From: Arthrobacter sp. PAMC 25486
GTDB taxonomy: Bacteria > Actinomycetota > Actinomycetes > Actinomycetales > Micrococcaceae
Assembly (NCBI RefSeq): GCF_000785535.1
Contig: NZ_CP007595.1
Location: 2,316,439 to 2,380,438 of the forward strand
Length of the DNA stretch: 64,000 nucleotides
Direction of reading: 5' to 3'
This document shows positions 1-64,000 of this stretch, in pieces; position 1 is the stretch's first letter, and every line of letters starts with the position of its first letter. Made by a program: the position numbers and the translations under genes. The notes under the pieces were generated by a model, which was given only the letters and a program-made list of their open reading frames with translations, had not been told where the DNA came from and made no database searches.

Positions 1-912
1 AGCGTTGCGGTTCAGTTCCCACTCGCCAACCTCGATCAGCGGGTAGTCCTTCTTGGACCAGACCTTGGTGAGGTCGAACGGGTGGTACTTGTACGTCTCG
101 GCGTCGGCCTCGGGCATGATCTGGACCATGAGCTTCCACTTCGGGAAGTCACCGTTCTCGATCGAGTCGAACAGGTCGCGCTGGCTGGACTCGCGGTCGG
201 CGGCAACCACGGCGCCGGCCTCTTCGTCGGTCAGGTTCTTGATGCCCTGCTGGGTGACGTGGTGGAACTTGACCCAGAAACGCTCACCCTCGGCGTTGAT
301 CAGGGAGAAGGTGTGCGAGCCAAAGCCGTGCATGTGGCGGTAACCGTCCGGGATGCCGCGGTCGGACATGACGATCGTGACCTGGTGCAGCGACTCGGGC
401 AGGTTGGTCCAGAAGTCCCAGTTGTTCTCGGCGCTGCGCATGTTGGTGCGGGGATCGCGCTTGACGGCGCGGTTCAGGTCGGGGAACTTCAAACCGTCAC
501 GGAAGAAGAACACGGGGGTGTTGTTGCCAACCAGGTCCCAGTTGCCTTCATCGGTGTAGAACTTCACGGAGAAACCGCGGATGTCGCGCTCGGCGTCTGC
601 AGCGCCACGCTCACCGGCAACGGTGGAGAAGCGGGCAAACATCTCTGTCTGCTTGCCGACCTCGGAGAAGATGCTCGCCTTGGTGTACTTGGTGATGTCG
701 TTGGTGACAGTGAAGGTACCGAAGGCACCGGAGCCCTTGGCGTGCATGCGGCGCTCGGGGATGACCTCGCGGCTGAAGTGGGCGAGCTTCTCCAGGAACC
801 AGACATCCTGCAAGAGCATGGGGCCGCGGGGGCCGGCCGTGAGGCTGTCCTGGTTGTTGGCAACGGGCGCGCCGGCCGCCGTGGTCAGGGGTGCGGTGTT
901 TTCGACAGTCAT
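1..912 (-). CDS. katA: Catalase, clade-type haem catalase (C-terminus cut by window start)
   Basis: Detoxifies hydrogen peroxide to water and oxygen in the cytoplasm. The first 304 residues are visible, read from an ATG at 912; the gene runs off the window start. Catalytic landmarks are present: the distal histidine at about residue 57 in ERRMHAKG and the conserved asparagine near residue 130 in [12 protein letters not shown]. The haem-ligand tyrosine lies in the missing part. The start is preceded by a GAGCGAT-like ribosome site. It lies 35 bases downstream of a Fur-family gene on the same strand, so the two probably form a peroxide-responsive operon. Only the length and C-terminal domains are uncertain. 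Confidence 0.95.
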
Positions 913-947
913 CTTTACTGATCGCTCCTAGGGGTAATCGACATTAT

Positions 948-1382
948 CTAGTTCAAAAGTTTTTTGGTTGCGCAGTCAGGGCACATTCCCCAATAAATGA
1001 CCTCGGCCTCATCAATGCTGAAACCGTGGCTGTTTGAGGCATGCAGGCAGGGCGCTTCGCCTATGGCGCAGTCCACATCGGCAATGTCTCCGCAATTGCG
1101 GCACACCACGTGATGATGGTTGTCCCCCACCCGTGTTTCAAACCGTGCAGGCGAACCCGAGGGCTCAATGCGGCGCACCAGTTTGGCGTCGACCAGCGCC
1201 GCCAGAACGTCGTACACCGCTTGCTTTGAAACACTGCCCAGCTCGGCTCGCGCAGCACCAATAACGGTGTCCGCGTCCGCGTGGGGATGGGCACTGACGG
1301 CACTCAGAACAGCAACGCGAGGACGTGTCACGCGCAGTGAAACTGCCCGCAGCCTGTCTTCGAATGTTTGTCCTTTGTCCAT
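948..1382 (-). CDS. furA: Fur-family transcriptional regulator (FurA/CatR-like)
   Basis: A 144-residue Fur-family metalloregulator. An N-terminal winged helix (about residues 10-80, with the recognition region SVSKQAVYDVLAALVDAKLV) is followed by a dimerisation/metal domain with the HHHVVCRNCGD segment and two zinc CxxC pairs (Cys94/97 and Cys134/137). Immediately downstream is the catalase gene, the arrangement typical of actinobacterial FurA/CatR regulators that repress themselves and the adjacent catalase until peroxide oxidises them. That role is inferred from context, not from residues unique to PerR. A perfect 13-bp palindrome lies just upstream of the start. Confidence 0.9.
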   Translation of the reverse strand: MDKGQTFEDRLRAVSLRVTRPRVAVLSAVSAHPHADADTVIGAARAELGSVSKQAVYDVLAALVDAKLVRRIEPSGSPARFETRVGDNHHHVVCRNCGDIADVDCAIGEAPCLHASNSHGFSIDEAEVIYWGMCPDCATKKLLN

Positions 1383-1404
1383 ACAGCCATCCTGCCAGCT
1401 TTTC

Positions 1405-1417
1405 TGGACTCAGTCCA
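1405..1417. promoter_or_regulatory. Palindromic candidate operator upstream of furA
   Basis: TGGACT-C-AGTCCA is a perfect 13-bp inverted repeat located 22 bases upstream of the furA ATG, where a promoter would be expected. AT-rich sequence flanks it on the gene-distal side. It is a plausible autoregulatory binding site for the Fur-family protein. Binding is inferred only from position and symmetry. Confidence 0.4.
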
Positions 1418-1532
1418 ATTTAGGGTGTGTTTTGTCCGTTTCATTCCTCCACAGGCACCGCTGCGACGCCGGTCATGCACTTTTCGACTCGCACCTCTGG
1501 CGACCCTTCCCCTGCATCCCTACGCTCGACCC

Positions 1533-2168
1533 ATGGACACTTTTACCGGGTTTCCCGCGGCAGCCCTGGAGTTTTATGTCGCCCTTGAAGACAACAACAA
1601 CCGGGAGTGGTGGGAGGGGCACAAAGACAAGTACGACGCCGATGTGCTGGCTCCGATTTCCGCCCTCCTCCGCAACTTGGAACCCAGGTTTGGCCCGGGG
1701 CGGATCTTCCGCCCCTATAGGGACATGAGGTTCTCCCCCAACAAGGCGCCCTACAAACCTGCCCAGGGAATTTTCCTCTCGCACTATGAGGATGTTGGGT
1801 ATTACCTGCATTTAAGTGCTGCGGGGTTGAGCATTGGTGGGGGTTACCGCTCAGCCGCACCGGCTCAGCTGGCCCGGTACCGGGCTGCCGTGGATGCCAC
1901 GTCCAGCGGGACGGCGTTAGTGGGGATTGTCGAGCAGCTCGAGGCTGCCGGTTTCGCCATTGCAGAGCCGGAATTGAAAACAATGCCCCGGGGATTCCCT
2001 AAAGACCACCCTCGCCCGCAGCTGCTGCGGCACAAAACCTTGAGTGCCTCACTCGAGCTGGGCCGGCCGGACTGGCTGGAAAGCGGCAGCGCCCAGCAGC
2101 ACATCGCCGACCACTGGGAACAGCTGCGCCCCCTGGTGGATTGGGTGATCCGTCACGCTGCGCCGTAG
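1533..2168 (+). CDS. DUF2461 / TIGR02453 family protein
   Basis: A 211-residue soluble protein of the conserved DUF2461 (TIGR02453) family, whose biochemical role is not established. Typical family features are the opening segment FTGFPAAALEFYVALEDNNN followed by REWW, the RIFRPYRDMRFSPNKAPYK block near residues 60-80, and MPRGFPKDHP in the second half. The start at 1533 was chosen because family members begin close to this phenylalanine-rich segment; the frame stays open further upstream, but that extension is low-complexity and overlaps the furA promoter. It is divergent from furA and convergent with the MpaB-like gene. Confidence 0.8.
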   Translation: MDTFTGFPAAALEFYVALEDNNNREWWEGHKDKYDADVLAPISALLRNLEPRFGPGRIFRPYRDMRFSPNKAPYKPAQGIFLSHYEDVGYYLHLSAAGLSIGGGYRSAAPAQLARYRAAVDATSSGTALVGIVEQLEAAGFAIAEPELKTMPRGFPKDHPRPQLLRHKTLSASLELGRPDWLESGSAQQHIADHWEQLRPLVDWVIRHAAP

Positions 2169-2229
2169 CTGCCGCCCGCCTTGACGGCCTTCCTACCGCG
2201 ACTGGCCGGGCACGCTTAGATTTGTGCGC

Positions 2230-3006
2230 TTAGCCGGGGATTCGACGGAGGTAGTAATGCATGGGTGCGTGACGAATGCGCCGGGGCAGCACCTTAACAA
2301 AGACCTTGGCGGTTCGGAAGCCCCGTTGCAGCCAGCGCTCCTTGGCTGGCGACCAGGGCAAGGCAAACATGTCCCTGACATCGCTTGGCAGCAGCCCCGC
2401 GGTGAGAAACCGGGCCGCCGGCATGAGCACCTTGATCCACAAGGGCGCCTGGCGGGCGGCCAGCAGCTCCGCGGCAACTCCGCGGATGTTGTCATCGACG
2501 CTGAGCTGGCGCAGCTGCTGATCCCAATAGTCGCCGAACTCGGCGATCGTGGCGGGCCAGTGTTCTGCGGGCATACCCAACGCCGTGCCAAGCACACCGT
2601 AATCCCGATACAGTTCCTCCGCATCGCTCAGCGCCAGCGCCGGGAAGACCTTGTTGTAGACCTGCATGCCCGAATCGTAAAGTGTTGCGGCGACCCACAA
2701 CTGCAGCGCGGAGTGTTGAGCATCGTAGGCCGGGTGGTGCTGTGCGCCCGGTGAACTCACGGGCCGGTGGGCCTTGTGAACCTCAGCTGTGACGGACGCT
2801 TTCTGCTGGGACGTGCCATTGGTGAGGGCATAGATGTAACTCAAGGTGCCGTGGAGGCGTTTGAGCGGATCTGTCGCAAAGTTTGAATGGTGAGCAACCC
2901 CATACCCAATGGCAGGGTTGGCCAGTTGGAGCAGGATGGCCCTGCCGGCACCGGCCAGCATGATCGCTTCGGGTGCAACATTTTTAATGCTGCGGCGTTG
3001 GTTCAT
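2230..3006 (-). CDS. Oxygenase MpaB family protein (DUF2236)
   Basis: A 258-residue protein of the MpaB/DUF2236 family, which includes the fungal mycophenolic-acid oxygenase and bacterial latex-clearing-type haem proteins. Family signatures visible are an N-terminal GAGRAILLQLANPAIGYGVA, the HSNFATDPLKRLHGTLSYIY block with a conserved histidine, and HHPAYDAQHSALQLWVAATL, which supplies further candidate haem-ligand histidines. No signal peptide is seen. It follows the permease gene by 44 bases on the same strand and may be co-transcribed with it. The substrate is unknown. Confidence 0.8.
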   Translation of the reverse strand: MNQRRSIKNVAPEAIMLAGAGRAILLQLANPAIGYGVAHHSNFATDPLKRLHGTLSYIYALTNGTSQQKASVTAEVHKAHRPVSSPGAQHHPAYDAQHSALQLWVAATLYDSGMQVYNKVFPALALSDAEELYRDYGVLGTALGMPAEHWPATIAEFGDYWDQQLRQLSVDDNIRGVAAELLAARQAPLWIKVLMPAARFLTAGLLPSDVRDMFALPWSPAKERWLQRGFRTAKVFVKVLPRRIRHAPMHYYLRRIPG

Positions 3007-3050
3007 GGTCGATTCTTTCCGTTCCGGGCCCGCACGGGAACTACATCCGT

Positions 3051-4562
3051 CTACTTGAGATTACTCGGCATCGTTTCTGCGATCGACTCCGCCAGGTTTT
3101 CCTTGCGCAGGCGGGAGTTCCAGTGGCCGTAACTGAAGTAGAACACCAATCCCACTGCGAGCCATACCGCAAAGAACACCCAGGTGAGTGTGGCCAGGTT
3201 CAGCATCAGGTAAATGCACAGCAACGTGGAGAGTACCGGAATGACAGGCCCAAAAGGGACCCGGAATGCGGGCTTGAGATCGGGGCGTTTGTGGCGGAGC
3301 ACAAGAATGCCAATGCTCACCATGACGAAGGCACTCAGCGTTCCAATGTTGATCATTTCACTGAGCACCTCAACGGGTGTGAAGCCCGCCAAAATTGCAA
3401 CAAAGACACCGCTGAGGATCTGCGTGCGCGCCGGCGTTCCATGTTTGGCCGAGGTCTTGCTCAGCGCCCTTGGCAGCAGGCCGTCACGGCTCATGGCCAT
3501 CATGACGCGGGCAAGGCCCATGAGCAGGACCATGATGACGGTGGTGAGTCCGATCAGCGAGCCAAGGGAGATGACCACGACAGCCCATTCGGCGCCCACC
3601 AGGGAGAACGCTGTGGACAAGGAAGGGTCGTCAGCCTTGGCCAAGTCGGCATAGGAGACCATGCCCGTGACGGCCAGGGTCACGAGGATGTACAGCACCG
3701 TGGTGACTGCGAGTCCGGCAAAGATACCCCGGGGAAGGGTCTTTGCGGGGTTCTTCACTTCCTCGGCGCTCGTGGCAACGACATCAAAGCCAATGAAGGC
3801 GAAGAACACCAATGCGGCACCTGAAACAATCCCGACAAAGCCATACATGGCAGGATCTGCGCCGGTGAGCAGGGACAGGAAAGGCTGCGCCTGCCAGGAG
3901 GTTTCCGTTACCGGTGCCGGCTGGGACGGCGGCACGAAGGGCCGGTAGTTCTCAATCTTGACGTAGAAGAACCCAACCACGATCACAAACAGCACAATGC
4001 CGATCTTGATCAGCGTGAAGACGTTGTTGATGCGGGCGGCCAGCTTGGTTCCCATGACCAATATGAACGTGAAGACAGCCACCACCACCAGGGGACCCCA
4101 GTACACGGTGAGCGGGCCCACGGCAATGTTTGAGGGAACATCCAGATTGACGGCTTCAAAGAAGTTGCTCAGGTAAATTCCCCAGTATTTGGCAATGACC
4201 GAGGCAGCCATGAGCAGTTCCAGGATCAGGTTCCAGCCAATAATCCAGGCAAGGAGCTCCCCTACGGTGGCATAGGTAAACACATATGCACTGCCCGTAA
4301 CCGGGATCGCCGTGGCAAACTCCGCATAGCACATGATGGCCATGGCACACGTGACGGCCGCCAGCACAAAGGAGATAACTACGGCTGGGCCGGCATGGTT
4401 GGCAGCAGCTTCGGCCCCCACCGAGAAGATTCCTGCACCAACGGCAACGGCGATGCCCATGATCATCAGATCCCAGGTGCTCAGCGACCGCTTGAGGGCG
4501 TGCCCCGGCTCGTCAGCATCAGCAAGGGAGAGCTCGATGGATTTAGTTCGGAACAAGTTCAT
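3051..4562 (-). CDS. APC-superfamily amino acid permease (CAT/YfnA-like)
   Basis: A 503-residue integral membrane transporter with about 12 hydrophobic helices. The first helix carries the APC signature DLMIMGIAVAVGAGIFSVGA, with the unwound GAGIF substrate/ion motif. FFAFIGFDVVATSAEEVKNP, in the middle, is diagnostic of the cationic amino-acid transporter branch. I chose the ATG at 4562 (MNLFRTKSIE) because homologues begin this way; a GTG 36 bases further upstream is in frame but has no ribosome site. The likely job is uptake of an amino acid by proton symport; the substrate cannot be read from sequence. Confidence 0.9.
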   Translation of the reverse strand: MNLFRTKSIELSLADADEPGHALKRSLSTWDLMIMGIAVAVGAGIFSVGAEAAANHAGPAVVISFVLAAVTCAMAIMCYAEFATAIPVTGSAYVFTYATVGELLAWIIGWNLILELLMAASVIAKYWGIYLSNFFEAVNLDVPSNIAVGPLTVYWGPLVVVAVFTFILVMGTKLAARINNVFTLIKIGIVLFVIVVGFFYVKIENYRPFVPPSQPAPVTETSWQAQPFLSLLTGADPAMYGFVGIVSGAALVFFAFIGFDVVATSAEEVKNPAKTLPRGIFAGLAVTTVLYILVTLAVTGMVSYADLAKADDPSLSTAFSLVGAEWAVVVISLGSLIGLTTVIMVLLMGLARVMMAMSRDGLLPRALSKTSAKHGTPARTQILSGVFVAILAGFTPVEVLSEMINIGTLSAFVMVSIGILVLRHKRPDLKPAFRVPFGPVIPVLSTLLCIYLMLNLATLTWVFFAVWLAVGLVFYFSYGHWNSRLRKENLAESIAETMPSNLK

Positions 4563-4690
4563 TACAGCCACTTCATCATTGGGGTTTTTCAACCACACAA
4601 CAATAGCGAAGCATTACCAGAACATTTGAACTGCAAATAGTTTGTCTCGCATTATGAGACTCACTGACCGTCATGTTGCGTCATCAATAT

Positions 4691-6796
4691 CTACTTGAAG
4701 CGCAGTTTGGTGCTTAATTTTTCCGCATCCTGCGCAACTACACTCATGTCCAGCGACGAGTGACTCCGTGCCATGGGCACCGACAGCTCGAATGACACTA
4801 ATTCCCCCGACCATTGCGCCGTGGTGCAGGTCCACTCCGGCGCATACCAAATGGTCGAATTCCCGCACACCCATCCAGGCGGGGGACCAATATCGACAGC
4901 GAAGTGCATTAGCCACGAACTACTCGCAAAGATGACTTCGGGGGCTTCAACAGCCACGTTTCCAACTGTTGTCAGGTCAACACTGAGTCTTATTTTTTCC
5001 CCGGCATAAGCCAAACCCTGAGGCTCGGCCAAAAATTCAGTCTTCGACACCGGCGGCTCCGCTGTCGGCTCCGGAGTCGGTGCCGGAGTAGTCGGTTCCG
5101 GTGTCGGTTCCGGTGTAGGCGCCGGAGTAGTCGGCTCCGGTGTTGGTGTCGGAGTAGTCGGCTCCGGTGTCGGAGTAGGCGCCGGAGTAGTCGGCTCCGG
5201 TGTCGGAGTAGGCGCCGGAGTAGTCGGCGCCGGAGTCGGAGTAGGCGCCGGAGGAGTAGGCGCCGGAGTAGTCGGCTCCGGAGTAGGCGCCGGAGCAGTC
5301 GGCTCCGGTGTTGGTGTCGGAGGCTCATGCGATGGAATCGCCGAGGGGGTGGGTTTTGGCGAGACCGATGGTGCGACAGTAGGCTCGGCCGACGGCGCCG
5401 TCGTCTGTGTCGGCGTTGCTGACGGAGAAGGTTTGGGCGTCAGCGTCATGGATGCGGTCGCCGAGGATGTTGGTGCTGGCTTCGGTTTAGAGGGCTCCAC
5501 CGACGGCGGCCGGACTGACCCAGCTTCCCGTTCGCCCCCGAGTTGACCAGCGAGCACCGCGGGGTCTAAAGGACTTTCAACTTGGCGTGCCTCCGGTGCC
5601 ACCGGAACAGTACCTTCCTGCGTCGGTGCAGGAATAGAGCGTTCTGGCCCTACGTAGACGATGGGCTCGTCAATACTGCTCATCAACGAAGGTGGGGAAA
5701 AACTCTGGGAACCGTTTCCAGACGGGGCAGCTACCACTGGGGACTCGCTGACCGCGCCGCTTGCCGCCTGGGTCGTCGCATTCCGAACCCCCATATTGGA
5801 CAGCCCTACGGCGGAGGCCACGACGGCGCCAACCAACACAACGCTTGCCACCGACGCAACCAGGAATGTTGTCAGGCTCATACTTCCCGCACCGGCGGCA
5901 ACGCCGCCAGCTGTCACACCCGAACCGGCCCCCGCACCGCCTGTATCCAAGTGCAGACCCAGACCAGCAGCAGACGTCGCACCTGAGCCGACAAAGATCA
6001 GACCCATAATCGTTGGGAACACAATCGCGCGCATGCCAGTGCCGACGTCTTCAAGGTGCAAAAGCATCTCAGTGCAGCGGAGGCAGGAATCCACGTGTTG
6101 CCGAACCTTTTTGGTCCGTCGAGGCGTCAATCCATTTCGCGCGTAAGCACCGAGTTGGTCGGTGTACGCGGCACAGCCATCGGAGGGAAGGCTGGAAAGG
6201 TGGTTTTGAAGATAGGCCTGCTTCAAGCCCTCACGCGCCCGTAGCGCCAGGGCGGATACGGCGTTGGGTGTCATGCCCAGAATTGGGGCGACTGCTGCTG
6301 GCGTCAGGCCATCAATCTCAGTGTGCCAAAGCACAGCCTGCCATCGCTCCGGCAGGCCATTGAACGATCGAGCAACTGTTTCTTGGTCAAATGCGACCAC
6401 GGCGGGGTCCGCCGCATGCACAACGGGCTCAACCCGCTCCAAGTCGTCCGTTGGAACAGCCTTGTTGCTAGCCGCGCGCTTGGCTGATGCTAGGCGCCGA
6501 ATGGTGGTTAGCAGGTAGGCCCGGAAGAAAACCGTGGGGCCCTTGCCCAATTTTATGGTGTGCAGAACGTTTGCAAAGCCGTCAGAAACCAGGTCTTCAG
6601 CGTCGCTTGTGTTTCCCGCATGGCGGTACGCGGTGGAACGGGCACTCCCTATATGCCGCTCGTACAAACTGGCGTAAGCCGTCTCTGAACCTGTACGAAC
6701 TTCAAGGATCAGGGCCTCGTCACTTTTCTGCAGTTCGTCGCCCATGTCTGCATGGTCGTAATCCATTCCACCTCCGTCCAACTGATAACTCTTCAT
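4691..6796 (-). CDS. Sigma-70/ECF-like factor fused to zinc-finger anti-sigma, TM segments, Pro/Thr spacer and C-terminal outside domain
   Basis: A 701-residue multidomain protein. Residues 28-100 resemble sigma region 2 (including [17 protein letters not shown]), and 137-197 region 4 ([20 protein letters not shown], then a helix-turn-helix). Residues 208-245 form a zf-HC2-like anti-sigma finger with HVDSCLRC. Two hydrophobic stretches follow (about 257-280 and 306-332), the second the better membrane helix. Residues 430-580 are a Pro/Thr/Glu spacer, and 583-701 an uncharacterised domain with two cysteines (about 644 and 657), presumably outside the membrane. The reading is a sigma factor tethered in cis to its own anti-sigma and sensor. 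Alternative starts exist at residues 11 and 18; the ATG at 6796 has GAGGGGA about 10 bases upstream. It lies downstream of the giant surface-protein gene. Confidence 0.85.
5057..5347 (-). repeat. Pro/Thr/Glu-encoding tandem repeat tract inside the sigma-fusion gene
   Basis: This stretch encodes roughly residues 484-580 as degenerate TPEPTTPAP units. At the DNA level it is an imperfect array of GGAGTAGTCGGCTCCGG-type units with 15-21 base spacing. It probably forms a stiff wall-spanning stalk between membrane and outside domain. Such tracts vary in copy number by slippage. Confidence 0.85.
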
Positions 6797-6932
6797 TCTC
6801 GCTCATCCCCTCAAATCGGGGAAATCTGGCCACTGTGAGAGTGAAGTCATGATTCATGACGCGATAAATCCGAATTTCTAAAGATTCTTTTCCGAGGCCT
6901 GTCTCTGCAACGAGCCGTCCAGTTATGACAAA

Positions 6933-6973
6933 ACCGCAGCCAAGTCTGGGTCAGTTTCAGTCTTGGCTGCGGT
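6933..6973 (-). terminator. Rho-independent terminator of the surface-protein gene
   Basis: A perfect 12-bp stem (ACCGCAGCCAAG with CTTGGCTGCGGT) and a 17-base loop lie about 30 bases past the surface-protein stop codon. On the minus strand it is followed by TTTTGT. It separates the surface-protein transcript from the sigma-fusion gene downstream. Confidence 0.8.
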
Positions 6974-7005
6974 GTTGTCATGCATGGTTCAGCTGTCGCT
7001 CACCT

Positions 7006-10000
7006 TTAATGTCGTGCTGGGGATGTACGACGGCGGCGGGCAGTCAGTGCCACGGCGCCACCTCCCAGCAGGGTCAGCAGCAGACCCATTCCCATCAGGA
7101 ACGCGCCGTCGAAGCCTGTGTTGGACAGGACATCGGTGGCGGGTGCCGTGGTGGGTGCGGGTGCGCTTGCTACGGGCGTTTCGCTAGGTGCGACAGCACC
7201 CGGTGTCTCGCTCGGGGCAGGCTCGCTCGGCGTGGTTACACCAGGCTCGGTGACCGGAGGCTCGACCGGAGTGGTCGGTTCGGTCGGTTCCGTGACCGGG
7301 GGAACCACCGGAGTGGTGGGTTCGGTGGGTTCCGGGATCAGCGTGAAGCCGAAGTCCAGGGACGGATCCCGGTCACCGTCGTTGAGCAGGTCACCACTGG
7401 CAGCAGTCCAGGTCGAGGAATCCCCGTCCCGGTCACCCTGGCCAACCAGTGTCGGCTGGTACGGGGCCAGCACCTTGGCGGAAGCCTTCCGGTCAATGCT
7501 GACCGTGTAGGACTCACCCTCCTTCAGAACCGGCAGGTTCTCAAAGGTGTACCTGCCATCCTTGTCCGTGTACACGGCACCAACAATCTTGCCGAACACA
7601 TCAACAACAGGCTTGCCATCCGGACCGGTAATGCTCAGAACAACATCCTTGATACCGGGCTCGCCCTCATCTTGGCGGCCGTCACCATTCGTGTCAACCC
7701 ACACAAAGTCACCCACGGAAACCTTCGGCACAACAAAACCAAAGTCCAGCGTGGGGTCCCGGTCGCCATCCTTCGTCAGCCCCTCGGACGTTGCCGTCCA
7801 AGTGGACGAGTTGGTGGCACGATCAGCACCCGTATCAATAGTCGGAACGTAGGGAGCCAGGGCTTCCTTGGATGCGTCCTTGTCAATGCTGACCGTGTAG
7901 AACTCACCATCATTGAGAACCGGCAGGTTCACAAAGGTATAGAAACCGTTCTCATCCGTGGTGGTCGGCTTCACTTCATTGCCAAACACATCAACAACAG
8001 GCTTCCCGTCCGGACCAATGAGGCTCAGAACAACATCCTTGATACCGGGCTCAGTGGCAGGACCACCCTGAACACCGTCACGGTCAGAATCAACCCACAC
8101 GTAGTCACCCACGGAAACCTTCGGCACAACAAACCCGAAGTCCAAGGTGGGGTCCCGGTCGCCATCCTTCGTCAGGCCCTTGGACGTTGCCGTCCAGGTG
8201 GAGGAGTCGCCTTCGCGGTTGCCTTCAGTCTCGATGGTCGGAACGTAGGGGGCCAGCGGCTCCTTCGATCCATCCTTGTCGATGCTGACCGTGTAGGACT
8301 GCCCATCCTTGAGAACCGGCAGGTTCACAAAGGTATAGAAACCATTCTCATCCGTGGTGGTCGGCTTCACCTCGTTGCCAAACACATCAACAACAGGCTT
8401 GCCGTCCGGACCGGTAATGGTCAGAACAACATCCTGAATACCCTTCTCACCCTCGGACTGAACACCGTCACGGTTGGAATCAACCCACACGTAGTCACCC
8501 ACGGAAACCTTCGGCACAACAAACCCAAAGTCCAAGGTGGGGTCCCGGTCGCCATCCTTCGTCAGGCCCTTGGACGTTGCCGTCCAGGTGGAGGAGTCGC
8601 CTTCGCGGTTGCCTTCAGTCTCGATGGTCGGAACGTAGGGGGCCAGCGGCTCCTTCGATCCATCCTTGTCGATGCTGACGGTATAGAATTCGCCATCTTT
8701 CAGGATCGGCAAGTTGTCAAAGGTGTACTTGCCGTTCTCATCAGTCTTCGTCGGCTTGACCACATTGCCGAACACATCGGTGACCGGGCCGTCCGGACCG
8801 GTGAGGGTCAGGACAACGTCCTTGATACCGGCCTCAGTGGCAGGATCACCCTGAACACCGTTGCGGTCAGAATCAACCCACACATAATCGCCAACGGAGA
8901 CCATATCCGGAATTGAACGGAACGTGATGCCCGTCTGGTTCGGTTCCTGTTGCCAGTACTTCGTCTCGTTGCCAATCGGTGAGGTTGCAACGTAGGCAAA
9001 GGTGTTCCAGGCAGGTGCCAGGTCCGCAACGCCTTCGGGCATCTTTGTGCCTGAGGTGGTTAGGAAGCGGACTTCCACTGAGCCCAAGGGAGGCAGTGGC
9101 GTTTTGAAGTCGTAGGAGATCTTAAAACCGGTCACCGTTGAAACGTCTTCCGGCAGAGTCTCAGTGAAGAGCGATTCTGCACAGCCGGCTCCCCACGGAT
9201 CCTCCGACAGCCTCACACCGTCAGCCACACAGCGGCTGGGGTCGCCAATCAAGTACTTGACCGTTACGGTGGTGCCGGCCGGTACCTCAACCAGGTTCAG
9301 TTCCTTGAACTTGGGCAGCCACCGAGTATTACGAGCCAATTCCACTGCGTTTGGAGAGATCAAGTGGTCGCCTACGTACGGCAGAACATCCACAAACTCC
9401 AGACGGTTGGTTGGCACGTTGCCCGTGTTAGAAACCGTGATCTTCCATTCCGCATCTGCGCCTGGCTTGGTTTCAACTACACAGGGGTACCGGTAGAAGT
9501 CCTCGCCATAGTCCACACAGCTGCGGTCCTCGCCCAAGACGTTGTGCACACCTGTGGGTGTTTCCTGACCTTCGGCCAAGACTTCACGAACCAGTTTTCG
9601 TGCCTCGTAGCTTTGCCCAATGACCACCTTGACGATGGCCGGCGGCGCAATTTCCGTGAGTTGATCAACCTTGACTTCCAGGTTGTTCTCAATGCCTTCA
9701 CGCGGCTCCATGCCCGCACGGACATACAGCGGCAGGGTGATGGTGTAGCTCTCGCTTGGCAACAGGACGCTGCCTTGCGGGAAGCTGAACGCTACGGAAG
9801 GCTCGGCGCCTTCTGCACGGTATGTAGTTGTGACTTCCTCGGGGTCCGTGGTGATTGCGACGGATTCAGAAGACTTCGAGAATGATGCAGCCTTCTCTTC
9901 AGGTTTGTACACCAAAATGGCACCATTGGCATCGGCCGGGAGCAGATCGGTGAACACCGGGTTCGTCAACGGCTCGGTTCCAGTGTTCTTCATGATCAAG

Positions 10001-13000
10001 GTGTACACGATCAGTCCACCTGCACTCGTGGTTGTGTGCAGCGCAGTTTGATCGGTCTTGGAGACTGCGGCCTTGGCTTCTCCGGACTGGAAGACAAAGT
10101 CGTCTTTCGCCGAGACTACTTCGGATGCAGCTTCGTCACGCTGGGTGGTGACAGTGGCCGTGTTTTCAACAGTTGACGGCTTCGCTTCACCAGGATTGGT
10201 GGTCTTGCCGTCAGTGGAGTTCAGTTCACCGGTGTGCAGCGTGTAGCGGGGTACTGCAGTGAATGCCAGCGACTGGCCGTGTGCATTGGTTCCAGCCTGC
10301 CAAATCTGCGGCAGGTCGGTACCGTTGACCGTGTAGTACTTAACCCGGATCCCCTGCACATCCACTGCAGTGATGCCTTCCGGCATGCCGGTGTTTGCCT
10401 GGGCCACCAAATCTTCACTGTCCTGGACGGTGAAGGTCACGGGGTCACCCCATGCTGCGCCTTCAAGGTCGAGGTCCCCATCCTTAGCGGTGAAGGTTCC
10501 ACCCGTCAGGTACTGAATCTCAGCCTTGATGTTTCCGTTGTCCGACCAATCAGTGACATTGAATTCATTCCAACCGCCGAAGTCGAAGGCGTTGAAGAAC
10601 GTGGGATCCGTTTCTTCGAACGTGACGACGTCTGGACGGTCGCCAACGTTCTTGACGGTCAGCTTGGTGTTGACCGGCACGGCGTTCCCGTCGGCCCCAA
10701 ACATGACAGCGCTCTTCGGTTCGAAGCTCTTGACGAGTTCGGGCTTGAGATTGATGCTTTCCTTGGTCTCGACCTTCAGCTCAGCGGACTTCTTCTGCGT
10801 CGACGGGTCGCGTTTGCCCTCGGATACAGTCCCCGCCATGGTGTTGATAATCTTGTAATTCTGAGCTGCCAGGGCATCCTTGATCGGAGTCTTGGCGTCG
10901 CGTGTTTCGGTGCGCAGACGGGTTTTGAGGACCAGGTTCAACTCTTGACCGGGTTTGATCTGCCCTGCGGCTTCCAACGTGAAGCCGGTTGCCTTGGCCC
11001 ACTGCTCCGCCGTGAAGGCTTCGTTGAATGCGCCAGCATTTTCGCCTTCGAACTCAGCGGATGATTCTCCGGCAAAAGTGAGGGTCAGAGTTGCCGCAGC
11101 CGCACCTTGAGGCAGTTGGAAGCTCTCAATGCCGGTCATGTCAACGAAGTTGAACGGATCCGTGGAGTCGACGGGGTCAGTGATGGCCAGTTTGTCAACG
11201 GCGAATATGGAGTTGTTCTTCACCCATGCTTTAAGTGTCGAAACGGGCTCGGTGTCCGTACTGGTGATGGCAATCGCGTCCGGGCTCCACCGTTTGCCTG
11301 CATCCATCTGGATCTCGTTGTTGGTGGTAACGGTGTCGGTGCCTTCTTCGTCCTGCCCGTCGATGACGAGTACGTTCGTGTACGTCTTGCCGGAGGCGAC
11401 ATCCTTTGTCAGCGCAAATTCAATTTTCGCTGCAACAGAACTGCCCTTGTCATAGGAACCTCCGCCAGCCTTGGTGAAGGTGATCTTCACACCCTTGGTG
11501 TCTTCGGGGAGCTCCACGTCGTTTGCGCCTGCAGTGACCGGAACATCGGTCCAAACCGTACCGAGCAACACCTGCACGGTGATCGTCTCGTCTGCCGTCG
11601 GGGTCAGGCGGAGCTTGGTAGCTTTCCAGTCTGCAGCCATCTCCGGCGTGAATTCGTCGACAAGGACAATGGATGGCACTGCTGTGTTGGTGCCGTCAAC
11701 TACTGTTCCCCTGAGTGTGGCAGTGACCTTATCGCCGGTCTTGCCCTGTACCGAACCTGAGAACTCCTTTTTAGGCATGATGACTACCTTGGATGTATTC
11801 ACAACCAAGTTCGCGGTGTGCTCAGCCTCCGCAGGATCCTTGGCACCATCCGGCGAAGTGCCGGTGACGCCCACCGTGTTGGGGATGTTGCCGGCGGTGT
11901 CACCGGTGACAGTGAAGTTCGCCGCGATGGTCTCATTCGGGGCCAGGGACCCGGTGTAGGCCAGGCTGAATCCGGTAACCGCTACAGAGCCAAGATCCGG
12001 GAATGACACATTAGTATCGTCGCCCCTGACCAAGGTATGGCTCTGGCCGTTGACGACGAGGATCGCTTTTTCGGCACCAGCCGGCCACGGCGTAGTGGCA
12101 AAGCCGGTGAACGTCATTCCGGGAGTTGCGGTGAACGGGTTGTCCGTTCCGGTACTGGGCTCCGTGATGGTCATGGATGTCAACGGCTGGTCAGACGTGT
12201 TCGTGCCGCTGAGTTTTACGGTTGAGGTTCCACCTTCAACGATGGTTGAAGTTTCAAAGGACTTGGCTGCTGATACCGAGTACCTGGCGTCGGTGATCGT
12301 GAATGGAGCCTGAGCCGTCTTCGGCGCTGAATCCCCCTTGGGTGTCTGGGCGGTGATGGACACTTCATTGTCAACGGTGCCGGCAGGCGCATCGGCCGGA
12401 ACAGTTGTTGCGAAGGAGATTGAGCCGGCTGAGCCGTTGGCGTCAATCCCTCCCCGCTCCGGCGTGCTCTTGGTGGAGGTGAAGACGAATACCAGGCCCT
12501 TGACCTGCTCGTTCGTCACACCGTCCGGCAACACAGCTGTGGTGCCGGGGACACCCTCGGCAGTGCCGCCGTCGGTCATGATGGCGTTGACTTGCACCTG
12601 GTCGGCACCGGCAGGGAACACAATATTGCCAAACCCGGTGAAGCCAACCACGTTAAAGGGGTTGTTTGGCCCCGACGGCTCCACAATGGTCAGCGACGTG
12701 GCGCCCACGTTGGAAGTGTTCTTGATGTTGGACAGCTCAACGTTGTTCTCGCCACCGACACCGGCAATGAACCCGCCTGTGGACCAGCGCTTGGAAATGT
12801 CCGCACCAAAGGTGATGGGAACCTTCAAGGCAACTGTTGCCTCGGCAGACTTCGGGGTGGCGTTGCTGGCCACGATGTCCACCTTGTTCACCAAGGGGGT
12901 GCCATCGTATTCTGCTGAAACGTCTTGGGGCAGGCGGACGGTAATCAGGATCGTCGTGGTGCTGCCGTCTTTGAGACCAGAGGCGCCATCGTCGCTCTGG

Positions 13001-13362
13001 CTGGCAAATGAGACCGTAATTTCACGGTTTCCCTCGCCAGCTTGGGAAACCGTTGCGTCATGGGCGAATGCACCTGAGACCTGGACCATTTCAACGACCA
13101 GCGGCGCGGGAACAATGTCGGTGAGCACCGCATCTGCGCAAAGCGTGGTTCCGGAGGTGCAACCGGCCGTCACTGTGTAGACGGTTTGCTGGCCCGGCGT
13201 GAGCTCGGACTCGGCAACAGTCTTGGTTGTTTCCAGAACGGCGGTGATTAAGCCAGTGTTGGCTGGGGCCGCATCTGGTGCTGCGGAAACCATCGGCATC
13301 CCAACACCCAAAGTTAATAGCAGGGCAAGCACAACGGCCATGCCACGTCTTATGTACAACAT
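7006..13362 (-). CDS. Giant cell-wall-anchored surface protein with DUF11-like and SdrD_B-type repeats
   Basis: A protein of about 2118 residues. The ATG at 13362 is chosen because it starts a clear signal peptide (MLYIRRGMAVVLALLLTLGV, cleavage after VSA) and has GGGAAG just upstream. The long middle consists of beta-sandwich-like repeats of the DUF11/isopeptide adhesin type, with recurring phrases such as ITVSNTGNVPTNRLEFVDVL. The C-terminal third holds four SdrD_B-like modules of about 130 residues, each beginning VSVGDYVWVDSDRDGVQ and carrying calcium-binding-type DxNxDGxQ motifs. A Pro/Thr/Glu wall-spanning tract, an LSNTG sorting signal, a hydrophobic helix and a RRRR tail follow. It is expected to be a sortase-linked adhesin or matrix protein. 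No sortase is in the window. Confidence 0.9.
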   Translation of the reverse strand: MLYIRRGMAVVLALLLTLGVGMPMVSAAPDAAPANTGLITAVLETTKTVAESELTPGQQTVYTVTAGCTSGTTLCADAVLTDIVPAPLVVEMVQVSGAFAHDATVSQAGEGNREITVSFASQSDDGASGLKDGSTTTILITVRLPQDVSAEYDGTPLVNKVDIVASNATPKSAEATVALKVPITFGADISKRWSTGGFIAGVGGENNVELSNIKNTSNVGATSLTIVEPSGPNNPFNVVGFTGFGNIVFPAGADQVQVNAIMTDGGTAEGVPGTTAVLPDGVTNEQVKGLVFVFTSTKSTPERGGIDANGSAGSISFATTVPADAPAGTVDNEVSITAQTPKGDSAPKTAQAPFTITDARYSVSAAKSFETSTIVEGGTSTVKLSGTNTSDQPLTSMTITEPSTGTDNPFTATPGMTFTGFATTPWPAGAEKAILVVNGQSHTLVRGDDTNVSFPDLGSVAVTGFSLAYTGSLAPNETIAANFTVTGDTAGNIPNTVGVTGTSPDGAKDPAEAEHTANLVVNTSKVVIMPKKEFSGSVQGKTGDKVTATLRGTVVDGTNTAVPSIVLVDEFTPEMAADWKATKLRLTPTADETITVQVLLGTVWTDVPVTAGANDVELPEDTKGVKITFTKAGGGSYDKGSSVAAKIEFALTKDVASGKTYTNVLVIDGQDEEGTDTVTTNNEIQMDAGKRWSPDAIAITSTDTEPVSTLKAWVKNNSIFAVDKLAITDPVDSTDPFNFVDMTGIESFQLPQGAAAATLTLTFAGESSAEFEGENAGAFNEAFTAEQWAKATGFTLEAAGQIKPGQELNLVLKTRLRTETRDAKTPIKDALAAQNYKIINTMAGTVSEGKRDPSTQKKSAELKVETKESINLKPELVKSFEPKSAVMFGADGNAVPVNTKLTVKNVGDRPDVVTFEETDPTFFNAFDFGGWNEFNVTDWSDNGNIKAEIQYLTGGTFTAKDGDLDLEGAAWGDPVTFTVQDSEDLVAQANTGMPEGITAVDVQGIRVKYYTVNGTDLPQIWQAGTNAHGQSLAFTAVPRYTLHTGELNSTDGKTTNPGEAKPSTVENTATVTTQRDEAASEVVSAKDDFVFQSGEAKAAVSKTDQTALHTTTSAGGLIVYTLIMKNTGTEPLTNPVFTDLLPADANGAILVYKPEEKAASFSKSSESVAITTDPEEVTTTYRAEGAEPSVAFSFPQGSVLLPSESYTITLPLYVRAGMEPREGIENNLEVKVDQLTEIAPPAIVKVVIGQSYEARKLVREVLAEGQETPTGVHNVLGEDRSCVDYGEDFYRYPCVVETKPGADAEWKITVSNTGNVPTNRLEFVDVLPYVGDHLISPNAVELARNTRWLPKFKELNLVEVPAGTTVTVKYLIGDPSRCVADGVRLSEDPWGAGCAESLFTETLPEDVSTVTGFKISYDFKTPLPPLGSVEVRFLTTSGTKMPEGVADLAPAWNTFAYVATSPIGNETKYWQQEPNQTGITFRSIPDMVSVGDYVWVDSDRNGVQGDPATEAGIKDVVLTLTGPDGPVTDVFGNVVKPTKTDENGKYTFDNLPILKDGEFYTVSIDKDGSKEPLAPYVPTIETEGNREGDSSTWTATSKGLTKDGDRDPTLDFGFVVPKVSVGDYVWVDSNRDGVQSEGEKGIQDVVLTITGPDGKPVVDVFGNEVKPTTTDENGFYTFVNLPVLKDGQSYTVSIDKDGSKEPLAPYVPTIETEGNREGDSSTWTATSKGLTKDGDRDPTLDFGFVVPKVSVGDYVWVDSDRDGVQGGPATEPGIKDVVLSLIGPDGKPVVDVFGNEVKPTTTDENGFYTFVNLPVLNDGEFYTVSIDKDASKEALAPYVPTIDTGADRATNSSTWTATSEGLTKDGDRDPTLDFGFVVPKVSVGDFVWVDTNGDGRQDEGEPGIKDVVLSITGPDGKPVVDVFGKIVGAVYTDKDGRYTFENLPVLKEGESYTVSIDRKASAKVLAPYQPTLVGQGDRDGDSSTWTAASGDLLNDGDRDPSLDFGFTLIPEPTEPTTPVVPPVTEPTEPTTPVEPPVTEPGVTTPSEPAPSETPGAVAPSETPVASAPAPTTAPATDVLSNTGFDGAFLMGMGLLLTLLGGGAVALTARRRRTSPARH
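7335..8905 (-). repeat. Four tandem SdrD_B modules, near-identical at DNA level
   Basis: Four units with a period of about 390-395 bases encode the SdrD_B-like modules. The start of each is marked on the plus strand by GTCACCCACGGAAACC-like sequence near 7707, 8101, 8491 and (diverged) 8886. The two middle units share blocks of about 150 bases that look identical, for example around 8140-8290 and 8525-8680. This indicates recent duplication or gene conversion, and a region where length variation and assembly collapse are likely. Confidence 0.85.
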
Positions 13363-13554
13363 ACACTTCCCAAAGTAGTAAAAATGATCGGTTCTTGGCC
13401 ATGGATTCACGACCTGGGAAGTATCTGAGCAAAAGAATAACGGGCCCGGAACTACCCCTGCATGTAGTTGAGAGAGACAAAACACGCATTCGTGACGTGC
13501 TTTTTACCCGATCGGCTAGTGAATTGAGCCACATGGCTTGGAAAGCAAAGAAAA

Positions 13555-13599
13555 GTCCTCCCGTTCCAACCTGAAATATTCAGGCTGGAACGGGAGGAC
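13555..13599 (-). terminator. Strong hairpin terminator downstream of fprA
   Basis: A perfect 14-bp stem (GTCCTCCCGTTCCA with its complement), continued after one mismatch by CCTGAA/TTCAGG around a 3-base loop. It lies 27 bases past the fprA stop. On the minus strand CTTTTCTTTGC follows. It insulates fprA from the surface-protein promoter region at 13363-13554. Confidence 0.85.
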
Positions 13600-13625
13600 C
13601 CAGTTCCATTGGCTGCGGGCAGCTG

Positions 13626-15041
13626 TTACTTTTTGGAGATGTTCACCATCTGCTCACGGTCAACAACCTTGACGCGTTCGCGCACAACCTCGATACCGGG
13701 GGCGGGGACGTAGCTTTCCCCGAGGTGCTTTTCGTGGGCGTCGAGCTTGTTCCAACCTTCCCACGTGGTGAATTCAACCCCGCGGGATTCCAACAGTTCA
13801 ACAATGTCGGCTTCACCGGGATGCGCTGCGACGGGCAGGTTCAGCCTGTCTTCGAGCAGGCAGCCAATGGTTTCCAACGCATCACCCTTGGTGCTGCCAA
13901 TCAGGCCCACCGGTCCGCGCTTGATCCAGCCCGTTGCATAGAGGCCCGGCACATGGGTGCCGTCGGCTGCCAACACGCGTCCGCCGTCGTTCGGGATGAC
14001 CCCGCGGCGGGCATCAAAATCAACCTCGGACAGCTCGGAGCCGAAGTAGCCCACCGCACGGTACACGGCCTGGACCGGGTAGTCGACGAACTCGCCGGTC
14101 CCGCGAGCGTTGCCCGTGCCGTCGAGCTCATTGCGCTCAAAACGGATGCCGGACACCTTGCCGTCCTCTCCGGTGATTTCCACAGGTGTGTGCAGGAAGT
14201 GCAGGTGCAGGCGGCGCGACGCCGGAACCCGGCTTTCGTCGTGATCTTCCGCCAGCCAGTTGGTCAGGGTGTTGACCATGATCTTGACCTGGTTGTTGGT
14301 CTTGATGGCGGTGTCGGAGGCCTCATCGAAGTCGAAGTCCTCCTCGTAGAGGACGATGTCCACGTCGCGCGAATGCGAAAGTTCGCGCAGTTCAAGCGGG
14401 GTGAACTTGACCTGTGCCGGGCCGCGGCGGCCGAAGATGTGCACATCCGTGACGGGAGAAGCCTTCAAACCCTCATAGACGTTGTCGGGTATTTCGGTGA
14501 CAAGCATGTCGTCAGCATGCTTGGAGAGGACGCGGGCCACGTCGAGGGCCACGTTGCCGTTGCCGATCACGGCGATCTCCTTGGCGTTTAGCGGCCACTC
14601 GCGCGGCACGTCGGGGTGGCCGTCGTACCAGGAAACAAAGTCGGCACCGCCGTAGGAGCCGTCAAGGTCGACGCCGGGCACGTCCAGCACAGCGTCCTTC
14701 GTGGCACCGGTGGCGAAAATGATGGCGTCGTAGTGGTCGCGCAGATCGGCCAGCGTCAGGTCCCGGCCGTACATGACGTTGCCGAAGAAGCGGATGTCAC
14801 CACGGTCCAACACCTTGTGCAGGGCGTTCATGATGCCCTTGATGCGGGGGTGGTCAGGGGCCACGCCGTACCGGATCAGGCCATACGGGGCCGGGTGCGA
14901 TTCAAAGAGGTCGATGCTGACTTGCACGTCGCCGCCGGCAACTTCCTGGGACTTCGTCAATATGTCTGCTGCATAGACGCCTGCAGGGCCGGAGCCGATG
15001 ATGGCAACGCGGAATGGGCGGGCGGCGCTCAAGTTAGCCAA
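13626..15041 (-). CDS. fprA: Ferredoxin/flavodoxin-NADP+ reductase, FprA family (copy 1)
   Basis: A 471-residue FAD enzyme of the adrenodoxin-reductase/FprA type that moves electrons between NADPH and ferredoxin. It shows the FAD dinucleotide motif VAIIGSGPAGVYAADIL (residues 11-27), the family block APYGLIRYGVAPDHP, the NADPH-binding IAVIGNGNVALDVARVL and the C-terminal TGWIKRGPVGLIGSTKGDA. The start is a TTG (MANLSAARPF) with GGAGG about 10 bases upstream. It stands alone, with a strong terminator after it, and is divergent from rarD. A close paralogue lies at 31231-32691 beside sulfur genes, so this copy may serve other ferredoxin-dependent systems. Confidence 0.93.
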   Translation of the reverse strand: MANLSAARPFRVAIIGSGPAGVYAADILTKSQEVAGGDVQVSIDLFESHPAPYGLIRYGVAPDHPRIKGIMNALHKVLDRGDIRFFGNVMYGRDLTLADLRDHYDAIIFATGATKDAVLDVPGVDLDGSYGGADFVSWYDGHPDVPREWPLNAKEIAVIGNGNVALDVARVLSKHADDMLVTEIPDNVYEGLKASPVTDVHIFGRRGPAQVKFTPLELRELSHSRDVDIVLYEEDFDFDEASDTAIKTNNQVKIMVNTLTNWLAEDHDESRVPASRRLHLHFLHTPVEITGEDGKVSGIRFERNELDGTGNARGTGEFVDYPVQAVYRAVGYFGSELSEVDFDARRGVIPNDGGRVLAADGTHVPGLYATGWIKRGPVGLIGSTKGDALETIGCLLEDRLNLPVAAHPGEADIVELLESRGVEFTTWEGWNKLDAHEKHLGESYVPAPGIEVVRERVKVVDREQMVNISKK

Positions 15042-15317
15042 GAAAGAAGTCCCTCCGAACTGTGAATCGCAACATCAAGACCAATCAGTGTTCAAGACAA
15101 GTCAACTGTTGCACACGAAAGCGCGAATTAAGCGCTACTTTTCTAGTGTAATTGTCTTCCGCCGCCCCGTGCAGGGCAAAGTGAGCAAGCCCTCACCGAG
15201 CCGCACCCCGTCTGGCAGCCCGCCCGCCCCGCCTGCCGTGGACTGCAATGCCGCGTTCAAGCCACTGACTTCCAAGTGGACATGGCGTAAACGCCCCAAC
15301 AGTGCTCTCATGGGGTA

Positions 15318-16292
15318 GTGACAAAGAGCGAACCCCAGACCCAGCCGACAACCGGCAACCGCAAAAAAGCGGGCCGGCCCGCACGATCCGAGGGCACCAA
15401 GGGTGTCATGTACGGCGTGGGCGCCTACGGTTTGTGGGGGTTGATGCCCATCTACTTCATCTTGCTTCTGCCGGCCAACAGCATCGAGATTGTGGCCAAC
15501 CGTGTGGTCTGGTCCGTGATCTTCTGCGCGCTCATCATCACCGTGGCCCGCGGCTGGGGCAAAATCCGCACAGCCGTGAAGAACAAGCGCATCATGGGCA
15601 CCCTGGCCGTGGCGGGCGTCCTCATTGTGATCAATTGGCTGACCTATGTCTTCGCCGTGACCACGGGCAACACCGTTGAGGCGTCCCTTGGCTACTTCAT
15701 CAACCCGCTGGTGTCGGTCCTGATTGGCGTCATCGTCCTGAAGGAGAAGCTGCGGCCGCTGCAATGGATTGCCGTGGGTGTGGGCTTCGTGGCCGTTGTG
15801 GTGCTGACTTTCAGTTACGGCAAGCTGCCATGGATCGCCCTGGTCCTGGCGTTCAGCTTCGGCACCTACGGTTTCGTGAAAAACCGGGTGGGCGGCAAGG
15901 TTGACGCCATCACCAGTCTCAGCATTGAAACCGCCGTCCTGACCCCGTTCGCCCTTGGCGCCATGGTGGTGCTAACCCTCGCCGGACAAGCCACGCTGAC
16001 CGGCATGGGTGCCGGCCACTTCTGGCTCCTGGCTTCTTCCGGCATAGTGACGGCCGTGCCTCTGCTGTTCTTCGGCGCCTCGGCCAGCCGGCTCTCCATG
16101 ACCGGCATCGGCCTGCTGCAGTTCATGACCCCGTTGGTCCAGTTCATCATCGCCATCACCCTCCTCGGCGAACACATGAGCCTCGAACGCTGGATCGGGT
16201 TCTCCATCGTCTGGGTCGCCCTGGCCATCCTGATCGCCGACATGCTCATCAGCTACCGCAAAACGGCCAGGCTGCGCAGCCTGGCGCACTAA
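15318..16292 (+). CDS. rarD: EamA-family transporter RarD
   Basis: A 324-residue inner-membrane protein with about ten helices and two EamA halves. MYGVGAYGLWGLMPIYF near the N-terminus, LGYFINPLVSVLIGVIVLKE and LLQFMTPLVQFIIAITLLGE at the ends of the two halves are characteristic of RarD. E. coli RarD is annotated as chloramphenicol-sensitive, but its substrate is unknown. The start is the GTG at 15318 in GGGGTAGTGACAAAG. A flavin disulfide reductase gene follows 14 bases downstream on the same strand. Confidence 0.9.
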   Translation: MTKSEPQTQPTTGNRKKAGRPARSEGTKGVMYGVGAYGLWGLMPIYFILLLPANSIEIVANRVVWSVIFCALIITVARGWGKIRTAVKNKRIMGTLAVAGVLIVINWLTYVFAVTTGNTVEASLGYFINPLVSVLIGVIVLKEKLRPLQWIAVGVGFVAVVVLTFSYGKLPWIALVLAFSFGTYGFVKNRVGGKVDAITSLSIETAVLTPFALGAMVVLTLAGQATLTGMGAGHFWLLASSGIVTAVPLLFFGASASRLSMTGIGLLQFMTPLVQFIIAITLLGEHMSLERWIGFSIVWVALAILIADMLISYRKTARLRSLAH

Positions 16293-16306
16293 TCGAAAGG
16301 CAAGCC

Positions 16307-17701
16307 ATGACAATTGAACACTTCGACCTCCTGGTGATCGGCGGAGGCAAGGCCGGCAAGTCGCTGGCCATGGACCTCGCCTCGGCCGGTCAGCGCGTTG
16401 CGATGGTGGAACGGGGCATGATCGGCGGCACCTGCATCAACGTCGCCTGCATCCCCACCAAAACCCTCGTCAACAGCGCCCGCCTGCTGGCCGTAACCCG
16501 CCGCGCCGCCGAATTCGGCATCACCGTCCCCGGCTCCCCCGTCATCGATATCGACCTGCTGCGCGCCCGCAAGGAGGACGTCGTCGGGACCATGGTGGCC
16601 GGGCAGCGCACGTCATTCCTGGGCTCCGGAATGGACCTGGTTATCGGCCAGGCCCGCTTCACCGGTCCGCGCACGGTTGAGGTGATGGACGACGCCGGAA
16701 CTCACCGCACGCTGTCCGGCACCAATGTGGTGGTCAACACCGGGATGGTGCCGCTGGTTCCGGACATTTCCGGCCTGCGTGAGGCCCGGCCGCTCACCAG
16801 CACCACCATCCTTGCCCTGGCGGAACTGCCCGAAAGCATTGTCATCCTGGGCGGCGGCTACATCGGCTGCGAATTCGCTTCCATGCTCTCCATCATGGGC
16901 GTCGCCGTGACAGTGGTGCAGCGCGGCGCCGCCCTGCTCCCCCGCGAGGACGCCGACGTTTCCGCTGCCGTCACCGCTGCCCTGAAGTCCGACGGCGTGT
17001 CCGTGCGGTTGGGTGCTGCGGCGGAATCGGTGGTCCGGCACAATGGCACGGTCACCGTTTCCTTGGCCGGCGGCGGCACCGTGGAGGCGGCAGAGATCCT
17101 GGTGGCGGTGGGCCGTGAACCCGTCACGGCAGGGCTGGGACTTGAGGCGGCCGGCGTCGAGCTTGCCGGCAAGGGGCTGGTGGAGGTGGATGAATTCCTG
17201 CGCACCACGGCTGACGGCGTGTGGGGTGCCGGGGATGTGGCCGGCACCCCACAGTTCACGCATGCGTCGTGGAATGACTACCGGATTCTGAAGGCCAATC
17301 TGGCCGCCGGACCGGACGGCGTTCTGCAAAGCACCCGGGACCGGCTGATTCCGTACTGCGTCTTCACGACGCCCGAGTTGGGCCGCGTTGGCCTGTCGGA
17401 AGCCGAAGCACGGGCCGCGGGGCACACCATTCGCGTTGCCAAAATGCCCATCACCGCTATCCCCCGCGCCCGCACTGTTGGCCAGCTCGAGGGCGTGTGG
17501 AAGGCCGTTGTGGAGCGCGGCACCGACAGGATTCTGGGCGTTTCCTTGCTCGGCCACGAGTCCAGTGAGGTGATCGCCGTGGTGCAGATGGCGATGCTCG
17601 GAGGGCTCCCGTACCAGCGGGTCCGCGATGCCGTGATCGCCCACCCCACCATGGCGGAGGGCCTGCAGCTGCTGTTCAGCGACGCTTTCTTGGAGGCCTG
17701 A
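16307..17701 (+). CDS. Class I pyridine nucleotide-disulfide oxidoreductase (RclA/mercuric-reductase-like)
   Basis: A 464-residue FAD/NAD(P)H disulfide reductase. An N-terminal FAD motif (LLVIGGGKAGKSLAMDLA) leads to the redox-active disulfide in GGTCINVACIPTK. A second dinucleotide fold (SIVILGGGYIGCEFASML), the GAGDVAGTPQFTH FAD segment, and a dimerisation domain ending in AHPTMAEGL with the catalytic His-Pro pair follow. Length and motifs fit the RclA/MerA/soluble-transhydrogenase group; no vicinal cysteine pair at the C-terminus is seen, which argues against a true mercuric reductase. ATG at 16307 with AAAGGC upstream. A role in disulfide or reactive-species detoxification is inferred. 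Confidence 0.85.
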   Translation: MTIEHFDLLVIGGGKAGKSLAMDLASAGQRVAMVERGMIGGTCINVACIPTKTLVNSARLLAVTRRAAEFGITVPGSPVIDIDLLRARKEDVVGTMVAGQRTSFLGSGMDLVIGQARFTGPRTVEVMDDAGTHRTLSGTNVVVNTGMVPLVPDISGLREARPLTSTTILALAELPESIVILGGGYIGCEFASMLSIMGVAVTVVQRGAALLPREDADVSAAVTAALKSDGVSVRLGAAAESVVRHNGTVTVSLAGGGTVEAAEILVAVGREPVTAGLGLEAAGVELAGKGLVEVDEFLRTTADGVWGAGDVAGTPQFTHASWNDYRILKANLAAGPDGVLQSTRDRLIPYCVFTTPELGRVGLSEAEARAAGHTIRVAKMPITAIPRARTVGQLEGVWKAVVERGTDRILGVSLLGHESSEVIAVVQMAMLGGLPYQRVRDAVIAHPTMAEGLQLLFSDAFLEA

Positions 17702-17707
17702 ACCCCG

Positions 17708-18529
17708 TCAGATCCCCTGCGTCACGAAGTCGCGCGGGACCACCACCATGGGTACCGGCAGCGAGCGCAGGATCTTGTTGGCCGTTGATCCCAGGAAGAT
17801 CTTGCGGTTTTCGGCGAGCCGGCTGGAGCCCACGATGACCACTTCGCCGGACTTCCAACCGATGCCGTCGATGGCTTCCTCAATGTTGCGCCCGTGCGCG
17901 AGGGTGACGGTGACTTTGTTGTCCGGCAGCTTCGCCGCGGCCTCGGCGAGCACCGTGTTGACGTGCTGTCTCGCCGGGCTCAGGGCGTTGTCCAGGTCAA
18001 AGTCGGTCTGGGTGGTCTGGTCGATTTCCACTACGGAAACCAGCCGCAGCGGCAGGTGGCGGCGCCCGGCGGCTGTTGTGCCGACGTCGAGCACGCCCTG
18101 CCAGCCCTCACGCATCCCCGTCATGACGGTCAGCCGGGTGAGCGGGGCCCGGCGGTTGTAGCCGCGCGGGGCCAGCGCCACAGGAATGGGCGAGGCGTGC
18201 AGCAGGCCGTTCGCCACCGAGCCCACCGTGAAGCGTTTGAACAGCCCGTTGCTGGCCGCGCCCACCACGATCAACGCCGCGTCATCCTCCTTGGCTGCGG
18301 CGATCAAACCGTGGACGAAGGAGTCGGCGACCCGCACCGAAAAGGTGGCCTTCACGCCGTCGGGCACCATGGAAAGGGCCCGTTTTTCAATCTCCGGATC
18401 CGCGGTCTTGCTGCCGTGGACCACGGTGACCAGGTGCAGCTGCGCACCCTGGGTCCGGGCGAGAACCCCCGCCAAGGCCACCGCATCGGCGCCCCGTTCA
18501 TCAGGCCGGTAGCCAACTACATACTTCAT
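17708..18529 (-). CDS. Tandem-domain universal stress protein
   Basis: A 273-residue cytoplasmic protein with two UspA folds, residues 1-138 and about 145-270. Each ends with the ATP-binding G-x2-G-x9-G-S/T type signature: VVGAASNGLFKRFTVGS in the first and IVGSSRLAENRKIFLGS in the second; the second has S-R in place of the usual glycine, so it is weaker. ATG at 18529 (MKYVVGYRPDERG) is preceded by GAAGGGT. It converges on the disulfide reductase gene, with 6 bases between the stop codons. Confidence 0.88.
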   Translation of the reverse strand: MKYVVGYRPDERGADAVALAGVLARTQGAQLHLVTVVHGSKTADPEIEKRALSMVPDGVKATFSVRVADSFVHGLIAAAKEDDAALIVVGAASNGLFKRFTVGSVANGLLHASPIPVALAPRGYNRRAPLTRLTVMTGMREGWQGVLDVGTTAAGRRHLPLRLVSVVEIDQTTQTDFDLDNALSPARQHVNTVLAEAAAKLPDNKVTVTLAHGRNIEEAIDGIGWKSGEVVIVGSSRLAENRKIFLGSTANKILRSLPVPMVVVPRDFVTQGI

Positions 18530-18647
18530 GAATAAACCCTTCGGCTGGCCCCGGCACAACGCTGTGCACGGCGGGGCGTTCGTAGCATTGACTGTACCGC
18601 CGCGAGGGGTGTGTGCAACAGGCTTCTTCTAAAGTGCTTTGGCCGGC

Positions 18648-19799
18648 CTAGGGTTCTTCTTTCCCAAGCACGACGCCGGATCCGTCCAGTTCCGCTGCCG
18701 GCCCGGTCCGGGGTGTGATGGCAAGGCTGACAAGTGCCCAGCCAAGCACCAGAAAGCCGACGAGCAGCAGCGGCGTGATCAGGTTTTGTGCCAAGACCGC
18801 CCAGTCCTGGTGGCTGGTCTGGCCCCCGTCGGCGAGCTCCACCATGACCGTGCCGGTGGCCGTCGGAAACAGGTACGGCGCAAACATGGCGAACATGCCC
18901 GCTGCCACCGCGGCGGTCCCAAACCATAGGCCGCGCATGCTGGACGGGCGGCCGCCGGTGGACTGGCGCCCGGAAAGCTGGCTCTTGGAAGGGTTGGCCT
19001 CAGAAGAGTTGGAGCTTTGATGGGTGGTGCCTTTGTCCGCCAAGTCCGGCAGTCCGGCGTCGTCCGTCATGTCGTTGTCCGAAAAGGATTGCCGCCAGCG
19101 CCGGGGCACCACGAACAGCACAGCCAGCATCAGCAATGCCGCGACAAACAGCCAGCTGCCACTAAATCTCACCAGGTAGGTCCAGGGCATGGCCATGTTT
19201 CCTGCTGCCCTGCTCCACTGCGACATGGCGCCTGGGAAGATCACTATTGCGAACAATCCGACCCATCCGGCTGCGCCCACCGTTACCGCCACCACGGCGA
19301 AGGAGATCCGCAGTGCAGGCTCCCACTCCGCCTTGCGTCGTGAAGCAAGGAACAGCATCGCGGCCAGGATGCCTACCCCCGTTGTGAACAGGGCTGGTGC
19401 GGCCGCAAAGACGACCTGGCCCCAGGGCTGCAGCTCTATTCCCTGAAACTGGGACGGATCCATTTCCATGCTTGAGGGCACCCAGTACTGCGCCATCAGG
19501 GTAAACACTCCGGCGGCGATCATCACAACGGCGGCACCCAACGCAATGAGCCAGCGCCAGGGCGGCCAGACGGGGCTGTCCATCTTCGCGTCCCGGCTCG
19601 GCGCTGCCGTCACGGTGTCCGGTTTTTCGGTGACGGGCCCGGTCTTTTCCTTCGGAACTGTGGCAGGAGCCAGTGCTGCGCCCGTCGGGCCTGCAAGCGC
19701 TGCGCCGCCTTCCGCAGGCGACCATGCGGGCGCATCACCCCCGTCCCCTCCGGGCTGGAACATCGAGGGGTAGCGTTCATCAAAGTTCCGGCTGGACAT
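18648..19799 (-). CDS. Six-helix membrane protein of RYPxMFQPG family, paralogue C
   Basis: A 383-residue protein of unknown function. The N-terminus MSSRNFDERYPSMFQPGGD carries the motif shared by all three tandem genes. An Ala/Pro-rich linker of about 80 residues follows, then six predicted membrane helices. The loop between helices 4 and 5 is long, Ser/Asn-rich and polar; helices 4 and 5 are separated by RRWRQSF. The start overlaps the end of paralogue B by 20 bases and has GGAGGAC upstream, implying translational coupling. No enzyme motif was recognised. It may be a membrane scaffold or a subunit of a hetero-oligomer; this is speculation. Confidence 0.75.
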   Translation of the reverse strand: MSSRNFDERYPSMFQPGGDGGDAPAWSPAEGGAALAGPTGAALAPATVPKEKTGPVTEKPDTVTAAPSRDAKMDSPVWPPWRWLIALGAAVVMIAAGVFTLMAQYWVPSSMEMDPSQFQGIELQPWGQVVFAAAPALFTTGVGILAAMLFLASRRKAEWEPALRISFAVVAVTVGAAGWVGLFAIVIFPGAMSQWSRAAGNMAMPWTYLVRFSGSWLFVAALLMLAVLFVVPRRWRQSFSDNDMTDDAGLPDLADKGTTHQSSNSSEANPSKSQLSGRQSTGGRPSSMRGLWFGTAAVAAGMFAMFAPYLFPTATGTVMVELADGGQTSHQDWAVLAQNLITPLLLVGFLVLGWALVSLAITPRTGPAAELDGSGVVLGKEEP

Positions 19800-20874
19800 G
19801 GTCCTCCGCCTGTTCCACTTCGTCGTTCCGCTCGTCGAGGCGACCCGCCTGGGGCGCATCCCGTGGTGTTCGAATGACCGCTGTGATGACGGGGCCAAGT
19901 GCAGCGGCAGCTATGACAATGACTCCGGCGGCCACCAATGCCGGAGTCAACATGGGCAACATGGACGGCCAGCCGGGAATCCCTTGGTTTCCGCCCTCGT
20001 AATACTGGGTTGAGAGTGGAACATTGGGGAAGATCTTTTGCGCAAACTGTGAGAATACGGCGACGGCGACAAGAAGCAGCCCCACTGTGTAGGCACGTAT
20101 CAGGGAAGTTTTGTGGCTGATCGCCAGCGCCGCAAACATCAACAGGCCTACGACAAGGGGGCCGAACGCGAACAATCCCAGAAGACTGACAAAGGTCGAG
20201 GGACTCATGAAAAAGGTCGACTGCCCGGACAATGAGTCAACGCTCTCGTGGCGGATCGGCGGATACATGTACGTGGCGAACTGGGCGAAGAGCCCCGCGG
20301 CCAGCACCGCTGCCGAAGCAATCGCAAACAGCCGCCGCAACCCTTCCCTGCGTGTTGGGTGCTGCTGGGTGTAGAGGAACAACAACAGTGCCAATGCCCC
20401 CGCCCCCACACCAACCATTGGCGCGGCAGCCTGCGACGCAACGTAGGCCCACATCTCGCCGGCATACATCTCATTGGGATCCCCGGAGGACTTGGCGATC
20501 CAAGAGGGAAGCACTGGCAACAACACACCGAGACTTAGCAGCAGGGCACCGACGATGGCCGGCACGCGCCACAACAGCCACGGGCTCTTGGCGCCTGCGC
20601 CGGGGTCGGCTGTTGCGTTGGAGTCGACTAGTTCTGTCCCAGCCAGTCCTGCTGCGGCGGGGATTGGCAGTCCTGTCGCGGCCAAGGCTTCCTGCGCATC
20701 TGATGCCGTGCTGTATTGTCCGGGCGCCTGCGGCATCACGGGAACTGCGGCGGGCACAGCCGCCGGAGCTATAGTGTCGGCCGGTGTGACAGGCAAATGG
20801 ATCCCTGCCGGCATGGCCTCACCGCCGGGTTGGAACATCGCCGGATAGCGGTCATCAAATGGCTGCTTGCTCAA
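19780..20874 (-). CDS. Six-helix membrane protein of RYPxMFQPG family, paralogue B
   Basis: A 364-residue protein of unknown function, middle gene of three. I place the start at the TTG at 20874, giving (M)SKQPFDDRYPAMFQPGGE, because it aligns with both neighbours, has AAGGAAC upstream and overlaps the stop of paralogue A as TTGA. An Ala/Pro linker precedes six predicted helices. Two loops after helices 3 and 5 are similar and rich in Tyr/Pro (FATYMYPPI and FAQKIFPNV), suggesting the six helices arose from an internal duplication of three. Confidence 0.72.
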   Translation of the reverse strand: MSKQPFDDRYPAMFQPGGEAMPAGIHLPVTPADTIAPAAVPAAVPVMPQAPGQYSTASDAQEALAATGLPIPAAAGLAGTELVDSNATADPGAGAKSPWLLWRVPAIVGALLLSLGVLLPVLPSWIAKSSGDPNEMYAGEMWAYVASQAAAPMVGVGAGALALLLFLYTQQHPTRREGLRRLFAIASAAVLAAGLFAQFATYMYPPIRHESVDSLSGQSTFFMSPSTFVSLLGLFAFGPLVVGLLMFAALAISHKTSLIRAYTVGLLLVAVAVFSQFAQKIFPNVPLSTQYYEGGNQGIPGWPSMLPMLTPALVAAGVIVIAAAALGPVITAVIRTPRDAPQAGRLDERNDEVEQAEDHVQPEL

Positions 20875-21863
20875 GGCTGTTCCTTTGCTTCCTTCATATG
20901 TTTGTCTGTGACTGCCCCGCTGGGGAGGCCAAGACTTCCTTGAATGGTTGCCCACGCCAACACCAGCAGGCCTGCCACCAACATCGGGAGCCCAATCGGC
21001 ATCATTATGAACCCCGCATCGAATGCTTGTGCGTCCGGATACCTTGGTGCAGCGCTGTCAACTGCCGGGAGGATGGAAGCAGCCAATAAGGCAGCCAGGC
21101 CCCCAACCACTGCCAGGCCACCACACCACAGGGCGTTCTTGGTGGAAAAGTCCGGCGCGCTAGGTTGTGCCCCCGGTGTCTCCGTACCAGCTATTTCCTC
21201 AGCCCATCTGCGCGGCACGATGACGAGCACAGCAAGCATGAACAACGCCAACGTTAGTGTCCACGTGCCGGTCGGCCGGATGGCAGTCGGCCAGGGTGTC
21301 CGCCGGGGCACGCCGTCGTAGGCCGCAGCTGCGTAGTCTGCCTGGCCCGGGAACAAGGCAAAGGAATACAGTGCGAGCAAGGCAACAACAGCGACGAGGA
21401 CGGCCACAACCCCAAACGCTTTTCTCCCTGCGGATTCCCGCTCGGCAGTCCGTCTGGACACCAGGAAAAGCGATGCCGCAGCGATGCCCAGGCCTGCGAC
21501 AATCAGGGCGGATGCTGCGGGTGCAAGGTCTGTGCCCCACTCGGCGTAGACGGTTCCGGGATAACCCGGCGGGCCTCCGCTGGAGGACGTGGCCCAGTAC
21601 TGGGCCGACAGTGAAAACAGCCCTCCCCCAAACAGCAGCACGGCCGCTGCCGGCGCCAGCATCCACCGTTTGTCCGGCTGGACCGCGGCGGCAGTTTCCT
21701 CTGCGCCGGATATGCTCTCGTCTTGCAGCTGCGGGGCGTCTTCCAGCACCTGGGGGATCACTTCCTGCACCGGCAGGACCCCTTCACGGATCGCGGAACT
21801 CTCAGCATCCGTTCCGGGCTGAAACATGGCCGGGTACCGCCGGTCGAAGTCCTGGTTGCTCAT
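20871..21863 (-). CDS. Six-helix membrane protein of RYPxMFQPG family, paralogue A
   Basis: A 330-residue protein of unknown function, first gene of the operon. ATG at 21863 begins MSNQDFDRRYPAMFQPGTD; the motif FDxRYPxMFQPG is shared with paralogues B and C. After a 60-residue linker come six predicted membrane helices; helix 1 ends in FSLSAQYW, matching FTLMAQYW in paralogue C, and helix 4 ends in VIVPRRWAEE, matching VVPRRWRQ there. Paralogues A and C are therefore closest. It is divergent from the LGFP peptidase gene with 158 bases between them. Confidence 0.75.
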   Translation of the reverse strand: MSNQDFDRRYPAMFQPGTDAESSAIREGVLPVQEVIPQVLEDAPQLQDESISGAEETAAAVQPDKRWMLAPAAAVLLFGGGLFSLSAQYWATSSSGGPPGYPGTVYAEWGTDLAPAASALIVAGLGIAAASLFLVSRRTAERESAGRKAFGVVAVLVAVVALLALYSFALFPGQADYAAAAYDGVPRRTPWPTAIRPTGTWTLTLALFMLAVLVIVPRRWAEEIAGTETPGAQPSAPDFSTKNALWCGGLAVVGGLAALLAASILPAVDSAAPRYPDAQAFDAGFIMMPIGLPMLVAGLLVLAWATIQGSLGLPSGAVTDKHMKEAKEQP

Positions 21864-22021
21864 GCCACCCCAATGTGCCGCGCCTGAAGGAAAATATTCC
21901 TTCAGCTTACCGAGCCAACCGGTCCGCCACGCATCCATGACATCAGCGAAACCTCTTGTCCTGCCCTGGGAATCGGTTTAGTGTCAAAAAATCAACTCAG
22001 ATTGGACAGGGTGGCTCTGCC

Positions 22022-23319
22022 ATGAAAACAAAACGATTGATGCTCCTGGTGATGGCAGTGTTTGCCATGGTGGGGACGTTCCTGGCAGTGCCCGGGGCAG
22101 CCCTGGCGACAACGCCGGACAACGGAGCGATCGCCTCGAAATACGTCTCAAACCCGCAGCTCGGGTGGCCATCACACCCCTGCGATGCAACCTGCGGCAA
22201 GGGGGCTGCTACCGCTCGTACCGGAACGGCAGCATTTACTGGTCCACGGCCACCGGGGCGCACATGACAGTGGGCGCCATCGCGGGGCGGTGGGCATCGC
22301 TCAATTGGGAGCGCGGTTTCCTCGGCTACCCCACCACAGATGAAAATTGCACGCTGGTGAATTCTGGCTGCGTTCAGAAGTTCCAGGGCGGCCGCATCTA
22401 TTGGCAGCCTAATACGGGGGCCAACCCCATTGCCGGGGGAATCGGGTTCCACTGGGACCAGACAGCGGCTGAACGCGGCCCCCTTGGCTACCCAATCAGC
22501 GGTGAAAACTGTGCGCTGGTTGCAGGGGGCTGCGTACAAAATTTTCAGGGGGGCTACGTCTACTGGCAGCCCTCCATAGGATCCCATGCAGTTCATGGCG
22601 CCCTCGGAGCCAAGTGGGTCCAGATGGGTTATGAGCTCAGCCCGCTGGGCTATCCTGTCAGTGACGAGAGCTGCGGCGGGACGCCGCTGAGCTGCAGCCA
22701 ATATTTCCAGGGCGGCACCATCACCTGGCCCACCTTTGCGGGTGTCAGCGTCACCCCCTCCCCTTCCAGTACCGGCGTGGTGGTCAACAAGCGCCGGCCC
22801 AATTCACCCATGAACCAAACACCCCCAGATCTTGTCTGGGTGGGTTCCCAGCTCATGCGCAGCGAGGCGGCCTGGCAGTTCTCACAGCTGGTTTCCGGAG
22901 CGTCCGCGGCGGGCGTGCCGGTCACCACCGTCAGCGGATTCCGCTCCTACGACACACAGGTGGGCCTCTACAACTCCTATGTGTCTCAGTACGGCCGGGC
23001 CGTCGCCGACACCATCTCCGCCCGGCCCGGCTTCAGCGAACACCAAACCGGCTTGGTCATGGACGTCGGTAACCCCAACGGGGCGTGCTCACTACAGGCC
23101 TGCTTCGAAAACACGCCCGCCGGAGAGTTCGTCAGGAACCACGCCTGGCAGTACGGCTTCATCATCCGCTACACGTGGGCCAATGACTGGGCAACGGGTT
23201 ACACCTACGAACCCTGGCATCTGCGCTACATCGGCGTCCGGACAGCCACCGACATGCACAACCGCGGCTACCAAACACTGGAGCAGCACTTCGGCCTCGC
23301 GGCCGCACCCACGTACTAA
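22022..23319 (+). pseudogene. Secreted LGFP-repeat M15 (VanY-type) D-Ala-D-Ala carboxypeptidase, frameshifted in a G run
   Basis: The ATG at 22022 gives a signal peptide (MKTKRLMLLVMAVFAMVGTF, cut after ALA) and the start of an LGFP repeat. At the run of five G at 22201-22205 the frame breaks; the rest continues in the -1 frame. Adding one G would restore KGGCYRSYRNGSIYW, the expected LGFP sequence. Three to four LGFP wall-binding repeats follow (GFLGYPTTDENC, GPLGYPISGENC, SPLGYPVSDESC). The C-terminal M15B peptidase has SGFRSYDTQ, the zinc motif GFSEHQTGLVMDVG and the EPWHLRYIG active-site motif. The downstream part looks fully conserved, so this may be a sequencing error, phase variation or a recent mutation rather than old decay. 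Confidence 0.85.
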
Positions 23320-23330
23320 CCCAACCACTT

Positions 23331-23385
23331 CGCCGAGATGTGCGATGACGCCCTCCCGGAGAGGGCGTCATCGCACATCTCGGCG
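23331..23385. terminator. Perfect 25-bp-stem palindrome between convergent genes (palindrome family member P1)
   Basis: Two 25-base arms (23331-23355 and 23361-23385) are exactly complementary around the 5-base loop CCGGA. The outer end reads CGCCGAGATGTGCGATGACG. It lies between the LGFP peptidase stop and the gabT stop and can terminate both transcripts. The arm sequence is related to elements at 27901, 29094 and 37933, so it belongs to a dispersed family. Confidence 0.85.
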
Positions 23386-23394
23386 AGTAGGCGG

Positions 23395-24756
23395 TTAGGC
23401 GGAGGCGCGGATCGCGTCGGAGAGGACATCCAGGCCATCGTTGAGTAGTTCGTCGCTGATGACCAGCGGCGGGAGCAGGCGGATGACGTTGCCGTAGGTG
23501 CCACAGGTCAGGATGATGACACCGGCGGCCAGGCAGGCGCCGGCGATGGCCTTGGCGGCCTCCGCGTTGACTTCCTTGGTGGTGTTGGCAGTGCCCGGCT
23601 GGACCAGTTCGATCGCCAGCATGGCGCCGCGGCCGCGGATTTCGCCGATGATGCCGGCCTCGCCCATCTCCGCAACGAGCGCCTCGAAGCGTGCGGTGAC
23701 GATGCGTTCGATGTTTGCGGCACGGCCGTTGAGGTCGTGCTCCTTCATCGTCTTGATGGCAGCGAGTGCTGCGGCGCAGGCGATCGGGTTTCCGCCGTAG
23801 GTGCCGCCGAGGCCGCCGGGGTGCACGGCATCCATGAGGTCCGCGCGGCCCGTGATGGCCGAAAGCGGCAGGCCGCCGGCGATGCCCTTGGCCATCGTGA
23901 TAATGTCCGGGACAACGCCCTCGTGCGCGGTGGCGAACCATTCGCCGGTGCGGCAGAAACCTGACTGGACCTCGTCGGCGATGAAGACGACACCGTTGTC
24001 CTTGGCCCAGGCAGCCAGGGTGGGCAGGAAGCCGTCGGCCGGGACAATGAAGCCGCCCTCACCCTGGATGGGCTCGATCAGGATTGCGGCGACGGAGTCG
24101 GCGCCAATCTGCTTCTCGATCATGGTGATGGCGCGGTGTGCCGCCTCTTCACCCTTAATGTCTGCTTCCTCGCGGTAGGGGTAGCTCATGGGCACGCGGT
24201 AGATCTCCGGTGCGAACGGGCCGAAGTTCGTCTTGTACGGCATCGCCTTGGCGGTCAGCGCCATGGTCAGGTTGGTGCGGCCGTGGTAGGCGTGGTCGAA
24301 GGCGACGATGGCGTCGCGCCCGGTGGCCAGGCGGGCCACCTTGACGGCGTTCTCCACAGCCTCGGCACCGGAGTTGAACAGCACGGTGCGCTTCTCGTGG
24401 GTGCCGGGGGTCAGGGCGTTGAGCTCTTCGGCAACCTGGATGTAGCTTTCGTACGGGGTGACCATGAAACAGGTGTGGGTGAAGTGCCCCACCTGCTCGC
24501 GGACGGCCTCAACGACGTTGGCATCCGAGGCGCCGACGGAGGTGACGGCGATGCCGGACCCCAGGTCGATGAAGGAGTTGCCGTCAACGTCGGCGATGAT
24601 GCCGCCGTCGGCGTCCGCTACATAAACGGGAACGGTGGAGGCAACCCCGCCGGCCACAACCGACTTGCGGCGTTCGTTAAGTGCCTGCGACTTGGGGCCG
24701 GGGAATGCTCCGAGAATTTGGCGTTTTTGGGCAAGGCGGTACTGGATATCGCTCAT
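23395..24756 (-). CDS. gabT: 4-aminobutyrate aminotransferase
   Basis: A 453-residue class III PLP aminotransferase converting 4-aminobutyrate and 2-oxoglutarate to succinate semialdehyde and glutamate. Visible features are LFNSGAEAVENAVKVAR (phosphate-binding region), AYHGRTNLTMALT, the ILIEPIQGEGGF block, FIADEVQSGFCRTG with the cofactor aspartate, and the Schiff-base lysine in IITMAKGIAGGLPLSA. ATG at 24756 with GAGAGGAAC upstream. It follows the aldehyde dehydrogenase gene by 63 bases on the same strand. The two consecutive steps, aminobutyraldehyde to GABA to succinate semialdehyde, suggest a putrescine/GABA degradation operon. Confidence 0.93.
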   Translation of the reverse strand: MSDIQYRLAQKRQILGAFPGPKSQALNERRKSVVAGGVASTVPVYVADADGGIIADVDGNSFIDLGSGIAVTSVGASDANVVEAVREQVGHFTHTCFMVTPYESYIQVAEELNALTPGTHEKRTVLFNSGAEAVENAVKVARLATGRDAIVAFDHAYHGRTNLTMALTAKAMPYKTNFGPFAPEIYRVPMSYPYREEADIKGEEAAHRAITMIEKQIGADSVAAILIEPIQGEGGFIVPADGFLPTLAAWAKDNGVVFIADEVQSGFCRTGEWFATAHEGVVPDIITMAKGIAGGLPLSAITGRADLMDAVHPGGLGGTYGGNPIACAAALAAIKTMKEHDLNGRAANIERIVTARFEALVAEMGEAGIIGEIRGRGAMLAIELVQPGTANTTKEVNAEAAKAIAGACLAAGVIILTCGTYGNVIRLLPPLVISDELLNDGLDVLSDAIRASA

Positions 24757-24819
24757 GGGAAGTTCCTCTCAATGTTGTTCAAACGCGAACGTGCCGCCGC
24801 GCCAAGGGGTTTGTGGGAC

Positions 24820-26250
24820 TTACGCGTCCAGGTTGCTCATGACGTGCTTGATCCGGGTGTAATCTTCCACGCCGTAGATGGAGAGGTCCTTGCCGTAGCC
24901 GGACTGTTTGAAGCCGCCGTGCGGCATTTCGGCCGTGAGCATGACGTGGGTGTTGATCCACACCACGCCAAAGTCGAGGTCGCGGGCGAGGCGCATGGCC
25001 ACGCCGTGGTTGGACGTCCAGACGCTGGATGCGAGGGCATATTCGACGTCGTTTGCCAGCTCGACGGCCTCTTCTTCCGTCTTGAACGTCTGGACGGTGA
25101 TGACGGGGCCGAAGGTTTCCTGCTGGACAATGTCATCGGTCTGCTTGACACCGTCAACCACTGTGGGTGCGAAGTAGAAGCCCCTGTCGCCAACGCGGGT
25201 GCCTCCGGTGACCACCGTGGCGTACTCGGGGATGTTGGCCACCACATCGACCACCTGGTTGAAGTGGTTGATATTGTTCAGCGGGCCGAAGTAGTTCTTG
25301 GAATCGTCCTCGTTGCCGGTTTCCAGGCCTTCGGATGCAGTGGCCAGGGCGGCCACGAACTCTTCGTGGGCTGATTCTTCCACAAGAACGCGGGTGATGG
25401 CCGTGCAGTCCTGGCCCGCGTTGAAGAAGGCGTATTCCGCAATTTCCTGGGCCGTTTTGCCCAGGTTGGCGTCGGCGAAGACAACTGCCGGGGCCTTGCC
25501 GCCGAGTTCCAGGTGGGCGCGTTTGAGGCCCTTTGCTGCCCCGGTGGCCACAGCGATTCCGGCACGCACGGATCCGGTGATGGACACCATGGCGGGGGTC
25601 TTGTGGTCAACCATGGATGCGCCCGTGGCACCGTTGCCCAGAACAAAGTTCAGGACGCCTGCCGGAACAATGTCCTTGGCGATGTCGGCGAATACCAGGG
25701 TGCTTTCGGGCGTGGTGTCGCTGGGCTTGAGAACAACCGTGTTGCCTGCCGCCAGCGCGGGGCCAATCTTCCAGATGAGCATGAGGAACGGGTAGTTCCA
25801 CGGGGTGACCTGGGCGATGACACCAACAGGTTCGCGGCGCACAAAGGAGGTGAAGTTCTCCATGTACTCCCCGGCGGAGCGGCCTTCCAACAGTCGTGCC
25901 GCACCGGCAAAGAAGCGCAACTGGTCTGCGCCGGCACCAACTTCCTCATCGGCGATCATCTGGCGAACCTGGCCGGTGTTGCGGTGCTGCGCCTCGACAA
26001 GTTCGCCACTGCGGGCCTCAACGGCATCGGCAAGTTTCAGCAGCACCCGTTGGCGTTCACCCGGGGTGGCGTGCTTCCACGTCTTGAACGCGGTGGCTGC
26101 CGCCTCCATGGCGGCGTCCACATCGGCCTGACTGGAGATGGGCGCCTTCGCCACAATCTCGCCGTTGGTGGGATTGACGATATCCAGGGAATCCGTGCCC
26201 GTTACAGGAACAAACTCTCCATTGATGAAGTTCTGCAAGGTCTGGACCAC
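24820..26250 (-). CDS. Gamma-aminobutyraldehyde dehydrogenase (aldehyde dehydrogenase family)
   Basis: A 476-residue NAD-dependent aldehyde dehydrogenase. The catalytic glutamate lies in LELGGKAP and the nucleophilic cysteine in FFNAGQDCTAITR; VTPWNYPFLMLIWKIGPALA and the QETFGPV block are typical. It resembles the PatD/Prr type that oxidises 4-aminobutanal to GABA, in keeping with gabT next to it. I chose the GTG at 26250 (VQTLQNFINGEFVP) because AAAGAGG precedes it by 9 bases and homologues start here; the frame stays open about 50 residues further into the promoter of the divergent regulator. Confidence 0.88.
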   Translation of the reverse strand: MVQTLQNFINGEFVPVTGTDSLDIVNPTNGEIVAKAPISSQADVDAAMEAAATAFKTWKHATPGERQRVLLKLADAVEARSGELVEAQHRNTGQVRQMIADEEVGAGADQLRFFAGAARLLEGRSAGEYMENFTSFVRREPVGVIAQVTPWNYPFLMLIWKIGPALAAGNTVVLKPSDTTPESTLVFADIAKDIVPAGVLNFVLGNGATGASMVDHKTPAMVSITGSVRAGIAVATGAAKGLKRAHLELGGKAPAVVFADANLGKTAQEIAEYAFFNAGQDCTAITRVLVEESAHEEFVAALATASEGLETGNEDDSKNYFGPLNNINHFNQVVDVVANIPEYATVVTGGTRVGDRGFYFAPTVVDGVKQTDDIVQQETFGPVITVQTFKTEEEAVELANDVEYALASSVWTSNHGVAMRLARDLDFGVVWINTHVMLTAEMPHGGFKQSGYGKDLSIYGVEDYTRIKHVMSNLDA

Positions 26251-26281
26251 AGTGTTCAACCTCTTTAGCTCGATGTGGAAG

Positions 26282-26297
26282 GCGGTGTATGCACCGC
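26282..26297. promoter_or_regulatory. Inverted repeat in the pucR-aldehyde dehydrogenase divergent promoter region
   Basis: GCGGTG-TATG-CACCGC is a perfect 6-bp inverted repeat 31 bases upstream of the dehydrogenase start, in the 140-base region between divergent genes. It is a candidate operator for the PucR-family regulator encoded at 26391. The evidence is symmetry and position only. Confidence 0.3.
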
Positions 26298-26390
26298 ATA
26301 TGCGACAGCTTAGGCCCCGCAGCCATCCGAACCGAATAGCCATCTGCACCACTTCACCGTACAGCCGTAGTGCGTTTGTATAGTTGTTCC

Positions 26391-27839
26391 ATGGCACTTT
26401 CATTAGCGGACCTCCTCGGCGTACCCAGCTTGCTGCTCAAGAACATGGGTTCCAGCCGAACCCCGCTGACGGCTGCCATCGATTGGGTTGCTGTCACCGA
26501 GCTGGAAAACCCGCAGTCCTTCCTCAGCGGCGGGGAACTGGTGCTGACCACGGGAGCCCGGCAGGGCACCGCTGACGCACAGCGCTCCTTTGTCCGACAG
26601 ATCAAGCGGGCGGGCGCCGTCGGAATTGGTTTTGGCATTGGCTTTGAGCATGAGTCGGTGCCCCCGGCACTCATTGCCGAGGCGAACCGGTGGGGCGTTC
26701 CCGTTGTGGAAGTCCCCTACAGCACCCCGTTTATTGCCATCGGCAAGCTCGTGGCCGACGCCCTTTCCTCCGACCATTACATCAAGCTGGAGCGGCTGCT
26801 GCGCGAACACCAGGTGCTGGCGCGGGCGCTGTTGACGGGCGGCGGACTGCCGGCGCTGCTGCTCAAGCTCTCCGCCATGGTCTCCGCGGACCTGCTCATC
26901 ACCCAGTACGGCGGCGAGGTTGCCTCCACCATGCCCGGCACCATCCCGGACGACGGCGCGTGGCATGCGGTTGCGCTGTCAACAGGCAAACGCGATGCCA
27001 GCACACTTTGGCTCCGCAAACCGGTTCACGATGACGGGATTGTTGACTACGCGCGCGGCCTGATCAGCATCGAATTGAACAACCTGATGCAGCGAAGGCA
27101 GGCGGCACGGCAAATTGCCGGGCAGGTCATTTCCGATGTCATCCGCGGAACGCTGGAGGCAGCGGACTCGGCTGCCAGGTTGGAAAATCTTGGCATCTCC
27201 GCCTCGGCAAAAAACTTTGTGCTGTTGGTCAGCTGTGACGAAAGCAAATTTGCAACGCTGTCCACGATCAGTCTGCCTCCCCTCTTGGAGCAGGCGATTG
27301 CCGCAACAGTGCATTCCGAGGGTCGGCAGGAATTGCTGCTGGTGGTGCCCACCAAGGCCGGCGACCCCGCCTCGCTGGGCAGGGCCCTGAGCCACCAGAT
27401 GCACAACGTTGGCATCACGGCACCCGTGGGCATTGGCGGCGCCTATTCCCAGGCGAACGGATTGCGCTGGAGCTACTTTGAGGCCCGTGAGGCAGCCACA
27501 CGCGGACTGGAGGTCAACGTCCCCGAAAGGCTCAGCCTGACCTCCCTGCTGCTGGCCAGCGAGGACGTGCCCATGGCCGACATGGCCTCAGAGGCGCTGG
27601 GGCCCCTGACCTCCTTCGACACCGCGCACGGCTCCGAACTGCTGGACACGTTGGAGACGTATCTGCGGCTCAATGGCTCAGTCGCCGCCGTGGCAGAAGC
27701 GCTGTCGCTGCACCGAAACACCGTCCGGTACCGGCTGACCCAGATCGCCGAGCTGACCGGTTACGACCCCGCACTGACGCCGGACCGCGTGCAATTGTGG
27801 CTGGCCCTTGCAGTGCGCAGGCTGTCGCCTCCTTCCTGA
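26391..27839 (+). CDS. PucR-family transcriptional regulator
   Basis: A 482-residue regulator. The N-terminal PucR domain (about residues 8-125) carries the characteristic FLSGGELVLTTGA segment. A GGDEF-like middle region follows, and residues 415-475 form the PucR C-terminal helix-turn-helix, seen as TLETYLRLNGSVAAVAEALS and LHRNTVRYRLTQIAEL. ATG at 26391 is taken because the domain begins within a few residues. It is divergent from the aldehyde dehydrogenase-gabT operon, and members of this family commonly activate an adjacent amine or purine catabolic operon, so it probably controls that operon in response to GABA or putrescine. Confidence 0.88.
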   Translation: MALSLADLLGVPSLLLKNMGSSRTPLTAAIDWVAVTELENPQSFLSGGELVLTTGARQGTADAQRSFVRQIKRAGAVGIGFGIGFEHESVPPALIAEANRWGVPVVEVPYSTPFIAIGKLVADALSSDHYIKLERLLREHQVLARALLTGGGLPALLLKLSAMVSADLLITQYGGEVASTMPGTIPDDGAWHAVALSTGKRDASTLWLRKPVHDDGIVDYARGLISIELNNLMQRRQAARQIAGQVISDVIRGTLEAADSAARLENLGISASAKNFVLLVSCDESKFATLSTISLPPLLEQAIAATVHSEGRQELLLVVPTKAGDPASLGRALSHQMHNVGITAPVGIGGAYSQANGLRWSYFEAREAATRGLEVNVPERLSLTSLLLASEDVPMADMASEALGPLTSFDTAHGSELLDTLETYLRLNGSVAAVAEALSLHRNTVRYRLTQIAELTGYDPALTPDRVQLWLALAVRRLSPPS

Positions 27840-27900
27840 TCCTGGGCACGCTGGGCACGCCGGGCACCGGGCATCCGGGCCCTGCCTCGCCTCCTGTCCG

Positions 27901-27962
27901 CGCCGAGGCGTGAGATATGGCGACTACGAAGGTTCTAAGTCGCCACATCTCACGTCTCGGCG
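27901..27962. repeat. Imperfect 25-bp-arm palindrome, left flank of the nuclease-like gene (P2)
   Basis: Arms CGCCGAGGCGTGAGATATGG... and its near-complement (two mismatches in 25) enclose an 11-13 base loop. It lies between the pucR stop and the AbiEi/DUF559 gene start. The arms are almost identical to those of the element at 29094-29155, which lies on the other side of that gene, and share the outer arm with the elements at 23331 and 37933. Confidence 0.85.
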
Positions 27963-28079
27963 CAGCAGCGCTTCGTGTTCATTCCTCCACAGGCCGGGCC
28001 GAGTGGAACTTGTCCACAGATTTGTCCATGTGGCGTATTTTGGCCCCCTTGCGATCCATTTTTGGCCGCTAATGGGTGT

Positions 28080-29072
28080 ATGAGAACACCCAAACCACTC
28101 CCCTGGCCACTGGCCCAACAGGCATTCACCCTCGATCAAGCCGAACGGGCCGGGCTCAGCCGCTCACGCACCCGCGCGCCAGATCTGTGGACGCCCAGCA
28201 GAAGCATTCGCATTCCCCACCAAGGCCTGGGCGATTGGCGCAGCATTTGCCGCGCGAACCTCTCCCTGATTCCGGACGGTATCGCCAGCCACAACACGGC
28301 AGCCAGCCTCCACGGTCTCTTTCTGCCGTCCCGGCTGGAGAACCACCCACTACTGCAAATCTCTCGGCCCATGGGTCAGGGCAGGCCGCAAAGAAATCTT
28401 CTCCGCGGCCACGAATTGTTCTTGGAAGACGGCGACGTGGTCGAGCTTGCGGGCATGCTGGTGACGTCTGTGCAGCGCACACTCCTCGACATTGCCCCGC
28501 TGCTGGCCGTTGACGAAATCGTGGAGATCGCGGACCAAATCGTCTGCGCCCATGCGTACAGCTTCAAACCACCAAAATTTCCCATGGTCTCACTGGGCGC
28601 ACTACACAACTACATCGAGAGGCACACCGGAATGCGGGGGATCCGAAAGGTCCGCGCCGCCATGGAATTAGTGCGTGTCGGTTCGGATTCGCCACGCGAA
28701 ACACAGCTCCGTCTCCTGATCGAACGGACCCCCCTGCCAGCGTTCGAGTGCAATGTGGAAATCAAGGACCCCAGCGGCACAGGAAGAGTAGGCCCAGATT
28801 TGGCCTGCAAGAAGTACCGTACCTGTGCCGAGTACGACGGTGCCCACCACTTCACGGCCGAGCAGCAAGGCAAGGACCACGACCGCGACTTCGTCACTAA
28901 ATCCCTCGACTGGCACCAGGCCCTGATCAACAACCACGATATGAAGAACGGCGGACAGGTTGCCATCACCAAGATTGCCCGAATGCTTGTCCAGGGCGGG
29001 TGGCCGGATCCGCACAATCTGGCCGGACAGTCCCTGCGGGGGAAGCTCAGCACGCGAAGGGACTTCGAATAA
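28080..29072 (+). CDS. AbiEi-like N-terminal domain plus DUF559/Vsr-type PD-(D/E)xK nuclease-like protein
   Basis: A 330-residue protein. Residues 12-50 look like the winged-helix AbiEi antitoxin N-terminal domain (AFTLDQAERAGLSRSR followed by a short wing). Residues about 204-310 match the DUF559/Vsr-like nuclease fold: an early glutamate in SPRETQLRLLIE, Asp240 in GPDLACKKY and the ExD motif in AEYDGAHHF (Glu251, Asp253, His256). ATG at 28080. Homologous proteins are common in actinobacterial genomes as orphan genes of unknown role. A DNA-binding or nuclease role is inferred. It is bracketed by two near-identical palindromes, 117 bases before the start and 21 bases after the stop. Confidence 0.75.
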   Translation: MRTPKPLPWPLAQQAFTLDQAERAGLSRSRTRAPDLWTPSRSIRIPHQGLGDWRSICRANLSLIPDGIASHNTAASLHGLFLPSRLENHPLLQISRPMGQGRPQRNLLRGHELFLEDGDVVELAGMLVTSVQRTLLDIAPLLAVDEIVEIADQIVCAHAYSFKPPKFPMVSLGALHNYIERHTGMRGIRKVRAAMELVRVGSDSPRETQLRLLIERTPLPAFECNVEIKDPSGTGRVGPDLACKKYRTCAEYDGAHHFTAEQQGKDHDRDFVTKSLDWHQALINNHDMKNGGQVAITKIARMLVQGGWPDPHNLAGQSLRGKLSTRRDFE

Positions 29073-29093
29073 TGGAAAATTCGGTTCGCCCTC

Positions 29094-29155
29094 GTCGCGA
29101 GACGTGAGATATGGCGAATACAACCCATCTAAGTCGCCATATCTCACGCCTCGGC
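29094..29155. repeat. Imperfect palindrome, right flank of the nuclease-like gene (P3)
   Basis: Arms GACGTGAGATATGGCGAAT and the complement of AAGTCGCCATATCTCACGCC enclose a loop of about 12 bases. The inner 19 bases of the arm match the element at 27901-27962 almost exactly. It starts 21 bases past the stop of the nuclease-like gene and could also act as its terminator, though no T tract follows. Confidence 0.85.
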
Positions 29156-29191
29156 ACTGCCACCGCGGTGATCAGCCCAACACCACACGAC

Positions 29192-29217
29192 TTAGACATC
29201 AAACGTCTAACGTCTAA
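29192..29217. promoter_or_regulatory. Candidate GntR-type operator: TTAGAC-N7-GTCTAA plus an extra GTCTAA half-site
   Basis: TTAGAC (29192-29197) and GTCTAA (29205-29210) form an inverted repeat; another GTCTAA follows at 29212-29217. The array ends 18 bases before the start of the MFS gene, overlapping the expected promoter. The downstream gene of the same operon encodes a GntR/FadR regulator, for which this is the natural candidate binding site. Confidence 0.5.
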
Positions 29218-29235
29218 CGTTTTACTATTGGAGCA

Positions 29236-30552
29236 ATGTCTCACACTCTGCAGCACCCCCAGCCCCCTGCCCAGACGCCCGCAGCCGCTCATCCGGTTTC
29301 CGCACCCAACCCCCAAAAACGGCTCATTGCCGCGTTCGGCATCCTCGCCATCGTGCTCATCGGCCTCAACCTCCGCGCAGGCATCTCCAGCGCCTCGGCC
29401 CTGTACCACGACCTGCAACTGGTCGTCGGCTACGGCGCCTTCACGGCGGCACTGCTCCCCTCCATCCCCACGTTGTGTTTCGCGATTGCCGGAGCCGCAA
29501 CCTCATGGCTGGTCCGCCGCGTTGGCGTTGAGAAGGCCATCGCCATCGCCCTGGTCACGCTGACGGCGGGGTTGGCGCTGCGGGCGGTTCCCAGCGTGGG
29601 AATGCTGCTCCTGGGAACGATTGTCAGCATGTCCGGGCTCGCGGTGTGCAACGTGGCCATGCCGTCGTTCATCCGCGAACATTATGCCCATAAAACCGCC
29701 GCCATGACGGGCGTTTACACCATCACCATGTCGCTCGGCGCCACCATCTCGGCGGCCGTCAGCGTGCCATTGGCCATGCAGCTGGACTCGCCGTCGCTGG
29801 GCCTGGCCGCGTGGGCCATCCTGTCCGTGGTGACGCTGCTCGCCTTCATCCCGATCGCCCTCGCCGCGCACCGCCGACCCGCCGCCGCACCGAGCCCCGC
29901 CACGTCACCGTGGAAGCTGCTCAAAACCCGCCAGGGCTTACTGATCACCGCATTCTTCACGATCCAGGCCATCGCCGCGTACTCCATCATCAGCTGGCTG
30001 CCCCTGATCCTGATCGACGGCGGCCTCGACCCCGCCACCGCCGGCCTGATGCTCGGCCTGGCGCAGGTGGTCACGGTTGTCACGAACATCGGCCTACTCG
30101 CATTGGCCAGCCGCCCCGGCGGTTTGCGCCTCGCGTTCATGCTCGCCAGCGGCTCCTACCTGCTGGGCGCCGTCGCACTTCTGACACTCCCCGCGCCGGC
30201 CGCCGTCGCCCCCGCCCTGCTCCTCGGTTTCGGATTTGGCGTGTTCGCCTTGGTCCTGGTCGTCATCAGCAAGAGCGGAAGCACGACGGCGGACGCCACC
30301 GCCATGTCCACCGTCGCCCAGTCTGTTGGTTACCTTTTGGGGACGATGGGCCCGTTCGGCCTGGGCCTGGCGCACAGCCTCAGCGGCGGCTGGACCCTGC
30401 CGTTAATATTGCTGGTGGGCGTGGCCGCCGCACAGGTGGTGTTGGCCTGGTTGCTCACCGCCACCAAGCGGGACGGCGTTTCCCGGGACAGGGGCGGCCG
30501 GAACACGGGCGCAACGACTGCTGTGCCCCTTGCGGAAGGAAGCCCCGCATGA
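29236..30552 (+). CDS. MFS transporter, CynX/NimT (cyanate permease-like) family
   Basis: A 438-residue, 12-helix major facilitator. The first helix region carries LIGLNLRAGISSASALYHDL, close to the R-x-x-x-x-S-x-GP-type N-terminal signature of the CynX/NimT branch, and the loop between helices 2 and 3 has VRRVGVEKAI. Unusually long Gln/Pro/Ala-rich N-terminal and polar C-terminal tails are cytoplasmic. GGAG lies just upstream of the ATG. The stop overlaps the start of the GntR gene as ATGA, so the two are translationally coupled. The substrate (an anion, drug or sugar acid) cannot be told from sequence. Confidence 0.88.
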   Translation: MSHTLQHPQPPAQTPAAAHPVSAPNPQKRLIAAFGILAIVLIGLNLRAGISSASALYHDLQLVVGYGAFTAALLPSIPTLCFAIAGAATSWLVRRVGVEKAIAIALVTLTAGLALRAVPSVGMLLLGTIVSMSGLAVCNVAMPSFIREHYAHKTAAMTGVYTITMSLGATISAAVSVPLAMQLDSPSLGLAAWAILSVVTLLAFIPIALAAHRRPAAAPSPATSPWKLLKTRQGLLITAFFTIQAIAAYSIISWLPLILIDGGLDPATAGLMLGLAQVVTVVTNIGLLALASRPGGLRLAFMLASGSYLLGAVALLTLPAPAAVAPALLLGFGFGVFALVLVVISKSGSTTADATAMSTVAQSVGYLLGTMGPFGLGLAHSLSGGWTLPLILLVGVAAAQVVLAWLLTATKRDGVSRDRGGRNTGATTAVPLAEGSPA

Positions 30553-31205
30553 GCCTGACACCCTCCCACCGCGAACCACTTGCCCAAGAGGTCACCGGGA
30601 AGCTGAGCCACGCGATCAGCTCGGGAATGTGGGCCGTCAACGAACGCATCCCCTCCGAGCAGGAGCTTATGAAGGAGCTGGGTGTCTCCCGCGGCACCCT
30701 CCGGGAAGCCATCAAGTCGCTGGCCCACGTGGGCATGCTGGAAGTCCTGCGCGGCGACGGCACCTATGTGCGGGCCACCAGTGAAATTGCCGGGGCGACG
30801 CAAAAGCTGATCGGCCGGCACGGCAACCAGCACGTAGTGGAGGTCCGGCTCGCCCTCGACACCCAGGCAGCACGGTTGGCCGCGCTGAACGCCACGGATG
30901 CGCAAAAAGGTGAGATGCGCGCGCTGCTGGCGGACCGGCGTCGTGCATGGGAAGCGAAGGATGTGGCCGGATGGGTCGCCCACGACTGGGAATTCCATCT
31001 GGCCGTGGCCCGGGCGTCCGCGAACCCGCTGCTGGCCGGCCTCTACGAGTCCTTCGGCGATGTTGTCCGCAGCGACGTTGCAGCGCACAGCGGCGGCCAG
31101 GGCGACGGCTGCCCGCAGGAAGGCCACGAGGACCTGCTTGCGGCCATTGAGGCCCGCGACCCGGACGCCGCATTTGAGACAGCCGCCGAGAACCTGGGGG
31201 AGTAG
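30549..31205 (+). CDS. GntR/FadR-family transcriptional regulator
   Basis: A 218-residue repressor-type protein. The N-terminal winged helix is clear (ERIPSEQELMKELGVSRGTL then REAIKSLAHVGML). The C-terminal FCD ligand domain has the histidine/aspartate metal-binding pattern, including HDWEFHLAVARASANPLL and HEDLLAAIEARDPDAA. The start ATG at 30549 overlaps the transporter stop by 4 bases. It is expected to bind the GTCTAA repeats upstream of the operon and control transporter expression in response to an organic acid; the ligand is unknown. It converges on fprA copy 2 with 25 bases between stops. Confidence 0.9.
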   Translation: MSLTPSHREPLAQEVTGKLSHAISSGMWAVNERIPSEQELMKELGVSRGTLREAIKSLAHVGMLEVLRGDGTYVRATSEIAGATQKLIGRHGNQHVVEVRLALDTQAARLAALNATDAQKGEMRALLADRRRAWEAKDVAGWVAHDWEFHLAVARASANPLLAGLYESFGDVVRSDVAAHSGGQGDGCPQEGHEDLLAAIEARDPDAAFETAAENLGE

Positions 31206-31230
31206 CCCCGTCAAGGCCGGCGCCGCCGGC

Positions 31231-32691
31231 TTAGCCGACGACGGAGGCGCCGCGGGAGACGTTGACCATGTCGTCGCGGGGCACCACCTTGACGCGTTCG
31301 CGCTGCACGGGGCCGTCCTCGGAGGCTGCGGCACCGAGCGCCTTTTCGTGGGCATCCAGTTCCAGCCAGCCTTCCCAGCTGGTGAATTCCACGCCGCGGG
31401 AATCGAGCAGCTCAACGATCGTCTCCGGTGCAGGCTCGGCGGCCAGCGGCAGTTCTGCACGGTCGGCGAGCAGGTGCGTGATGGTTTCGAGGGCGTCGCC
31501 CTTGGTGCTGCCGATCAGGCCCACCGGTCCGCGCTTGATCCAGCCCGTCGCGTAGAGGCCCGGCACATGGGTTCCGTCGGCACCCAGAACGCGTCCGCCG
31601 TCGTTTGTGACAACGCCGCGGCGGTGGTCAAACTCAACGTCCGGCAGGGCCGAGCCGAAGTAGCCCACGGAGCGGTAAACAGCCTGGACCGGGTAGTCGA
31701 TGAACTCGCCGGTGCCGCGTGCGTTGCCTGTCCCGTCCAGCTCGGTGCGCTCGAATTTGATGCCGGTGACCCTGCCGTCGTCGCCCGTGATCTCGACCGG
31801 GTTGTGGAGGAAGTGCAGGTGGAGGCGTCGGGAGGCACCCGTGGCGGGGTCGGCGGCGTCGTCCTCCTGCTCGACGAGCCAGTTGGTGAGCGTGTTGACC
31901 ATGGTCTTGACCTGGTTGTTGGTCTTGACGGCGGCATCGGAGGCCTCGTCGAAGTCGAAGTCCTCCTCGTAGAGCACAATGTCAACGTCTTTGGAGTGGC
32001 TCAGCTCCCGCAGCTCCATCGGTGTGAACTTCACCTGTGCCGGGCCTCGGCGGCCGAAGATGTGCACGTCGGTGACGGGCGAGGCCTTCAGGCCCTGGTA
32101 GACGTTGTCCGGGATTTCGGTGACGAGCATGTCGTCGGCGTGTTTGGACAGGACGCGGGCCACGTCAAGGGCCACATTGCCGTTCCCGATCACGGCGATC
32201 TCCTTGGCGGTCAGCGGCCATTCGCGGGACACGTCGGGGTGGCCGTCGTACCAGGAGACGAAGTCCGCGCCGCCGTAGGAGCCGTCCAGCTCGATGCCAG
32301 GAATGTTCAGGTCCGCGTCCTTGATGGCCCCGGTGGCGAAGATGACGGCGTCGTAATGCTTCGCCAGGTCCTCGAGCGCCAGGTCCGTGCCGTAGTCGAC
32401 GTTGCCGAAGAAGCGGATGTCGCCGCGGTCCAGCACCTTGTGAAGGGCGTTCATGATGCCCTTGATGCGCGGGTGGTCCGGGGCGACGCCGTAGCGGATC
32501 AGGCCGTACGGGGCAGGGTATCGGTCGAACAGGTCAATACTGACGACCAGGCCGTCGCGCACTGCCGCGCTCTTGGTAATCATGTCCGCCGCATAGACGC
32601 CGGCGGGGCCTGAGCCAATGACGGCGATGCGCAACGGACGCTCCTGGGTTCCGGGCGCAGCTGGAGTGTGTGATGACACGGAGGTGCTCAT
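31231..32691 (-). CDS. fprA2: Ferredoxin/flavodoxin-NADP+ reductase, FprA family (copy 2, sulfur-linked)
   Basis: A 486-residue paralogue of the reductase at 13626, nearly the same over its length, including the FAD motif AVIGSGPAGVYAADMI, GLIRYGVAPDHPRIKG and IAVIGNGNVALDVARVL. I take the ATG at 32691 (MSTSVSSHTPAAP); the frame stays open upstream into the cysG coding region. It lies 31 bases downstream of the sirohaem gene on the same strand. The reasonable role is reducing ferredoxin for the ferredoxin-dependent sulfite reductase encoded at 46501, which would explain the second gene copy. Confidence 0.92.
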   Translation of the reverse strand: MSTSVSSHTPAAPGTQERPLRIAVIGSGPAGVYAADMITKSAAVRDGLVVSIDLFDRYPAPYGLIRYGVAPDHPRIKGIMNALHKVLDRGDIRFFGNVDYGTDLALEDLAKHYDAVIFATGAIKDADLNIPGIELDGSYGGADFVSWYDGHPDVSREWPLTAKEIAVIGNGNVALDVARVLSKHADDMLVTEIPDNVYQGLKASPVTDVHIFGRRGPAQVKFTPMELRELSHSKDVDIVLYEEDFDFDEASDAAVKTNNQVKTMVNTLTNWLVEQEDDAADPATGASRRLHLHFLHNPVEITGDDGRVTGIKFERTELDGTGNARGTGEFIDYPVQAVYRSVGYFGSALPDVEFDHRRGVVTNDGGRVLGADGTHVPGLYATGWIKRGPVGLIGSTKGDALETITHLLADRAELPLAAEPAPETIVELLDSRGVEFTSWEGWLELDAHEKALGAAASEDGPVQRERVKVVPRDDMVNVSRGASVVG

Positions 32692-32722
32692 TTCGTTGTG
32701 TGCAAAGGGCTTATGGATAAGT

Positions 32723-34015
32723 CTAAGAGAGAGAACTGATAGTTTCCCGCGTGCCGTAGTTGGCCGTGGCGAGTTCTTCCGGGGCGAGCGGGCTGACCCG
32801 CACCACATCGCCGACGACGACGACCGCCGGGTTGCGCACCTGGCCCGCCTGGGCGAGGGCCGTGATGGTGCCAAGCGTGCCGATCGTGACGCGCTGGTTT
32901 TTGGCGTAGCCGTTTTCGATGATGGCCACCGGGCAGTCCCTGCCGCGGCCCGCCGCTTCAAGAATCGGCATGGAGCGGTTCAACGTGCCCACCCCCATGA
33001 GCAGGACCACCGTGTGGTCGCTGCCGTGCGGGACGTTTTCCAGCTCTTCGTGGCCGCTGATCATGGTGAACGCCTTGGCCAGGCCACGGTGCGTGACGGG
33101 AATTCCTGCCGCTGCCGGGACACTGACGGCACTGGTGACACCCGGGACAACTTCCACATCCACGCCGTTTTCGCGGCAGGCGATGGCTTCCTCCCCGCCA
33201 CGGCCCAGCACGTAGGGGTCCCCGCCCTTGAGCCGGACCACCCGGTTGCCGGCTTGGGCTTCGCGAACCAGGATCGCGTTGATCTCTGTTTGTGGAACGG
33301 GGTGGTGGCCAGGGGTCTTGCCGACCTCGATGATTTTGACGTTTTCGCCCAGTGTTTCCAGCAGCCCGCGGGGTCCGAGCCTGTCGGCCACCACGACGTC
33401 GGCCTCGGCCAGAAGTCTGCGCCCGCGCACCGTGATGAGGTCCTCGGCGCCGGGGCCGCCGCCGACGAGGGCAACGGAACCGCTTCGGCGGCCGAGCTTG
33501 TCGATATCCCGGCTGACAGGGCCGCCTGCCGTGCCCCGGAATCTCTGCAGCGGCAGTTCCCCGGTTTCCAGTGCAGCCGCAATGGCGTTGCGGATGGCCA
33601 CGGCACGCAGTGGGTCTCCCCCGGCGTTGACGGCCACCTTGATGTCTTCAACTGTCGCAACGGCGGGCGTCCACGCGGCCGATTCCTGGGTGTCGGAGTG
33701 GTTGACGCACCAGACACGGTTCCATTCGGCGTCGGCCGCCACGCGGGCGTCCACTTCCAAGCTGCCCGTGGCTGCCACGGCGTACCAGGCGCCGGTCATG
33801 TCGGCTGCTTCGTAGCCGCGGCCGAGCCAGGTGATCAGGCCGGCGTCAGCCAATTCCTGTGTCGGGGCGCTGAGAACGGGAGAGACCAGCGTGACCCGGG
33901 CTCCGGCGTCGAGCAATGCCTTGGCCCGGCGGGCCGCAACGGCGCCGCCGCCCACCACGAGGACGGGGCGGCCGAGCAGCCGGAGCGAGGTTGGGTAAAG
34001 ATCCACAATTGCCAT
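32723..34015 (-). CDS. cysG: Sirohaem synthase: precorrin-2 dehydrogenase domain fused to uroporphyrinogen-III C-methyltransferase
   Basis: A 430-residue bifunctional enzyme. Residues 1-150 form the NAD-binding precorrin-2 dehydrogenase module (PVLVVGGGAVAARRAKALLD). Residues 170-420 are a SAM-dependent uroporphyrinogen-III methyltransferase with VALVGGGPGAEDLITVRG, EADVVVADRL and VVRLKGGDPYVLGRGGEE. It makes precorrin-2 and sirohydrochlorin for sirohaem, the cofactor of sulfite reductase. Iron insertion may be done by the SirB protein at 49836. A triple 10-bp repeat shared with other sulfur genes lies 44 bases upstream, and fprA copy 2 follows. Confidence 0.92.
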   Translation of the reverse strand: MAIVDLYPTSLRLLGRPVLVVGGGAVAARRAKALLDAGARVTLVSPVLSAPTQELADAGLITWLGRGYEAADMTGAWYAVAATGSLEVDARVAADAEWNRVWCVNHSDTQESAAWTPAVATVEDIKVAVNAGGDPLRAVAIRNAIAAALETGELPLQRFRGTAGGPVSRDIDKLGRRSGSVALVGGGPGAEDLITVRGRRLLAEADVVVADRLGPRGLLETLGENVKIIEVGKTPGHHPVPQTEINAILVREAQAGNRVVRLKGGDPYVLGRGGEEAIACRENGVDVEVVPGVTSAVSVPAAAGIPVTHRGLAKAFTMISGHEELENVPHGSDHTVVLLMGVGTLNRSMPILEAAGRGRDCPVAIIENGYAKNQRVTIGTLGTITALAQAGQVRNPAVVVVGDVVRVSPLAPEELATANYGTRETISSLS

Positions 34016-34058
34016 GTCTTCGACCTTAGGGACGGCCGATATCGAGGGACAAGGGGCG

Positions 34059-34084
34059 CGTTACACCAGTTCACGCGGCGTCAT
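34059..34084. promoter_or_regulatory. Triple 10-bp repeat motif upstream of cysG (sulfur motif 1)
   Basis: On the minus strand three half-sites, ATGACG, GTGAAC and GTAACG, recur with an exact 10-base period. The nearest edge is 44 bases upstream of the cysG ATG. The same arrangement precedes three other sulfur transcription units. Confidence 0.6.
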
Positions 34085-34207
34085 GGGAGGACACATTCCG
34101 CGAGTTTCATGACGGTACCATTGCGCCGCCGGTAACGGGGCCACCCCGCGGCGGGACGCCCCGCCACAACCGTCCCCAGGACGATTGGATTCGAAAAGAA
34201 GCTTCTG

Positions 34208-34651
34208 CTAGCCGCCCACAACCTCAAGGATGGCCTCGATCTCAATGGCCCTGCCACCGGGCAGCGAGGCGAAACCCAGCGCGCTTCGGGCATGATGGCC
34301 GTATTCCGGACCGAAGAGTTCATGGATGAGGTCCGAGGCCCCATTGATAACGTCCCCATGTTCCGTAAAGTCCGGCGTCGCCTGCACACAACCCATCAAG
34401 CGGACCACCCGCAGTCCTTCCAGCGTGCCGTGTGCCTTGCGGGCAGATGCCAGGAGGCTCAGTATTGCCTCCCTGGCCGCCTGCTGCCCCTCCTCGACGG
34501 TAAGGTCATGGCCCAGCCGGCCCGTGCCCGGGCTGGTATGGCCGGACGTCAAGTAGAGGGAGCCCACTTTGGCACATAGGTTCAGGTAGTCGGATGGTGC
34601 CCCCTCGGCCGGCATGCCGAGAGCCAGTGCGCGTTCATCGATAGTTTTCAT
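34208..34651 (-). CDS. RidA/YjgF/YER057c family protein
   Basis: A 147-residue protein of the RidA superfamily, whose canonical members hydrolyse reactive enamine/imine intermediates to ketoacids. Family features are LTSGHTSPGTGRLGHDLTVE, a central GTLEGLRVVRLMGCVQATPDF and the end ARSALGFASLPGGRAIEIEA with the usual arginine. It belongs to the longer RidA subgroup (about 150 residues) rather than archetypal RidA. The gene stands alone on the minus strand between the Ssu-type transporter and the cysG operon, about 280 bases from the former. Confidence 0.88.
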   Translation of the reverse strand: MKTIDERALALGMPAEGAPSDYLNLCAKVGSLYLTSGHTSPGTGRLGHDLTVEEGQQAAREAILSLLASARKAHGTLEGLRVVRLMGCVQATPDFTEHGDVINGASDLIHELFGPEYGHHARSALGFASLPGGRAIEIEAILEVVGG

Positions 34652-34936
34652 TAGGATCTGCTTTCGGAAAGGGGATGGCTAAATGTTTGCCGTGAAGACG
34701 GTTGCCGGACTGACAATCCACAGCACCTCAGCCATGCTATCCTCCGGTTCCATGCCCGGTGCATTTGATCATTGCGATGCTCCAATCCGGCTCTTTGGAC
34801 GGATCCGGTCGCTGACGCCCCAAGCTCCAGGGTCCAGGGTCCACGGATCCTGGGACCGTACCGCCGAGCTGACAGGTCCAGTTGGTAGGCACCCGCCGTA
34901 TCTGCCAGTTCTGCGGCTTCCTTGTCGCGGTTTTAA

Positions 34937-35833
34937 TTACCGGGTGCTGCCGGCGAGCAGTCCGCGCCCGCGCAGGAGGCGCTTCTCCACCGGGGCGAAC
35001 ACCACGAGCTCCACAAGAATGCCCACGAACAAGATGATCAGGATGGCCGACATCACGATGCCCATGTCGGAGAGCTGACGGCCCTGTTCCAGCAGCGATC
35101 CGAGTCCGAAGCCCAAGGAGCCGCCCATGGCGATGATCTCGGCAGCCATCAAGGACCGCCACGAGAACGCCCAGCCCTGCTTGAGCCCGCCGACGTAACC
35201 GGGCAGCGCGGCCGGGAGCACCACGTTCACGGCCATCTCCCAGCGCGAGGCGCCCAGGATTTGGCCCATGCGGCGGTACTGCGGAGGGATCTGGTCCACA
35301 CCGGCGATGAGCCCGTTGATGATGGACGGGATGGCGCCCATAAACATGACGAAGTAGACGGTGGCGTCGGTCAGCCCGAACCAGATGATGGCGGCCGGCA
35401 CCCACGCCACGGACGGGAGCACCTGCAACCCGGAAATCAGCGGCCCAAACGCGCGGCGCAGCAGACGCACCTGGGAGAGCAGCAAACCGATCGGCGTGGC
35501 CACCACGATGCTGATGGTGAAGCCCATAATGCCGCGCTGCAGCGAGGTCCAGATGGCTTCCTGGGCAGTCCCTGCAGACCACAGCGCACCCAGTGAACCA
35601 AGCACATCCAGCGGCCCCGGCACCAGGTCGCGGCGGCGCAGTCCCAGCGAGACGTAGAACTGCCAGGCGAGCAGCACCACAATGAAGGCGGCCAGCGGCA
35701 GCAGCACCCGGGACCAGTCGACCCCGCGGCGTTCAACGGCCTCGGACTGCAGCGAATCCAGCCCCGCTTCCAGGGAACGCATTTCCTCTTCGGTCCCGCT
35801 CTTGAGCAGCGGCGACGTTACTGTTTCAGGCAT
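34937..35833 (-). CDS. ssuC: ABC transporter permease, SsuC/TauC type
   Basis: A 298-residue integral membrane subunit with six helices and the BPD permease fold. The EAA loop is MGQILGASRWEMAVNVVLPA followed by LPGYVGGLKQGWAFSWRSLM, typical of the nitrate/sulfonate/taurine group. Its start overlaps the ATPase gene stop by 8 bases and forms an operon with ssuB and ssuA. The presence of sulfur-assimilation genes on both sides favours sulfonate or sulfate-ester import over nitrate. Confidence 0.85.
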   Translation of the reverse strand: MPETVTSPLLKSGTEEEMRSLEAGLDSLQSEAVERRGVDWSRVLLPLAAFIVVLLAWQFYVSLGLRRRDLVPGPLDVLGSLGALWSAGTAQEAIWTSLQRGIMGFTISIVVATPIGLLLSQVRLLRRAFGPLISGLQVLPSVAWVPAAIIWFGLTDATVYFVMFMGAIPSIINGLIAGVDQIPPQYRRMGQILGASRWEMAVNVVLPAALPGYVGGLKQGWAFSWRSLMAAEIIAMGGSLGFGLGSLLEQGRQLSDMGIVMSAILIILFVGILVELVVFAPVEKRLLRGRGLLAGSTR

Positions 35834-36623
35834 GTTTGCGGATCTCCTGGCGCAATCGGGTGGTGATGTCGGCGGTCAATGAACCTGCCGCTGCGGCGTT
35901 GGTCCGATGCTCGTCGGAAACGTTCCATTCAGCAACCACGCGCCCCGGCCGCGACGAGAGCAGCAGCACGCGCTGCCCGAGCCGCACAGCCTCGCGCACA
36001 TTGTGGGTGACAAAAATAATGGTCCGGCCGGTCTCTTTCCAGATCCGTTCCAGCTCGTTGTGCAGCAGGTCGCGGGTGATCGCATCCAGCGCGGCGAACG
36101 GCTCATCCATGAGCAGCAGCGGCCGGTCCTGCGCCAGCGACCGTGCCAGCGCCACGCGTTGGCGCATGCCGCCGGAGAGCTCGTGCGGGCGCTTGTCCAT
36201 GGAGTGGCCAAGGTTCACCAGGTCCAGCAGTTCGGCGGCACGCACCCTGCGCTCGGCGCGCCCCACACCGCGCAGCTTCAACGCCATTTCCACGTTGCCG
36301 CGCGCACTGAGCCAGGGGAACAACGATGATTCCTGGAACATGAACGCCGCCCCCGCCTCCGGCACTTCGAGCGCGCCGGCCGAAGGCACGTCAAGCCCGG
36401 AAATGATGTTCAGCAGCGTTGACTTTCCACAGCCGGAGGCCCCCAAGAGGGCCACAAACTCGCCCTGGTAGACGGTCGCGTTGATGTCCTCCAGCACCGG
36501 CGCCCCGCCACCAAAGCGTTTGCCCAGGTTCTCAAGGACGACGGCGGGTGCCCGGCCCGCGCCGTCGGCTCCCCCGCGTCTGCGGCTGTCAGTTTCGGCT
36601 CCGGCAATCAGCAGCTCGGTCAT
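35826..36623 (-). CDS. ssuB: ABC transporter ATP-binding protein, SsuB/TauB type
   Basis: A 265-residue ATPase. Walker A is GASGCGKST, the Q-loop FMFQESSLFPWL, the signature LSGGMRQR, Walker B LLLMDEPFAAL and the switch histidine in VTHNVREAV. The FQE-x-x-LFPW pattern is typical of the SsuB/TauB/NrtD group. Its ATG overlaps the stop of the substrate-binding protein gene as ATGA, and its end overlaps the permease start by 8 bases. A 30-residue charged N-terminal extension precedes the ABC domain. Confidence 0.9.
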   Translation of the reverse strand: MTELLIAGAETDSRRRGGADGAGRAPAVVLENLGKRFGGGAPVLEDINATVYQGEFVALLGASGCGKSTLLNIISGLDVPSAGALEVPEAGAAFMFQESSLFPWLSARGNVEMALKLRGVGRAERRVRAAELLDLVNLGHSMDKRPHELSGGMRQRVALARSLAQDRPLLLMDEPFAALDAITRDLLHNELERIWKETGRTIIFVTHNVREAVRLGQRVLLLSSRPGRVVAEWNVSDEHRTNAAAAGSLTADITTRLRQEIRKHA

Positions 36624-37792
36624 TCTGTTCCCAATCCCGCTGCCGTGACGGGTTGTTGCCCGGCAGCTTTTAGCACCTTATTAAGCAGTGTCAACTCGAA
36701 GAGCCCGTTCAGGTCCGCCGGTTTGGAGACGCCGGCACTGACCCCGTTTTCCAGCAGTTGGGGGAAGGTCCCGGCCAGTGGGTCCGAGGTGAACTTCAGT
36801 TCGGACAGGGACCGCGCAATGACGTCATCCTCCAACGGCTGGCCGATCGCCACCGTCAGGGCGTCGTTAATGACGGCCCCGGCCTCGTCGGGGTGTTCGC
36901 CGAGCCACTTCACTGCATCGACGTGCCCGGCCAGCAGCGCCGCCACGGTTTGCGGGTGTTGCTCCAGGAAGCTCTTATTCACGGCCAGCACGGTGGTGCT
37001 GAATTCGCCCTTGTCCCAGAGGTCACCCTCGTTGACCAGGACCTTGGCCCCGGCCTGCAACACCAGCCGCGAGGTCCACGGCTCGGCGACCCATGCGCCG
37101 TCGATCTTCCCATCCTGAAACAGGCGCAAAGTCTGGGCGTTGGTGGTGGGGGTGATGTTCACGTCGCCGCCGCCGGAGGTGTTGGTTTCCAGTCCGCGCT
37201 CGCCCAGCCACTTGCGCAGCGCCACGTCCTGGGTGCCGCCCAGCTGCGGGGTGGCAATGGTTGCCCCGCGGAGGTCCTCAGCGTCGCTGATGCCGGGCCG
37301 GACCACGAACTGTGCCCCGCCCGACGCCACCCCGGCAATGATCCGGATGGACTCGCCACCGCTCTGCACAAAGGAGTTCAGTGCCGGATTCGGGCCGAGA
37401 TACGCGGCATCGATGGCGCCGGCATTCAGCGCCTCCACCGTGGCAGGTCCCGTGGTGAACACCTGCGTTTCCAGCCCGGTGGCGCCAAGGTCCTTGGCGA
37501 AGATGCCCTTTTCCACGCCCACCAGTGCCGGCCCGTGGGTGATGTTGCCGAAGTAACCTAGCTTGACGACGGCGGCCGGGGTTGCGGCAGCTGCGGCCAT
37601 CCCGGTGTCGCTGGCGCCCTTCGCGTTGACGCTCGCCACGGCGGCTCCGGCCCCGATCAGTGCAACCAAGGCGGTGACGACCAGGATCTCCAGCCCGCGC
37701 ATCTTGTGCTTGGCCTTCTCGCCGGCAACGATGCGTGTGAGGCGCAGGGGCTGGGCTGGCTGCGGCTCGGCAGCGTCTCCGCGTGTAGTCAT
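36620..37792 (-). CDS. ssuA: ABC transporter substrate-binding protein, SsuA/NrtA family
   Basis: A 390-residue secreted binding protein, first gene of the ssuABC-type operon. After a 45-residue polar N-terminus a membrane anchor/signal (LEILVVTALVALIGAGAAVA) leads to the binding domain, with KLGYFGNITHGPALVGVEKG, AGAIDAAYLGPNPALNSFV and PQLGGTQDVALRKWL. No lipobox cysteine is visible, so it is probably tethered by an uncleaved anchor. ATG at 37792 was chosen over an upstream methionine because the latter overlaps the promoter. A triple 10-bp repeat lies about 53 bases upstream. The likely substrate is an alkanesulfonate or related sulfur source. Confidence 0.85.
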   Translation of the reverse strand: MTTRGDAAEPQPAQPLRLTRIVAGEKAKHKMRGLEILVVTALVALIGAGAAVASVNAKGASDTGMAAAAATPAAVVKLGYFGNITHGPALVGVEKGIFAKDLGATGLETQVFTTGPATVEALNAGAIDAAYLGPNPALNSFVQSGGESIRIIAGVASGGAQFVVRPGISDAEDLRGATIATPQLGGTQDVALRKWLGERGLETNTSGGGDVNITPTTNAQTLRLFQDGKIDGAWVAEPWTSRLVLQAGAKVLVNEGDLWDKGEFSTTVLAVNKSFLEQHPQTVAALLAGHVDAVKWLGEHPDEAGAVINDALTVAIGQPLEDDVIARSLSELKFTSDPLAGTFPQLLENGVSAGVSKPADLNGLFELTLLNKVLKAAGQQPVTAAGLGTE

Positions 37793-37844
37793 GGTTAAAC
37801 GGTAGGGAACGCGGGTGGGCTGCATCAATGACCGGGACTCCCAA

Positions 37845-37870
37845 GGTCACGGTAGTTCACGCGGCGTCAC
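37845..37870. promoter_or_regulatory. Triple 10-bp repeat motif upstream of ssuA (sulfur motif 2)
   Basis: On the minus strand the half-sites GTGACG, GTGAAC and GTGACC recur with a 10-base period, the clearest of four copies. It is 53 bases from the ssuA ATG. Confidence 0.65.
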
Positions 37871-37932
37871 AAATAATGCGCCCCCTGCCCTCTGTCACCT
37901 CCGCGCCCGCCCCGGCACTCCCCCCACCCCCT

Positions 37933-38072
37933 CCGCCGAGGTGTGAGATGACGCCCTGTCCCCGGCGGCGCAGGTGAGATGACGCCCTGTCCCCGGCGGC
38001 GCACAGGGCGTCATCTCAAACTTCGACGGATTGGGCTGGCGGCGCACAGGGCGTCATCGCACATCTCGACGG
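37933..38072. repeat. Compound palindrome: two direct and two inverted copies of a GATGACGCCCTGT arm (P4)
   Basis: Two forward copies (starting about 37933 and 37967) and two reverse copies (ending about 38029 and 38072) of an arm with core TGAGATGACGCCCTGT form a nested hairpin array. The outermost arm begins CCGCCGAGGTGTGAGATGAC and shares its outer part with the elements at 23331, 27901 and 29094. It fills the space between the ssuA promoter and the 3' end of the second binding-protein gene, where it may act as a terminator. Confidence 0.8.
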
Positions 38073-38079
38073 AGGAGGG

Positions 38080-39249
38080 TTAGTCCAAGCCGCCCGCGGA
38101 TATCTCGGCAGTACCGGCCTTTTCCAGGATCCGGTTCAAGGGTTTGAGAGCAAAGATCCCGGACAGGTCCGCCTGTTTGCCAACTCCGGCGGTGACACCG
38201 TCCTGCAGCAGTTTCGGGAAGGTGCGCGCCAGCGGGTCCGGTGTGAACTTCAACTCCGACAGGGAGCGGTCGATGACATCCGCCGGCAGTTCCTTTCCCG
38301 CTTGTGCTTTCAAGGCGGCGTTGACCGCCGTGGCTGCGTCTTGGGGATGGGCGTTGAGCCAGTCGATGGCCTCCGTATTGCCCGCCAGTAGGGCGTCCAC
38401 GGTTTCGGGGTGAGCGTCAAGAAAGGCCTTGCTGACAATCAGGATGGTCGTGGCAAAGTCGCCGTCCTCCCACAGATCGGCCTCGTTGATGAGGACCTTT
38501 GCCCCGGCCTGGAGCACCAGGCGGGAGGCCCACGGCTCCGGCAGCCAGGCGCCGTCGAGCTTTCCCTCCTGGAACAGCTTCAGCGTACTGGCGTTGTCGG
38601 TGGGGTTGATGGCGACATCGCCGCCGCCGCTGGGCGTGGTGGCCAGGCCTTCCCCGGCCAACCAGGAACGCAGCGCCACGTCCTGGGTGCCGCCCAATTG
38701 CGGGGTGGCCAGGACCTTTCCGCGCAGTTGCGTCGCCGAGGTGATCTCCGGCCTGACCACCAGCTGCGCCCCGCCGCTCGTGGCCCCGGCGATGATGCGG
38801 ATGGATTCACCGCCGCTTTTCACGAAGGAGTTGATGGCCGGGTTGGGGCCGAGGTAGGCGGCGTCGATGGCGCCGGCGTTCAGGGCCTCGATGGCGGAGG
38901 GACCGGCATTGAACACCTGCGTTTTCAGATCGGTGGCGCCCAGATGCTTGGCGAGGATGCCGTCGTTGACACCGATGAGGGCCGGGGCGTGCGTGACGTT
39001 GGCGAAATAGCCGAGCCGGAGCTCGGCGGCGGGGCCGGCTGCTGCGGCAGGCGGCTCCGTGGTGTCACGGTTTCCCGTGGTGACGGCGGCAACAGCCGCC
39101 CCGGCGCCGATCAGGGCCACCAAGGCGGCGAGGGCCACGATTTCCACGCCGCGAAGTTTCCGGCGGCTCTTTTGGCCCGCCGCAATGCGGCTGGTTTTCA
39201 GCACAGGCATTGCCGGGTATTGCTGCTTGTCAGGGGTTTGCTCAGACAT
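38080..39249 (-). CDS. Orphan ABC substrate-binding protein, paralogue of ssuA
   Basis: A 389-residue close paralogue of the binding protein at 36620. Blocks such as LRLGYFANVTHAPALIGVND, NAGAIDAAYLGPNPAINSFV and TPQLGGTQDVALRSWL match it nearly residue for residue, and the N-terminal anchor GVEIVALAALVALIGAGAAV is also conserved. ATG at 39249 with GAGGA upstream. There is no permease or ATPase beside it, so it may deliver a different sulfur compound to the SsuBC membrane complex. A triple 10-bp repeat lies about 180 bases upstream. Confidence 0.85.
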   Translation of the reverse strand: MSEQTPDKQQYPAMPVLKTSRIAAGQKSRRKLRGVEIVALAALVALIGAGAAVAAVTTGNRDTTEPPAAAAGPAAELRLGYFANVTHAPALIGVNDGILAKHLGATDLKTQVFNAGPSAIEALNAGAIDAAYLGPNPAINSFVKSGGESIRIIAGATSGGAQLVVRPEITSATQLRGKVLATPQLGGTQDVALRSWLAGEGLATTPSGGGDVAINPTDNASTLKLFQEGKLDGAWLPEPWASRLVLQAGAKVLINEADLWEDGDFATTILIVSKAFLDAHPETVDALLAGNTEAIDWLNAHPQDAATAVNAALKAQAGKELPADVIDRSLSELKFTPDPLARTFPKLLQDGVTAGVGKQADLSGIFALKPLNRILEKAGTAEISAGGLD

Positions 39250-39429
39250 GGGGATTCCTCGGAATGAAGGGGATGGCGGGCTTAGGTCTGGGGCCTGCTA
39301 CATCGCGGTGAGAATCGGGGCTGTCTGGTGGAAACGGCCGGAATCTGGGCGGTCCCGGCCGTGGCTGATTTCTTCATTCACCAAGGCTAGAAACCGGAAC
39401 GGCGCCGCTTCAACAGTCCCGACGCTCGG

Positions 39430-39455
39430 GGTCACGGACGTTCACACCCCGTCAT
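39430..39455. promoter_or_regulatory. Triple 10-bp repeat motif upstream of the orphan binding protein (sulfur motif 3)
   Basis: Minus-strand half-sites ATGACG, GTGAAC and GTGACC recur with a 10-base period. The motif lies 181 bases from the start codon, further than in the other copies, suggesting a long leader. Confidence 0.6.
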
Positions 39456-39478
39456 AAAGCGTGCGGCCGCTCATTCCC

Positions 39479-40288
39479 TCACAGCCCGCCCGAACCCACC
39501 GGGCCCGCGCCCACCGCCCGCCGATAGCTGCTGGCCGTGATGCCAAGGAAGCGCTGGAAATCGTTGGCCAGATGGGCTTGGTCAGCGTAGCCGAACTCGG
39601 CTGCCACGGCCGCCAGGTCCATCTCAGGGTGGGCGCGGGCATGGTCGGCAGCCTCCTGCAGGCGCCGCCGCCGGATCAGGGCCGAAGGGCTCAACCCCAC
39701 GTACTTCTTTGCCATCCGTTGCAACGTTCTCGTGGACACCGACAGCTGCGCCGCCGCATCCTCGATACGGACCAGTTCCGGGTTGTTCGCGATGGCCTCC
39801 GTCATGGCGTTGGCCAGCAGGGCCTCCGCGGACGCTTCCGGTAGCTGCTCCGCCAGCCAATCGGCGAAAATGGCGACGGCCTTTTCCCGCTGCTCTTCCG
39901 GTGCTGCCCCGCCCATGGCATGCACGACGGCGGCCAGCAGCTTGGGTGCCTCAACGTCCAGTCGGGCGTCGCACAGCTCCCGCGGATTGGCGGCAAAGAA
40001 CGGAACCGCCGCCGGTTTCAGGAGTGCACCCACCGCCCAGCCCGTCCCGCTGAGGTCTTGATGTGAGACCCGGGTTGTGGGACCGGATAGCTCCATCCCG
40101 TCGGGCTGCACCACGAGGTTGCAGGCCGGGTAGGCGAGCAGTTGCTGGCGGGAGACGCGCCCCGGTGCAATGTCCCATTCCGGGATCCAAAACCACTGTA
40201 CGAGGTGTTCAACGGTTGCGGGCGCGGGCAGGCGGTGGAACATTGGAAGGCGGGCGGGATACAGGATTCCCTTGAAGCTGCTGCTCAC
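39479..40288 (-). CDS. AraC-family transcriptional regulator
   Basis: A 269-residue regulator. The N-terminal half (GILYPARLPMFHRLPAPATV and FWIPEWDIAPG) is the ligand/dimer domain seen in many actinobacterial AraC proteins of the DUF6597 type. Residues about 165-262 hold the double helix-turn-helix: VRIEDAAAQLSVSTRTLQRM for the first and DLAAVAAEFGYADQAHLAND for the second, followed by FQRFLGITASSYR. The GTG start at 40288 keeps the full conserved N-terminus. It is divergent from a VOC-family gene 90 bases away, which it may regulate. Confidence 0.88.
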   Translation of the reverse strand: MSSSFKGILYPARLPMFHRLPAPATVEHLVQWFWIPEWDIAPGRVSRQQLLAYPACNLVVQPDGMELSGPTTRVSHQDLSGTGWAVGALLKPAAVPFFAANPRELCDARLDVEAPKLLAAVVHAMGGAAPEEQREKAVAIFADWLAEQLPEASAEALLANAMTEAIANNPELVRIEDAAAQLSVSTRTLQRMAKKYVGLSPSALIRRRRLQEAADHARAHPEMDLAAVAAEFGYADQAHLANDFQRFLGITASSYRRAVGAGPVGSGGL

Positions 40289-40378
40289 CTTGCAATTCTA
40301 TGGGCAGTGCCGGTGCCATGGGCAGGGATGTCGCGAATCTACAAGCCTCCAGGAACCAGGCTGCGTAGCGTTGCTGAC

Positions 40379-40891
40379 ATGAACAAATCACCAGAACTTG
40401 AAAAGTCCACCGCCGCCCACGGCCAGTTCACCAACCACGGCATTCCGCAGGGCCTCACCAGCCTGACACCGTTTTTGGCCATCCCCCGCGCCGCGGAGGC
40501 CATCGCGTTCTACGAGGACATTTTTGGGGCACGGACCGTTGCAGTCACCGAGTTTGCCGGTGTCGTGGCTCATGCGGAGCTGGACTTCGGCCAGGGCCAC
40601 CTCCAGATGGGCGAGCCCAACCCGGATTACCACCTGGTCCCGGCGCCGGAAGGCGACGCCGACTGCTATTCGATCGCCCTGTACTGTTCCGATGTTGACG
40701 CTGTTGTGGACCGTGCCGTCAAGGCTGGCGCAACGGTCAGGGAACCCGTCACCAACTTCGTCTCGGGCGACCGTTTTGCCAGCATCCGGGATCCCTTTGG
40801 CGTGCGTTGGTCCATCATGACCCGGGTTGAGGACATCTCGGAAGGGGAAAGTGCCGCACGCGTTGCGGGCTGGGCCGCAGCCCAGGGGTGA
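40379..40891 (+). CDS. VOC-family (PhnB/glyoxalase-like) protein
   Basis: A 170-residue vicinal-oxygen-chelate fold protein. SLTPFLAIPRAAEAIAFYED starts the domain after a 27-residue polar extension, and ASIRDPFGVRWSIMTRVEDI ends it, as in PhnB-like proteins. VOC proteins include glyoxalases, dioxygenases and antibiotic-binding proteins; the metal ligands are not clear enough here to assign an activity. ATG at 40379. It is divergent from the AraC regulator. Confidence 0.82.
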   Translation: MNKSPELEKSTAAHGQFTNHGIPQGLTSLTPFLAIPRAAEAIAFYEDIFGARTVAVTEFAGVVAHAELDFGQGHLQMGEPNPDYHLVPAPEGDADCYSIALYCSDVDAVVDRAVKAGATVREPVTNFVSGDRFASIRDPFGVRWSIMTRVEDISEGESAARVAGWAAAQG

Positions 40892-40956
40892 TCACCGTGG
40901 CCAGCGCTGAATCCCGGAGCGAAGATGGCGTGGTTTCCTTCCCTCGCTTCGCAGGC

Positions 40957-41973
40957 TCAGCCGTCCTGCTGGTCATCCCACTCATCGCGGAGCCTGCGCA
41001 GGCGTGAAAGCAGCTTTGACTCGCGGTTCCTGTCACTGCCCACCGACTTCGTGGCATCCACATAAGATTCCCCAAAGGACTGCAGCAGGAGATCGTCGGC
41101 AATGCGGACCTGGCCGGGGTTGAAGCGGTAGGCCATGAGCTTGGCAACCTTCCGCTCATCGATCGACCTGAACCAGTCCTCTGCCGCACTGACGGTGTCG
41201 ATGCCGTTCGCGGCGAGGACGTGCACCATCCAGTCGTATTGATTTTCCTTGCTGCTGCGGTACTGCGGGAAGGCACGATTCAGCACGCCCTGAAGGGACC
41301 CGGCGTCGAGCGTTTGGGTCTCGGGAACCGGGTCGATGGCGCCTTCGGACTGAAGCCGCTTCAGGGTGTCGGCAATGTTCACGAACTGCTGGTCAGCGAG
41401 TTCAATCAGTGTGGAGGCCATGGTGAATGCGCGGCTAATTTCGGCGTTGTCGCCGCTGGAGCCCTTGAAACGGATGTCGTGCTCAAACTCGGCCCAGGCG
41501 TGCTGGAGGACCGTTCGGATCTGGACTTCGAAACGGTAACCGGCATAGTCCCGGCAATTGGTGGGCGGGTTGTCCGCGGGCACTTCAAGGGTCAGGTGCC
41601 GCCCGGCGTAGCCAATGCCACCGTTCTTGCGCATGATGGCCGTCTTGTCTTCATCGTCGTGACAGGTGAACTGGCTCGTCAGCGCGATTGCGACCGCATC
41701 AATATCGGACTCCACGTACAAAATGACGCGCACGCCGATCAGGTCGTCGAGGCGTTCCAGGCCGCCGGGGTACTTCAGCTCGCCATTGTCGCAGCGGCGG
41801 GACATTTTCTCGGCGGCGGATGCAGCGCTTTTAACCCGGAATTTCACGTCATGGTGGTTCAGGCCGTCGTCGTGAAGCCGTCCCACAATGGTGTCGCGAA
41901 TGGCCTGCGCTGCGTCATTGAGTGCCTGCTTCCGGAACCGCGACTCATCCATTGCAAACTCTGCATCTTCCAC
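40957..41973 (-). CDS. RelA/SpoT-domain small alarmone synthetase-like protein
   Basis: A 338-residue protein whose residues 40-170 match the (p)ppGpp synthetase domain: FRVKSAASAAEKMSRR, the DDLIGVRVI strand with the catalytic aspartate region, GYAGRHLTLEV, and the FEVQIRTVLQHAWAEFEHD block holding the Glu-x-Gln motif (about 149-151) and H158/W160. There is no HD hydrolase domain and no TGS/ACT domains, so it is not the housekeeping Rel. The C-terminal 140 residues are unassigned, rich in Trp, Arg and Asp, and unlike the short tail of standard small synthetases. Start GTG at 41973, or ATG at 41952. It might be a stress alarmone synthetase or a toxSAS-like enzyme. Confidence 0.82.
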   Translation of the reverse strand: MEDAEFAMDESRFRKQALNDAAQAIRDTIVGRLHDDGLNHHDVKFRVKSAASAAEKMSRRCDNGELKYPGGLERLDDLIGVRVILYVESDIDAVAIALTSQFTCHDDEDKTAIMRKNGGIGYAGRHLTLEVPADNPPTNCRDYAGYRFEVQIRTVLQHAWAEFEHDIRFKGSSGDNAEISRAFTMASTLIELADQQFVNIADTLKRLQSEGAIDPVPETQTLDAGSLQGVLNRAFPQYRSSKENQYDWMVHVLAANGIDTVSAAEDWFRSIDERKVAKLMAYRFNPGQVRIADDLLLQSFGESYVDATKSVGSDRNRESKLLSRLRRLRDEWDDQQDG

Positions 41974-42141
41974 GGTCTGACTTCCGATGGTGTCCCCCTG
42001 CCCTCCGACCCGGAAATCCCGGCCCTACTTCAAATTCTCCCAGCTTTGCAGGGCTTGTCCAGCACAACGGGCGGGCGGTTGGTTCGGTTCCAGGCAGTGC
42101 GGGCCGGCCCCTGGGGATCCAGCCTGCACTGACCTGTGGAA

Positions 42142-42330
42142 CTGGCGGTGACTAGCCGATCAGCGCGATGGTGCGGGCCCTGCTGACCTCCTGGCACCAC
42201 TTGGCACTGTCCTTGAGGATGCGTGTTCTCCACGACCTCCTACAAAATCTGGCCGAGCCCAAATGTCAGGCCCTGCTGGGAAACTGAAATTGCTCCGCCA
42301 GCAGGCGGTCATTCAGGAAGGAGAACCCGA
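42142..42330. other. Non-coding or decayed stretch between the alarmone synthetase and the YhcG-like remnant
   Basis: No intact gene is supported. A short minus-strand frame ending at the TAG at 42152-42154 (reading KWCQEVSRARTIALIG at its end) looks protein-like but has no start and could be the tail of a lost gene. Nothing else is recognised here. Confidence 0.4.
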
Positions 42331-42590
42331 GTGGTCGACAAATTGAATCCCACGCCCGATTCCGATTCCGATTCCGACAACACCGTCATTCCCCATGACC
42401 ACTATCGCTTTCTCGACTCGCTCAAGGCCCAGGGCGGGCAGCGCAGGTGCAGGCCCGCCGGAGCGTCGATACCCAACTGATCAGCTTGTACTGGTCCATC
42501 GGCCACGAGATCCACACCCGCCAGAATCAGGATGGCTGGGCCGCGGAGCCATTGGCAGGCTGGGCCCGCGTCGAAGCGCTAGTTGACCCC
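42331..42590 (+). pseudogene. Remnant of a YhcG/DUF1016-type nuclease-family gene, frameshifted and truncated
   Basis: A GTG at 42331 (preceded by AGGAAGGAG) opens VDKLNPTPDSDSDSDN then HYRFLDSLKAQ; the frame then breaks near 42435-42450 and continues in another as VQARRSVDTQLISLYWSIGH then EIHTRQNQDGW. The second part matches the N-terminal helical region of YhcG/DUF1016 proteins (a PD-(D/E)xK-linked family), in which the LYW-x-IG-x-x-I motif is highly conserved. The remaining 250 or so residues including the nuclease domain are missing; after the DGW the frame continues to a stop at 42717-42719 with unrelated sequence. It is a decayed fragment. Confidence 0.6.
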
Positions 42591-42743
42591 CGCAATGTGC
42601 GCATGATTGAACGACTCGACAAGGCAGGCAGCCATACCTGCATGCAACGAAGGATGTACATCGGTGTGAAGAGTGCTCATAAATACAATAAACAGCCATA
42701 CACAACTGTCATCAGCTGACGTTCAGCCTGTGGTGAAGAACCC

Positions 42744-43205
42744 TCAAGCGTGGCCCAGGCCCGATGCTTGTTGCTCCTGCTCTGCCATGAACGCCTCGGG
42801 GCCCTGCTCCGCCGCTTTGGGGTCCATCCACATTGCGCTGAACCAGTTGCCGTCGGGGTCCTCGAAGTCGCGGGCGTACATGAATCCCATGTCCTGGGCG
42901 GGGCGGGGCTCGGCCCCTCCCGCAGCCAGCACCTTCTCCAGCATGGCGTCCACATCCTCGCGGCTGTCCCGGCTGAATGCGGTCTGCACCTGCAAGTGCG
43001 TGCTGGGATCAATAATCGTCTTGTCGGTGAACGTGGCATAAAACGTGGGGGTGAGCACCATCAGGTAGATGTTCTCGTCGACAAGGATGCAGGCGGCGTT
43101 CTCATCGGTGAAATTCGGTTGGATCGCCCAGCCAATCCCCTCAAAGAAGGCCTTGGAGCGGTCCAAATCTGCGGTGGGAAGGTTGACGAATACTTGCGTG
43201 GCCAT
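42744..43205 (-). CDS. VOC-family (glyoxalase/bleomycin-resistance-like) protein
   Basis: A 153-residue single-domain VOC protein. It opens VFVNLPTADLDRSKAFFEGI and closes with ARDFEDPDGNWFSAMWMDPK, the typical beta-alpha-beta-beta-beta ends; the tail is Gln/Glu-rich. It belongs to the subgroup often annotated as glyoxalase or extradiol dioxygenase-like without known substrate. It lies alone downstream of the cysN terminator and is unrelated in operon terms to the sulfur genes. Confidence 0.85.
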   Translation of the reverse strand: MATQVFVNLPTADLDRSKAFFEGIGWAIQPNFTDENAACILVDENIYLMVLTPTFYATFTDKTIIDPSTHLQVQTAFSRDSREDVDAMLEKVLAAGGAEPRPAQDMGFMYARDFEDPDGNWFSAMWMDPKAAEQGPEAFMAEQEQQASGLGHA

Positions 43206-43303
43206 GGCGTTCTCCCTAGTTCCAGCAACGATGGGCCGAGATTTTTCGGCACCACTTCATCGTTTCGGAGCGCGGGAGGCGCGTCAATGGCTGGGCCCGT
43301 AAA

Positions 43304-43368
43304 AAATGATCCCGATCCACCATTCGACACCGGGATGTCGGTGTCAGAAAGCGGGATCGGGATCATTT
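43304..43368 (-). terminator. Strong double-hairpin terminator of the sir-cysHDN operon
   Basis: A perfect 15-bp outer stem (AAATGATCCCGATCC with its complement at 43354-43368) encloses a 7-bp inner hairpin (GACACCG/CGGTGTC). On the minus strand TTTTTTACGG follows directly, overlapping the last stem bases. It ends transcription about 40-100 bases past the cysN stop. Confidence 0.88.
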
Positions 43369-43407
43369 CTCGGCGTGGGGTCCGGGTCTCGACAAACTCG
43401 ACAAACG

Positions 43408-44799
43408 TCAGATGCTGTAGCGCTCGTCCTCGTGGTCGCCCGGGTGGTCCTTGACCAGGCCGGCTGCCAGGGTGTTGCCGTCCTGCGGGTCGATCACCAG
43501 GAACGCGCCGGTGCGGCGGTGCCGGGCATACGACTCAATCGGCAACGCCGAGGCCAGGCGGATCTGGGCCGTGCCAATGTCATTGAGCTCCAGCCCTGAG
43601 GCACCCTGATACGTGAACGACTCCAACTCCAGCTTGCCCGTCACGGCGCGGATCAGGCCCTGCACGGTCTTGCTGCCGTGCTTGATCAACACCTTGGAAC
43701 CTTCGCGCAGCGGCTTCGTGGACAGCCAGCACAGCTCCGCGTACAAATCCTGGCTGACCTCGCCAAAGGTGCCGGTGGCCGCGATGACGTCGCCGCGGGC
43801 AATGTCGATCTCCTCGCTCAGCCGCAGCGACACCGACTGAGGGGCCACCGCGCGATCGAGTGAACGGCCGGCAAAGTCGATGCCCACCACGGTGGCGGTC
43901 CGGCTCGAGGGCAATACCGTAATCGACTCTCCCACCGCGACGGCGCCCGAGGCGACCTGGCCGGCATAGGCTCGGTAATCGCGGAAGGAGGCTCCGGCGT
44001 CGTCCGCGGCGGCAAGCGCGGGAGCCAGCGCACCCTGCGGCCGCACCACCAGCTGGACCGGGAAGCGGAACGGCTCGAGGCCGCGCTCCAGCTCGTCGGT
44101 GGTGGGCAGCGTTTCGAGCAGCTCCAGCAGGCTGGGCCCGGTGTACCAGGGGGTGTGGGCGGAGCGCTCCACGACGTTGTCGCCCTCCAGCGCGGAGACC
44201 GGAATGACCACGACATCGCCGAGGCCAATGTCCTCGGCGACCGCTTGGACGTCGTCCTCGATGGCGCGGAAGATGTCCTCGCTGAAGTCCACGAGGTCGA
44301 TCTTGTTCACGGCCACAATCACATTAGGCACACGCAGGAGGCGCAGCACCGACAGGTGCCGGCGGGTCTGCTCCAGGACCCCCTTGCGTGCGTCAATAAG
44401 CACGACGACGGCATCCGCAGTGGACGCGCCCGTCACCGTGTTCTTGGTGTACTGGATGTGCCCGGGGCAGTCGGCGAGGATGAAGCTGCGGCGGTCGGTG
44501 GCGAAGTAGCGGTAGGCGACGTCGATCGTGATGCCCTGCTCGCGCTCGGCACGCAGGCCGTCGGTCAGCAGCGCCAGGTCGATCTTCTGGGTGCTGCCGA
44601 ACCCGGTGCCGAAGCCGCGGTCCGCCGAGGTGCGGGTGACGGCGTCGAGCGTGTCGGCCAGAATGGCCTTGGAGTCGTGGAGCAGGCGGCCCACGAGGGT
44701 TGACTTGCCGTCGTCGACGGAGCCGGCCGTGGCGAAGCGGAACAGGGTGGCGTGGGCCAGGGGGGCTTCTTGCAGCAGTGTCTGCGTGTCGGTGCTCAT
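43408..44799 (-). CDS. cysN: Sulfate adenylyltransferase subunit 1 (GTPase)
   Basis: A 463-residue EF-Tu-like GTPase that drives ATP sulfurylase. G1 is ATAGSVDDGKSTLVGRLLHD, G3 is DCPGHIQYTKN and G4 is NKIDLVD. There is no fused APS kinase (CysC) domain, consistent with APS rather than PAPS being reduced. The start ATG overlaps the cysD stop by one base (TAATG). Last gene of the sir-cysH-cysD-cysN operon. Confidence 0.94.
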   Translation of the reverse strand: MSTDTQTLLQEAPLAHATLFRFATAGSVDDGKSTLVGRLLHDSKAILADTLDAVTRTSADRGFGTGFGSTQKIDLALLTDGLRAEREQGITIDVAYRYFATDRRSFILADCPGHIQYTKNTVTGASTADAVVVLIDARKGVLEQTRRHLSVLRLLRVPNVIVAVNKIDLVDFSEDIFRAIEDDVQAVAEDIGLGDVVVIPVSALEGDNVVERSAHTPWYTGPSLLELLETLPTTDELERGLEPFRFPVQLVVRPQGALAPALAAADDAGASFRDYRAYAGQVASGAVAVGESITVLPSSRTATVVGIDFAGRSLDRAVAPQSVSLRLSEEIDIARGDVIAATGTFGEVSQDLYAELCWLSTKPLREGSKVLIKHGSKTVQGLIRAVTGKLELESFTYQGASGLELNDIGTAQIRLASALPIESYARHRRTGAFLVIDPQDGNTLAAGLVKDHPGDHEDERYSI

Positions 44800-45749
44800 T
44801 AGAAGTAGCCGTCTTTCTTGCGGTCTTCCATGGCGGCCTCGGAGATGCGGTCATCGGCCCGGGTGGCGCCACGTTCGGTCAGGGTGGAGGCGGCAACTTC
44901 ACGCACTACGTCGTGGACGGTGGTGGCGTCGGAGGCTACGGCGCCGGTGCAGGACATGTCCCCCACGGTGCGGTAGCGGACCTGCTTGATGACGACGTGC
45001 TCATCGGGACGGGGCTCCGAGACCGGACCCACCGCACGCCACATGCCATCGCGCTCATACACTTCGCGGTCATGGGCGTAGTACAGGCCCGGCAGCTCGA
45101 TGTTCTCGCGGGCAATGTAGCGCCAGATGTCCAGCTCGGTCCAGTTGCTGATGGGGAACGCACGCACGTGCTGACCCACCGTGTGGCGGCCGTTGTACAG
45201 GTTCCACAGCTCGGGGCGCTGGTTGCGCGGATCCCACTGGCCAAACTCGTCACGGAGGCTCAGGATGCGTTCCTTGGCGCGGGCCTTGTCCTCGTCGCGG
45301 CGGCCGCCGCCGAAAACGGCGTCGAACGTGTTCTTGGCGATGGCATCCAGCAGCGGCGCCGTTTGCAACGGGTTGCGGGTGCCGTCGGCGCGCTCGGCCA
45401 GCTCACCGGAATCGATGAACGCCTGAACCGAACCAACCTCAATGCGCAGGCCCAACCGCTCAACCGTGCGGTCGCGGAACTCGATGACCTCCGGGAAGTT
45501 GTGACCGGTGTCCACGTGCAGCACGGGGAACGGCACCTTGCCGGGCCAGAACGCCTTGGTGGCCAGGTGCAGCATCACCACCGAGTCCTTGCCGCCGGAA
45601 AAGAGCAGCGCGGGGCGCTCAAACTCGGCGACCACCTCGCGGATGATGTGGATGGCCTCGGATTCGAGCAGGTCCAGGGAGTTCAAGGTCTCCCCGGCCG
45701 CCGGTGCAATCCCGGGGCTCAGGTCGTTGTCGATCGTTTGGGTGCTCAT
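44799..45749 (-). CDS. cysD: Sulfate adenylyltransferase subunit 2
   Basis: A 316-residue PP-loop adenylyltransferase forming APS from sulfate and ATP together with CysN. The PP-loop is ALLFSGGKDSVVMLHLA; HVDTGHNFPEVIEFRD and VFGGGRRDEDKARAKER are hallmark CysD blocks. The ATG at 45749 overlaps the cysH stop as ATGA; an in-frame ATG 15 bases upstream is also possible. Confidence 0.94.
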   Translation of the reverse strand: MSTQTIDNDLSPGIAPAAGETLNSLDLLESEAIHIIREVVAEFERPALLFSGGKDSVVMLHLATKAFWPGKVPFPVLHVDTGHNFPEVIEFRDRTVERLGLRIEVGSVQAFIDSGELAERADGTRNPLQTAPLLDAIAKNTFDAVFGGGRRDEDKARAKERILSLRDEFGQWDPRNQRPELWNLYNGRHTVGQHVRAFPISNWTELDIWRYIARENIELPGLYYAHDREVYERDGMWRAVGPVSEPRPDEHVVIKQVRYRTVGDMSCTGAVASDATTVHDVVREVAASTLTERGATRADDRISEAAMEDRKKDGYF

Positions 45750-46504
45750 ACGTGTAGTCCGCATTCTGTCTTGGAGGTTCCGGCCCAGCGTCCGGACCTG
45801 GGGTCGGCGCCGGGGGCCACTTTGTTGGTGCAGGGGGCACATCCGATGGACGGGTAGCCCTGGCTGAGGAGTGGGTTCACGGGCAGGAGGTTGTCGTCGG
45901 AGTAGCTGATCAGCTCGTCGTACGTCCAGTCGGCGACGGGGTTGACCTTGACGAGGCCGTTCTTTTCGTCCCACACCACCAGCGGGGTGTTGGTGCGGGT
46001 GGGTGCCTCGTCGCGACGCACACCGGTGAACCACAGCTCGTATCCTGACAGGGAACGGGAGAGCGGTTCGACCTTCCGCAGCGCACAGCACTGGGCCGGG
46101 TCGCGGGCAAAGAGGTCCTTGCCCAGCAGCGAATCCTGCTCCGCCACGGTGTTCGCCGGCTCTACAGCGACAATGTTCACGCGCAGGTTCTCGGCCACTG
46201 CATCACGCGTGGCGTACGTTTCCGGGAAGTGATAGCCGGTGTCCAGAAACAGCACGTCGACGCCGGGCAACTGGTCCGCCACAAGTGCCGGCAACACTGC
46301 ATCGGCCATGGAACAGGCGACGGCGGCCGTACTGCTTGCGAAGTTCCGCGCCACCCAGGCGATGACCTCCTGGGCGGACGCGTTCCAGTCCAGTTCCGCG
46401 GCACCGGCGGCGGCACGGGCCTTCAGCTCCTCGTGCGAACGCAGCGTACGGGTCTCGCCCCCCACCGGTTCGACCGATGGCAGGGGCGTGCTTGCAACGG
46501 TCAT
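45746..46504 (-). CDS. cysH: Adenylyl-sulfate (APS) reductase, iron-sulfur type
   Basis: A 252-residue reductase producing sulfite from APS. It has the DTGYHFPETYATRD block and the [4Fe-4S]-binding pattern of assimilatory APS reductases: CC in DPAQCCALRKVEPL and C-x-x-C in IGCAPCTNKV. The catalytic C-terminal cysteine is in KTECGLH. The cysteines separate it from PAPS reductases of the enteric type. It overlaps sir upstream (ATGA) and cysD downstream (ATGA). Confidence 0.93.
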   Translation of the reverse strand: MTVASTPLPSVEPVGGETRTLRSHEELKARAAAGAAELDWNASAQEVIAWVARNFASSTAAVACSMADAVLPALVADQLPGVDVLFLDTGYHFPETYATRDAVAENLRVNIVAVEPANTVAEQDSLLGKDLFARDPAQCCALRKVEPLSRSLSGYELWFTGVRRDEAPTRTNTPLVVWDEKNGLVKVNPVADWTYDELISYSDDNLLPVNPLLSQGYPSIGCAPCTNKVAPGADPRSGRWAGTSKTECGLHV

Positions 46505-48273
46505 GTCAGCAGCTCCTCATCCACCCGGTGCGCAAATTCTGCGAAAGTCTCCTCGGAGATGCGGTTGGCCGCGTAGCTGCGGATGACGCGCTCCACGTAG
46601 TCGGAGAGGTCGTCCACCGCCACCTTGAGCCCGCGAACGGTGCGGCCCAGGCCTGCCTCCTCGCGGTTCTGCGAAGCCAGCCCGCCACCCAGGTGAACCT
46701 GGAAACCGCCTGTTGTGCCGCCGTCGTCCGTGGGAACGACGATCCCCTTCAGGCCGATGTCCGCCGTCTGGATGCGGGCGCAGGAGTTGGGGCAGCCGTT
46801 GATGTTCAGGGTGATCGGGTCGCCCAGCAGGCCAGCGTCGATCAGGTCGGTCATGCGTTGTTCGAGTTCTCCGATGACGTGCTCGGCCGTGTCCTTGGTG
46901 TTGACGATGGCGAGCTTGCAGAATTCGATGCCCGTGCAGGCCATGGTGTTGCGGCGGAACACGGACGGCCGGGCGGACAGGCCAATGGTGTCGAGCCCCG
47001 CGATGACGGTTTCGACGTCTGCGCCGGCGATGTCCAGGGCCAGGATCTTCTGGTGCGGTGTGGTGCGCAGGCGGTGCGAGCCGTGGGTCTCGAGGAGGTC
47101 GGCGAGCGCCACGAGCTTGTCGCCGGAGAGCCGACCAACGAAGGGGGCCGAGCCGATGAAGAACTTGCCGTCCTTCTGCTCGTGGACGCCAACGTGGTCG
47201 CCGAGGTCTTTGGCCTGCGGCGGCACAATGCCCTCGGGAAGCTTGCGGCCCAGGTATTCGTCTTCAAGGATTTGGCGGAACTTCTCCACACCCCAGTCGG
47301 CGATCAGGAACTTCAGGCGGGCCTTGTTGCGCATGCGCCGGTAGCCGTAGTCACGGAAGATGCTCGTGACGGCCTCCCACACGGCGGGCCCGTCCTCCGG
47401 CGGCACAAAAACGCCGACGCGCTGGGCCAGTCGCGGCGCCGTGGACAGCCCGCCGCCAACCCACAGGTCGTAGCCGGGGCCGAGTTCGGGGTGGCGCACG
47501 CCCACGAAGGAGACATCGTTGATCTCGTGCACCGTGTCCTGGTTCGGGTGGCCGGTGATGGAGGTCTTGTACTTACGCGGCAGGTTGGAGAACTCCGGGT
47601 TGCCAATGAAGCGACGGTTCAATTCCAGGATGAATTCGGTGGGGTCAAGGATTTCCTCCTTGGCAATCCCGGCCACCGGGGAGCCAAGAATGACGCGGGG
47701 AACATCGCCGCAGGCCTCGGTGGTTGAGAGGCCAACGGCTTCCAGGCGGCGCCAGATCTCCGGCACGCTTTCCACCTCCACCCAGTGCAGTTGGATGTTC
47801 TGCCGGTTGGTCAAATCAGCGGTGCCGCGGGCAAAGTCGCGCGAGATCTGGCCGATGACGCGCAGTTGCTCGGTGGTGAGACTGCCGCCGTCGATCCTCA
47901 CCCGCAGCATGAGGAACTTGTCCTCGAGCTCGTGCGGTTCCAGCGAGGCCGTCTTGCCGCCGTCGATCCCCTGCTTGCGCTGCGTGTACAGCCCCCACCA
48001 GCGGAAGCGGCCGTGCAGGTCGTCATCGGTGATGGCGTCGAAGCCCTCATGCGCGTAAATGGTCTCGATGCGGTGGCGCACGGAGAGGCCGTCGTCGTCC
48101 TGCTTCCACACCTCGACCGGGTTCAGCGGGGCCTTGCCGTCAACCTTCCACTGCCCGTGCGGCTTGGCTGCGGGACGGGGGCGTGCCGTGCGGACCGGCT
48201 TTTCGGCGGGGGCGTCGGTGGGTGCGGTGGCGGCGCTCTGGGCGTTCGCTCCGGCTAGAGCTGTCTGTGTCAT
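46501..48273 (-). CDS. sir: Ferredoxin-dependent sulfite reductase
   Basis: A 590-residue sirohaem/[4Fe-4S] enzyme reducing sulfite to sulfide, first gene of the operon. The cluster ligands are visible as CTGIEFC and GCPNSC. Two ferredoxin-like half-domains repeat, and the N-terminal 45 residues are Ala/Pro-rich. Its length and the absence of an NADPH flavoprotein subunit point to ferredoxin as donor, supplied presumably by FprA copy 2; sirohaem comes from CysG and SirB. NirA-type nitrite reductases are related, but cysHDN beside it settles the role. A triple 10-bp motif lies 43 bases upstream. Confidence 0.93.
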   Translation of the reverse strand: MTQTALAGANAQSAATAPTDAPAEKPVRTARPRPAAKPHGQWKVDGKAPLNPVEVWKQDDDGLSVRHRIETIYAHEGFDAITDDDLHGRFRWWGLYTQRKQGIDGGKTASLEPHELEDKFLMLRVRIDGGSLTTEQLRVIGQISRDFARGTADLTNRQNIQLHWVEVESVPEIWRRLEAVGLSTTEACGDVPRVILGSPVAGIAKEEILDPTEFILELNRRFIGNPEFSNLPRKYKTSITGHPNQDTVHEINDVSFVGVRHPELGPGYDLWVGGGLSTAPRLAQRVGVFVPPEDGPAVWEAVTSIFRDYGYRRMRNKARLKFLIADWGVEKFRQILEDEYLGRKLPEGIVPPQAKDLGDHVGVHEQKDGKFFIGSAPFVGRLSGDKLVALADLLETHGSHRLRTTPHQKILALDIAGADVETVIAGLDTIGLSARPSVFRRNTMACTGIEFCKLAIVNTKDTAEHVIGELEQRMTDLIDAGLLGDPITLNINGCPNSCARIQTADIGLKGIVVPTDDGGTTGGFQVHLGGGLASQNREEAGLGRTVRGLKVAVDDLSDYVERVIRSYAANRISEETFAEFAHRVDEELLT

Positions 48274-48315
48274 GAAACGAGCGTAGGTTGCCGCATCCCC
48301 CGAGCCAATCAGCTT

Positions 48316-48341
48316 TGCAACGCTGGTTCACCTTGGGCAAC
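48316..48341. promoter_or_regulatory. Triple 10-bp repeat motif upstream of sir (sulfur motif 4)
   Basis: Minus-strand half-sites GTTGCC, GTGAAC and GTTGCA recur with a 10-base period, 43 bases upstream of the sir ATG. The outer half-sites deviate from the GTGAC seen in the other three copies. Confidence 0.5.
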
Positions 48342-48508
48342 ATTTCGTCACACCCACCATTTATGGGCGGGGTGTGCTGGGCGGAGCCTTGGCGGGCGTC
48401 TGTGGCTGCACGGCACAATGATTCCCCTTGAGGGACAGGGCCCGCGCAGGAAGCACCCCCTGCGGTGCGGAACGGCCGTGCACTTTGGGCCCGCGCAGGG
48501 TTAACGGG

Positions 48509-48543
48509 GTACGTGGCGCCACTTTCAAAGTGGCGCCACGTAC
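48509..48543. terminator. Perfect 35-base palindrome after the DsbA-like gene
   Basis: Arms of 17 bases (GTACGTGGCGCCACTTT and its complement) around a single C. It lies in the 333-base gap between the sir promoter and the 3' end of the DsbA-like gene, about 65 bases past that stop. Probably a terminator or REP-like element; the GTGGCGCCACTT core recurs in the hairpin at 56162. Apart from the sulfur motif nothing else is seen in the 48274-48606 gap. Confidence 0.6.
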
Positions 48544-48606
48544 GAACGCTACGGCGTGCAGACGAAAAGTCGCGGCGCTTATTTCTCCACGCCTACGTCG
48601 TCGCGG

Positions 48607-49797
48607 CTACTGCTTCGCGTCCAGGACTCCCTGGGCGAAATCCGGGAAGGGTCCGTCCATCCACTGCTTGCCATCCATGAAGACGCCGGGTATTCCGGTG
48701 AGCCCGTGGCCGACAGCCAGGAGCGTGGCTCCGGAGACCAGATCGAACATGTCCATTCCGGCCAGGCAATCGTCGATGTCTCCGGCCCCGACAGCATTGG
48801 CAAGCTCGACCAGGTAGTTGGTGTCCGGCATCATCGAGTCGATGGCCGGCTGGTTGGCCAACAGGGTGTCAATGAATCGCTTGTAATCTTCCGGCGCGGT
48901 GTTGGCCACGCAGGCCGCCGCCTCGGCTGCCCGGGACGAGTAGTCGGCACCGTCAGAATATTCGTCCAGGAAGCCCCCCGGGCGGTACTCAAGGGTGACG
49001 CCGCCCTGGTCCCCCAAGGCCCTCAGCGAGGGGCCGTACTCTTCTTCAAAGTCGGCACAGTCCGGGCACATGAAGTCCAGGTACACCACCACCTGGACCG
49101 GTTCACCACTGGCGGAGGCCTTGATGCCGATGTCTGCCAGGCTGGCGGGTTCCTTCGGCAGGTCCCAAATGTCCACGTCCGCGGTCAGGACGGTTGGCGG
49201 GATCAGCACCCCGTCCCGGCCAAAGGTGATGCCGCCGTAGGCATTGGTGTTGACTTGTTCCACAGTGCCGTTCGGCCGGGCACTTTCCGCATCCGGGTCG
49301 TATGAGGTGACGCCGGACGCCGCAAGCCCGCCGGCGGCGAGCACGACCACCAGTATGATGGCGGCCGCCACAGAGGCCGCGAGCGAGACATAGCCGATGA
49401 TGACACCAGCCAGCGCGAAGCCGCGGCCCTTCTCCCCTGTGCGCTTGATCTGGCCCAGCGCAATGTGCCCGGTGATGACACCGGCCAGGTTGACTACGAA
49501 GGACAGCACAAAGGCCACGATGGCCATGGTGTTGGTGGTGTCCTGCTTTAGTGCGGGCGCACCGTACGGAGGGTACGGCTGGCTGTGCGGGGACTGCGGG
49601 TAGGGCCCCTGCTGGTCACCGGGCTGCGCAAACGGTGGCGGGTAGAAGGGCGGCTGCGCAAACGGCGGCGGGAGGCCTCCGGGCTGCGCTGCGAACTGCT
49701 CGGGCTGCTGGTTTTCCGGCTGCGGCTGGTTGCCAGGCTGCTGGCCCCCTTCCGGAGCGGCTGAATTGTCAGAACTTTGTATTGGGTGTTCCCCCAC
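48607..49797 (-). CDS. Membrane-anchored DsbA-like thiol protein with Pro/Gln-rich N-terminus and DUF4190 segment
   Basis: A 396-residue protein. Residues 1-80 are Pro/Gln-rich and disordered. Residues 88-165 hold two membrane helices of the DUF4190 type (MAIVAFVLSFVVNLAGVITG and GFALAGVIIGYVSLAASVAA). The outside part (about 225-390) is a DsbA/thioredoxin-like domain with the active-site CPDC in YLDFMCPDCADFEE and the cis-proline region TGIPGVFMDGKQW. It should act in exported-protein disulfide exchange. GTG start at 49797 has AAAGG 7 bases upstream. No partner DsbB/VKOR gene is nearby. Confidence 0.85.
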   Translation of the reverse strand: MGEHPIQSSDNSAAPEGGQQPGNQPQPENQQPEQFAAQPGGLPPPFAQPPFYPPPFAQPGDQQGPYPQSPHSQPYPPYGAPALKQDTTNTMAIVAFVLSFVVNLAGVITGHIALGQIKRTGEKGRGFALAGVIIGYVSLAASVAAAIILVVVLAAGGLAASGVTSYDPDAESARPNGTVEQVNTNAYGGITFGRDGVLIPPTVLTADVDIWDLPKEPASLADIGIKASASGEPVQVVVYLDFMCPDCADFEEEYGPSLRALGDQGGVTLEYRPGGFLDEYSDGADYSSRAAEAAACVANTAPEDYKRFIDTLLANQPAIDSMMPDTNYLVELANAVGAGDIDDCLAGMDMFDLVSGATLLAVGHGLTGIPGVFMDGKQWMDGPFPDFAQGVLDAKQ

Positions 49798-49835
49798 GGG
49801 AAGCCTTTCATCGGGGTTGCTGACCGTCCATCATG

Positions 49836-50531
49836 TCAGGCGGCCGTGCCACGTGAAGAAACCGCCGCATCGAAGTGTTCCAGTGCCAGTTCGGCCAACA
49901 ATGTGGCGGGCAGCAGCGGCTCGGCCACGAGGTCGGCACCGGCCATCGAAAGCTGGTCATGGAAATAGCCCGGGGCCAGCAGGTAGGACGCGACGGCCAC
50001 ACCAACGGCGCCCCCGTCCCGCAGTGCGGCCACAGCTTCCGGAACCGACGGCTTCGCACTGGCACCGTAGGCGGCCATGACCCGCTCCGGACGACGGACG
50101 GCCAGGTCGGCCGCGAGCACCTCAATTTGCTCGGCCGCCTCGGGCCTGGACGATCCGGCCGCAGCCAGCACAACCCCCCACCCGGCGGGGAGCTCCCCCA
50201 GCCGCTCATCCAGCAACTTCGCCAGGCGTGGGTCCGGACCCAGCGGTGCCGCGGCGAATGTGTTGGGCCGGGAGGCAACGGCCTCGGCGATATCCACCTG
50301 CACGTGGTACCCCACGGTCAGCAGCAGCGGCACCACAACGACCCGGGAGTCCGGTGCCAGACCCGCAACCACGTCCGGCAGTGCGGGCTGTTGCACGTCA
50401 ACATAGGCCTCCAACACGGTGAGGCCGGGGCGCAGCTGCGCGATGTCGGCCCGGAGCTGGTTGATGCGGGTCTGCCCCTGGGCGTCGTTGGTGCCGTGGG
50501 CGCAGGCAATCATGATGGCCTGTTGCGTCAT
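49836..50531 (-). CDS. sirB: Sirohydrochlorin chelatase (SirB/CbiX family)
   Basis: A 231-residue protein of the SirB/CbiX chelatase family with two homologous halves. The first opens with IMIACAHGT, whose histidine is the metal ligand, and VVVVPLLLTVGYHVQVDIAE holds the second histidine. It would insert iron (or cobalt) into sirohydrochlorin, completing sirohaem for the sulfite reductase upstream, together with CysG. ATG at 50531 with AAAGGA about 10 bases away. It is the nearest co-oriented gene to the MFS transporter before it, with a 74-base gap. Confidence 0.85.
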   Translation of the reverse strand: MTQQAIMIACAHGTNDAQGQTRINQLRADIAQLRPGLTVLEAYVDVQQPALPDVVAGLAPDSRVVVVPLLLTVGYHVQVDIAEAVASRPNTFAAAPLGPDPRLAKLLDERLGELPAGWGVVLAAAGSSRPEAAEQIEVLAADLAVRRPERVMAAYGASAKPSVPEAVAALRDGGAVGVAVASYLLAPGYFHDQLSMAGADLVAEPLLPATLLAELALEHFDAAVSSRGTAA

Positions 50532-50605
50532 GCTCGGATGTCCTTTCGTGATGCTTTCCCGTCAATGTACGACAGCCTTACGACGGATCCCGCATGAATG
50601 TTGCC

Positions 50606-52096
50606 TCAAGTGTCGGGACCAGCCCCGGAACCAGCCTCCCTCCGCTGCGCCGGCGCATTGCTGATCCCCGCGGCGGACACGATCCCGCCAACAATGAATA
50701 GTGCGGCCGTAATTACCATGATGCGCCGGAACGAGCCAAAGTCCAGCACCCCGCCCAGCATGACGCCGGCGAGTGCCACGGCAATCAGCCCGGCCACCCT
50801 GGACACTGCATTGTTGATGGCCGAACCAATCCCGCTCTGCGATGTTGGAACCGCCCCCAGGATGGCTGCCGTCAGCGGCGCCACTGTGATGGACATGCCG
50901 ACGGAAAACACCAGGATGCCGGGCAGGATCTGCAGCCAGAAGTTGAACGGTGGCGCCGCCGTGGCCATCAGCAGGTAGCCCACACCGGCAACGATGGGCC
51001 CCACAGCCATGAACAGCCGCGGCCCGTATTTGCCGGCCAAGGTGCCGAACGGTCCAGACAGCAGCAGCAGGACCACGGCGGTGGGCATCGAGGCCAGGCC
51101 GGCGAGCGCCGCGGTAAACCCGGCCACTTCCTGCAGGAACAGCACCATCATGAGCCCGCCCAGCGACGCCCCGGCATAGATGAACGCCGTGGCCGCATTG
51201 CCCATGCCAAAATTGCGGATCCGGAACAAGCCCAACGGCATCATCGGCGCCCGAACGCGGTTCTCCCACCACAGGAACACCCCCAGCATCACCACCCCCA
51301 CCGCAAATGGCACCGACACCAGCGGGCTCCCCCACCCCAGCCTGTCCTGCTCGATCAAGGCAAAAACGGTGCCAAAAAGTCCGACGGCGGCCATCACCGC
51401 CCCGGGCACATCGACCCGTTGCGCCGTCCCCGGCAAGGTGACGTGCGCAGGGACAGTGACGGGCACAGCCACGGGAACGGGCACAGCCCCAGGGACGGGA
51501 GAAGCGGCAGGTGGGGTGCCCGCGAAGGGGGTTCCGGCGTCGTGCTTCAGGGAAAGCCCCCTCAGCAGCACCATGGTGGCGGCAATGGGGAGGACGTTGA
51601 TGGCGAAGATGATCCGCCAGCTGGCGTAGTCGACGAGCAGGCCGCCCAGCAGCGGGCCGGCAAGAAACGCCGTCCCGGTCCAGGCCGTCCAGGAGCCGAT
51701 CGCCTTGCCCTGTGCGGGCCCGCTGAAGGTGGACGTGATCAGGGCCAGTGAACTCGGCACCAACAGTGCGGCGCCGGCACCCTGTATACCGCGGGCCGCG
51801 ATGAGGAAAAGTGCGCTCGGTGCGAGGGCGCAGGCGAGCGAGGCGAGGCCGAAGATGAGCAGGCCGGCGCGGAGGATGCGCACGCGGCCGAAGGTGTCGG
51901 ACAGTGAGCCGGCGATCAGAATCAGGGAACCGAGTGCGAGGAGGTAGGCGTCGACCACCCACTGTTGCGTGGTGATGCCGCCGCCGAGCTCGCGGGTCAT
52001 GGCGGGCAGTGCAACGTTGACAATGGCGCCATCCAGGAATGCCACGAACGAGGCGAGGATGGCCACCCACAGTACGCGCCGCTGCACACCCTGCAT
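50606..52096 (-). CDS. MFS drug transporter, DHA2 (EmrB/QacA) family
   Basis: A 496-residue, 14-helix exporter. The N-terminus FVAFLDGAIVNVALPAM carries the DHA2 family motif D1 around the first membrane aspartate; GSLSDTFGRVRILRAGLLIF is motif A, and GIQGAGAALLVPSSLALI motif B with its glycine-rich turn. A long Pro/Val-rich insertion lies between the two halves. Its start is 5 bases past the ABC permease stop, so it is probably expressed with the ABC-2 exporter. Confidence 0.9.
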   Translation of the reverse strand: MQGVQRRVLWVAILASFVAFLDGAIVNVALPAMTRELGGGITTQQWVVDAYLLALGSLILIAGSLSDTFGRVRILRAGLLIFGLASLACALAPSALFLIAARGIQGAGAALLVPSSLALITSTFSGPAQGKAIGSWTAWTGTAFLAGPLLGGLLVDYASWRIIFAINVLPIAATMVLLRGLSLKHDAGTPFAGTPPAASPVPGAVPVPVAVPVTVPAHVTLPGTAQRVDVPGAVMAAVGLFGTVFALIEQDRLGWGSPLVSVPFAVGVVMLGVFLWWENRVRAPMMPLGLFRIRNFGMGNAATAFIYAGASLGGLMMVLFLQEVAGFTAALAGLASMPTAVVLLLLSGPFGTLAGKYGPRLFMAVGPIVAGVGYLLMATAAPPFNFWLQILPGILVFSVGMSITVAPLTAAILGAVPTSQSGIGSAINNAVSRVAGLIAVALAGVMLGGVLDFGSFRRIMVITAALFIVGGIVSAAGISNAPAQRREAGSGAGPDT

Positions 52097-52101
52097 GGGT
52101 C

Positions 52102-53322
52102 TCAGCCCTTCCGGGAGAACGCCGTGCGCAGGGAAAGCTTGCGGTTGTACTCAATGGAGCCGTAGCGGAACAGGTGTACGGCCACGCGCAGGGCCAGGAA
52201 TCCGAACACGAACAGTTCCACGATCACCACGGCCGCGGAGAACCCGCTGAGTGAGCCGAATGCGTTGCGCAGCATGGCCGTGATGGGCGCCGTGAACGGG
52301 AAGTAGGTGAAGATTTTCACGATCACCGAGCCGGGGTCGCTGACAATCATCGACACAATGTAGAACGGGATGAACATCATGATCATGACCGGGCCAAACA
52401 CCATGCTGGCGTCCTTGGCGGTGGGCATGACGGCGCCAATGCCGACCAGCACGCCGGTGAACAGGATGAATCCGCCAATGAACAGCAGCGCCCCAACGAG
52501 CATGGGCAGCGGCTGGAGTTGCAGGTGGGACAGGTCAAAGTCGGGCAGGGCCAGTTGCTCGCGGAAGAACAGGTAGCCAAGCACCATGGGGGCGGCAAAC
52601 ACCACGGCCTGCAGTGCACCCACGAGGAACAGTGAGATGACCTTGCCCACCACCAGCGTTGTCGGGTTCAGCGTGGTCAGGATCATCTCCGTGACCCGGT
52701 TTTCCTTCTCCTCCAGCGTGGAGGCGAGCATTTGGTTGGCCAGCAGGATGATCACCACATAAAACAGCACCAGAAACAGCAGTGGCGGCACCACCGTTTC
52801 CAGCCCGCCCGACGGTTGCCCATCCTTGAAAGTCTGCGTTTCGGTACTGAATTTCCCCTGCACCAGCGCCGTCAATTCGGCCGATCCCACCTTTTCCTGG
52901 GCCGAGAGCACCACCAGCTGCGTGGCCACGGCGTCGTACGTGCCGTTCTTGAAAATGCCCTGGTCCGCCCCATAAACCTGCACCGGCTCCTTCGTGGGGT
53001 TGGCCGGGATGCTAAAGAAGGCGTCCAGTTTCCCCTCCTTGACGCGTTCGACGGCGGAGCCCGGGTCGGTCTCGAGCGCGCCGCCCATCGCTGTGGCCAG
53101 CTTGGGATCAATGAGCCCGGAGGCATCCGTGTAGCTGAAGGACAAGGTCTGGTTCTTTTGGGCATCCGCCCGCGACTGGGTGGCGGAACTGCTGGCAAAC
53201 ACCAAAGCAAAAACAATGCCCAGCAGGACGGGGATGGCCAGGGTGGCGATCCAAAAGCGCCGCTTCTTGATGGTCCTGGTGAACTCAAATTCCACCACGG
53301 TGCGCAGGTTGTGCCGGGCCAT
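52102..53322 (-). CDS. ABC-2 type transporter permease (NatB-like)
   Basis: A 406-residue permease. A first helix at residues 21-41 is followed by a large outside domain, then five to six C-terminal helices starting with LVLFYVVIILLANQMLASTL. The EEKENRVTEMILTTLNPTTL element after helix 2 is diagnostic of NatB/YhaP-like ABC-2 proteins. ATG at 53322 (MARHNLRTVVEFE); the stop of the ATPase gene is one base upstream. It probably exports sodium or a small peptide/drug. Confidence 0.9.
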   Translation of the reverse strand: MARHNLRTVVEFEFTRTIKKRRFWIATLAIPVLLGIVFALVFASSSATQSRADAQKNQTLSFSYTDASGLIDPKLATAMGGALETDPGSAVERVKEGKLDAFFSIPANPTKEPVQVYGADQGIFKNGTYDAVATQLVVLSAQEKVGSAELTALVQGKFSTETQTFKDGQPSGGLETVVPPLLFLVLFYVVIILLANQMLASTLEEKENRVTEMILTTLNPTTLVVGKVISLFLVGALQAVVFAAPMVLGYLFFREQLALPDFDLSHLQLQPLPMLVGALLFIGGFILFTGVLVGIGAVMPTAKDASMVFGPVMIMMFIPFYIVSMIVSDPGSVIVKIFTYFPFTAPITAMLRNAFGSLSGFSAAVVIVELFVFGFLALRVAVHLFRYGSIEYNRKLSLRTAFSRKG

Positions 53323-53323
53323 G

Positions 53324-54283
53324 TCAGTTTCTCCTGCCGCGGGTATGTGCCGGTACTTCCTCGGTGCGGGCTGCGGTGCCGGGCGCCTCGCCGTAGACCT
53401 GGATGAAGATGTCCTCGAGGCTCCGCTTGGCCGCGACGAAGCCCCGCACCACAACGCCGGCCAGCACCAGCTCCTTCAGTACCTGGGCCTCGTCCACCCC
53501 ATCAGGCAGGGACAGCTCGGCGTAGTTCGTTTCCGCCAAGGTGACTTGGTAGTTCGGTGAGGCCGGGATGGTGCCTGCGTATTTAAGCCTGATGGTGCGC
53601 CCGCCAAACTGGTTTTGGACGTCGTCGATGGTTCCGTAGGCGGCAGCCTGGCCGTCCTTGAGCAGGATGATCGAATCGCACAGCCGCTCCACCTCCTCCA
53701 TCTGGTGGGTGACCATCATGACCGTGGCGCCGGCCTGCTTGCGGTCCTCAATGATGTCCATGAGCAGCCGGCGGTTGACCGGGTCAAAGCCCTTGGTCGG
53801 TTCGTCCAGGATCAGCAGCTCCGGCTCATTCATGATGGTCACGCCCAGCTGGATCTTTTGCTGCTCACCGCCGGAGAGCTTGTCCACGTGCAGTTCAGCC
53901 TTGTCAGCCAGGCCCACCCGGTCCAGGTATTGGCGGCAAAAATCCTGCGCTGCCTGCCTCGACATGCCCTTGAGCCGGCCGAAATAGCTCATGACGTCCC
54001 GCACCGATTCCTTCTTGTACAGCCCGCGCTCCTCAGGCAGGTAGCCGAGCCGGGCGCCAAAGTCGCCGCTGAACACCTTCCCGTTGATCTCCAAGGTTCC
54101 CGACGTGGGACGGTAGATGCCCAGCAGCGCCCGGATCGTCGTCGTCTTTCCGCTGCCGTTGCTGCCCAGGAAACCAAACGTCTCCCCGCGGTGAACGTCG
54201 AAGGAGAGCCCCTCAATGACCTTTTTCGTGCCAAAGCTCATATGAAAGTCCTGAATATGGATCAACGGCTGCGCGGCGTTCAT
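53324..54283 (-). CDS. ABC transporter ATP-binding protein (NatA-like)
   Basis: A 319-residue ATPase. Walker A GSNGSGKTTT, signature LSGGEQQKIQLG, Walker B LLILDEPTKGFD and switch histidine in VTHQMEEVERLCD. It has the DUF4162-type C-terminal domain common in NatA/antibiotic exporters. ATG at 54283 is the start that aligns with homologues; the frame stays open upstream through low-complexity sequence. It heads an operon with the permease and the MFS transporter. Confidence 0.92.
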   Translation of the reverse strand: MNAAQPLIHIQDFHMSFGTKKVIEGLSFDVHRGETFGFLGSNGSGKTTTIRALLGIYRPTSGTLEINGKVFSGDFGARLGYLPEERGLYKKESVRDVMSYFGRLKGMSRQAAQDFCRQYLDRVGLADKAELHVDKLSGGEQQKIQLGVTIMNEPELLILDEPTKGFDPVNRRLLMDIIEDRKQAGATVMMVTHQMEEVERLCDSIILLKDGQAAAYGTIDDVQNQFGGRTIRLKYAGTIPASPNYQVTLAETNYAELSLPDGVDEAQVLKELVLAGVVVRGFVAAKRSLEDIFIQVYGEAPGTAARTEEVPAHTRGRRN

Positions 54284-54947
54284 TGTTCCAGCGTAGTCAC
54301 AAACAGGGATTTTGCGGTCTAAGATTCGCTGTTGCGACTCTTTCGTGGGTGCTTCAGCCTGGGACCCACCATCCCGGCTGTCAGCATTCAAGCCGTTGTC
54401 GCCGTGGATGTTTTTGCCTTGGCTGTTTTCGCCTTGGCCGTTTTCGGCAGGGGCGCAGAGCACCCCGTCCTGCTCTTGCCGACAGTGCTTGACAGGCCAT
54501 ATCATTCGATCCCAGCAGCTCCGACGGGGCTTGGCTGGAGACTACGCGCCGAGAAGGGGCCAAACTCGCAGCATTCCGACCGTGTTTCTCCGAAAATGGT
54601 TCAGGCTCGCGAGAAGGGCGCAACCTTGGTGGCATATCGCGGCTCCGGGCCATTCTCGGCGAAACAAGAAGCCACACCCTACGGCCCAGGGTCATTCTCG
54701 ACGAAGCACACACCCTCCCATACAAATTCCCCGCACCCCGCACAAGGAAACAGGGCCCGTGTCCGGTACCTGAGCGATGGATCACCACAACAGCCCGCCA
54801 GCTGAGCCAAAGGGTATGAAGACGTGACGGTGCAACGGTGAACCCACCCACGGAAGAGCCACAAGAGGCCTAAAATTCGCCATTTGTTGCCGCCGCCCGT
54901 ACGCTTGGCGCTGCCTCTGTGTTGTCGCTCACACCCGCCGCCGACCT
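54284..54947. other. 664-base intergenic region without a supported gene
   Basis: No gene with a family match or a convincing start was found. It contains a short 15-base tandem repeat (TTTTCGCCTTGGCTG-like, about 2.5 copies at 54410-54447) and two copies 42 bases apart of CATTCTCGRCGAA (54651 and 54693). The promoters of the divergent ABC exporter operon and the channel gene must lie here. Confidence 0.6.
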
Positions 54948-55604
54948 ATGAATGCGCTCATGAACCTTGATCTGCCCCTCATTCTTGACCTGCTCGGCGT
55001 CTTTTTCTTCGCCGTCTCAGGCTGCCTGCTCGCGGCCAGGAAGGGGTTCGACATCGTCGGCTCCGTGCTGCTGGGTTCCATGGTGGGCCTGGGCGGCGGC
55101 GTCATCCGTGACATCATCCTGAACCAGGGGCCTCCTGCGGCCTTTTCCAACCAGATCTATCTTGTCCCTCCCGTGGCCGCTGCCGCGCTGGTGTATTTCA
55201 CGGTGAAGAATGTGAAACGCAGCGGGCGGTTGCTGTTCATGTTCGACGCCGGAGGGTTGGCCCTGTTTTGCGTCACCGGTTCGCTGAAGGCCCTGGAAGC
55301 GGGGATGAATCCGGTGGCCGCCACCCTGATGGGTGTAACAACTGCCGTGGGTGGCGGCATTTTGCGTGACATCACCGCCAACGACGTGCCCAAGGTGTTT
55401 GACCCCAAGGACCTGTACGCGATCCCGGCGTTCGTTGGCGCGGCCCTGACCACGGCCATGTGGCACCTGGAGTGTCTCAACCTCGCCACCGGAACCGTGG
55501 CCGCCGCCGTCGTTTTCACCCTGCGCCTGCTGAGCCTGCGCTACGGCTGGCACGCCCCACTGGCAGCACACAGCTGGACACCGCGCAGGTCCCGGCGCGG
55601 CTAG
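54948..55604 (+). CDS. TRIC-family (UPF0126/YicG-like) cation channel protein
   Basis: A 218-residue, seven-helix membrane protein of two homologous UPF0126 repeats. Each repeat contains a GGGxxRD motif: VGLGGGVIRDIILNQGPP in the first and AVGGGILRDITANDVP in the second; the linker helix carries ALFCVTGSLKALEAG. Bacterial TRIC homologues conduct potassium. The ATG at 54948 is used; an internal ATG at residue 5 is an alternative. It stands alone on the plus strand. Confidence 0.9.
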   Translation: MNALMNLDLPLILDLLGVFFFAVSGCLLAARKGFDIVGSVLLGSMVGLGGGVIRDIILNQGPPAAFSNQIYLVPPVAAAALVYFTVKNVKRSGRLLFMFDAGGLALFCVTGSLKALEAGMNPVAATLMGVTTAVGGGILRDITANDVPKVFDPKDLYAIPAFVGAALTTAMWHLECLNLATGTVAAAVVFTLRLLSLRYGWHAPLAAHSWTPRRSRRG

Positions 55605-55647
55605 AATTGTAGGCAGAGCAATGCCCGCCAATTTTCGAAGGATTTGT

Positions 55648-56079
55648 ATGTCTGACATGTTCGTAGAGAAGTTCCGCGGCCTGGTGCCCCTGTACCTGGA
55701 GGAGCCGTGGCAGGAAGCCGACGGCATCACGTGGGCCGACCTCGATTCGGTCTTTACGGAACTGAAAGTCACTGTGCCGTTGGCGCTGCGTGAATTCTTG
55801 CACGCCCTCGGCAATTGCGAAGACCTCATGGAGGCGTACTACTACTTCTGGGACCCTGAGGAGCTGGAAATCCAGGACGGCTACCTGCTGTTCCTTGAGG
55901 ACGAGGACGAGGCGTACACCTGGGGCATGCTTGCCGACCAGAGCGACGTTCCGGACCCCATTGTGTGGCGCCGCAACAACGCCACGGGCGAATGGATCAA
56001 CGAGGAAGGCACGTTCAGCGAGTTTGTGTTCGACATGCTCGACTGGGTCTTCAACGAAGAGCTCGGCGACGAGGACTGA
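55648..56079 (+). CDS. SUKH (SMI1/KNR4)-superfamily immunity-like protein
   Basis: A 143-residue acidic protein. The pattern PLALREFLHALGNCEDLMEA, then WDPEELEIQDGYLLFLEDED with a tryptophan-glycine motif (AYTWGML) and C-terminal FDMLDWVFNEELGDED, fits the SUKH fold, whose bacterial members are typically immunity proteins for contact-dependent or polymorphic toxins. ATG at 55648 with GAAGGAT upstream. No toxin gene is adjacent. It precedes two paralogous genes on the same strand that may also be immunity proteins. Confidence 0.65.
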   Translation: MSDMFVEKFRGLVPLYLEEPWQEADGITWADLDSVFTELKVTVPLALREFLHALGNCEDLMEAYYYFWDPEELEIQDGYLLFLEDEDEAYTWGMLADQSDVPDPIVWRRNNATGEWINEEGTFSEFVFDMLDWVFNEELGDED

Positions 56080-56161
56080 ACCACCCGATGGGGACATGCG
56101 CAGCCACCTTCCCGGGCTCGGCGCATAACCCACGGCGCCCTCGCATATGCGCCCCGCCACC

Positions 56162-56202
56162 GGCTGGAGTGGCGCCACTTCGGGAGCTGCGCCACTCCAG
56201 CC
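56162..56202. terminator. 14-bp-stem hairpin after the SUKH gene
   Basis: GGCTGGAGTGGCGC pairs with its exact complement at 56189-56202 across a 13-base loop. It lies about 80 bases past the SUKH stop in the 265-base gap. CGCAT repeats flank it. No T tract follows, so terminator function is a guess; it may be a member of a repeat family with 48509. Confidence 0.5.
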
Positions 56203-56344
56203 CAGGCCAAGACGCATAGCCAAACTCACGTCGAACATGCGCATTGCGGGTTGAGAACTTTGCGCTTAATCCGGGCCATGTGAAGGTCATGTGAATCCGC
56301 CGGAAGCTATGGGAATATTCCTCCGGGAGCGGTAGCGTGGCGTT

Positions 56345-56944
56345 ATGGACACTCAGGAGCCTTCGAACGCATTGAATCCGTCACCGGCTGCGGTTGTGGA
56401 GCTGGTCGAGAAATTGGTGCAGGGGATGTGGCCCCGCTCCGATTTCGACCGCAAGGCGTGGTTTGAACGCCTGGGTTTGGTCTCCGGCGCAGCCTGGGAC
56501 GATGCCGGGACGGCTCCCACGGTGGCACATTATTCGCTGCGCACACCCCTGGCAGGCGGAGAGATCTCCTCGTCCTGGACGTCCTACGGTGCCAGGTTCC
56601 TGGGCATCAGCATGCAGCTGTACTCCTCCATGCAGACGGACAACCCTTCCACCCGCGAGGGCTATGACGGCATCCACACCCGGCTCGCCGCACTCTACGG
56701 AGAAGGCAGCAACCCTTGGCACGACCCCGTTGTCCAGGCGTGCGTCTGGAATGTCAACGGCCGCCGCATCGTGATCCGCTTCTTCAACCTCCAGCACAGC
56801 GGTGTCATGGTCAGCGTTGACGACGCCGGCTTGGCCTCAGCCTCCGAAGCCGAAGCACGACGCCGGAACGCACCCACGCACTGGAATGACAGTGAGGAGG
56901 GGGCAAGCCCGTTCGCCATCCCGAAGATGGGCCGCCAGGCGTGA
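56345..56944 (+). CDS. Protein of unknown function, paralogue of the next gene
   Basis: A 199-residue soluble protein with no family I can name securely (it resembles the DUF6301-like group). A helical start AAVVELVEKLVQGMWPRSDF and a later strand-rich part with LYGEGSNPWHDPVV and SGVMVSVDDAGLASAS. The same landmarks in the same order occur in the following gene, so the two are tandem duplicates. The stop overlaps the next start as GTGA. Next to a SUKH gene, an immunity role is plausible but not shown. Confidence 0.65.
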   Translation: MDTQEPSNALNPSPAAVVELVEKLVQGMWPRSDFDRKAWFERLGLVSGAAWDDAGTAPTVAHYSLRTPLAGGEISSSWTSYGARFLGISMQLYSSMQTDNPSTREGYDGIHTRLAALYGEGSNPWHDPVVQACVWNVNGRRIVIRFFNLQHSGVMVSVDDAGLASASEAEARRRNAPTHWNDSEEGASPFAIPKMGRQA

Positions 56945-57513
56945 CGGATTCGGAGCCTGCCCCGCCAGATGTGAACCGTTCGGAGCCTGCCCCGCCCGGC
57001 CTGGATCCGGAGGCTCCCATTGATCCCTCCGCCGTCGTGGCGCTCGTGCAGGAAATTGTCCGTGATCCATGGCCCACCTCGGAGGCCGAGCGGGAGTACC
57101 TGTTTGACCGGCTGAACCTGACAGTGGCAGCTTGGCGGGAGGCACAGAACCCGCACATCGTCGGCACCGAACAGCACTTCCTGACCGATCCGCCAATTGC
57201 CGGCCCGGTGCTCTGCACATGGGTCTTGGATGATAGCGCCTTCGTGCAGATCTATCTCCAGCTCCGCTTCGATGCAGCCCCGCCAAGCCCCGAAACGACC
57301 GCCTGCTTTGACGAGATCCGGCGCCAATTCACGGAACTCTACGGAGAGCCGGAAATTCCCTGGCATGGGCAACGGGGCCTGCGCCGCATGTGGGATGCCA
57401 ACGGCCTGGAACTGGACGTCCACTACGGCAACGATGCCCGCAGTTCCCTGATGGTCAGCGTCTCCGACGGTGTGCTGGCAGCCCTGACCGCACAAGAGGA
57501 AACGCCCACTTAA
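56941..57513 (+). CDS. Protein of unknown function, paralogue of the preceding gene
   Basis: A 190-residue protein starting at the GTG at 56941, which overlaps the previous stop. A direct duplication in its N-terminus encodes SEPAPPDVNR and SEPAPPGLDP. Then follow PSAVVALVQEIVRDPWPTSE and LYGEPEIPWHGQRGLRRMWD, matching the blocks of the preceding gene, and SSLMVSVSDGVLAAL near the end. It appears to be the second product of a tandem duplication. Convergent with the polyprenyl synthase gene. Confidence 0.65.
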   Translation: MTDSEPAPPDVNRSEPAPPGLDPEAPIDPSAVVALVQEIVRDPWPTSEAEREYLFDRLNLTVAAWREAQNPHIVGTEQHFLTDPPIAGPVLCTWVLDDSAFVQIYLQLRFDAAPPSPETTACFDEIRRQFTELYGEPEIPWHGQRGLRRMWDANGLELDVHYGNDARSSLMVSVSDGVLAALTAQEETPT

Positions 57514-57547
57514 AAGCTCTCCTGCCACACAGATCTTGAGAAACGGG

Positions 57548-58651
57548 TTAGACGTCCCTTGAGACCACGGCTTCGGCGAAGTTGGCCAAGGCGATCTTCA
57601 CGATGCCGTCCGGCAGCGGGGCCAGGGCCGCAATCGCGGCGTCCGACCATTCGCGGGCCACGGCCCAGGAATCCAGTGTGACTGGGTGTTCGCGCAGCGC
57701 CGTCACAGCAGCGGACAGGGATTCGTCGCTGGTCAGGTCGCCGTCAACAAGTTCCAGCACAGCGGCCGCCTCGGCGTCGCCAGCGCCAGCAGCGTTGCGC
57801 AGCAACAGGACAGGCAGCGTGGGCACGCCTTCGCGCAGGTCCGTGCCGGGTGACTTGCCGGAAACCTGCTTCAAGCCGGTGACGTCAATGACGTCGTCGG
57901 CCAGCTGGAACGCCATGCCGACCTTTTCCCCATAATCGACCATGACGGCCTGCACATCCTCGTCAACGCCGGCAAAGATGGCGCCCAGCTGGCCGGATGC
58001 GGCAACTAGGGAGCCAGTCTTGTCGGCGATGACGGAGAGGTAGTGCTCAATGGGATCCTCATCGGGGCGCGGCCCAACCGTCTCATGCAACTGCCCCAGG
58101 CACAGGCGCTCAAAGGTGCGGGCCTGGATGCCCAGCGCCTTGGATCCCAGCTCGGACACGAGGATGGAGGCGCGTGCAAAGATCAGGTCGCCGGTGAGGA
58201 TGGCAACCGTGTTGCCCCACACCTCATGGGCCGTTGGCGCACCGCGGCGGAACGGCGCGGAGTCCATGACGTCGTCGTGGTAGAGCGTGGCCAGGTGCGT
58301 CAGTTCAACCACGACGGCGGCCTGCACCACTTCCTTCCGGTCCGGGTCCCCGAGGTGGGCGGCCAAGAGAACAAGCAGGGGGCGGATGCGCTTGCCTCCG
58401 GCCTCAACGAGGTGGCGGCTGGTGGCGTCGGCCAATGGATCAGAGTGGGAGATGGCTTCACGCAGCACCTTTTCCACCTTAGCCATGCTCATGGAGATGG
58501 AGGGACCCAGATCGGGGTCCTCGGCAACGGCTCCGAAACCGGACGGCAGTTGCAGTCCGGTGGCAATGGCCATGGTGCTGGGCTCGGGATCGTGGCCGTC
58601 GGGGCGTCCTTGCCCGGCGGGGGTCCAGCTGTGGTTCGCGGAAGTAGTCAC
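57548..58651 (-). CDS. Polyprenyl (probably heptaprenyl/longer) diphosphate synthase
   Basis: A 367-residue trans-prenyltransferase making the side chain of menaquinone. First aspartate-rich motif DDVMD in ATLYHDDVMD and second DDVID in FQLADDVIDVTG are intact; GGKRIRPLLVLL is the pyrophosphate-binding start. Residues just before DDVMD (THLATLYH) are small-to-medium, as in long-chain synthases, but exact chain length cannot be read off. GTG start at 58651 overlaps the stop of the reductase gene as GTGA. Last gene of the menaquinone operon. Confidence 0.88.
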   Translation of the reverse strand: MTTSANHSWTPAGQGRPDGHDPEPSTMAIATGLQLPSGFGAVAEDPDLGPSISMSMAKVEKVLREAISHSDPLADATSRHLVEAGGKRIRPLLVLLAAHLGDPDRKEVVQAAVVVELTHLATLYHDDVMDSAPFRRGAPTAHEVWGNTVAILTGDLIFARASILVSELGSKALGIQARTFERLCLGQLHETVGPRPDEDPIEHYLSVIADKTGSLVAASGQLGAIFAGVDEDVQAVMVDYGEKVGMAFQLADDVIDVTGLKQVSGKSPGTDLREGVPTLPVLLLRNAAGAGDAEAAAVLELVDGDLTSDESLSAAVTALREHPVTLDSWAVAREWSDAAIAALAPLPDGIVKIALANFAEAVVSRDV

Positions 58652-59970
58652 TGCTTAACACTAACTATTGGTAGGGATTGTTGCTTGGCTGGGCGGGTAC
58701 TGTCCTGATTGCTGGTGGCGGGGACGAGCTTCTCCAGTAGATGAATCACTCTATCCTCAAAACCACGCTCTCCGGAGTCGGTGAGGTTTGCCATGAGCCG
58801 GACCACGAATCGCATCAGGACCGGCACCGGCATACCCGTGCGCAGTGCCAGTTTCATGATGTGCGGGTTGCCGATCAGGGAGGCAAAGGCGCGGCCCAGG
58901 GTGAAGTGGCTGCCCCATTGTTCACGAACAAATCCGCTGTAACCGGTCAGTGCATGGTTGGCGGCCAGCCGGGAGTTGGTGCCGGCTGCCCGGACAATGA
59001 ATTCAGCGGCGAAACGGGCCGACTCCATGGCGTAGGAGATGCCTTCGCCGTTGAACGGGCTGACCATGCCGCCGGAGTCACCCAACAGCATCAAGCCGTC
59101 GGAGTAGTGCGGGGTGCGGTTGAAGCCCATGGGCAGTGCGGCACCCCGGATGGGGCCCACCTGGTTTTCCGGGATGAACCCCCATTCGGCCGGCATCGCC
59201 GCCGTCCAGTCCCGCAGCACGGCACGGTAGTCCAGCTTGCCGAATTCCTTGGAGGAGTTCAGGATGCCAAGGCCCACGTTGGAGGTGCCGTCGCCCACGC
59301 CAAACACCCAGCCGTAGCCAGGCAGCGCCTTTCCTTCGGGCGAGGAAAGCTCCAGCCAGCCCTCCATCCAGTCGTCGTCGTGGCGAGGGGAGGTGAAGTA
59401 GGTGCGGTAGGCAACACCCATGGGCCTGTCGTCGCGCTTGGCATGACCCAACGAGACGGCGGTGCGGGTGGAGTTGCCGTCAGCGGCAAGCACAATGTCG
59501 GCGTGGAAGTCGGCGGTTTCGCCCGTCTTCCGGCCTGAGGCATCCAAAAGTGACGCCCTGGCACCCACGACAGTTCCGGCGTCGTCCGTTAAAGCAGTGG
59601 TGACCGAGTGGCCCTCAAGGATGGTGGCACCGGCGGCGCGGGCGTGGGCGGCAAGGGCGTCATCGAAGCCCAGGCGGGTGCGGATCAGGCCATAGTTGGG
59701 GAAGCTGCTGAGCTCGGGCCACGGGACCTCGATGCGGCGGCCGCCGGCGATCAGGCGCAGGCCCCGGTTGCGGCGCCACCCGTCGTCGGCGGAGTGCGGC
59801 AGGCCCATGAGCTGCATTTCCCGGACGGCGCGCGGGGTCAGTCCGTCGCCGCAGACCTTTTCACGCGGGAATCGGGTCTTTTCCAGGACGGTGACCTCGA
59901 TGCCGGCGGACGCCAGGTGGTATGCAGCGGTGGATCCGGCGGGGCCGGCCCCTACAACAAGTACCTTCAC
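58648..59970 (-). CDS. Geranylgeranyl-reductase-family flavoprotein (menaquinone reductase MenJ-like)
   Basis: A 440-residue FAD oxidoreductase. VLVVGAGPAGSTAAYHLASA starts the FAD fold and RFPREKVCGDGLTPRAV is the family block with a conserved cysteine. LLGDSGGMVSPFNGEGISYA provides the second FAD contact. Context between MenG and the prenyl synthase suggests it saturates one isoprene unit of menaquinone, as MenJ does in mycobacteria. The GTG at 59970 follows AAAGGA; the frame stays open upstream through the menG gene. Confidence 0.85.
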   Translation of the reverse strand: MKVLVVGAGPAGSTAAYHLASAGIEVTVLEKTRFPREKVCGDGLTPRAVREMQLMGLPHSADDGWRRNRGLRLIAGGRRIEVPWPELSSFPNYGLIRTRLGFDDALAAHARAAGATILEGHSVTTALTDDAGTVVGARASLLDASGRKTGETADFHADIVLAADGNSTRTAVSLGHAKRDDRPMGVAYRTYFTSPRHDDDWMEGWLELSSPEGKALPGYGWVFGVGDGTSNVGLGILNSSKEFGKLDYRAVLRDWTAAMPAEWGFIPENQVGPIRGAALPMGFNRTPHYSDGLMLLGDSGGMVSPFNGEGISYAMESARFAAEFIVRAAGTNSRLAANHALTGYSGFVREQWGSHFTLGRAFASLIGNPHIMKLALRTGMPVPVLMRFVVRLMANLTDSGERGFEDRVIHLLEKLVPATSNQDSTRPAKQQSLPIVSVKQ

Positions 59971-59990
59971 GGTGGGTGGAGTTCCTTTGC

Positions 59991-60752
59991 TTAGCGGTGT
60001 TTGCCGGTGGCCGGAACAGGCGCCGGCACAGGTGCGGGCACGGCCTCCCCGGCGGACGCCAAGGGTTTGGTGGCGCGGTGGACGGCCACGATCCCTCCGG
60101 ACAAATTCCTGTAGGCGACGGAATCCCAACCGGATTCGGTGAGCCAGGCGGCGAGGTTGTCCTGGTTGGGCCAGGCGCGGATGGATTCGGCCAGGTACAC
60201 GTAGGCGGCCGGGTTGGAAGCCACCTTCTTGGCGATGGGTGGCAGGGCGCGCATCAGGTATTCGGTGTAGACGGTGCGGAACGGGGAGAACGTGGGGTGG
60301 GAGAATTCGGCCACCACCAGCGTGCCGCCGGGCTTGGTGACACGCAGCATTTCACGCAGCGCCTTCTTCGGGTCCATGACGTTGCGCAGCCCAAAGGAGA
60401 TGGTGGAGGCGTCAAAGGAGTTGTCCGCGAACGGCAGGTTGGTGGCATCCCCGGCGATGAAGTCAATGTCCGGGCGGCGGCGCTTGCCCACCTTGAGCAT
60501 GCCTACGGAGAAGTCGCAGGCGACCACGTCCACGCCGGCGTCGGCAAAGGGTTCGCTCGAGGTGCCGGTGCCGGCGGCAAGGTCAAGGACCCGCTGTCCG
60601 GGCACTGCACCCACCGCGTCCACCACGACCCGTCGCCAACGGCGCGTCTGTCCCATGGACAAAATGTCGTTGACGATGTCGTATTTGGCGGCCACGTCGT
60701 CAAACATGGCGGCCATTTCTTCCGGACGCTTCTCCAAAGATGCACGGTTCAC
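59991..60752 (-). CDS. menG: Demethylmenaquinone methyltransferase
   Basis: A 253-residue SAM-dependent UbiE/MenG-type methyltransferase, last step of menaquinone synthesis. The SAM motif is [15 protein letters not shown]; the UbiE signatures [17 protein letters not shown] and [20 protein letters not shown] are clear. GTG start at 60752 is taken because homologues begin (M)NRASLEK. First gene of a minus-strand operon with the reductase and prenyl synthase, divergent from menF. Confidence 0.93.
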
Positions 60753-60875
60753 CCTCTTAGTCTCTCAAACTTTGTGCAGCTTCGCGCAATGTGAGGTTGC
60801 GCCGGGGCCGCTTGTGGGCCATCACACCGCCGCCGGAGCTGTTTTTGCTCCCCCAGCGAGTAATCTGGACTCATC

Positions 60876-62234
60876 ATGACTGCTTCCCTTTCGCTGCGCG
60901 CCCTCACCCTGGCCCTGGATCCGGCCACGCTGGCGGAGCTTGGCATCACCGGCCCGGCGGCCTTGCTGGGTTCCGGCTCCCCGGACGGCCCGCTGAGCTG
61001 GTTGCGCCGCGGCGAAGGCCTCTTGGGCTTCGGCGAAATCGTCTCCTTCACGGGGTCCGGACCCTCCCGCTTTGCCGACGCCGAGCAGTGGTGGAAGTCC
61101 CTGCTGGCCGACGCATCCGTTGATGATTCCGTGCGCATGCCCGGCACCGGCGCCATGGCCTTTGGCTCCTTCGCCTTCTCCAAAACCAGCGCCTTCGCCT
61201 CCAAACTCATCGTCCCGGCCCTCGTGGTGGGCTTCTCCGACGGCACCGCCTGGTTGACCCAGCTGTCCCTGGACGGCACGGTCCCCACCACCGAATCCGC
61301 CCTGGCACTGCTGCGTGGCGTCGTTGCCTCCGCCTCACCCTCATCTCCCACATCCCCTTCGCCGGAAAGTTCGACGCCGGACACCACCTCCGCGGGCACG
61401 GTGCGTTCCGGGGCGCTCACCGAGGAGGAATGGATGGCGTCCGTCCGGGCCGGCGTGCAGGCCATCGCCCACGGCGGACTGGAAAAGGTTGTTTTGGCAC
61501 GCGATGTTGTTGCAACCTTCCCTGAACCGGTGCAGAGAGTTTCAATTCTGCAACGATTGGTGCGCCTCTACGACGATTGCTGGACCTACGGCGTCCGCGG
61601 CCTGGTGGGCGCCACCCCTGAAATCCTGATCAAGGTCGACGGCTCCACGGCACAGGCCCGGGTACTCGCCGGCACCCTTGACCGTGAGGACGAACCAGCC
61701 GGTTCAACGGGCTTTGCCGATGCTGTTTTGGGCGGTTCCCTCAAGCAGCGCCACGAGCACGACTTCGCCGTCCGTTCCCTGACCCGGCAGCTGGCCCCGT
61801 TCGCTACTGACCTGTCATTTCCTGCGGAACCGTTCATTTTGGAGCTGCCGAACGTGTGGCACCTGGCCTCCGACGTTACGGCCCAGCTGGCCAGCTCAAA
61901 CGGCCACCTGCCCACGTCTTTGGCGCTGGTTGAGGCCCTGCACCCCACTGCTGCAGTGTGCGGAACACCCCGGGAAGAAGCCGGAAAGCTCATCCTGGAG
62001 CTCGAGCAAATGGACCGTGGCCCCTACGCCGGGCCCGTGGGGTGGCTTGACGGAGCGGGCAACGGGGAATGGGGCATTGCCCTGCGCGGAGCCGTCCTGG
62101 AGGATGCGCACCACGTTCGCCTCTACGCCGGCGCGGGCATTGTGGAGGCTTCCGATCCGGAGGCTGAACTTGCTGAGACGTGGGCCAAGTTCCGGCCCAT
62201 GCTGCAGGCATTGCACCTGCCCAACCACCCCTAG
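60876..62234 (+). CDS. menF: Isochorismate synthase (menaquinone-type, chorismate-binding family)
   Basis: A 452-residue chorismate-utilising enzyme. The conserved C-terminal domain includes GGLEKVVLARDV, VGATPEILIKVDG, LKQRHEHDFAVRSL, LHPTAAVCGTPREEAGKLI and the magnesium-binding ELEQMDRGPYAGPVGWLDGA region. Isochorismate feeds menaquinone synthesis; divergent menG operon supports MenF rather than a siderophore EntC. A linker of about 25 Ser/Pro-rich residues lies near residue 155-175. ATG at 60876. Confidence 0.9.
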   Translation: MTASLSLRALTLALDPATLAELGITGPAALLGSGSPDGPLSWLRRGEGLLGFGEIVSFTGSGPSRFADAEQWWKSLLADASVDDSVRMPGTGAMAFGSFAFSKTSAFASKLIVPALVVGFSDGTAWLTQLSLDGTVPTTESALALLRGVVASASPSSPTSPSPESSTPDTTSAGTVRSGALTEEEWMASVRAGVQAIAHGGLEKVVLARDVVATFPEPVQRVSILQRLVRLYDDCWTYGVRGLVGATPEILIKVDGSTAQARVLAGTLDREDEPAGSTGFADAVLGGSLKQRHEHDFAVRSLTRQLAPFATDLSFPAEPFILELPNVWHLASDVTAQLASSNGHLPTSLALVEALHPTAAVCGTPREEAGKLILELEQMDRGPYAGPVGWLDGAGNGEWGIALRGAVLEDAHHVRLYAGAGIVEASDPEAELAETWAKFRPMLQALHLPNHP

Positions 62235-62303
62235 CACCCCCTGCCCTGTCCGGAGTTTCAGACACCGAGCATCCGTGGGCCCTTGCGGAGCAGCGTCTCA
62301 AGT

Positions 62304-62328
62304 TGTTCAATAGTGAAACCTTGTTCAC
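62304..62328. promoter_or_regulatory. Overlapping inverted repeats upstream of the amino-acid ABC importer
   Basis: TTCA-ATAG-TGAA and GTGAA-N6-TTCAC overlap in an AT-richer patch about 75-100 bases before the binding-protein ATG. A candidate operator or promoter element; no regulator gene is near. Confidence 0.25.
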
Positions 62329-62401
62329 CGTGATGCAAATCACCGAGGGTTACACTTGATTTCAAATGCTGGCTCCTTAGGGACTACACAAAGGGTAAAC
62401 A

Positions 62402-63322
62402 ATGCACATCTCATCCAAGCTGGGCCTGCGATTCGCAGCCGTCCTTGCAGTTGCAGCCTTGGCACTGACGGGCTGCAACAACGCTGACGAGGGCCCCACC
62501 ACCGGTAGCGGCTCATCCACCTTCGATCCCTCCACGGTGGCCAAGGACGATGCCTTGATCGCACTCCTGCCTGCTGCGTTGAAAGACAAGGCAACCCTCA
62601 ACGTTGGCGCCGACACCTCCTATGAACCCGCTGAATTCCTGGCCACCGACGGGCAGACCCCCATCGGCTACGACGTTGACCTTGCCCACGCCATCGGCGC
62701 CGTGTTGGGCAAGGATGTCAAGGTCCACACCTCAGAGTTCTCCACGATTCTGCCGAGCCTTGGCTCCAAGTACGATCTGGGCATCTCCTCCTTCACCATC
62801 AACCCCGAGCGTTCCAAGGCTGTGAACTTTGTCAGCTACTTCAACGCTGGCGTGCTGTGGGCCGTGCAGAAGGGCAACCCCAAGAACATCAGCCTGGATG
62901 ACATCTGCGGCAAGAAGATCGGTGTCCAGACAGGCACCGTAGAGGAAGATCCCGATGTGAAGGACCGTTCCGCGAAGTGTGTGGCGGACGGCAAGCCGGC
63001 CATTGACGTGATCTCCTTGAAGAACCAGACGGATGTCACCACACGTCTGGTCAGCGGCAGCATCGATGCCATGAGTGCCGACTCCCCCATCATCAAGAAT
63101 GCCCTGCAGAAGACCGGCGATTCCCTTGAAACGTTGGGCGACGTGTACGACTCCGCGGAGCAGGGCATCGCCATCGCCAAGGATGACACCGCGTTTGCAG
63201 AAGTTATTGAAAAGGTCATGAACAAGCTCATGGCAGATGGCGTTTACACCCAGATCTTGAAGGACTGGAACAACGATGAAGGCGCCATCACCAAGGCTGT
63301 ACTGAACCCGACGGCGGGCTAA
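62402..63322 (+). CDS. Polar amino-acid ABC transporter substrate-binding lipoprotein
   Basis: A 306-residue lipoprotein with signal and lipobox LALTGCNN (Cys at about residue 22). The SBP_bac_3 domain has LNVGADTSYEPAEFLATDGQ, PIGYDVDLAHAIGAVLGKDV and KIGVQTGTVEEDP, typical of polar amino-acid receptors. It is followed by a co-oriented permease gene whose start is only a few bases past the stop. Ligand (glutamate, glutamine or arginine-like) is not determined. Confidence 0.9.
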   Translation: MHISSKLGLRFAAVLAVAALALTGCNNADEGPTTGSGSSTFDPSTVAKDDALIALLPAALKDKATLNVGADTSYEPAEFLATDGQTPIGYDVDLAHAIGAVLGKDVKVHTSEFSTILPSLGSKYDLGISSFTINPERSKAVNFVSYFNAGVLWAVQKGNPKNISLDDICGKKIGVQTGTVEEDPDVKDRSAKCVADGKPAIDVISLKNQTDVTTRLVSGSIDAMSADSPIIKNALQKTGDSLETLGDVYDSAEQGIAIAKDDTAFAEVIEKVMNKLMADGVYTQILKDWNNDEGAITKAVLNPTAG

Positions 63323-63325
63323 GCC

Positions 63326-64000
63326 TTGAGCCGCCCATCCCTGCGCAGGGCCGCACCGGACCGGCATGACGGGGTGGAACTGATCAAGGCAGTTCCAGTC
63401 CGTCATCCCGGCCGGTGGGTCGGTGCCGCATTCATTTTGCTCTTTGTGGCATTGGCCGTTCAAAGCCTGATCACCAACAAGAATTTCCGCTGGGAAACGG
63501 TTGGCAAGTATCTCTTTGATGTTCTGGTGTTGCAAAGCATTGGCTGGACGTTGCTGTTGACAGTCAGCTCGATGGTCATTGCCATTGTGCTGGCCATTAT
63601 TCTGGCCTTCATGCGCCAATCCGAGAACCCCTTGTTCCGGTGGGTTTCCTGGTTCTGGGTTTGGTTCTTCCGCGGCACCCCTGTCTACACCCAGCTGGTT
63701 TTTTGGGGCCTCGTGGCCGTGCTGTTCCCCAAGATCATCATTGGCGTGCCTTTTGGCCCCGAATGGTTTTCCCTCAACACCGAAACCGTCATCACCGCAC
63801 TGGTTGGCGCCATTGTTGGTTTGGGCCTGAACGAGTCCGCCTATCTGGCTGAGATCTTCAGGGCCGGCTTGAAGTCTGTTGACAACGGGCAGATGGAAGC
63901 CGCCGAGGCCCTTGGCATGCGCCGGTCAAAGATCATGTGGCGCATCATCCTGCCCCAGGCCATGCGCGTCATCGTCCCACCCACAGGCAATGAAACCATC
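63326..64000 (+). CDS. Polar amino-acid ABC transporter permease (C-terminus cut by window end)
   Basis: The first 225 residues of a His/Glu/Gln/Arg-type permease. Helices start at GRWVGAAFILLFVALAVQSL, and the GTPVYTQLVFWG segment and AYLAEIFRAGLKSVDNGQ then MEAAEALGMRRSKIMWRII (the EAA loop) are characteristic. The start is uncertain: the TTG at 63326 is closest to the upstream gene, with a GTG about 16 codons further in as an alternative. It pairs with the binding protein upstream; an ATPase gene is expected beyond the window. Confidence 0.85.
   Translation, partial: MSRPSLRRAAPDRHDGVELIKAVPVRHPGRWVGAAFILLFVALAVQSLITNKNFRWETVGKYLFDVLVLQSIGWTLLLTVSSMVIAIVLAIILAFMRQSENPLFRWVSWFWVWFFRGTPVYTQLVFWGLVAVLFPKIIIGVPFGPEWFSLNTETVITALVGAIVGLGLNESAYLAEIFRAGLKSVDNGQMEAAEALGMRRSKIMWRIILPQAMRVIVPPTGNETI

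Follow-up and report, generated by a model that had tools for sequence, protein, structure and literature searches.

In the stretch of DNA analyzed here, 64,000 nucleotides of the genome of Arthrobacter sp. PAMC 25486 (hereafter, the window), short repeats of the same period lie upstream of four sulfur assimilation transcription units, which raises the question of what these repeats are and what kind of protein reads them. We consider it probable that the motif serves as operator for an activator of sulfur assimilation in Arthrobacter-type Micrococcaceae, with control by a leader open reading frame (ORF) added in some ssuA units.

Repeat arrays upstream of sulfur assimilation genes

A first-pass annotation described a triple repeat of 10-bp period at the four sites. 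The exact 10-bp pitch is real, but the triple represents three of four in-register half-sites. Reading the letters directly confirmed GTGAAC as the central half-site in all four arrays. All features given below are on the minus strand, with sequences written 5' to 3'. The predicted cysG operator (34059..34094), with copies also in relatives, is GTGTCC-TCCC-ATGACG-CCGC-GTGAAC-TGGT-GTAACG, in which the annotated triple occupies 34084..34059 and the fourth half-site, GTGTCC, 34089-34094. It precedes a predicted core promoter of conserved geometry (34023..34052; TTGTCC 34052-34047, TAAGGT 34028-34023) and the putatively leaderless ATG (34015) of cysG, the sirohaem synthase gene (32723..34015; TIGR01469 and TIGR01470 above cut-off). 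The predicted ssuA operator (37835..37870), GTGACG-CCGC-GTGAAC-TACC-GTGACC-TTGG-GAGTCC, comprises the triple (37870..37845) and a weak fourth half-site (GAGTCC, 37835-37840), and is followed by a predicted core promoter, also of conserved geometry (37799..37828; TTGATG 37828-37823, TACCGT 37804-37799), and by ssuA, encoding a sulfonate-type substrate-binding protein (36620..37792; TIGR01728 above cut-off), whose start was reset to the putatively leaderless ATG at 37792. The same unit contains (34937..36623) genes for an ABC ATP-binding protein (35826-36623) and a permease (34937-35833), which were named ssuB and ssuC from their context; none of the NCBIfam models listed is above cut-off for them.

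The predicted operator of the orphan ssuA (39420..39455), ATGACG-GGGT-GTGAAC-GTCC-GTGACC-CCGA-GCGTCG, likewise combines the triple (39455..39430) with a weak fourth half-site (GCGTCG, 39420-39425); a predicted core promoter (39384..39413; TTGAAG 39413-39408, TAGCCT 39389-39384) follows, and the orphan ssuA itself (38080..39249; TIGR01728 just above cut-off) carries the ribosome-binding site GAGGA ahead of its start codon ATG. At sir, the predicted operator (48316..48351) is GTGACG-AAAT-GTTGCC-CAAG-GTGAAC-CAGC-GTTGCA, with the triple at 48341..48316 and a fourth half-site, GTGACG (48346-48351), that had been missed. The predicted core promoter (48280..48308; TTGGCT 48308-48303, TACGCT 48285-48280) leads to the putatively leaderless ATG (48273) of the sulfite/nitrite reductase gene sir (46501..48273; PF01077, PF03460), downstream of which (43408..46504) lie cysH (45746-46504, PAPS reductase domain), cysD (listed ORF 44799-46091) and cysN (43408-44799).

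The annotated type of pattern gave three matches in the window versus none in 200 first-order Markov resamples. A looser triple of [AG]T[GTA][AG][AC][CG] matched each of the four arrays once in the 64-kb window (34059, 37845, 39430 and 48326) versus 0.15 ± 0.40 matches expected, the match at sir being offset by one half-site from the annotated triple. In the whole genome (4.59 Mb), the triple with up to two mismatches gave six matches, i.e., the three non-sir copies without mismatch and three others with two, and the reversed control also gave six; a related pattern with up to three mismatches gave four matches versus six in the control. Degenerate matches in this genome are thus not above the reversed control, and only near-exact copies stand out. 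A four-site matrix from relatives (threshold 9) finds the sir, ssuA and orphan ssuA arrays and misses that of cysG, which is the most diverged copy of the window and scores below this threshold. Besides, the array copies of this genome are weaker than those in most relatives.

Array architecture and promoter geometry

The array consensus consists of four head-to-tail half-sites at an exact pitch of 10 bp, RTGACG-N4-RTKNMC-N4-GTGAMY-N4-RTTKC, and six in-register half-sites occur at three loci. When the half-site columns were re-spaced over 820,798 bp, 97 matches scored above 20 at pitch 10, four at pitch 9 and none at 7, 8 or 11-14, the matrix itself having been trained at pitch 10. Since its training set was the unique sites from 41 loci, the scores in those loci are not independent. 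The earlier interpretation of the repeat as an oligomer site on one face of the DNA stands, with the units arranged head to tail.

The array keeps a constant distance from the predicted core promoter. With gene labels assigned automatically, a -10 element (TANNNT) starts 29-31 nt past the array at 59/59 sir, 45/47 ssuA and 13/13 cysG sites and at 24 of 30 other or unassigned sites, and TTG starts 6-7 nt past it at 47/59 sir, 44/47 ssuA and 12/13 cysG sites. This constant spacing is the geometry of an activator. Tandem head-to-tail repeats at a fixed distance upstream of or at the (predicted) -35 element are also what is expected of OmpR/PhoB-type sites. The start codon immediately follows the predicted -10 element at array promoters, from which we infer leaderless mRNAs whose 5' ends coincide with the start codon or lie a few nucleotides from it.

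Conservation among relatives

The array was found upstream of sir in 40 of 41 loci of the Arthrobacter group, the 41st being truncated, and in 0/39 others. The motif is therefore retained at orthologous promoters, at sir as well as at ssuA and cysG, and this conservation supports, in near relatives, the earlier proposal of a sulfur-regulon operator. Across the Micrococcaceae, 57 of 245 genomes contained motif matches, compared with two for the reversed control, and the main targets are sir, ssuA/ssuB and cysG. The motif is also rare outside sulfur genes, as the proposal required: in 25 genomes, the matches with zero or one mismatch fall nearly all in the sir-ssu-cysG cluster, an assignment based on position and sequence type. 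Outside the family, an order-level draw of 396 genomes yielded two matches, equal to the two of the reversed control.

Upstream of sir, the array is absent or degenerate in about eleven sir-bearing genera of the Micrococcaceae, which limits the claim to part of the family and indicates that sir does not require the array. A check for drifted arrays in these motif-negative genera found scores above 11 for at least 6 of 32 loci at sir, on its upstream side (L270-L272, L274-L276), and for at least one at ssuB (L250). By eye, some other motif-negative loci have one or two half-sites.

A leader ORF upstream of ssuA genes

Several ssuA units open with a putatively leaderless ORF of 18-43 codons ending in Arg-Cys-x(3-5)-stop. 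In the window, the orphan ssuA has such an ORF of 31 codons (39282..39377), ending in RFSPRCSRPQT-stop, with the Arg-Cys pair written CGA-TGT. Among 157 sites with a nearby ATG, 136 had a long ORF and 21 a short one; 18 of these 21, chosen regardless of cysteine, have a Cys codon near the stop, and three were left out (MTSRDPA in L027, MVW in L221 and an alternative frame in L020). After completion with L045, L049 and the corrected reading of L020, all 21 ORFs of the final set carry the Cys codon, and the rare codons CGA-TGT occur in 20 of them, while Cys makes up 0.75% of coding residues. An operator-independent scan of 2.84 Mb of collected loci recovered 19 CGA-TGT leader ORFs; 17 of them are followed by another ORF, and in every such case the gene that follows is of the ssuA type. 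Runs of cysteine codons are not a feature of these ORFs, only L014 and L225 having Cys-Cys. Judged from sequence, the leaderless start lies immediately past the -10 element.

The Arg-Cys leader ORF is likely a cysteine attenuator. With automatically assigned gene labels, no CGA-TGT leader ORF was seen among the sir and cysG starts that were inspected, nor before the first ssuA of the window. The leader showed no conserved RNA fold, and a search of positions 30000-52000 of the window against Rfam gave two matches, both to microRNA families and far below the gathering score.

Candidate readers of the array

In agreement with the first-pass annotation, no known sulfur regulator was seen among those genes of the window that were annotated here. 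Among the mapped neighboring ORFs, part of which were searched against Pfam, no regulator gene adjoining the array was found; the selected ORFs searched gave methyltransferase, glycine transporter, AbiEi/DUF559, PadR, TetR and other matches, none recurring suitably next to the array. The 13 PF00486 matches of this genome, 11 of them over the cut-off, are not tied to the array either, and there were no Micrococcaceae among the 15 of 259 matches listed in the search for plasmid-borne copies with a linked regulator. Because the half-sites resemble GlnR and PhoP half-sites, but spaced at 10 rather than 11 bp, our best guess, favored by a modest degree, is an activator with an OmpR/PhoB-type winged helix related to the GlnR and PhoP heads.

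An AraC/XylS-type activator is a less likely reader. Each monomer, with two helix-turn-helix motifs, would cover a 20-bp unit (a GTGAC plus a GTTTC box), and a dimer would cover two units next to the -35 element. Across 117 arrays, half-sites 1 and 3 indeed differ from the fourth (GTGAC vs GTTTC/GTTGC), as expected if a 20-bp unit occurred twice just upstream of the -35 element, and an AraC-type gene (39479-40288) adjoins the orphan ssuA in the window. On the other hand, the second half-site at ssuA often resembles the first, and three-unit arrays are awkward for an AraC dimer. Gene-by-gene mapping of the loci of seven relatives found a homologue of the AraC gene in only one (L014), with none labelled in further mapped loci except L014, so this gene was rejected as the reader for not being conserved together with the motif.

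Somewhat less probable still is that a known global winged-helix regulator (GlnR, MtrA or an orphan GlnR-like protein) reads the array and links sulfur to nitrogen or general physiology. The winged helix of the orphan protein (G000:C1:3366155-3366976) resembles the PhoB, MtrA and TorR models, its recognition helix, ERTIDVHIRRLR, is close to TRTVDVHVRRLR of a protein (L093) that we take to be GlnR, and the half-site forms of the array match those of GlnR. However, the orphan is present in 244 of 245 family genomes, although just 57 of 110 were found to have sir; its distribution does not follow that of the motif, and co-occurrence gives it no support. Where the 120 homologues listed for it are named, the names are generic (winged-helix protein, transcriptional regulator, hypothetical protein), with regX3 once, and no sulfur gene was seen by eye in its 17-kb neighborhood. 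Moreover, GlnR-type boxes upstream of glnA keep their 11-bp pitch in three relatives; the box pattern found no glnA box in the genome of PAMC 25486.

It is very unlikely that the array is a repressor operator that blocks the promoter when cells are replete with sulfur: repression, too, can act through direct-repeat arrays, but the present ones lie wholly upstream of the predicted -35 element, at a fixed distance and with no overlap with the region from -35 to +1. Reading by NnaR, a HemD-winged-helix protein of nitrate assimilation, on the grounds that sirohaem links sir and cysG, is hardly credible, for although an NnaR-like protein is encoded at G000:C1:4259181-4260317 and sirB, a sirohaem gene, is described within an NnaR-linked operon of Mycobacterium abscessus (PMC11162112), no match (E<=1e-40) was found in four motif-bearing genomes (G077, G101, G044 and G051), where the operator thus occurs apart from this reader, and the mycobacterial NnaR motif is described as a spaced palindrome (PMC6277429).

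Proposed mechanism

Returning to the winged-helix activator, we propose that under sulfur limitation it would bind as two (or three) tandem dimers to four half-sites (six in a few promoters) on one face of the DNA, at a 10-bp pitch and with about 6 nt between the last of them and the -35 element, and would recruit RNA polymerase to a sigma-70-type core promoter, the transcript starting at or a few nucleotides from the start codon. Sulfate reduction (sir-cysHDN), sulfonate uptake (ssu) and sirohaem synthesis (cysG) would thus be switched on jointly. In some ssuA units, the leaderless short ORF ending in Arg-Cys-x(3-5)-stop may add a second, post-initiation control, in which ribosome progress across the rare CGA-UGU codons would report the supply of Cys-tRNA before ssuA is translated.

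More tentatively, an undescribed activator might form a head-to-tail polymer on four or six GlnR-like half-sites arranged as a 10-bp lattice, the change of pitch separating sulfur from nitrogen control, with a cysteine-sensing leaderless mini-ORF of a new type, based on one rare-codon Arg-Cys pair, on the same transcript. The operator offers a concrete bait for the regulator and, for dozens of genomes, a prediction of where transcription begins and which genes are targeted; it also suggests that pitch alone can separate nitrogen from sulfur control by related reading heads. The leader ORF makes the requirement for CGA-UGU directly testable. Our literature search, with most subscription journals outside its scope, found neither a sulfur regulator nor a sulfur operator described for Arthrobacter or other members of its family, and no work on cysteine leader ORFs there.

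Comparison with known systems

The GlnR box of actinomycetes is described as gTnAc-n6-GaAAc in an a-b-a-b arrangement, with half-sites GTnAC and GaAAC, and assimilation genes are preceded by one or two such boxes (PMC10704036). The bottom-strand GTCAC and GAAAC of our array fit these half-sites, and both sites are head to tail (PMC10704036). On the bottom strand of 117 arrays, half-sites 1 and 3 are mostly GTCAC, half-site 4 mostly GAAAC and half-site 2 mixed; G[TA]NAC was found in 86, 50, 78 and 74 of them for half-sites 1-4, 288/468 overall. In contrast to GlnR, the genes are those of sulfur rather than nitrogen and the pitch is 10 bp rather than the 11 bp set by the n6 spacer, at which the matrix (trained at 10) matched no array. 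Read as GTnAC/GaAAC, the array points away from the gene, opposite to the 11-bp GlnR-type boxes that coexist with it at glnA in three relatives, so the likeness to GlnR may be superficial.

PHO boxes, read by PhoB/PhoP, are likewise described as head-to-tail direct repeats bound by tandem effector domains, and the Streptomyces coelicolor core GTTCACC includes GTTCAC, which is the central half-site of the array read on the opposite strand (PMC4415409). They differ in their 11-nt units and phosphate genes. The tor boxes are direct repeats of 10 bp bound by a protein of the OmpR family. Several repeated boxes are read by the activator TorR (PMC9239176), but with another half-site, a respiratory gene and two-component input. 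In the actinobacterium Corynebacterium glutamicum, CysR and SsuR activate sulfate-reduction and sulfonate genes, with leaderless sulfonate-gene transcripts described; they are, however, ROK proteins with a predicted 10-bp inverted repeat, TGAAtnnAAt, as their site (PMC2580772). The arrays are direct repeats of another sequence.

The leader ORF has its closest likeness in mycobacteria, for which Canestrari et al. (2020) reportedly described polycysteine leaderless short ORFs as cysteine-responsive attenuators. Leaderless ORFs with Cys codons before mycobacterial cysteine and sulfur genes are cited as attenuators (PMC13236596, PMC9031893, PMC9094748; earlier PMC4633059). Both are leaderless short ORFs with cysteine codons upstream of sulfur genes. 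Those described here differ in that most contain just one Cys, within an Arg-Cys pair encoded by the rare and near-invariant CGA-TGT, and in being located at ssuA and coupled to a direct-repeat operator. If true, cysteine attenuation by the Arg-Cys leader ORF would reach beyond mycobacteria into the Micrococcaceae of soil.

Architecture of the array

Four sulfur transcription units of the Arthrobacter sp. PAMC 25486 window are preceded, on the minus strand, by head-to-tail half-sites of about six bases, at 34059..34094 (cysG), 37835..37870 (ssuA), 39420..39455 (orphan ssuA) and 48316..48351 (sir). The first-pass annotation had described them as triple direct repeats with a central GTGAAC and an exact 10-bp pitch, and direct reading of the sequence bears out all four copies at their positions. 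The pitch also holds in relatives but the number does not, as the array there comprises four half-sites; at sir the three described half-sites are real, but the first half-site of the array, at 48346-48351, had been overlooked. The observation is real and stronger than first described. A loose pattern of three half-sites spaced by 10 bp matched the window four times, once per reported array, the match at sir being offset by one half-site from the reported triple; 0.15 matches per window are expected by chance (200 first-order resamples).

A single scan gathered 80 sir loci with named organisms, 41 from the Arthrobacter group and 39 others, including 23 of Streptomyces and one of Rothia koreensis. 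The consensus of the 41 Arthrobacter-group loci is RTGACG-N4-RTKNMC-N4-GTGAMY-N4-RTTKC, found before sir, ssuA and cysG. With a four-half-site matrix trained on the sites of relatives, 40 of these 41 loci scored above 20 within 200 bp 5' of sir, the sole exception (L035) beginning 59 bases before the sir match; none of the 39 others scored above 11 upstream of sir (best 1.6). Among 117 distinct arrays, GTGAC predominates in half-sites 1 and 3 and GTTTC or GTTGC in the fourth, the second being mixed. Re-spacing the half-site columns over 820,798 bp gave 97 matches at a pitch of 10 bp and 4 at 9 bp, and no match at 7, 8 or 11-14 bp, a comparison that shows rigidity rather than discovery, as the matrix itself was trained at pitch 10. 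Besides, three loci carry six in-register half-sites. In L216 (9898-9953) these precede a second ssuA-type unit, which has luciferase-like and TauD-type genes next to it, and in two genomes (L220, 9868-9923; L221, 9942-9997) they precede a flavin reductase gene; such arrays would extend the target set in some genomes. Our reading of the array is that of a 20-bp unit, probably present in two or three copies.

Promoter geometry

Regions 3' of the arrays were aligned and their elements tallied per target gene. TANNNT starts 29-31 nt past the array at 59/59 sir, 45/47 ssuA, 13/13 cysG and 24/30 other or unassigned sites, and TTG starts 6-7 nt past it at 47/59 sir, 44/47 ssuA and 12/13 cysG sites. 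Most sites have an ATG at 41-43 nt, although at 28 sir sites the tally first picked up another ATG, out of place at 38-39 nt. Transcription usually starts 6-7 nt from the -10 element, which would put the 5' end of the mRNA at the start codon. This leaderless geometry is predicted in the window for sir (48273), ssuA (37792) and cysG (34015). The array lies entirely upstream of the predicted -35 at a constant distance, which would be the position of an activator.

Distribution of the array

In the single 4.59-Mb contig of the PAMC 25486 genome, a search with the triple pattern that allowed up to 2 mismatches gave six matches: the window's own copies other than that of sir, all three without a mismatch, and three more with 2 mismatches. 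The reversed control also gave 6 matches, thus only near-exact copies are distinctive. A pattern containing the -35 matched the two ssuA promoters only (reversed control, 1). Together, these searches revealed no convincing copy outside the sulfur cluster in this genome.

Of 25 genomes reached via sir loci, 22 matched at up to 2 mismatches (reversed control in G001 and G017); position and type of sequence assign most of these matches to sir, ssuA and cysG sites. When no more than 1 mismatch was allowed, matches occurred in 57/245 genomes and 12/32 genera of the Micrococcaceae (reversed control in 2 genomes), including 16/16 of the window's own genus, own genome counted, and 16/17 of another genus (g10), with exactly three sites in 13 of the 16; its one genome without a match, G131, is absent from the 57 sir-positive genomes. 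An order-level draw gave 17/396 matching genomes, the two outside the family (G351, G617) equalling the number of control matches (2). The sir gene itself was present in 57/110 family genomes and 20/32 genera. Inspection of 32 loci around sir, mostly from motif-poor genera, gave scores above 11 upstream of sir in six, and no clear array upstream of sir in about eleven sir-bearing genera. An array with leaderless geometry precedes a 456-aa MFS transporter gene (L215, 9940-11340), a possible carrier of some sulfur compound, in a genome outside the sir-positive set. Single matches also lie near unrelated genes in L219, L223 and L224, probably mostly by chance. Overall, the sequences point to a four-site, 10-bp-pitch operator of sulfur genes with a fixed predicted promoter geometry in part of one family.

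Other elements were noticed near sir. Four Streptomyces loci (L072:1236, L082:9732, L087:9714, L092:9690) have GTCTCG or GTCCCG followed 13 bases on by GGAC, roughly 260-310 bp 5' of the sir match, possibly the site of another regulator. Separately, a protein family (e.g., L021:6967-7809; AbiEi/DUF559 in the one member scanned) recurs a few kb upstream of sir, around locus coordinate 7 kb in 30/41 Arthrobacter-group loci; the window has no match to it.

Candidate readers of the array

The forms that the half-sites typically take on the opposite strand, GTCAC and GAAAC, are those of the a-site (GTnAC) and b-site (GaAAC) of GlnR, and the PhoP core reported as GTTCACC (PMC4415409) contains the central half-site in reverse complement. 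GlnR and PhoP likewise recognize head-to-tail repeats, but spaced by 11 bp instead of the 10 bp of the array, and three relatives (L280-L282) do have GlnR-type 11-bp boxes before glnA. The half-site likeness and the head-to-tail arrangement favor an OmpR-type winged-helix protein as reader, with a chance slightly better than even. The main rival is an AraC-type protein, of which each monomer would bind two boxes.

For an OmpR-type reader, the PAMC 25486 genome offers 13 matches to the winged-helix domain, 11 above the cut-off, and the neighboring genes examined revealed no regulator gene recurrently adjoining the array. An orphan protein with a GlnR-like recognition helix would be only a weak candidate at most, since it is found in 244/245 family genomes whether sir is present or not. 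This orphan (G000:C1:3366155-3366976; L100, L166) is a highly conserved winged-helix protein without receiver domain, and its gene adjoins one resembling, by eye, a SixA-type phosphatase. Four motif-bearing genomes (G077, G101, G044, G051) gave no match to an NnaR-like protein at E<=1e-40, which speaks against it as the reader.

A leader ORF at ssuA

Some ssuA genes appear to have, in addition, a cysteine-type leader ORF. The orphan ssuA transcript is predicted to start not at the ssuA start codon but at a 31-codon ORF (39377-39282, minus strand) ending in RFSPRCSRPQT-stop; ssuA, preceded by a ribosome-binding site, then starts at 39249. From the window and 20 relatives, 21 such ORFs of 18-43 codons were collected (e.g., L014:20761, L022:16025, L225:4609). 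In all of them Arg-Cys (Thr-Cys in one) stands 3-5 residues before the stop, and 20 use CGA-TGT; in these loci CGA makes up 3.9% of Arg codons, TGT 11.9% of Cys codons and Cys 0.75% of residues. An operator-independent scan (-10-like hexamer, ATG and CGATG[TC] near the stop) of 2.84 Mb of loci, selected as the surroundings of sir, of the motif or of candidate genes, found 19 distinct ORFs; 17 of them have a further ORF no more than 120 nt downstream, in every case an ssuA-type gene as labeled by gene mapping (L014 by its start). Fifteen other hexamers in place of CGATG[TC] gave 0-3 ORFs each. By automatic tally, the CGA-TGT leader was found at 0 of 54 sir and 0 of 26 cysG starts; one long ORF (L216) starts with CGA-TGC. 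No such leader precedes ssuA at the first ssuA unit of the window or in loci like L015 (Pseudarthrobacter), where ssuA is itself the ORF predicted to be leaderless.

The literature searched yielded no description of a cysteine-type leader ORF at ssuA. We regard it as a candidate cysteine attenuator, which we infer would respond to cysteine. Leaderless cysteine attenuators have been reported in mycobacteria; the ORF is similar to them but, as far as those reports describe them, differs in having a single Cys in most cases.
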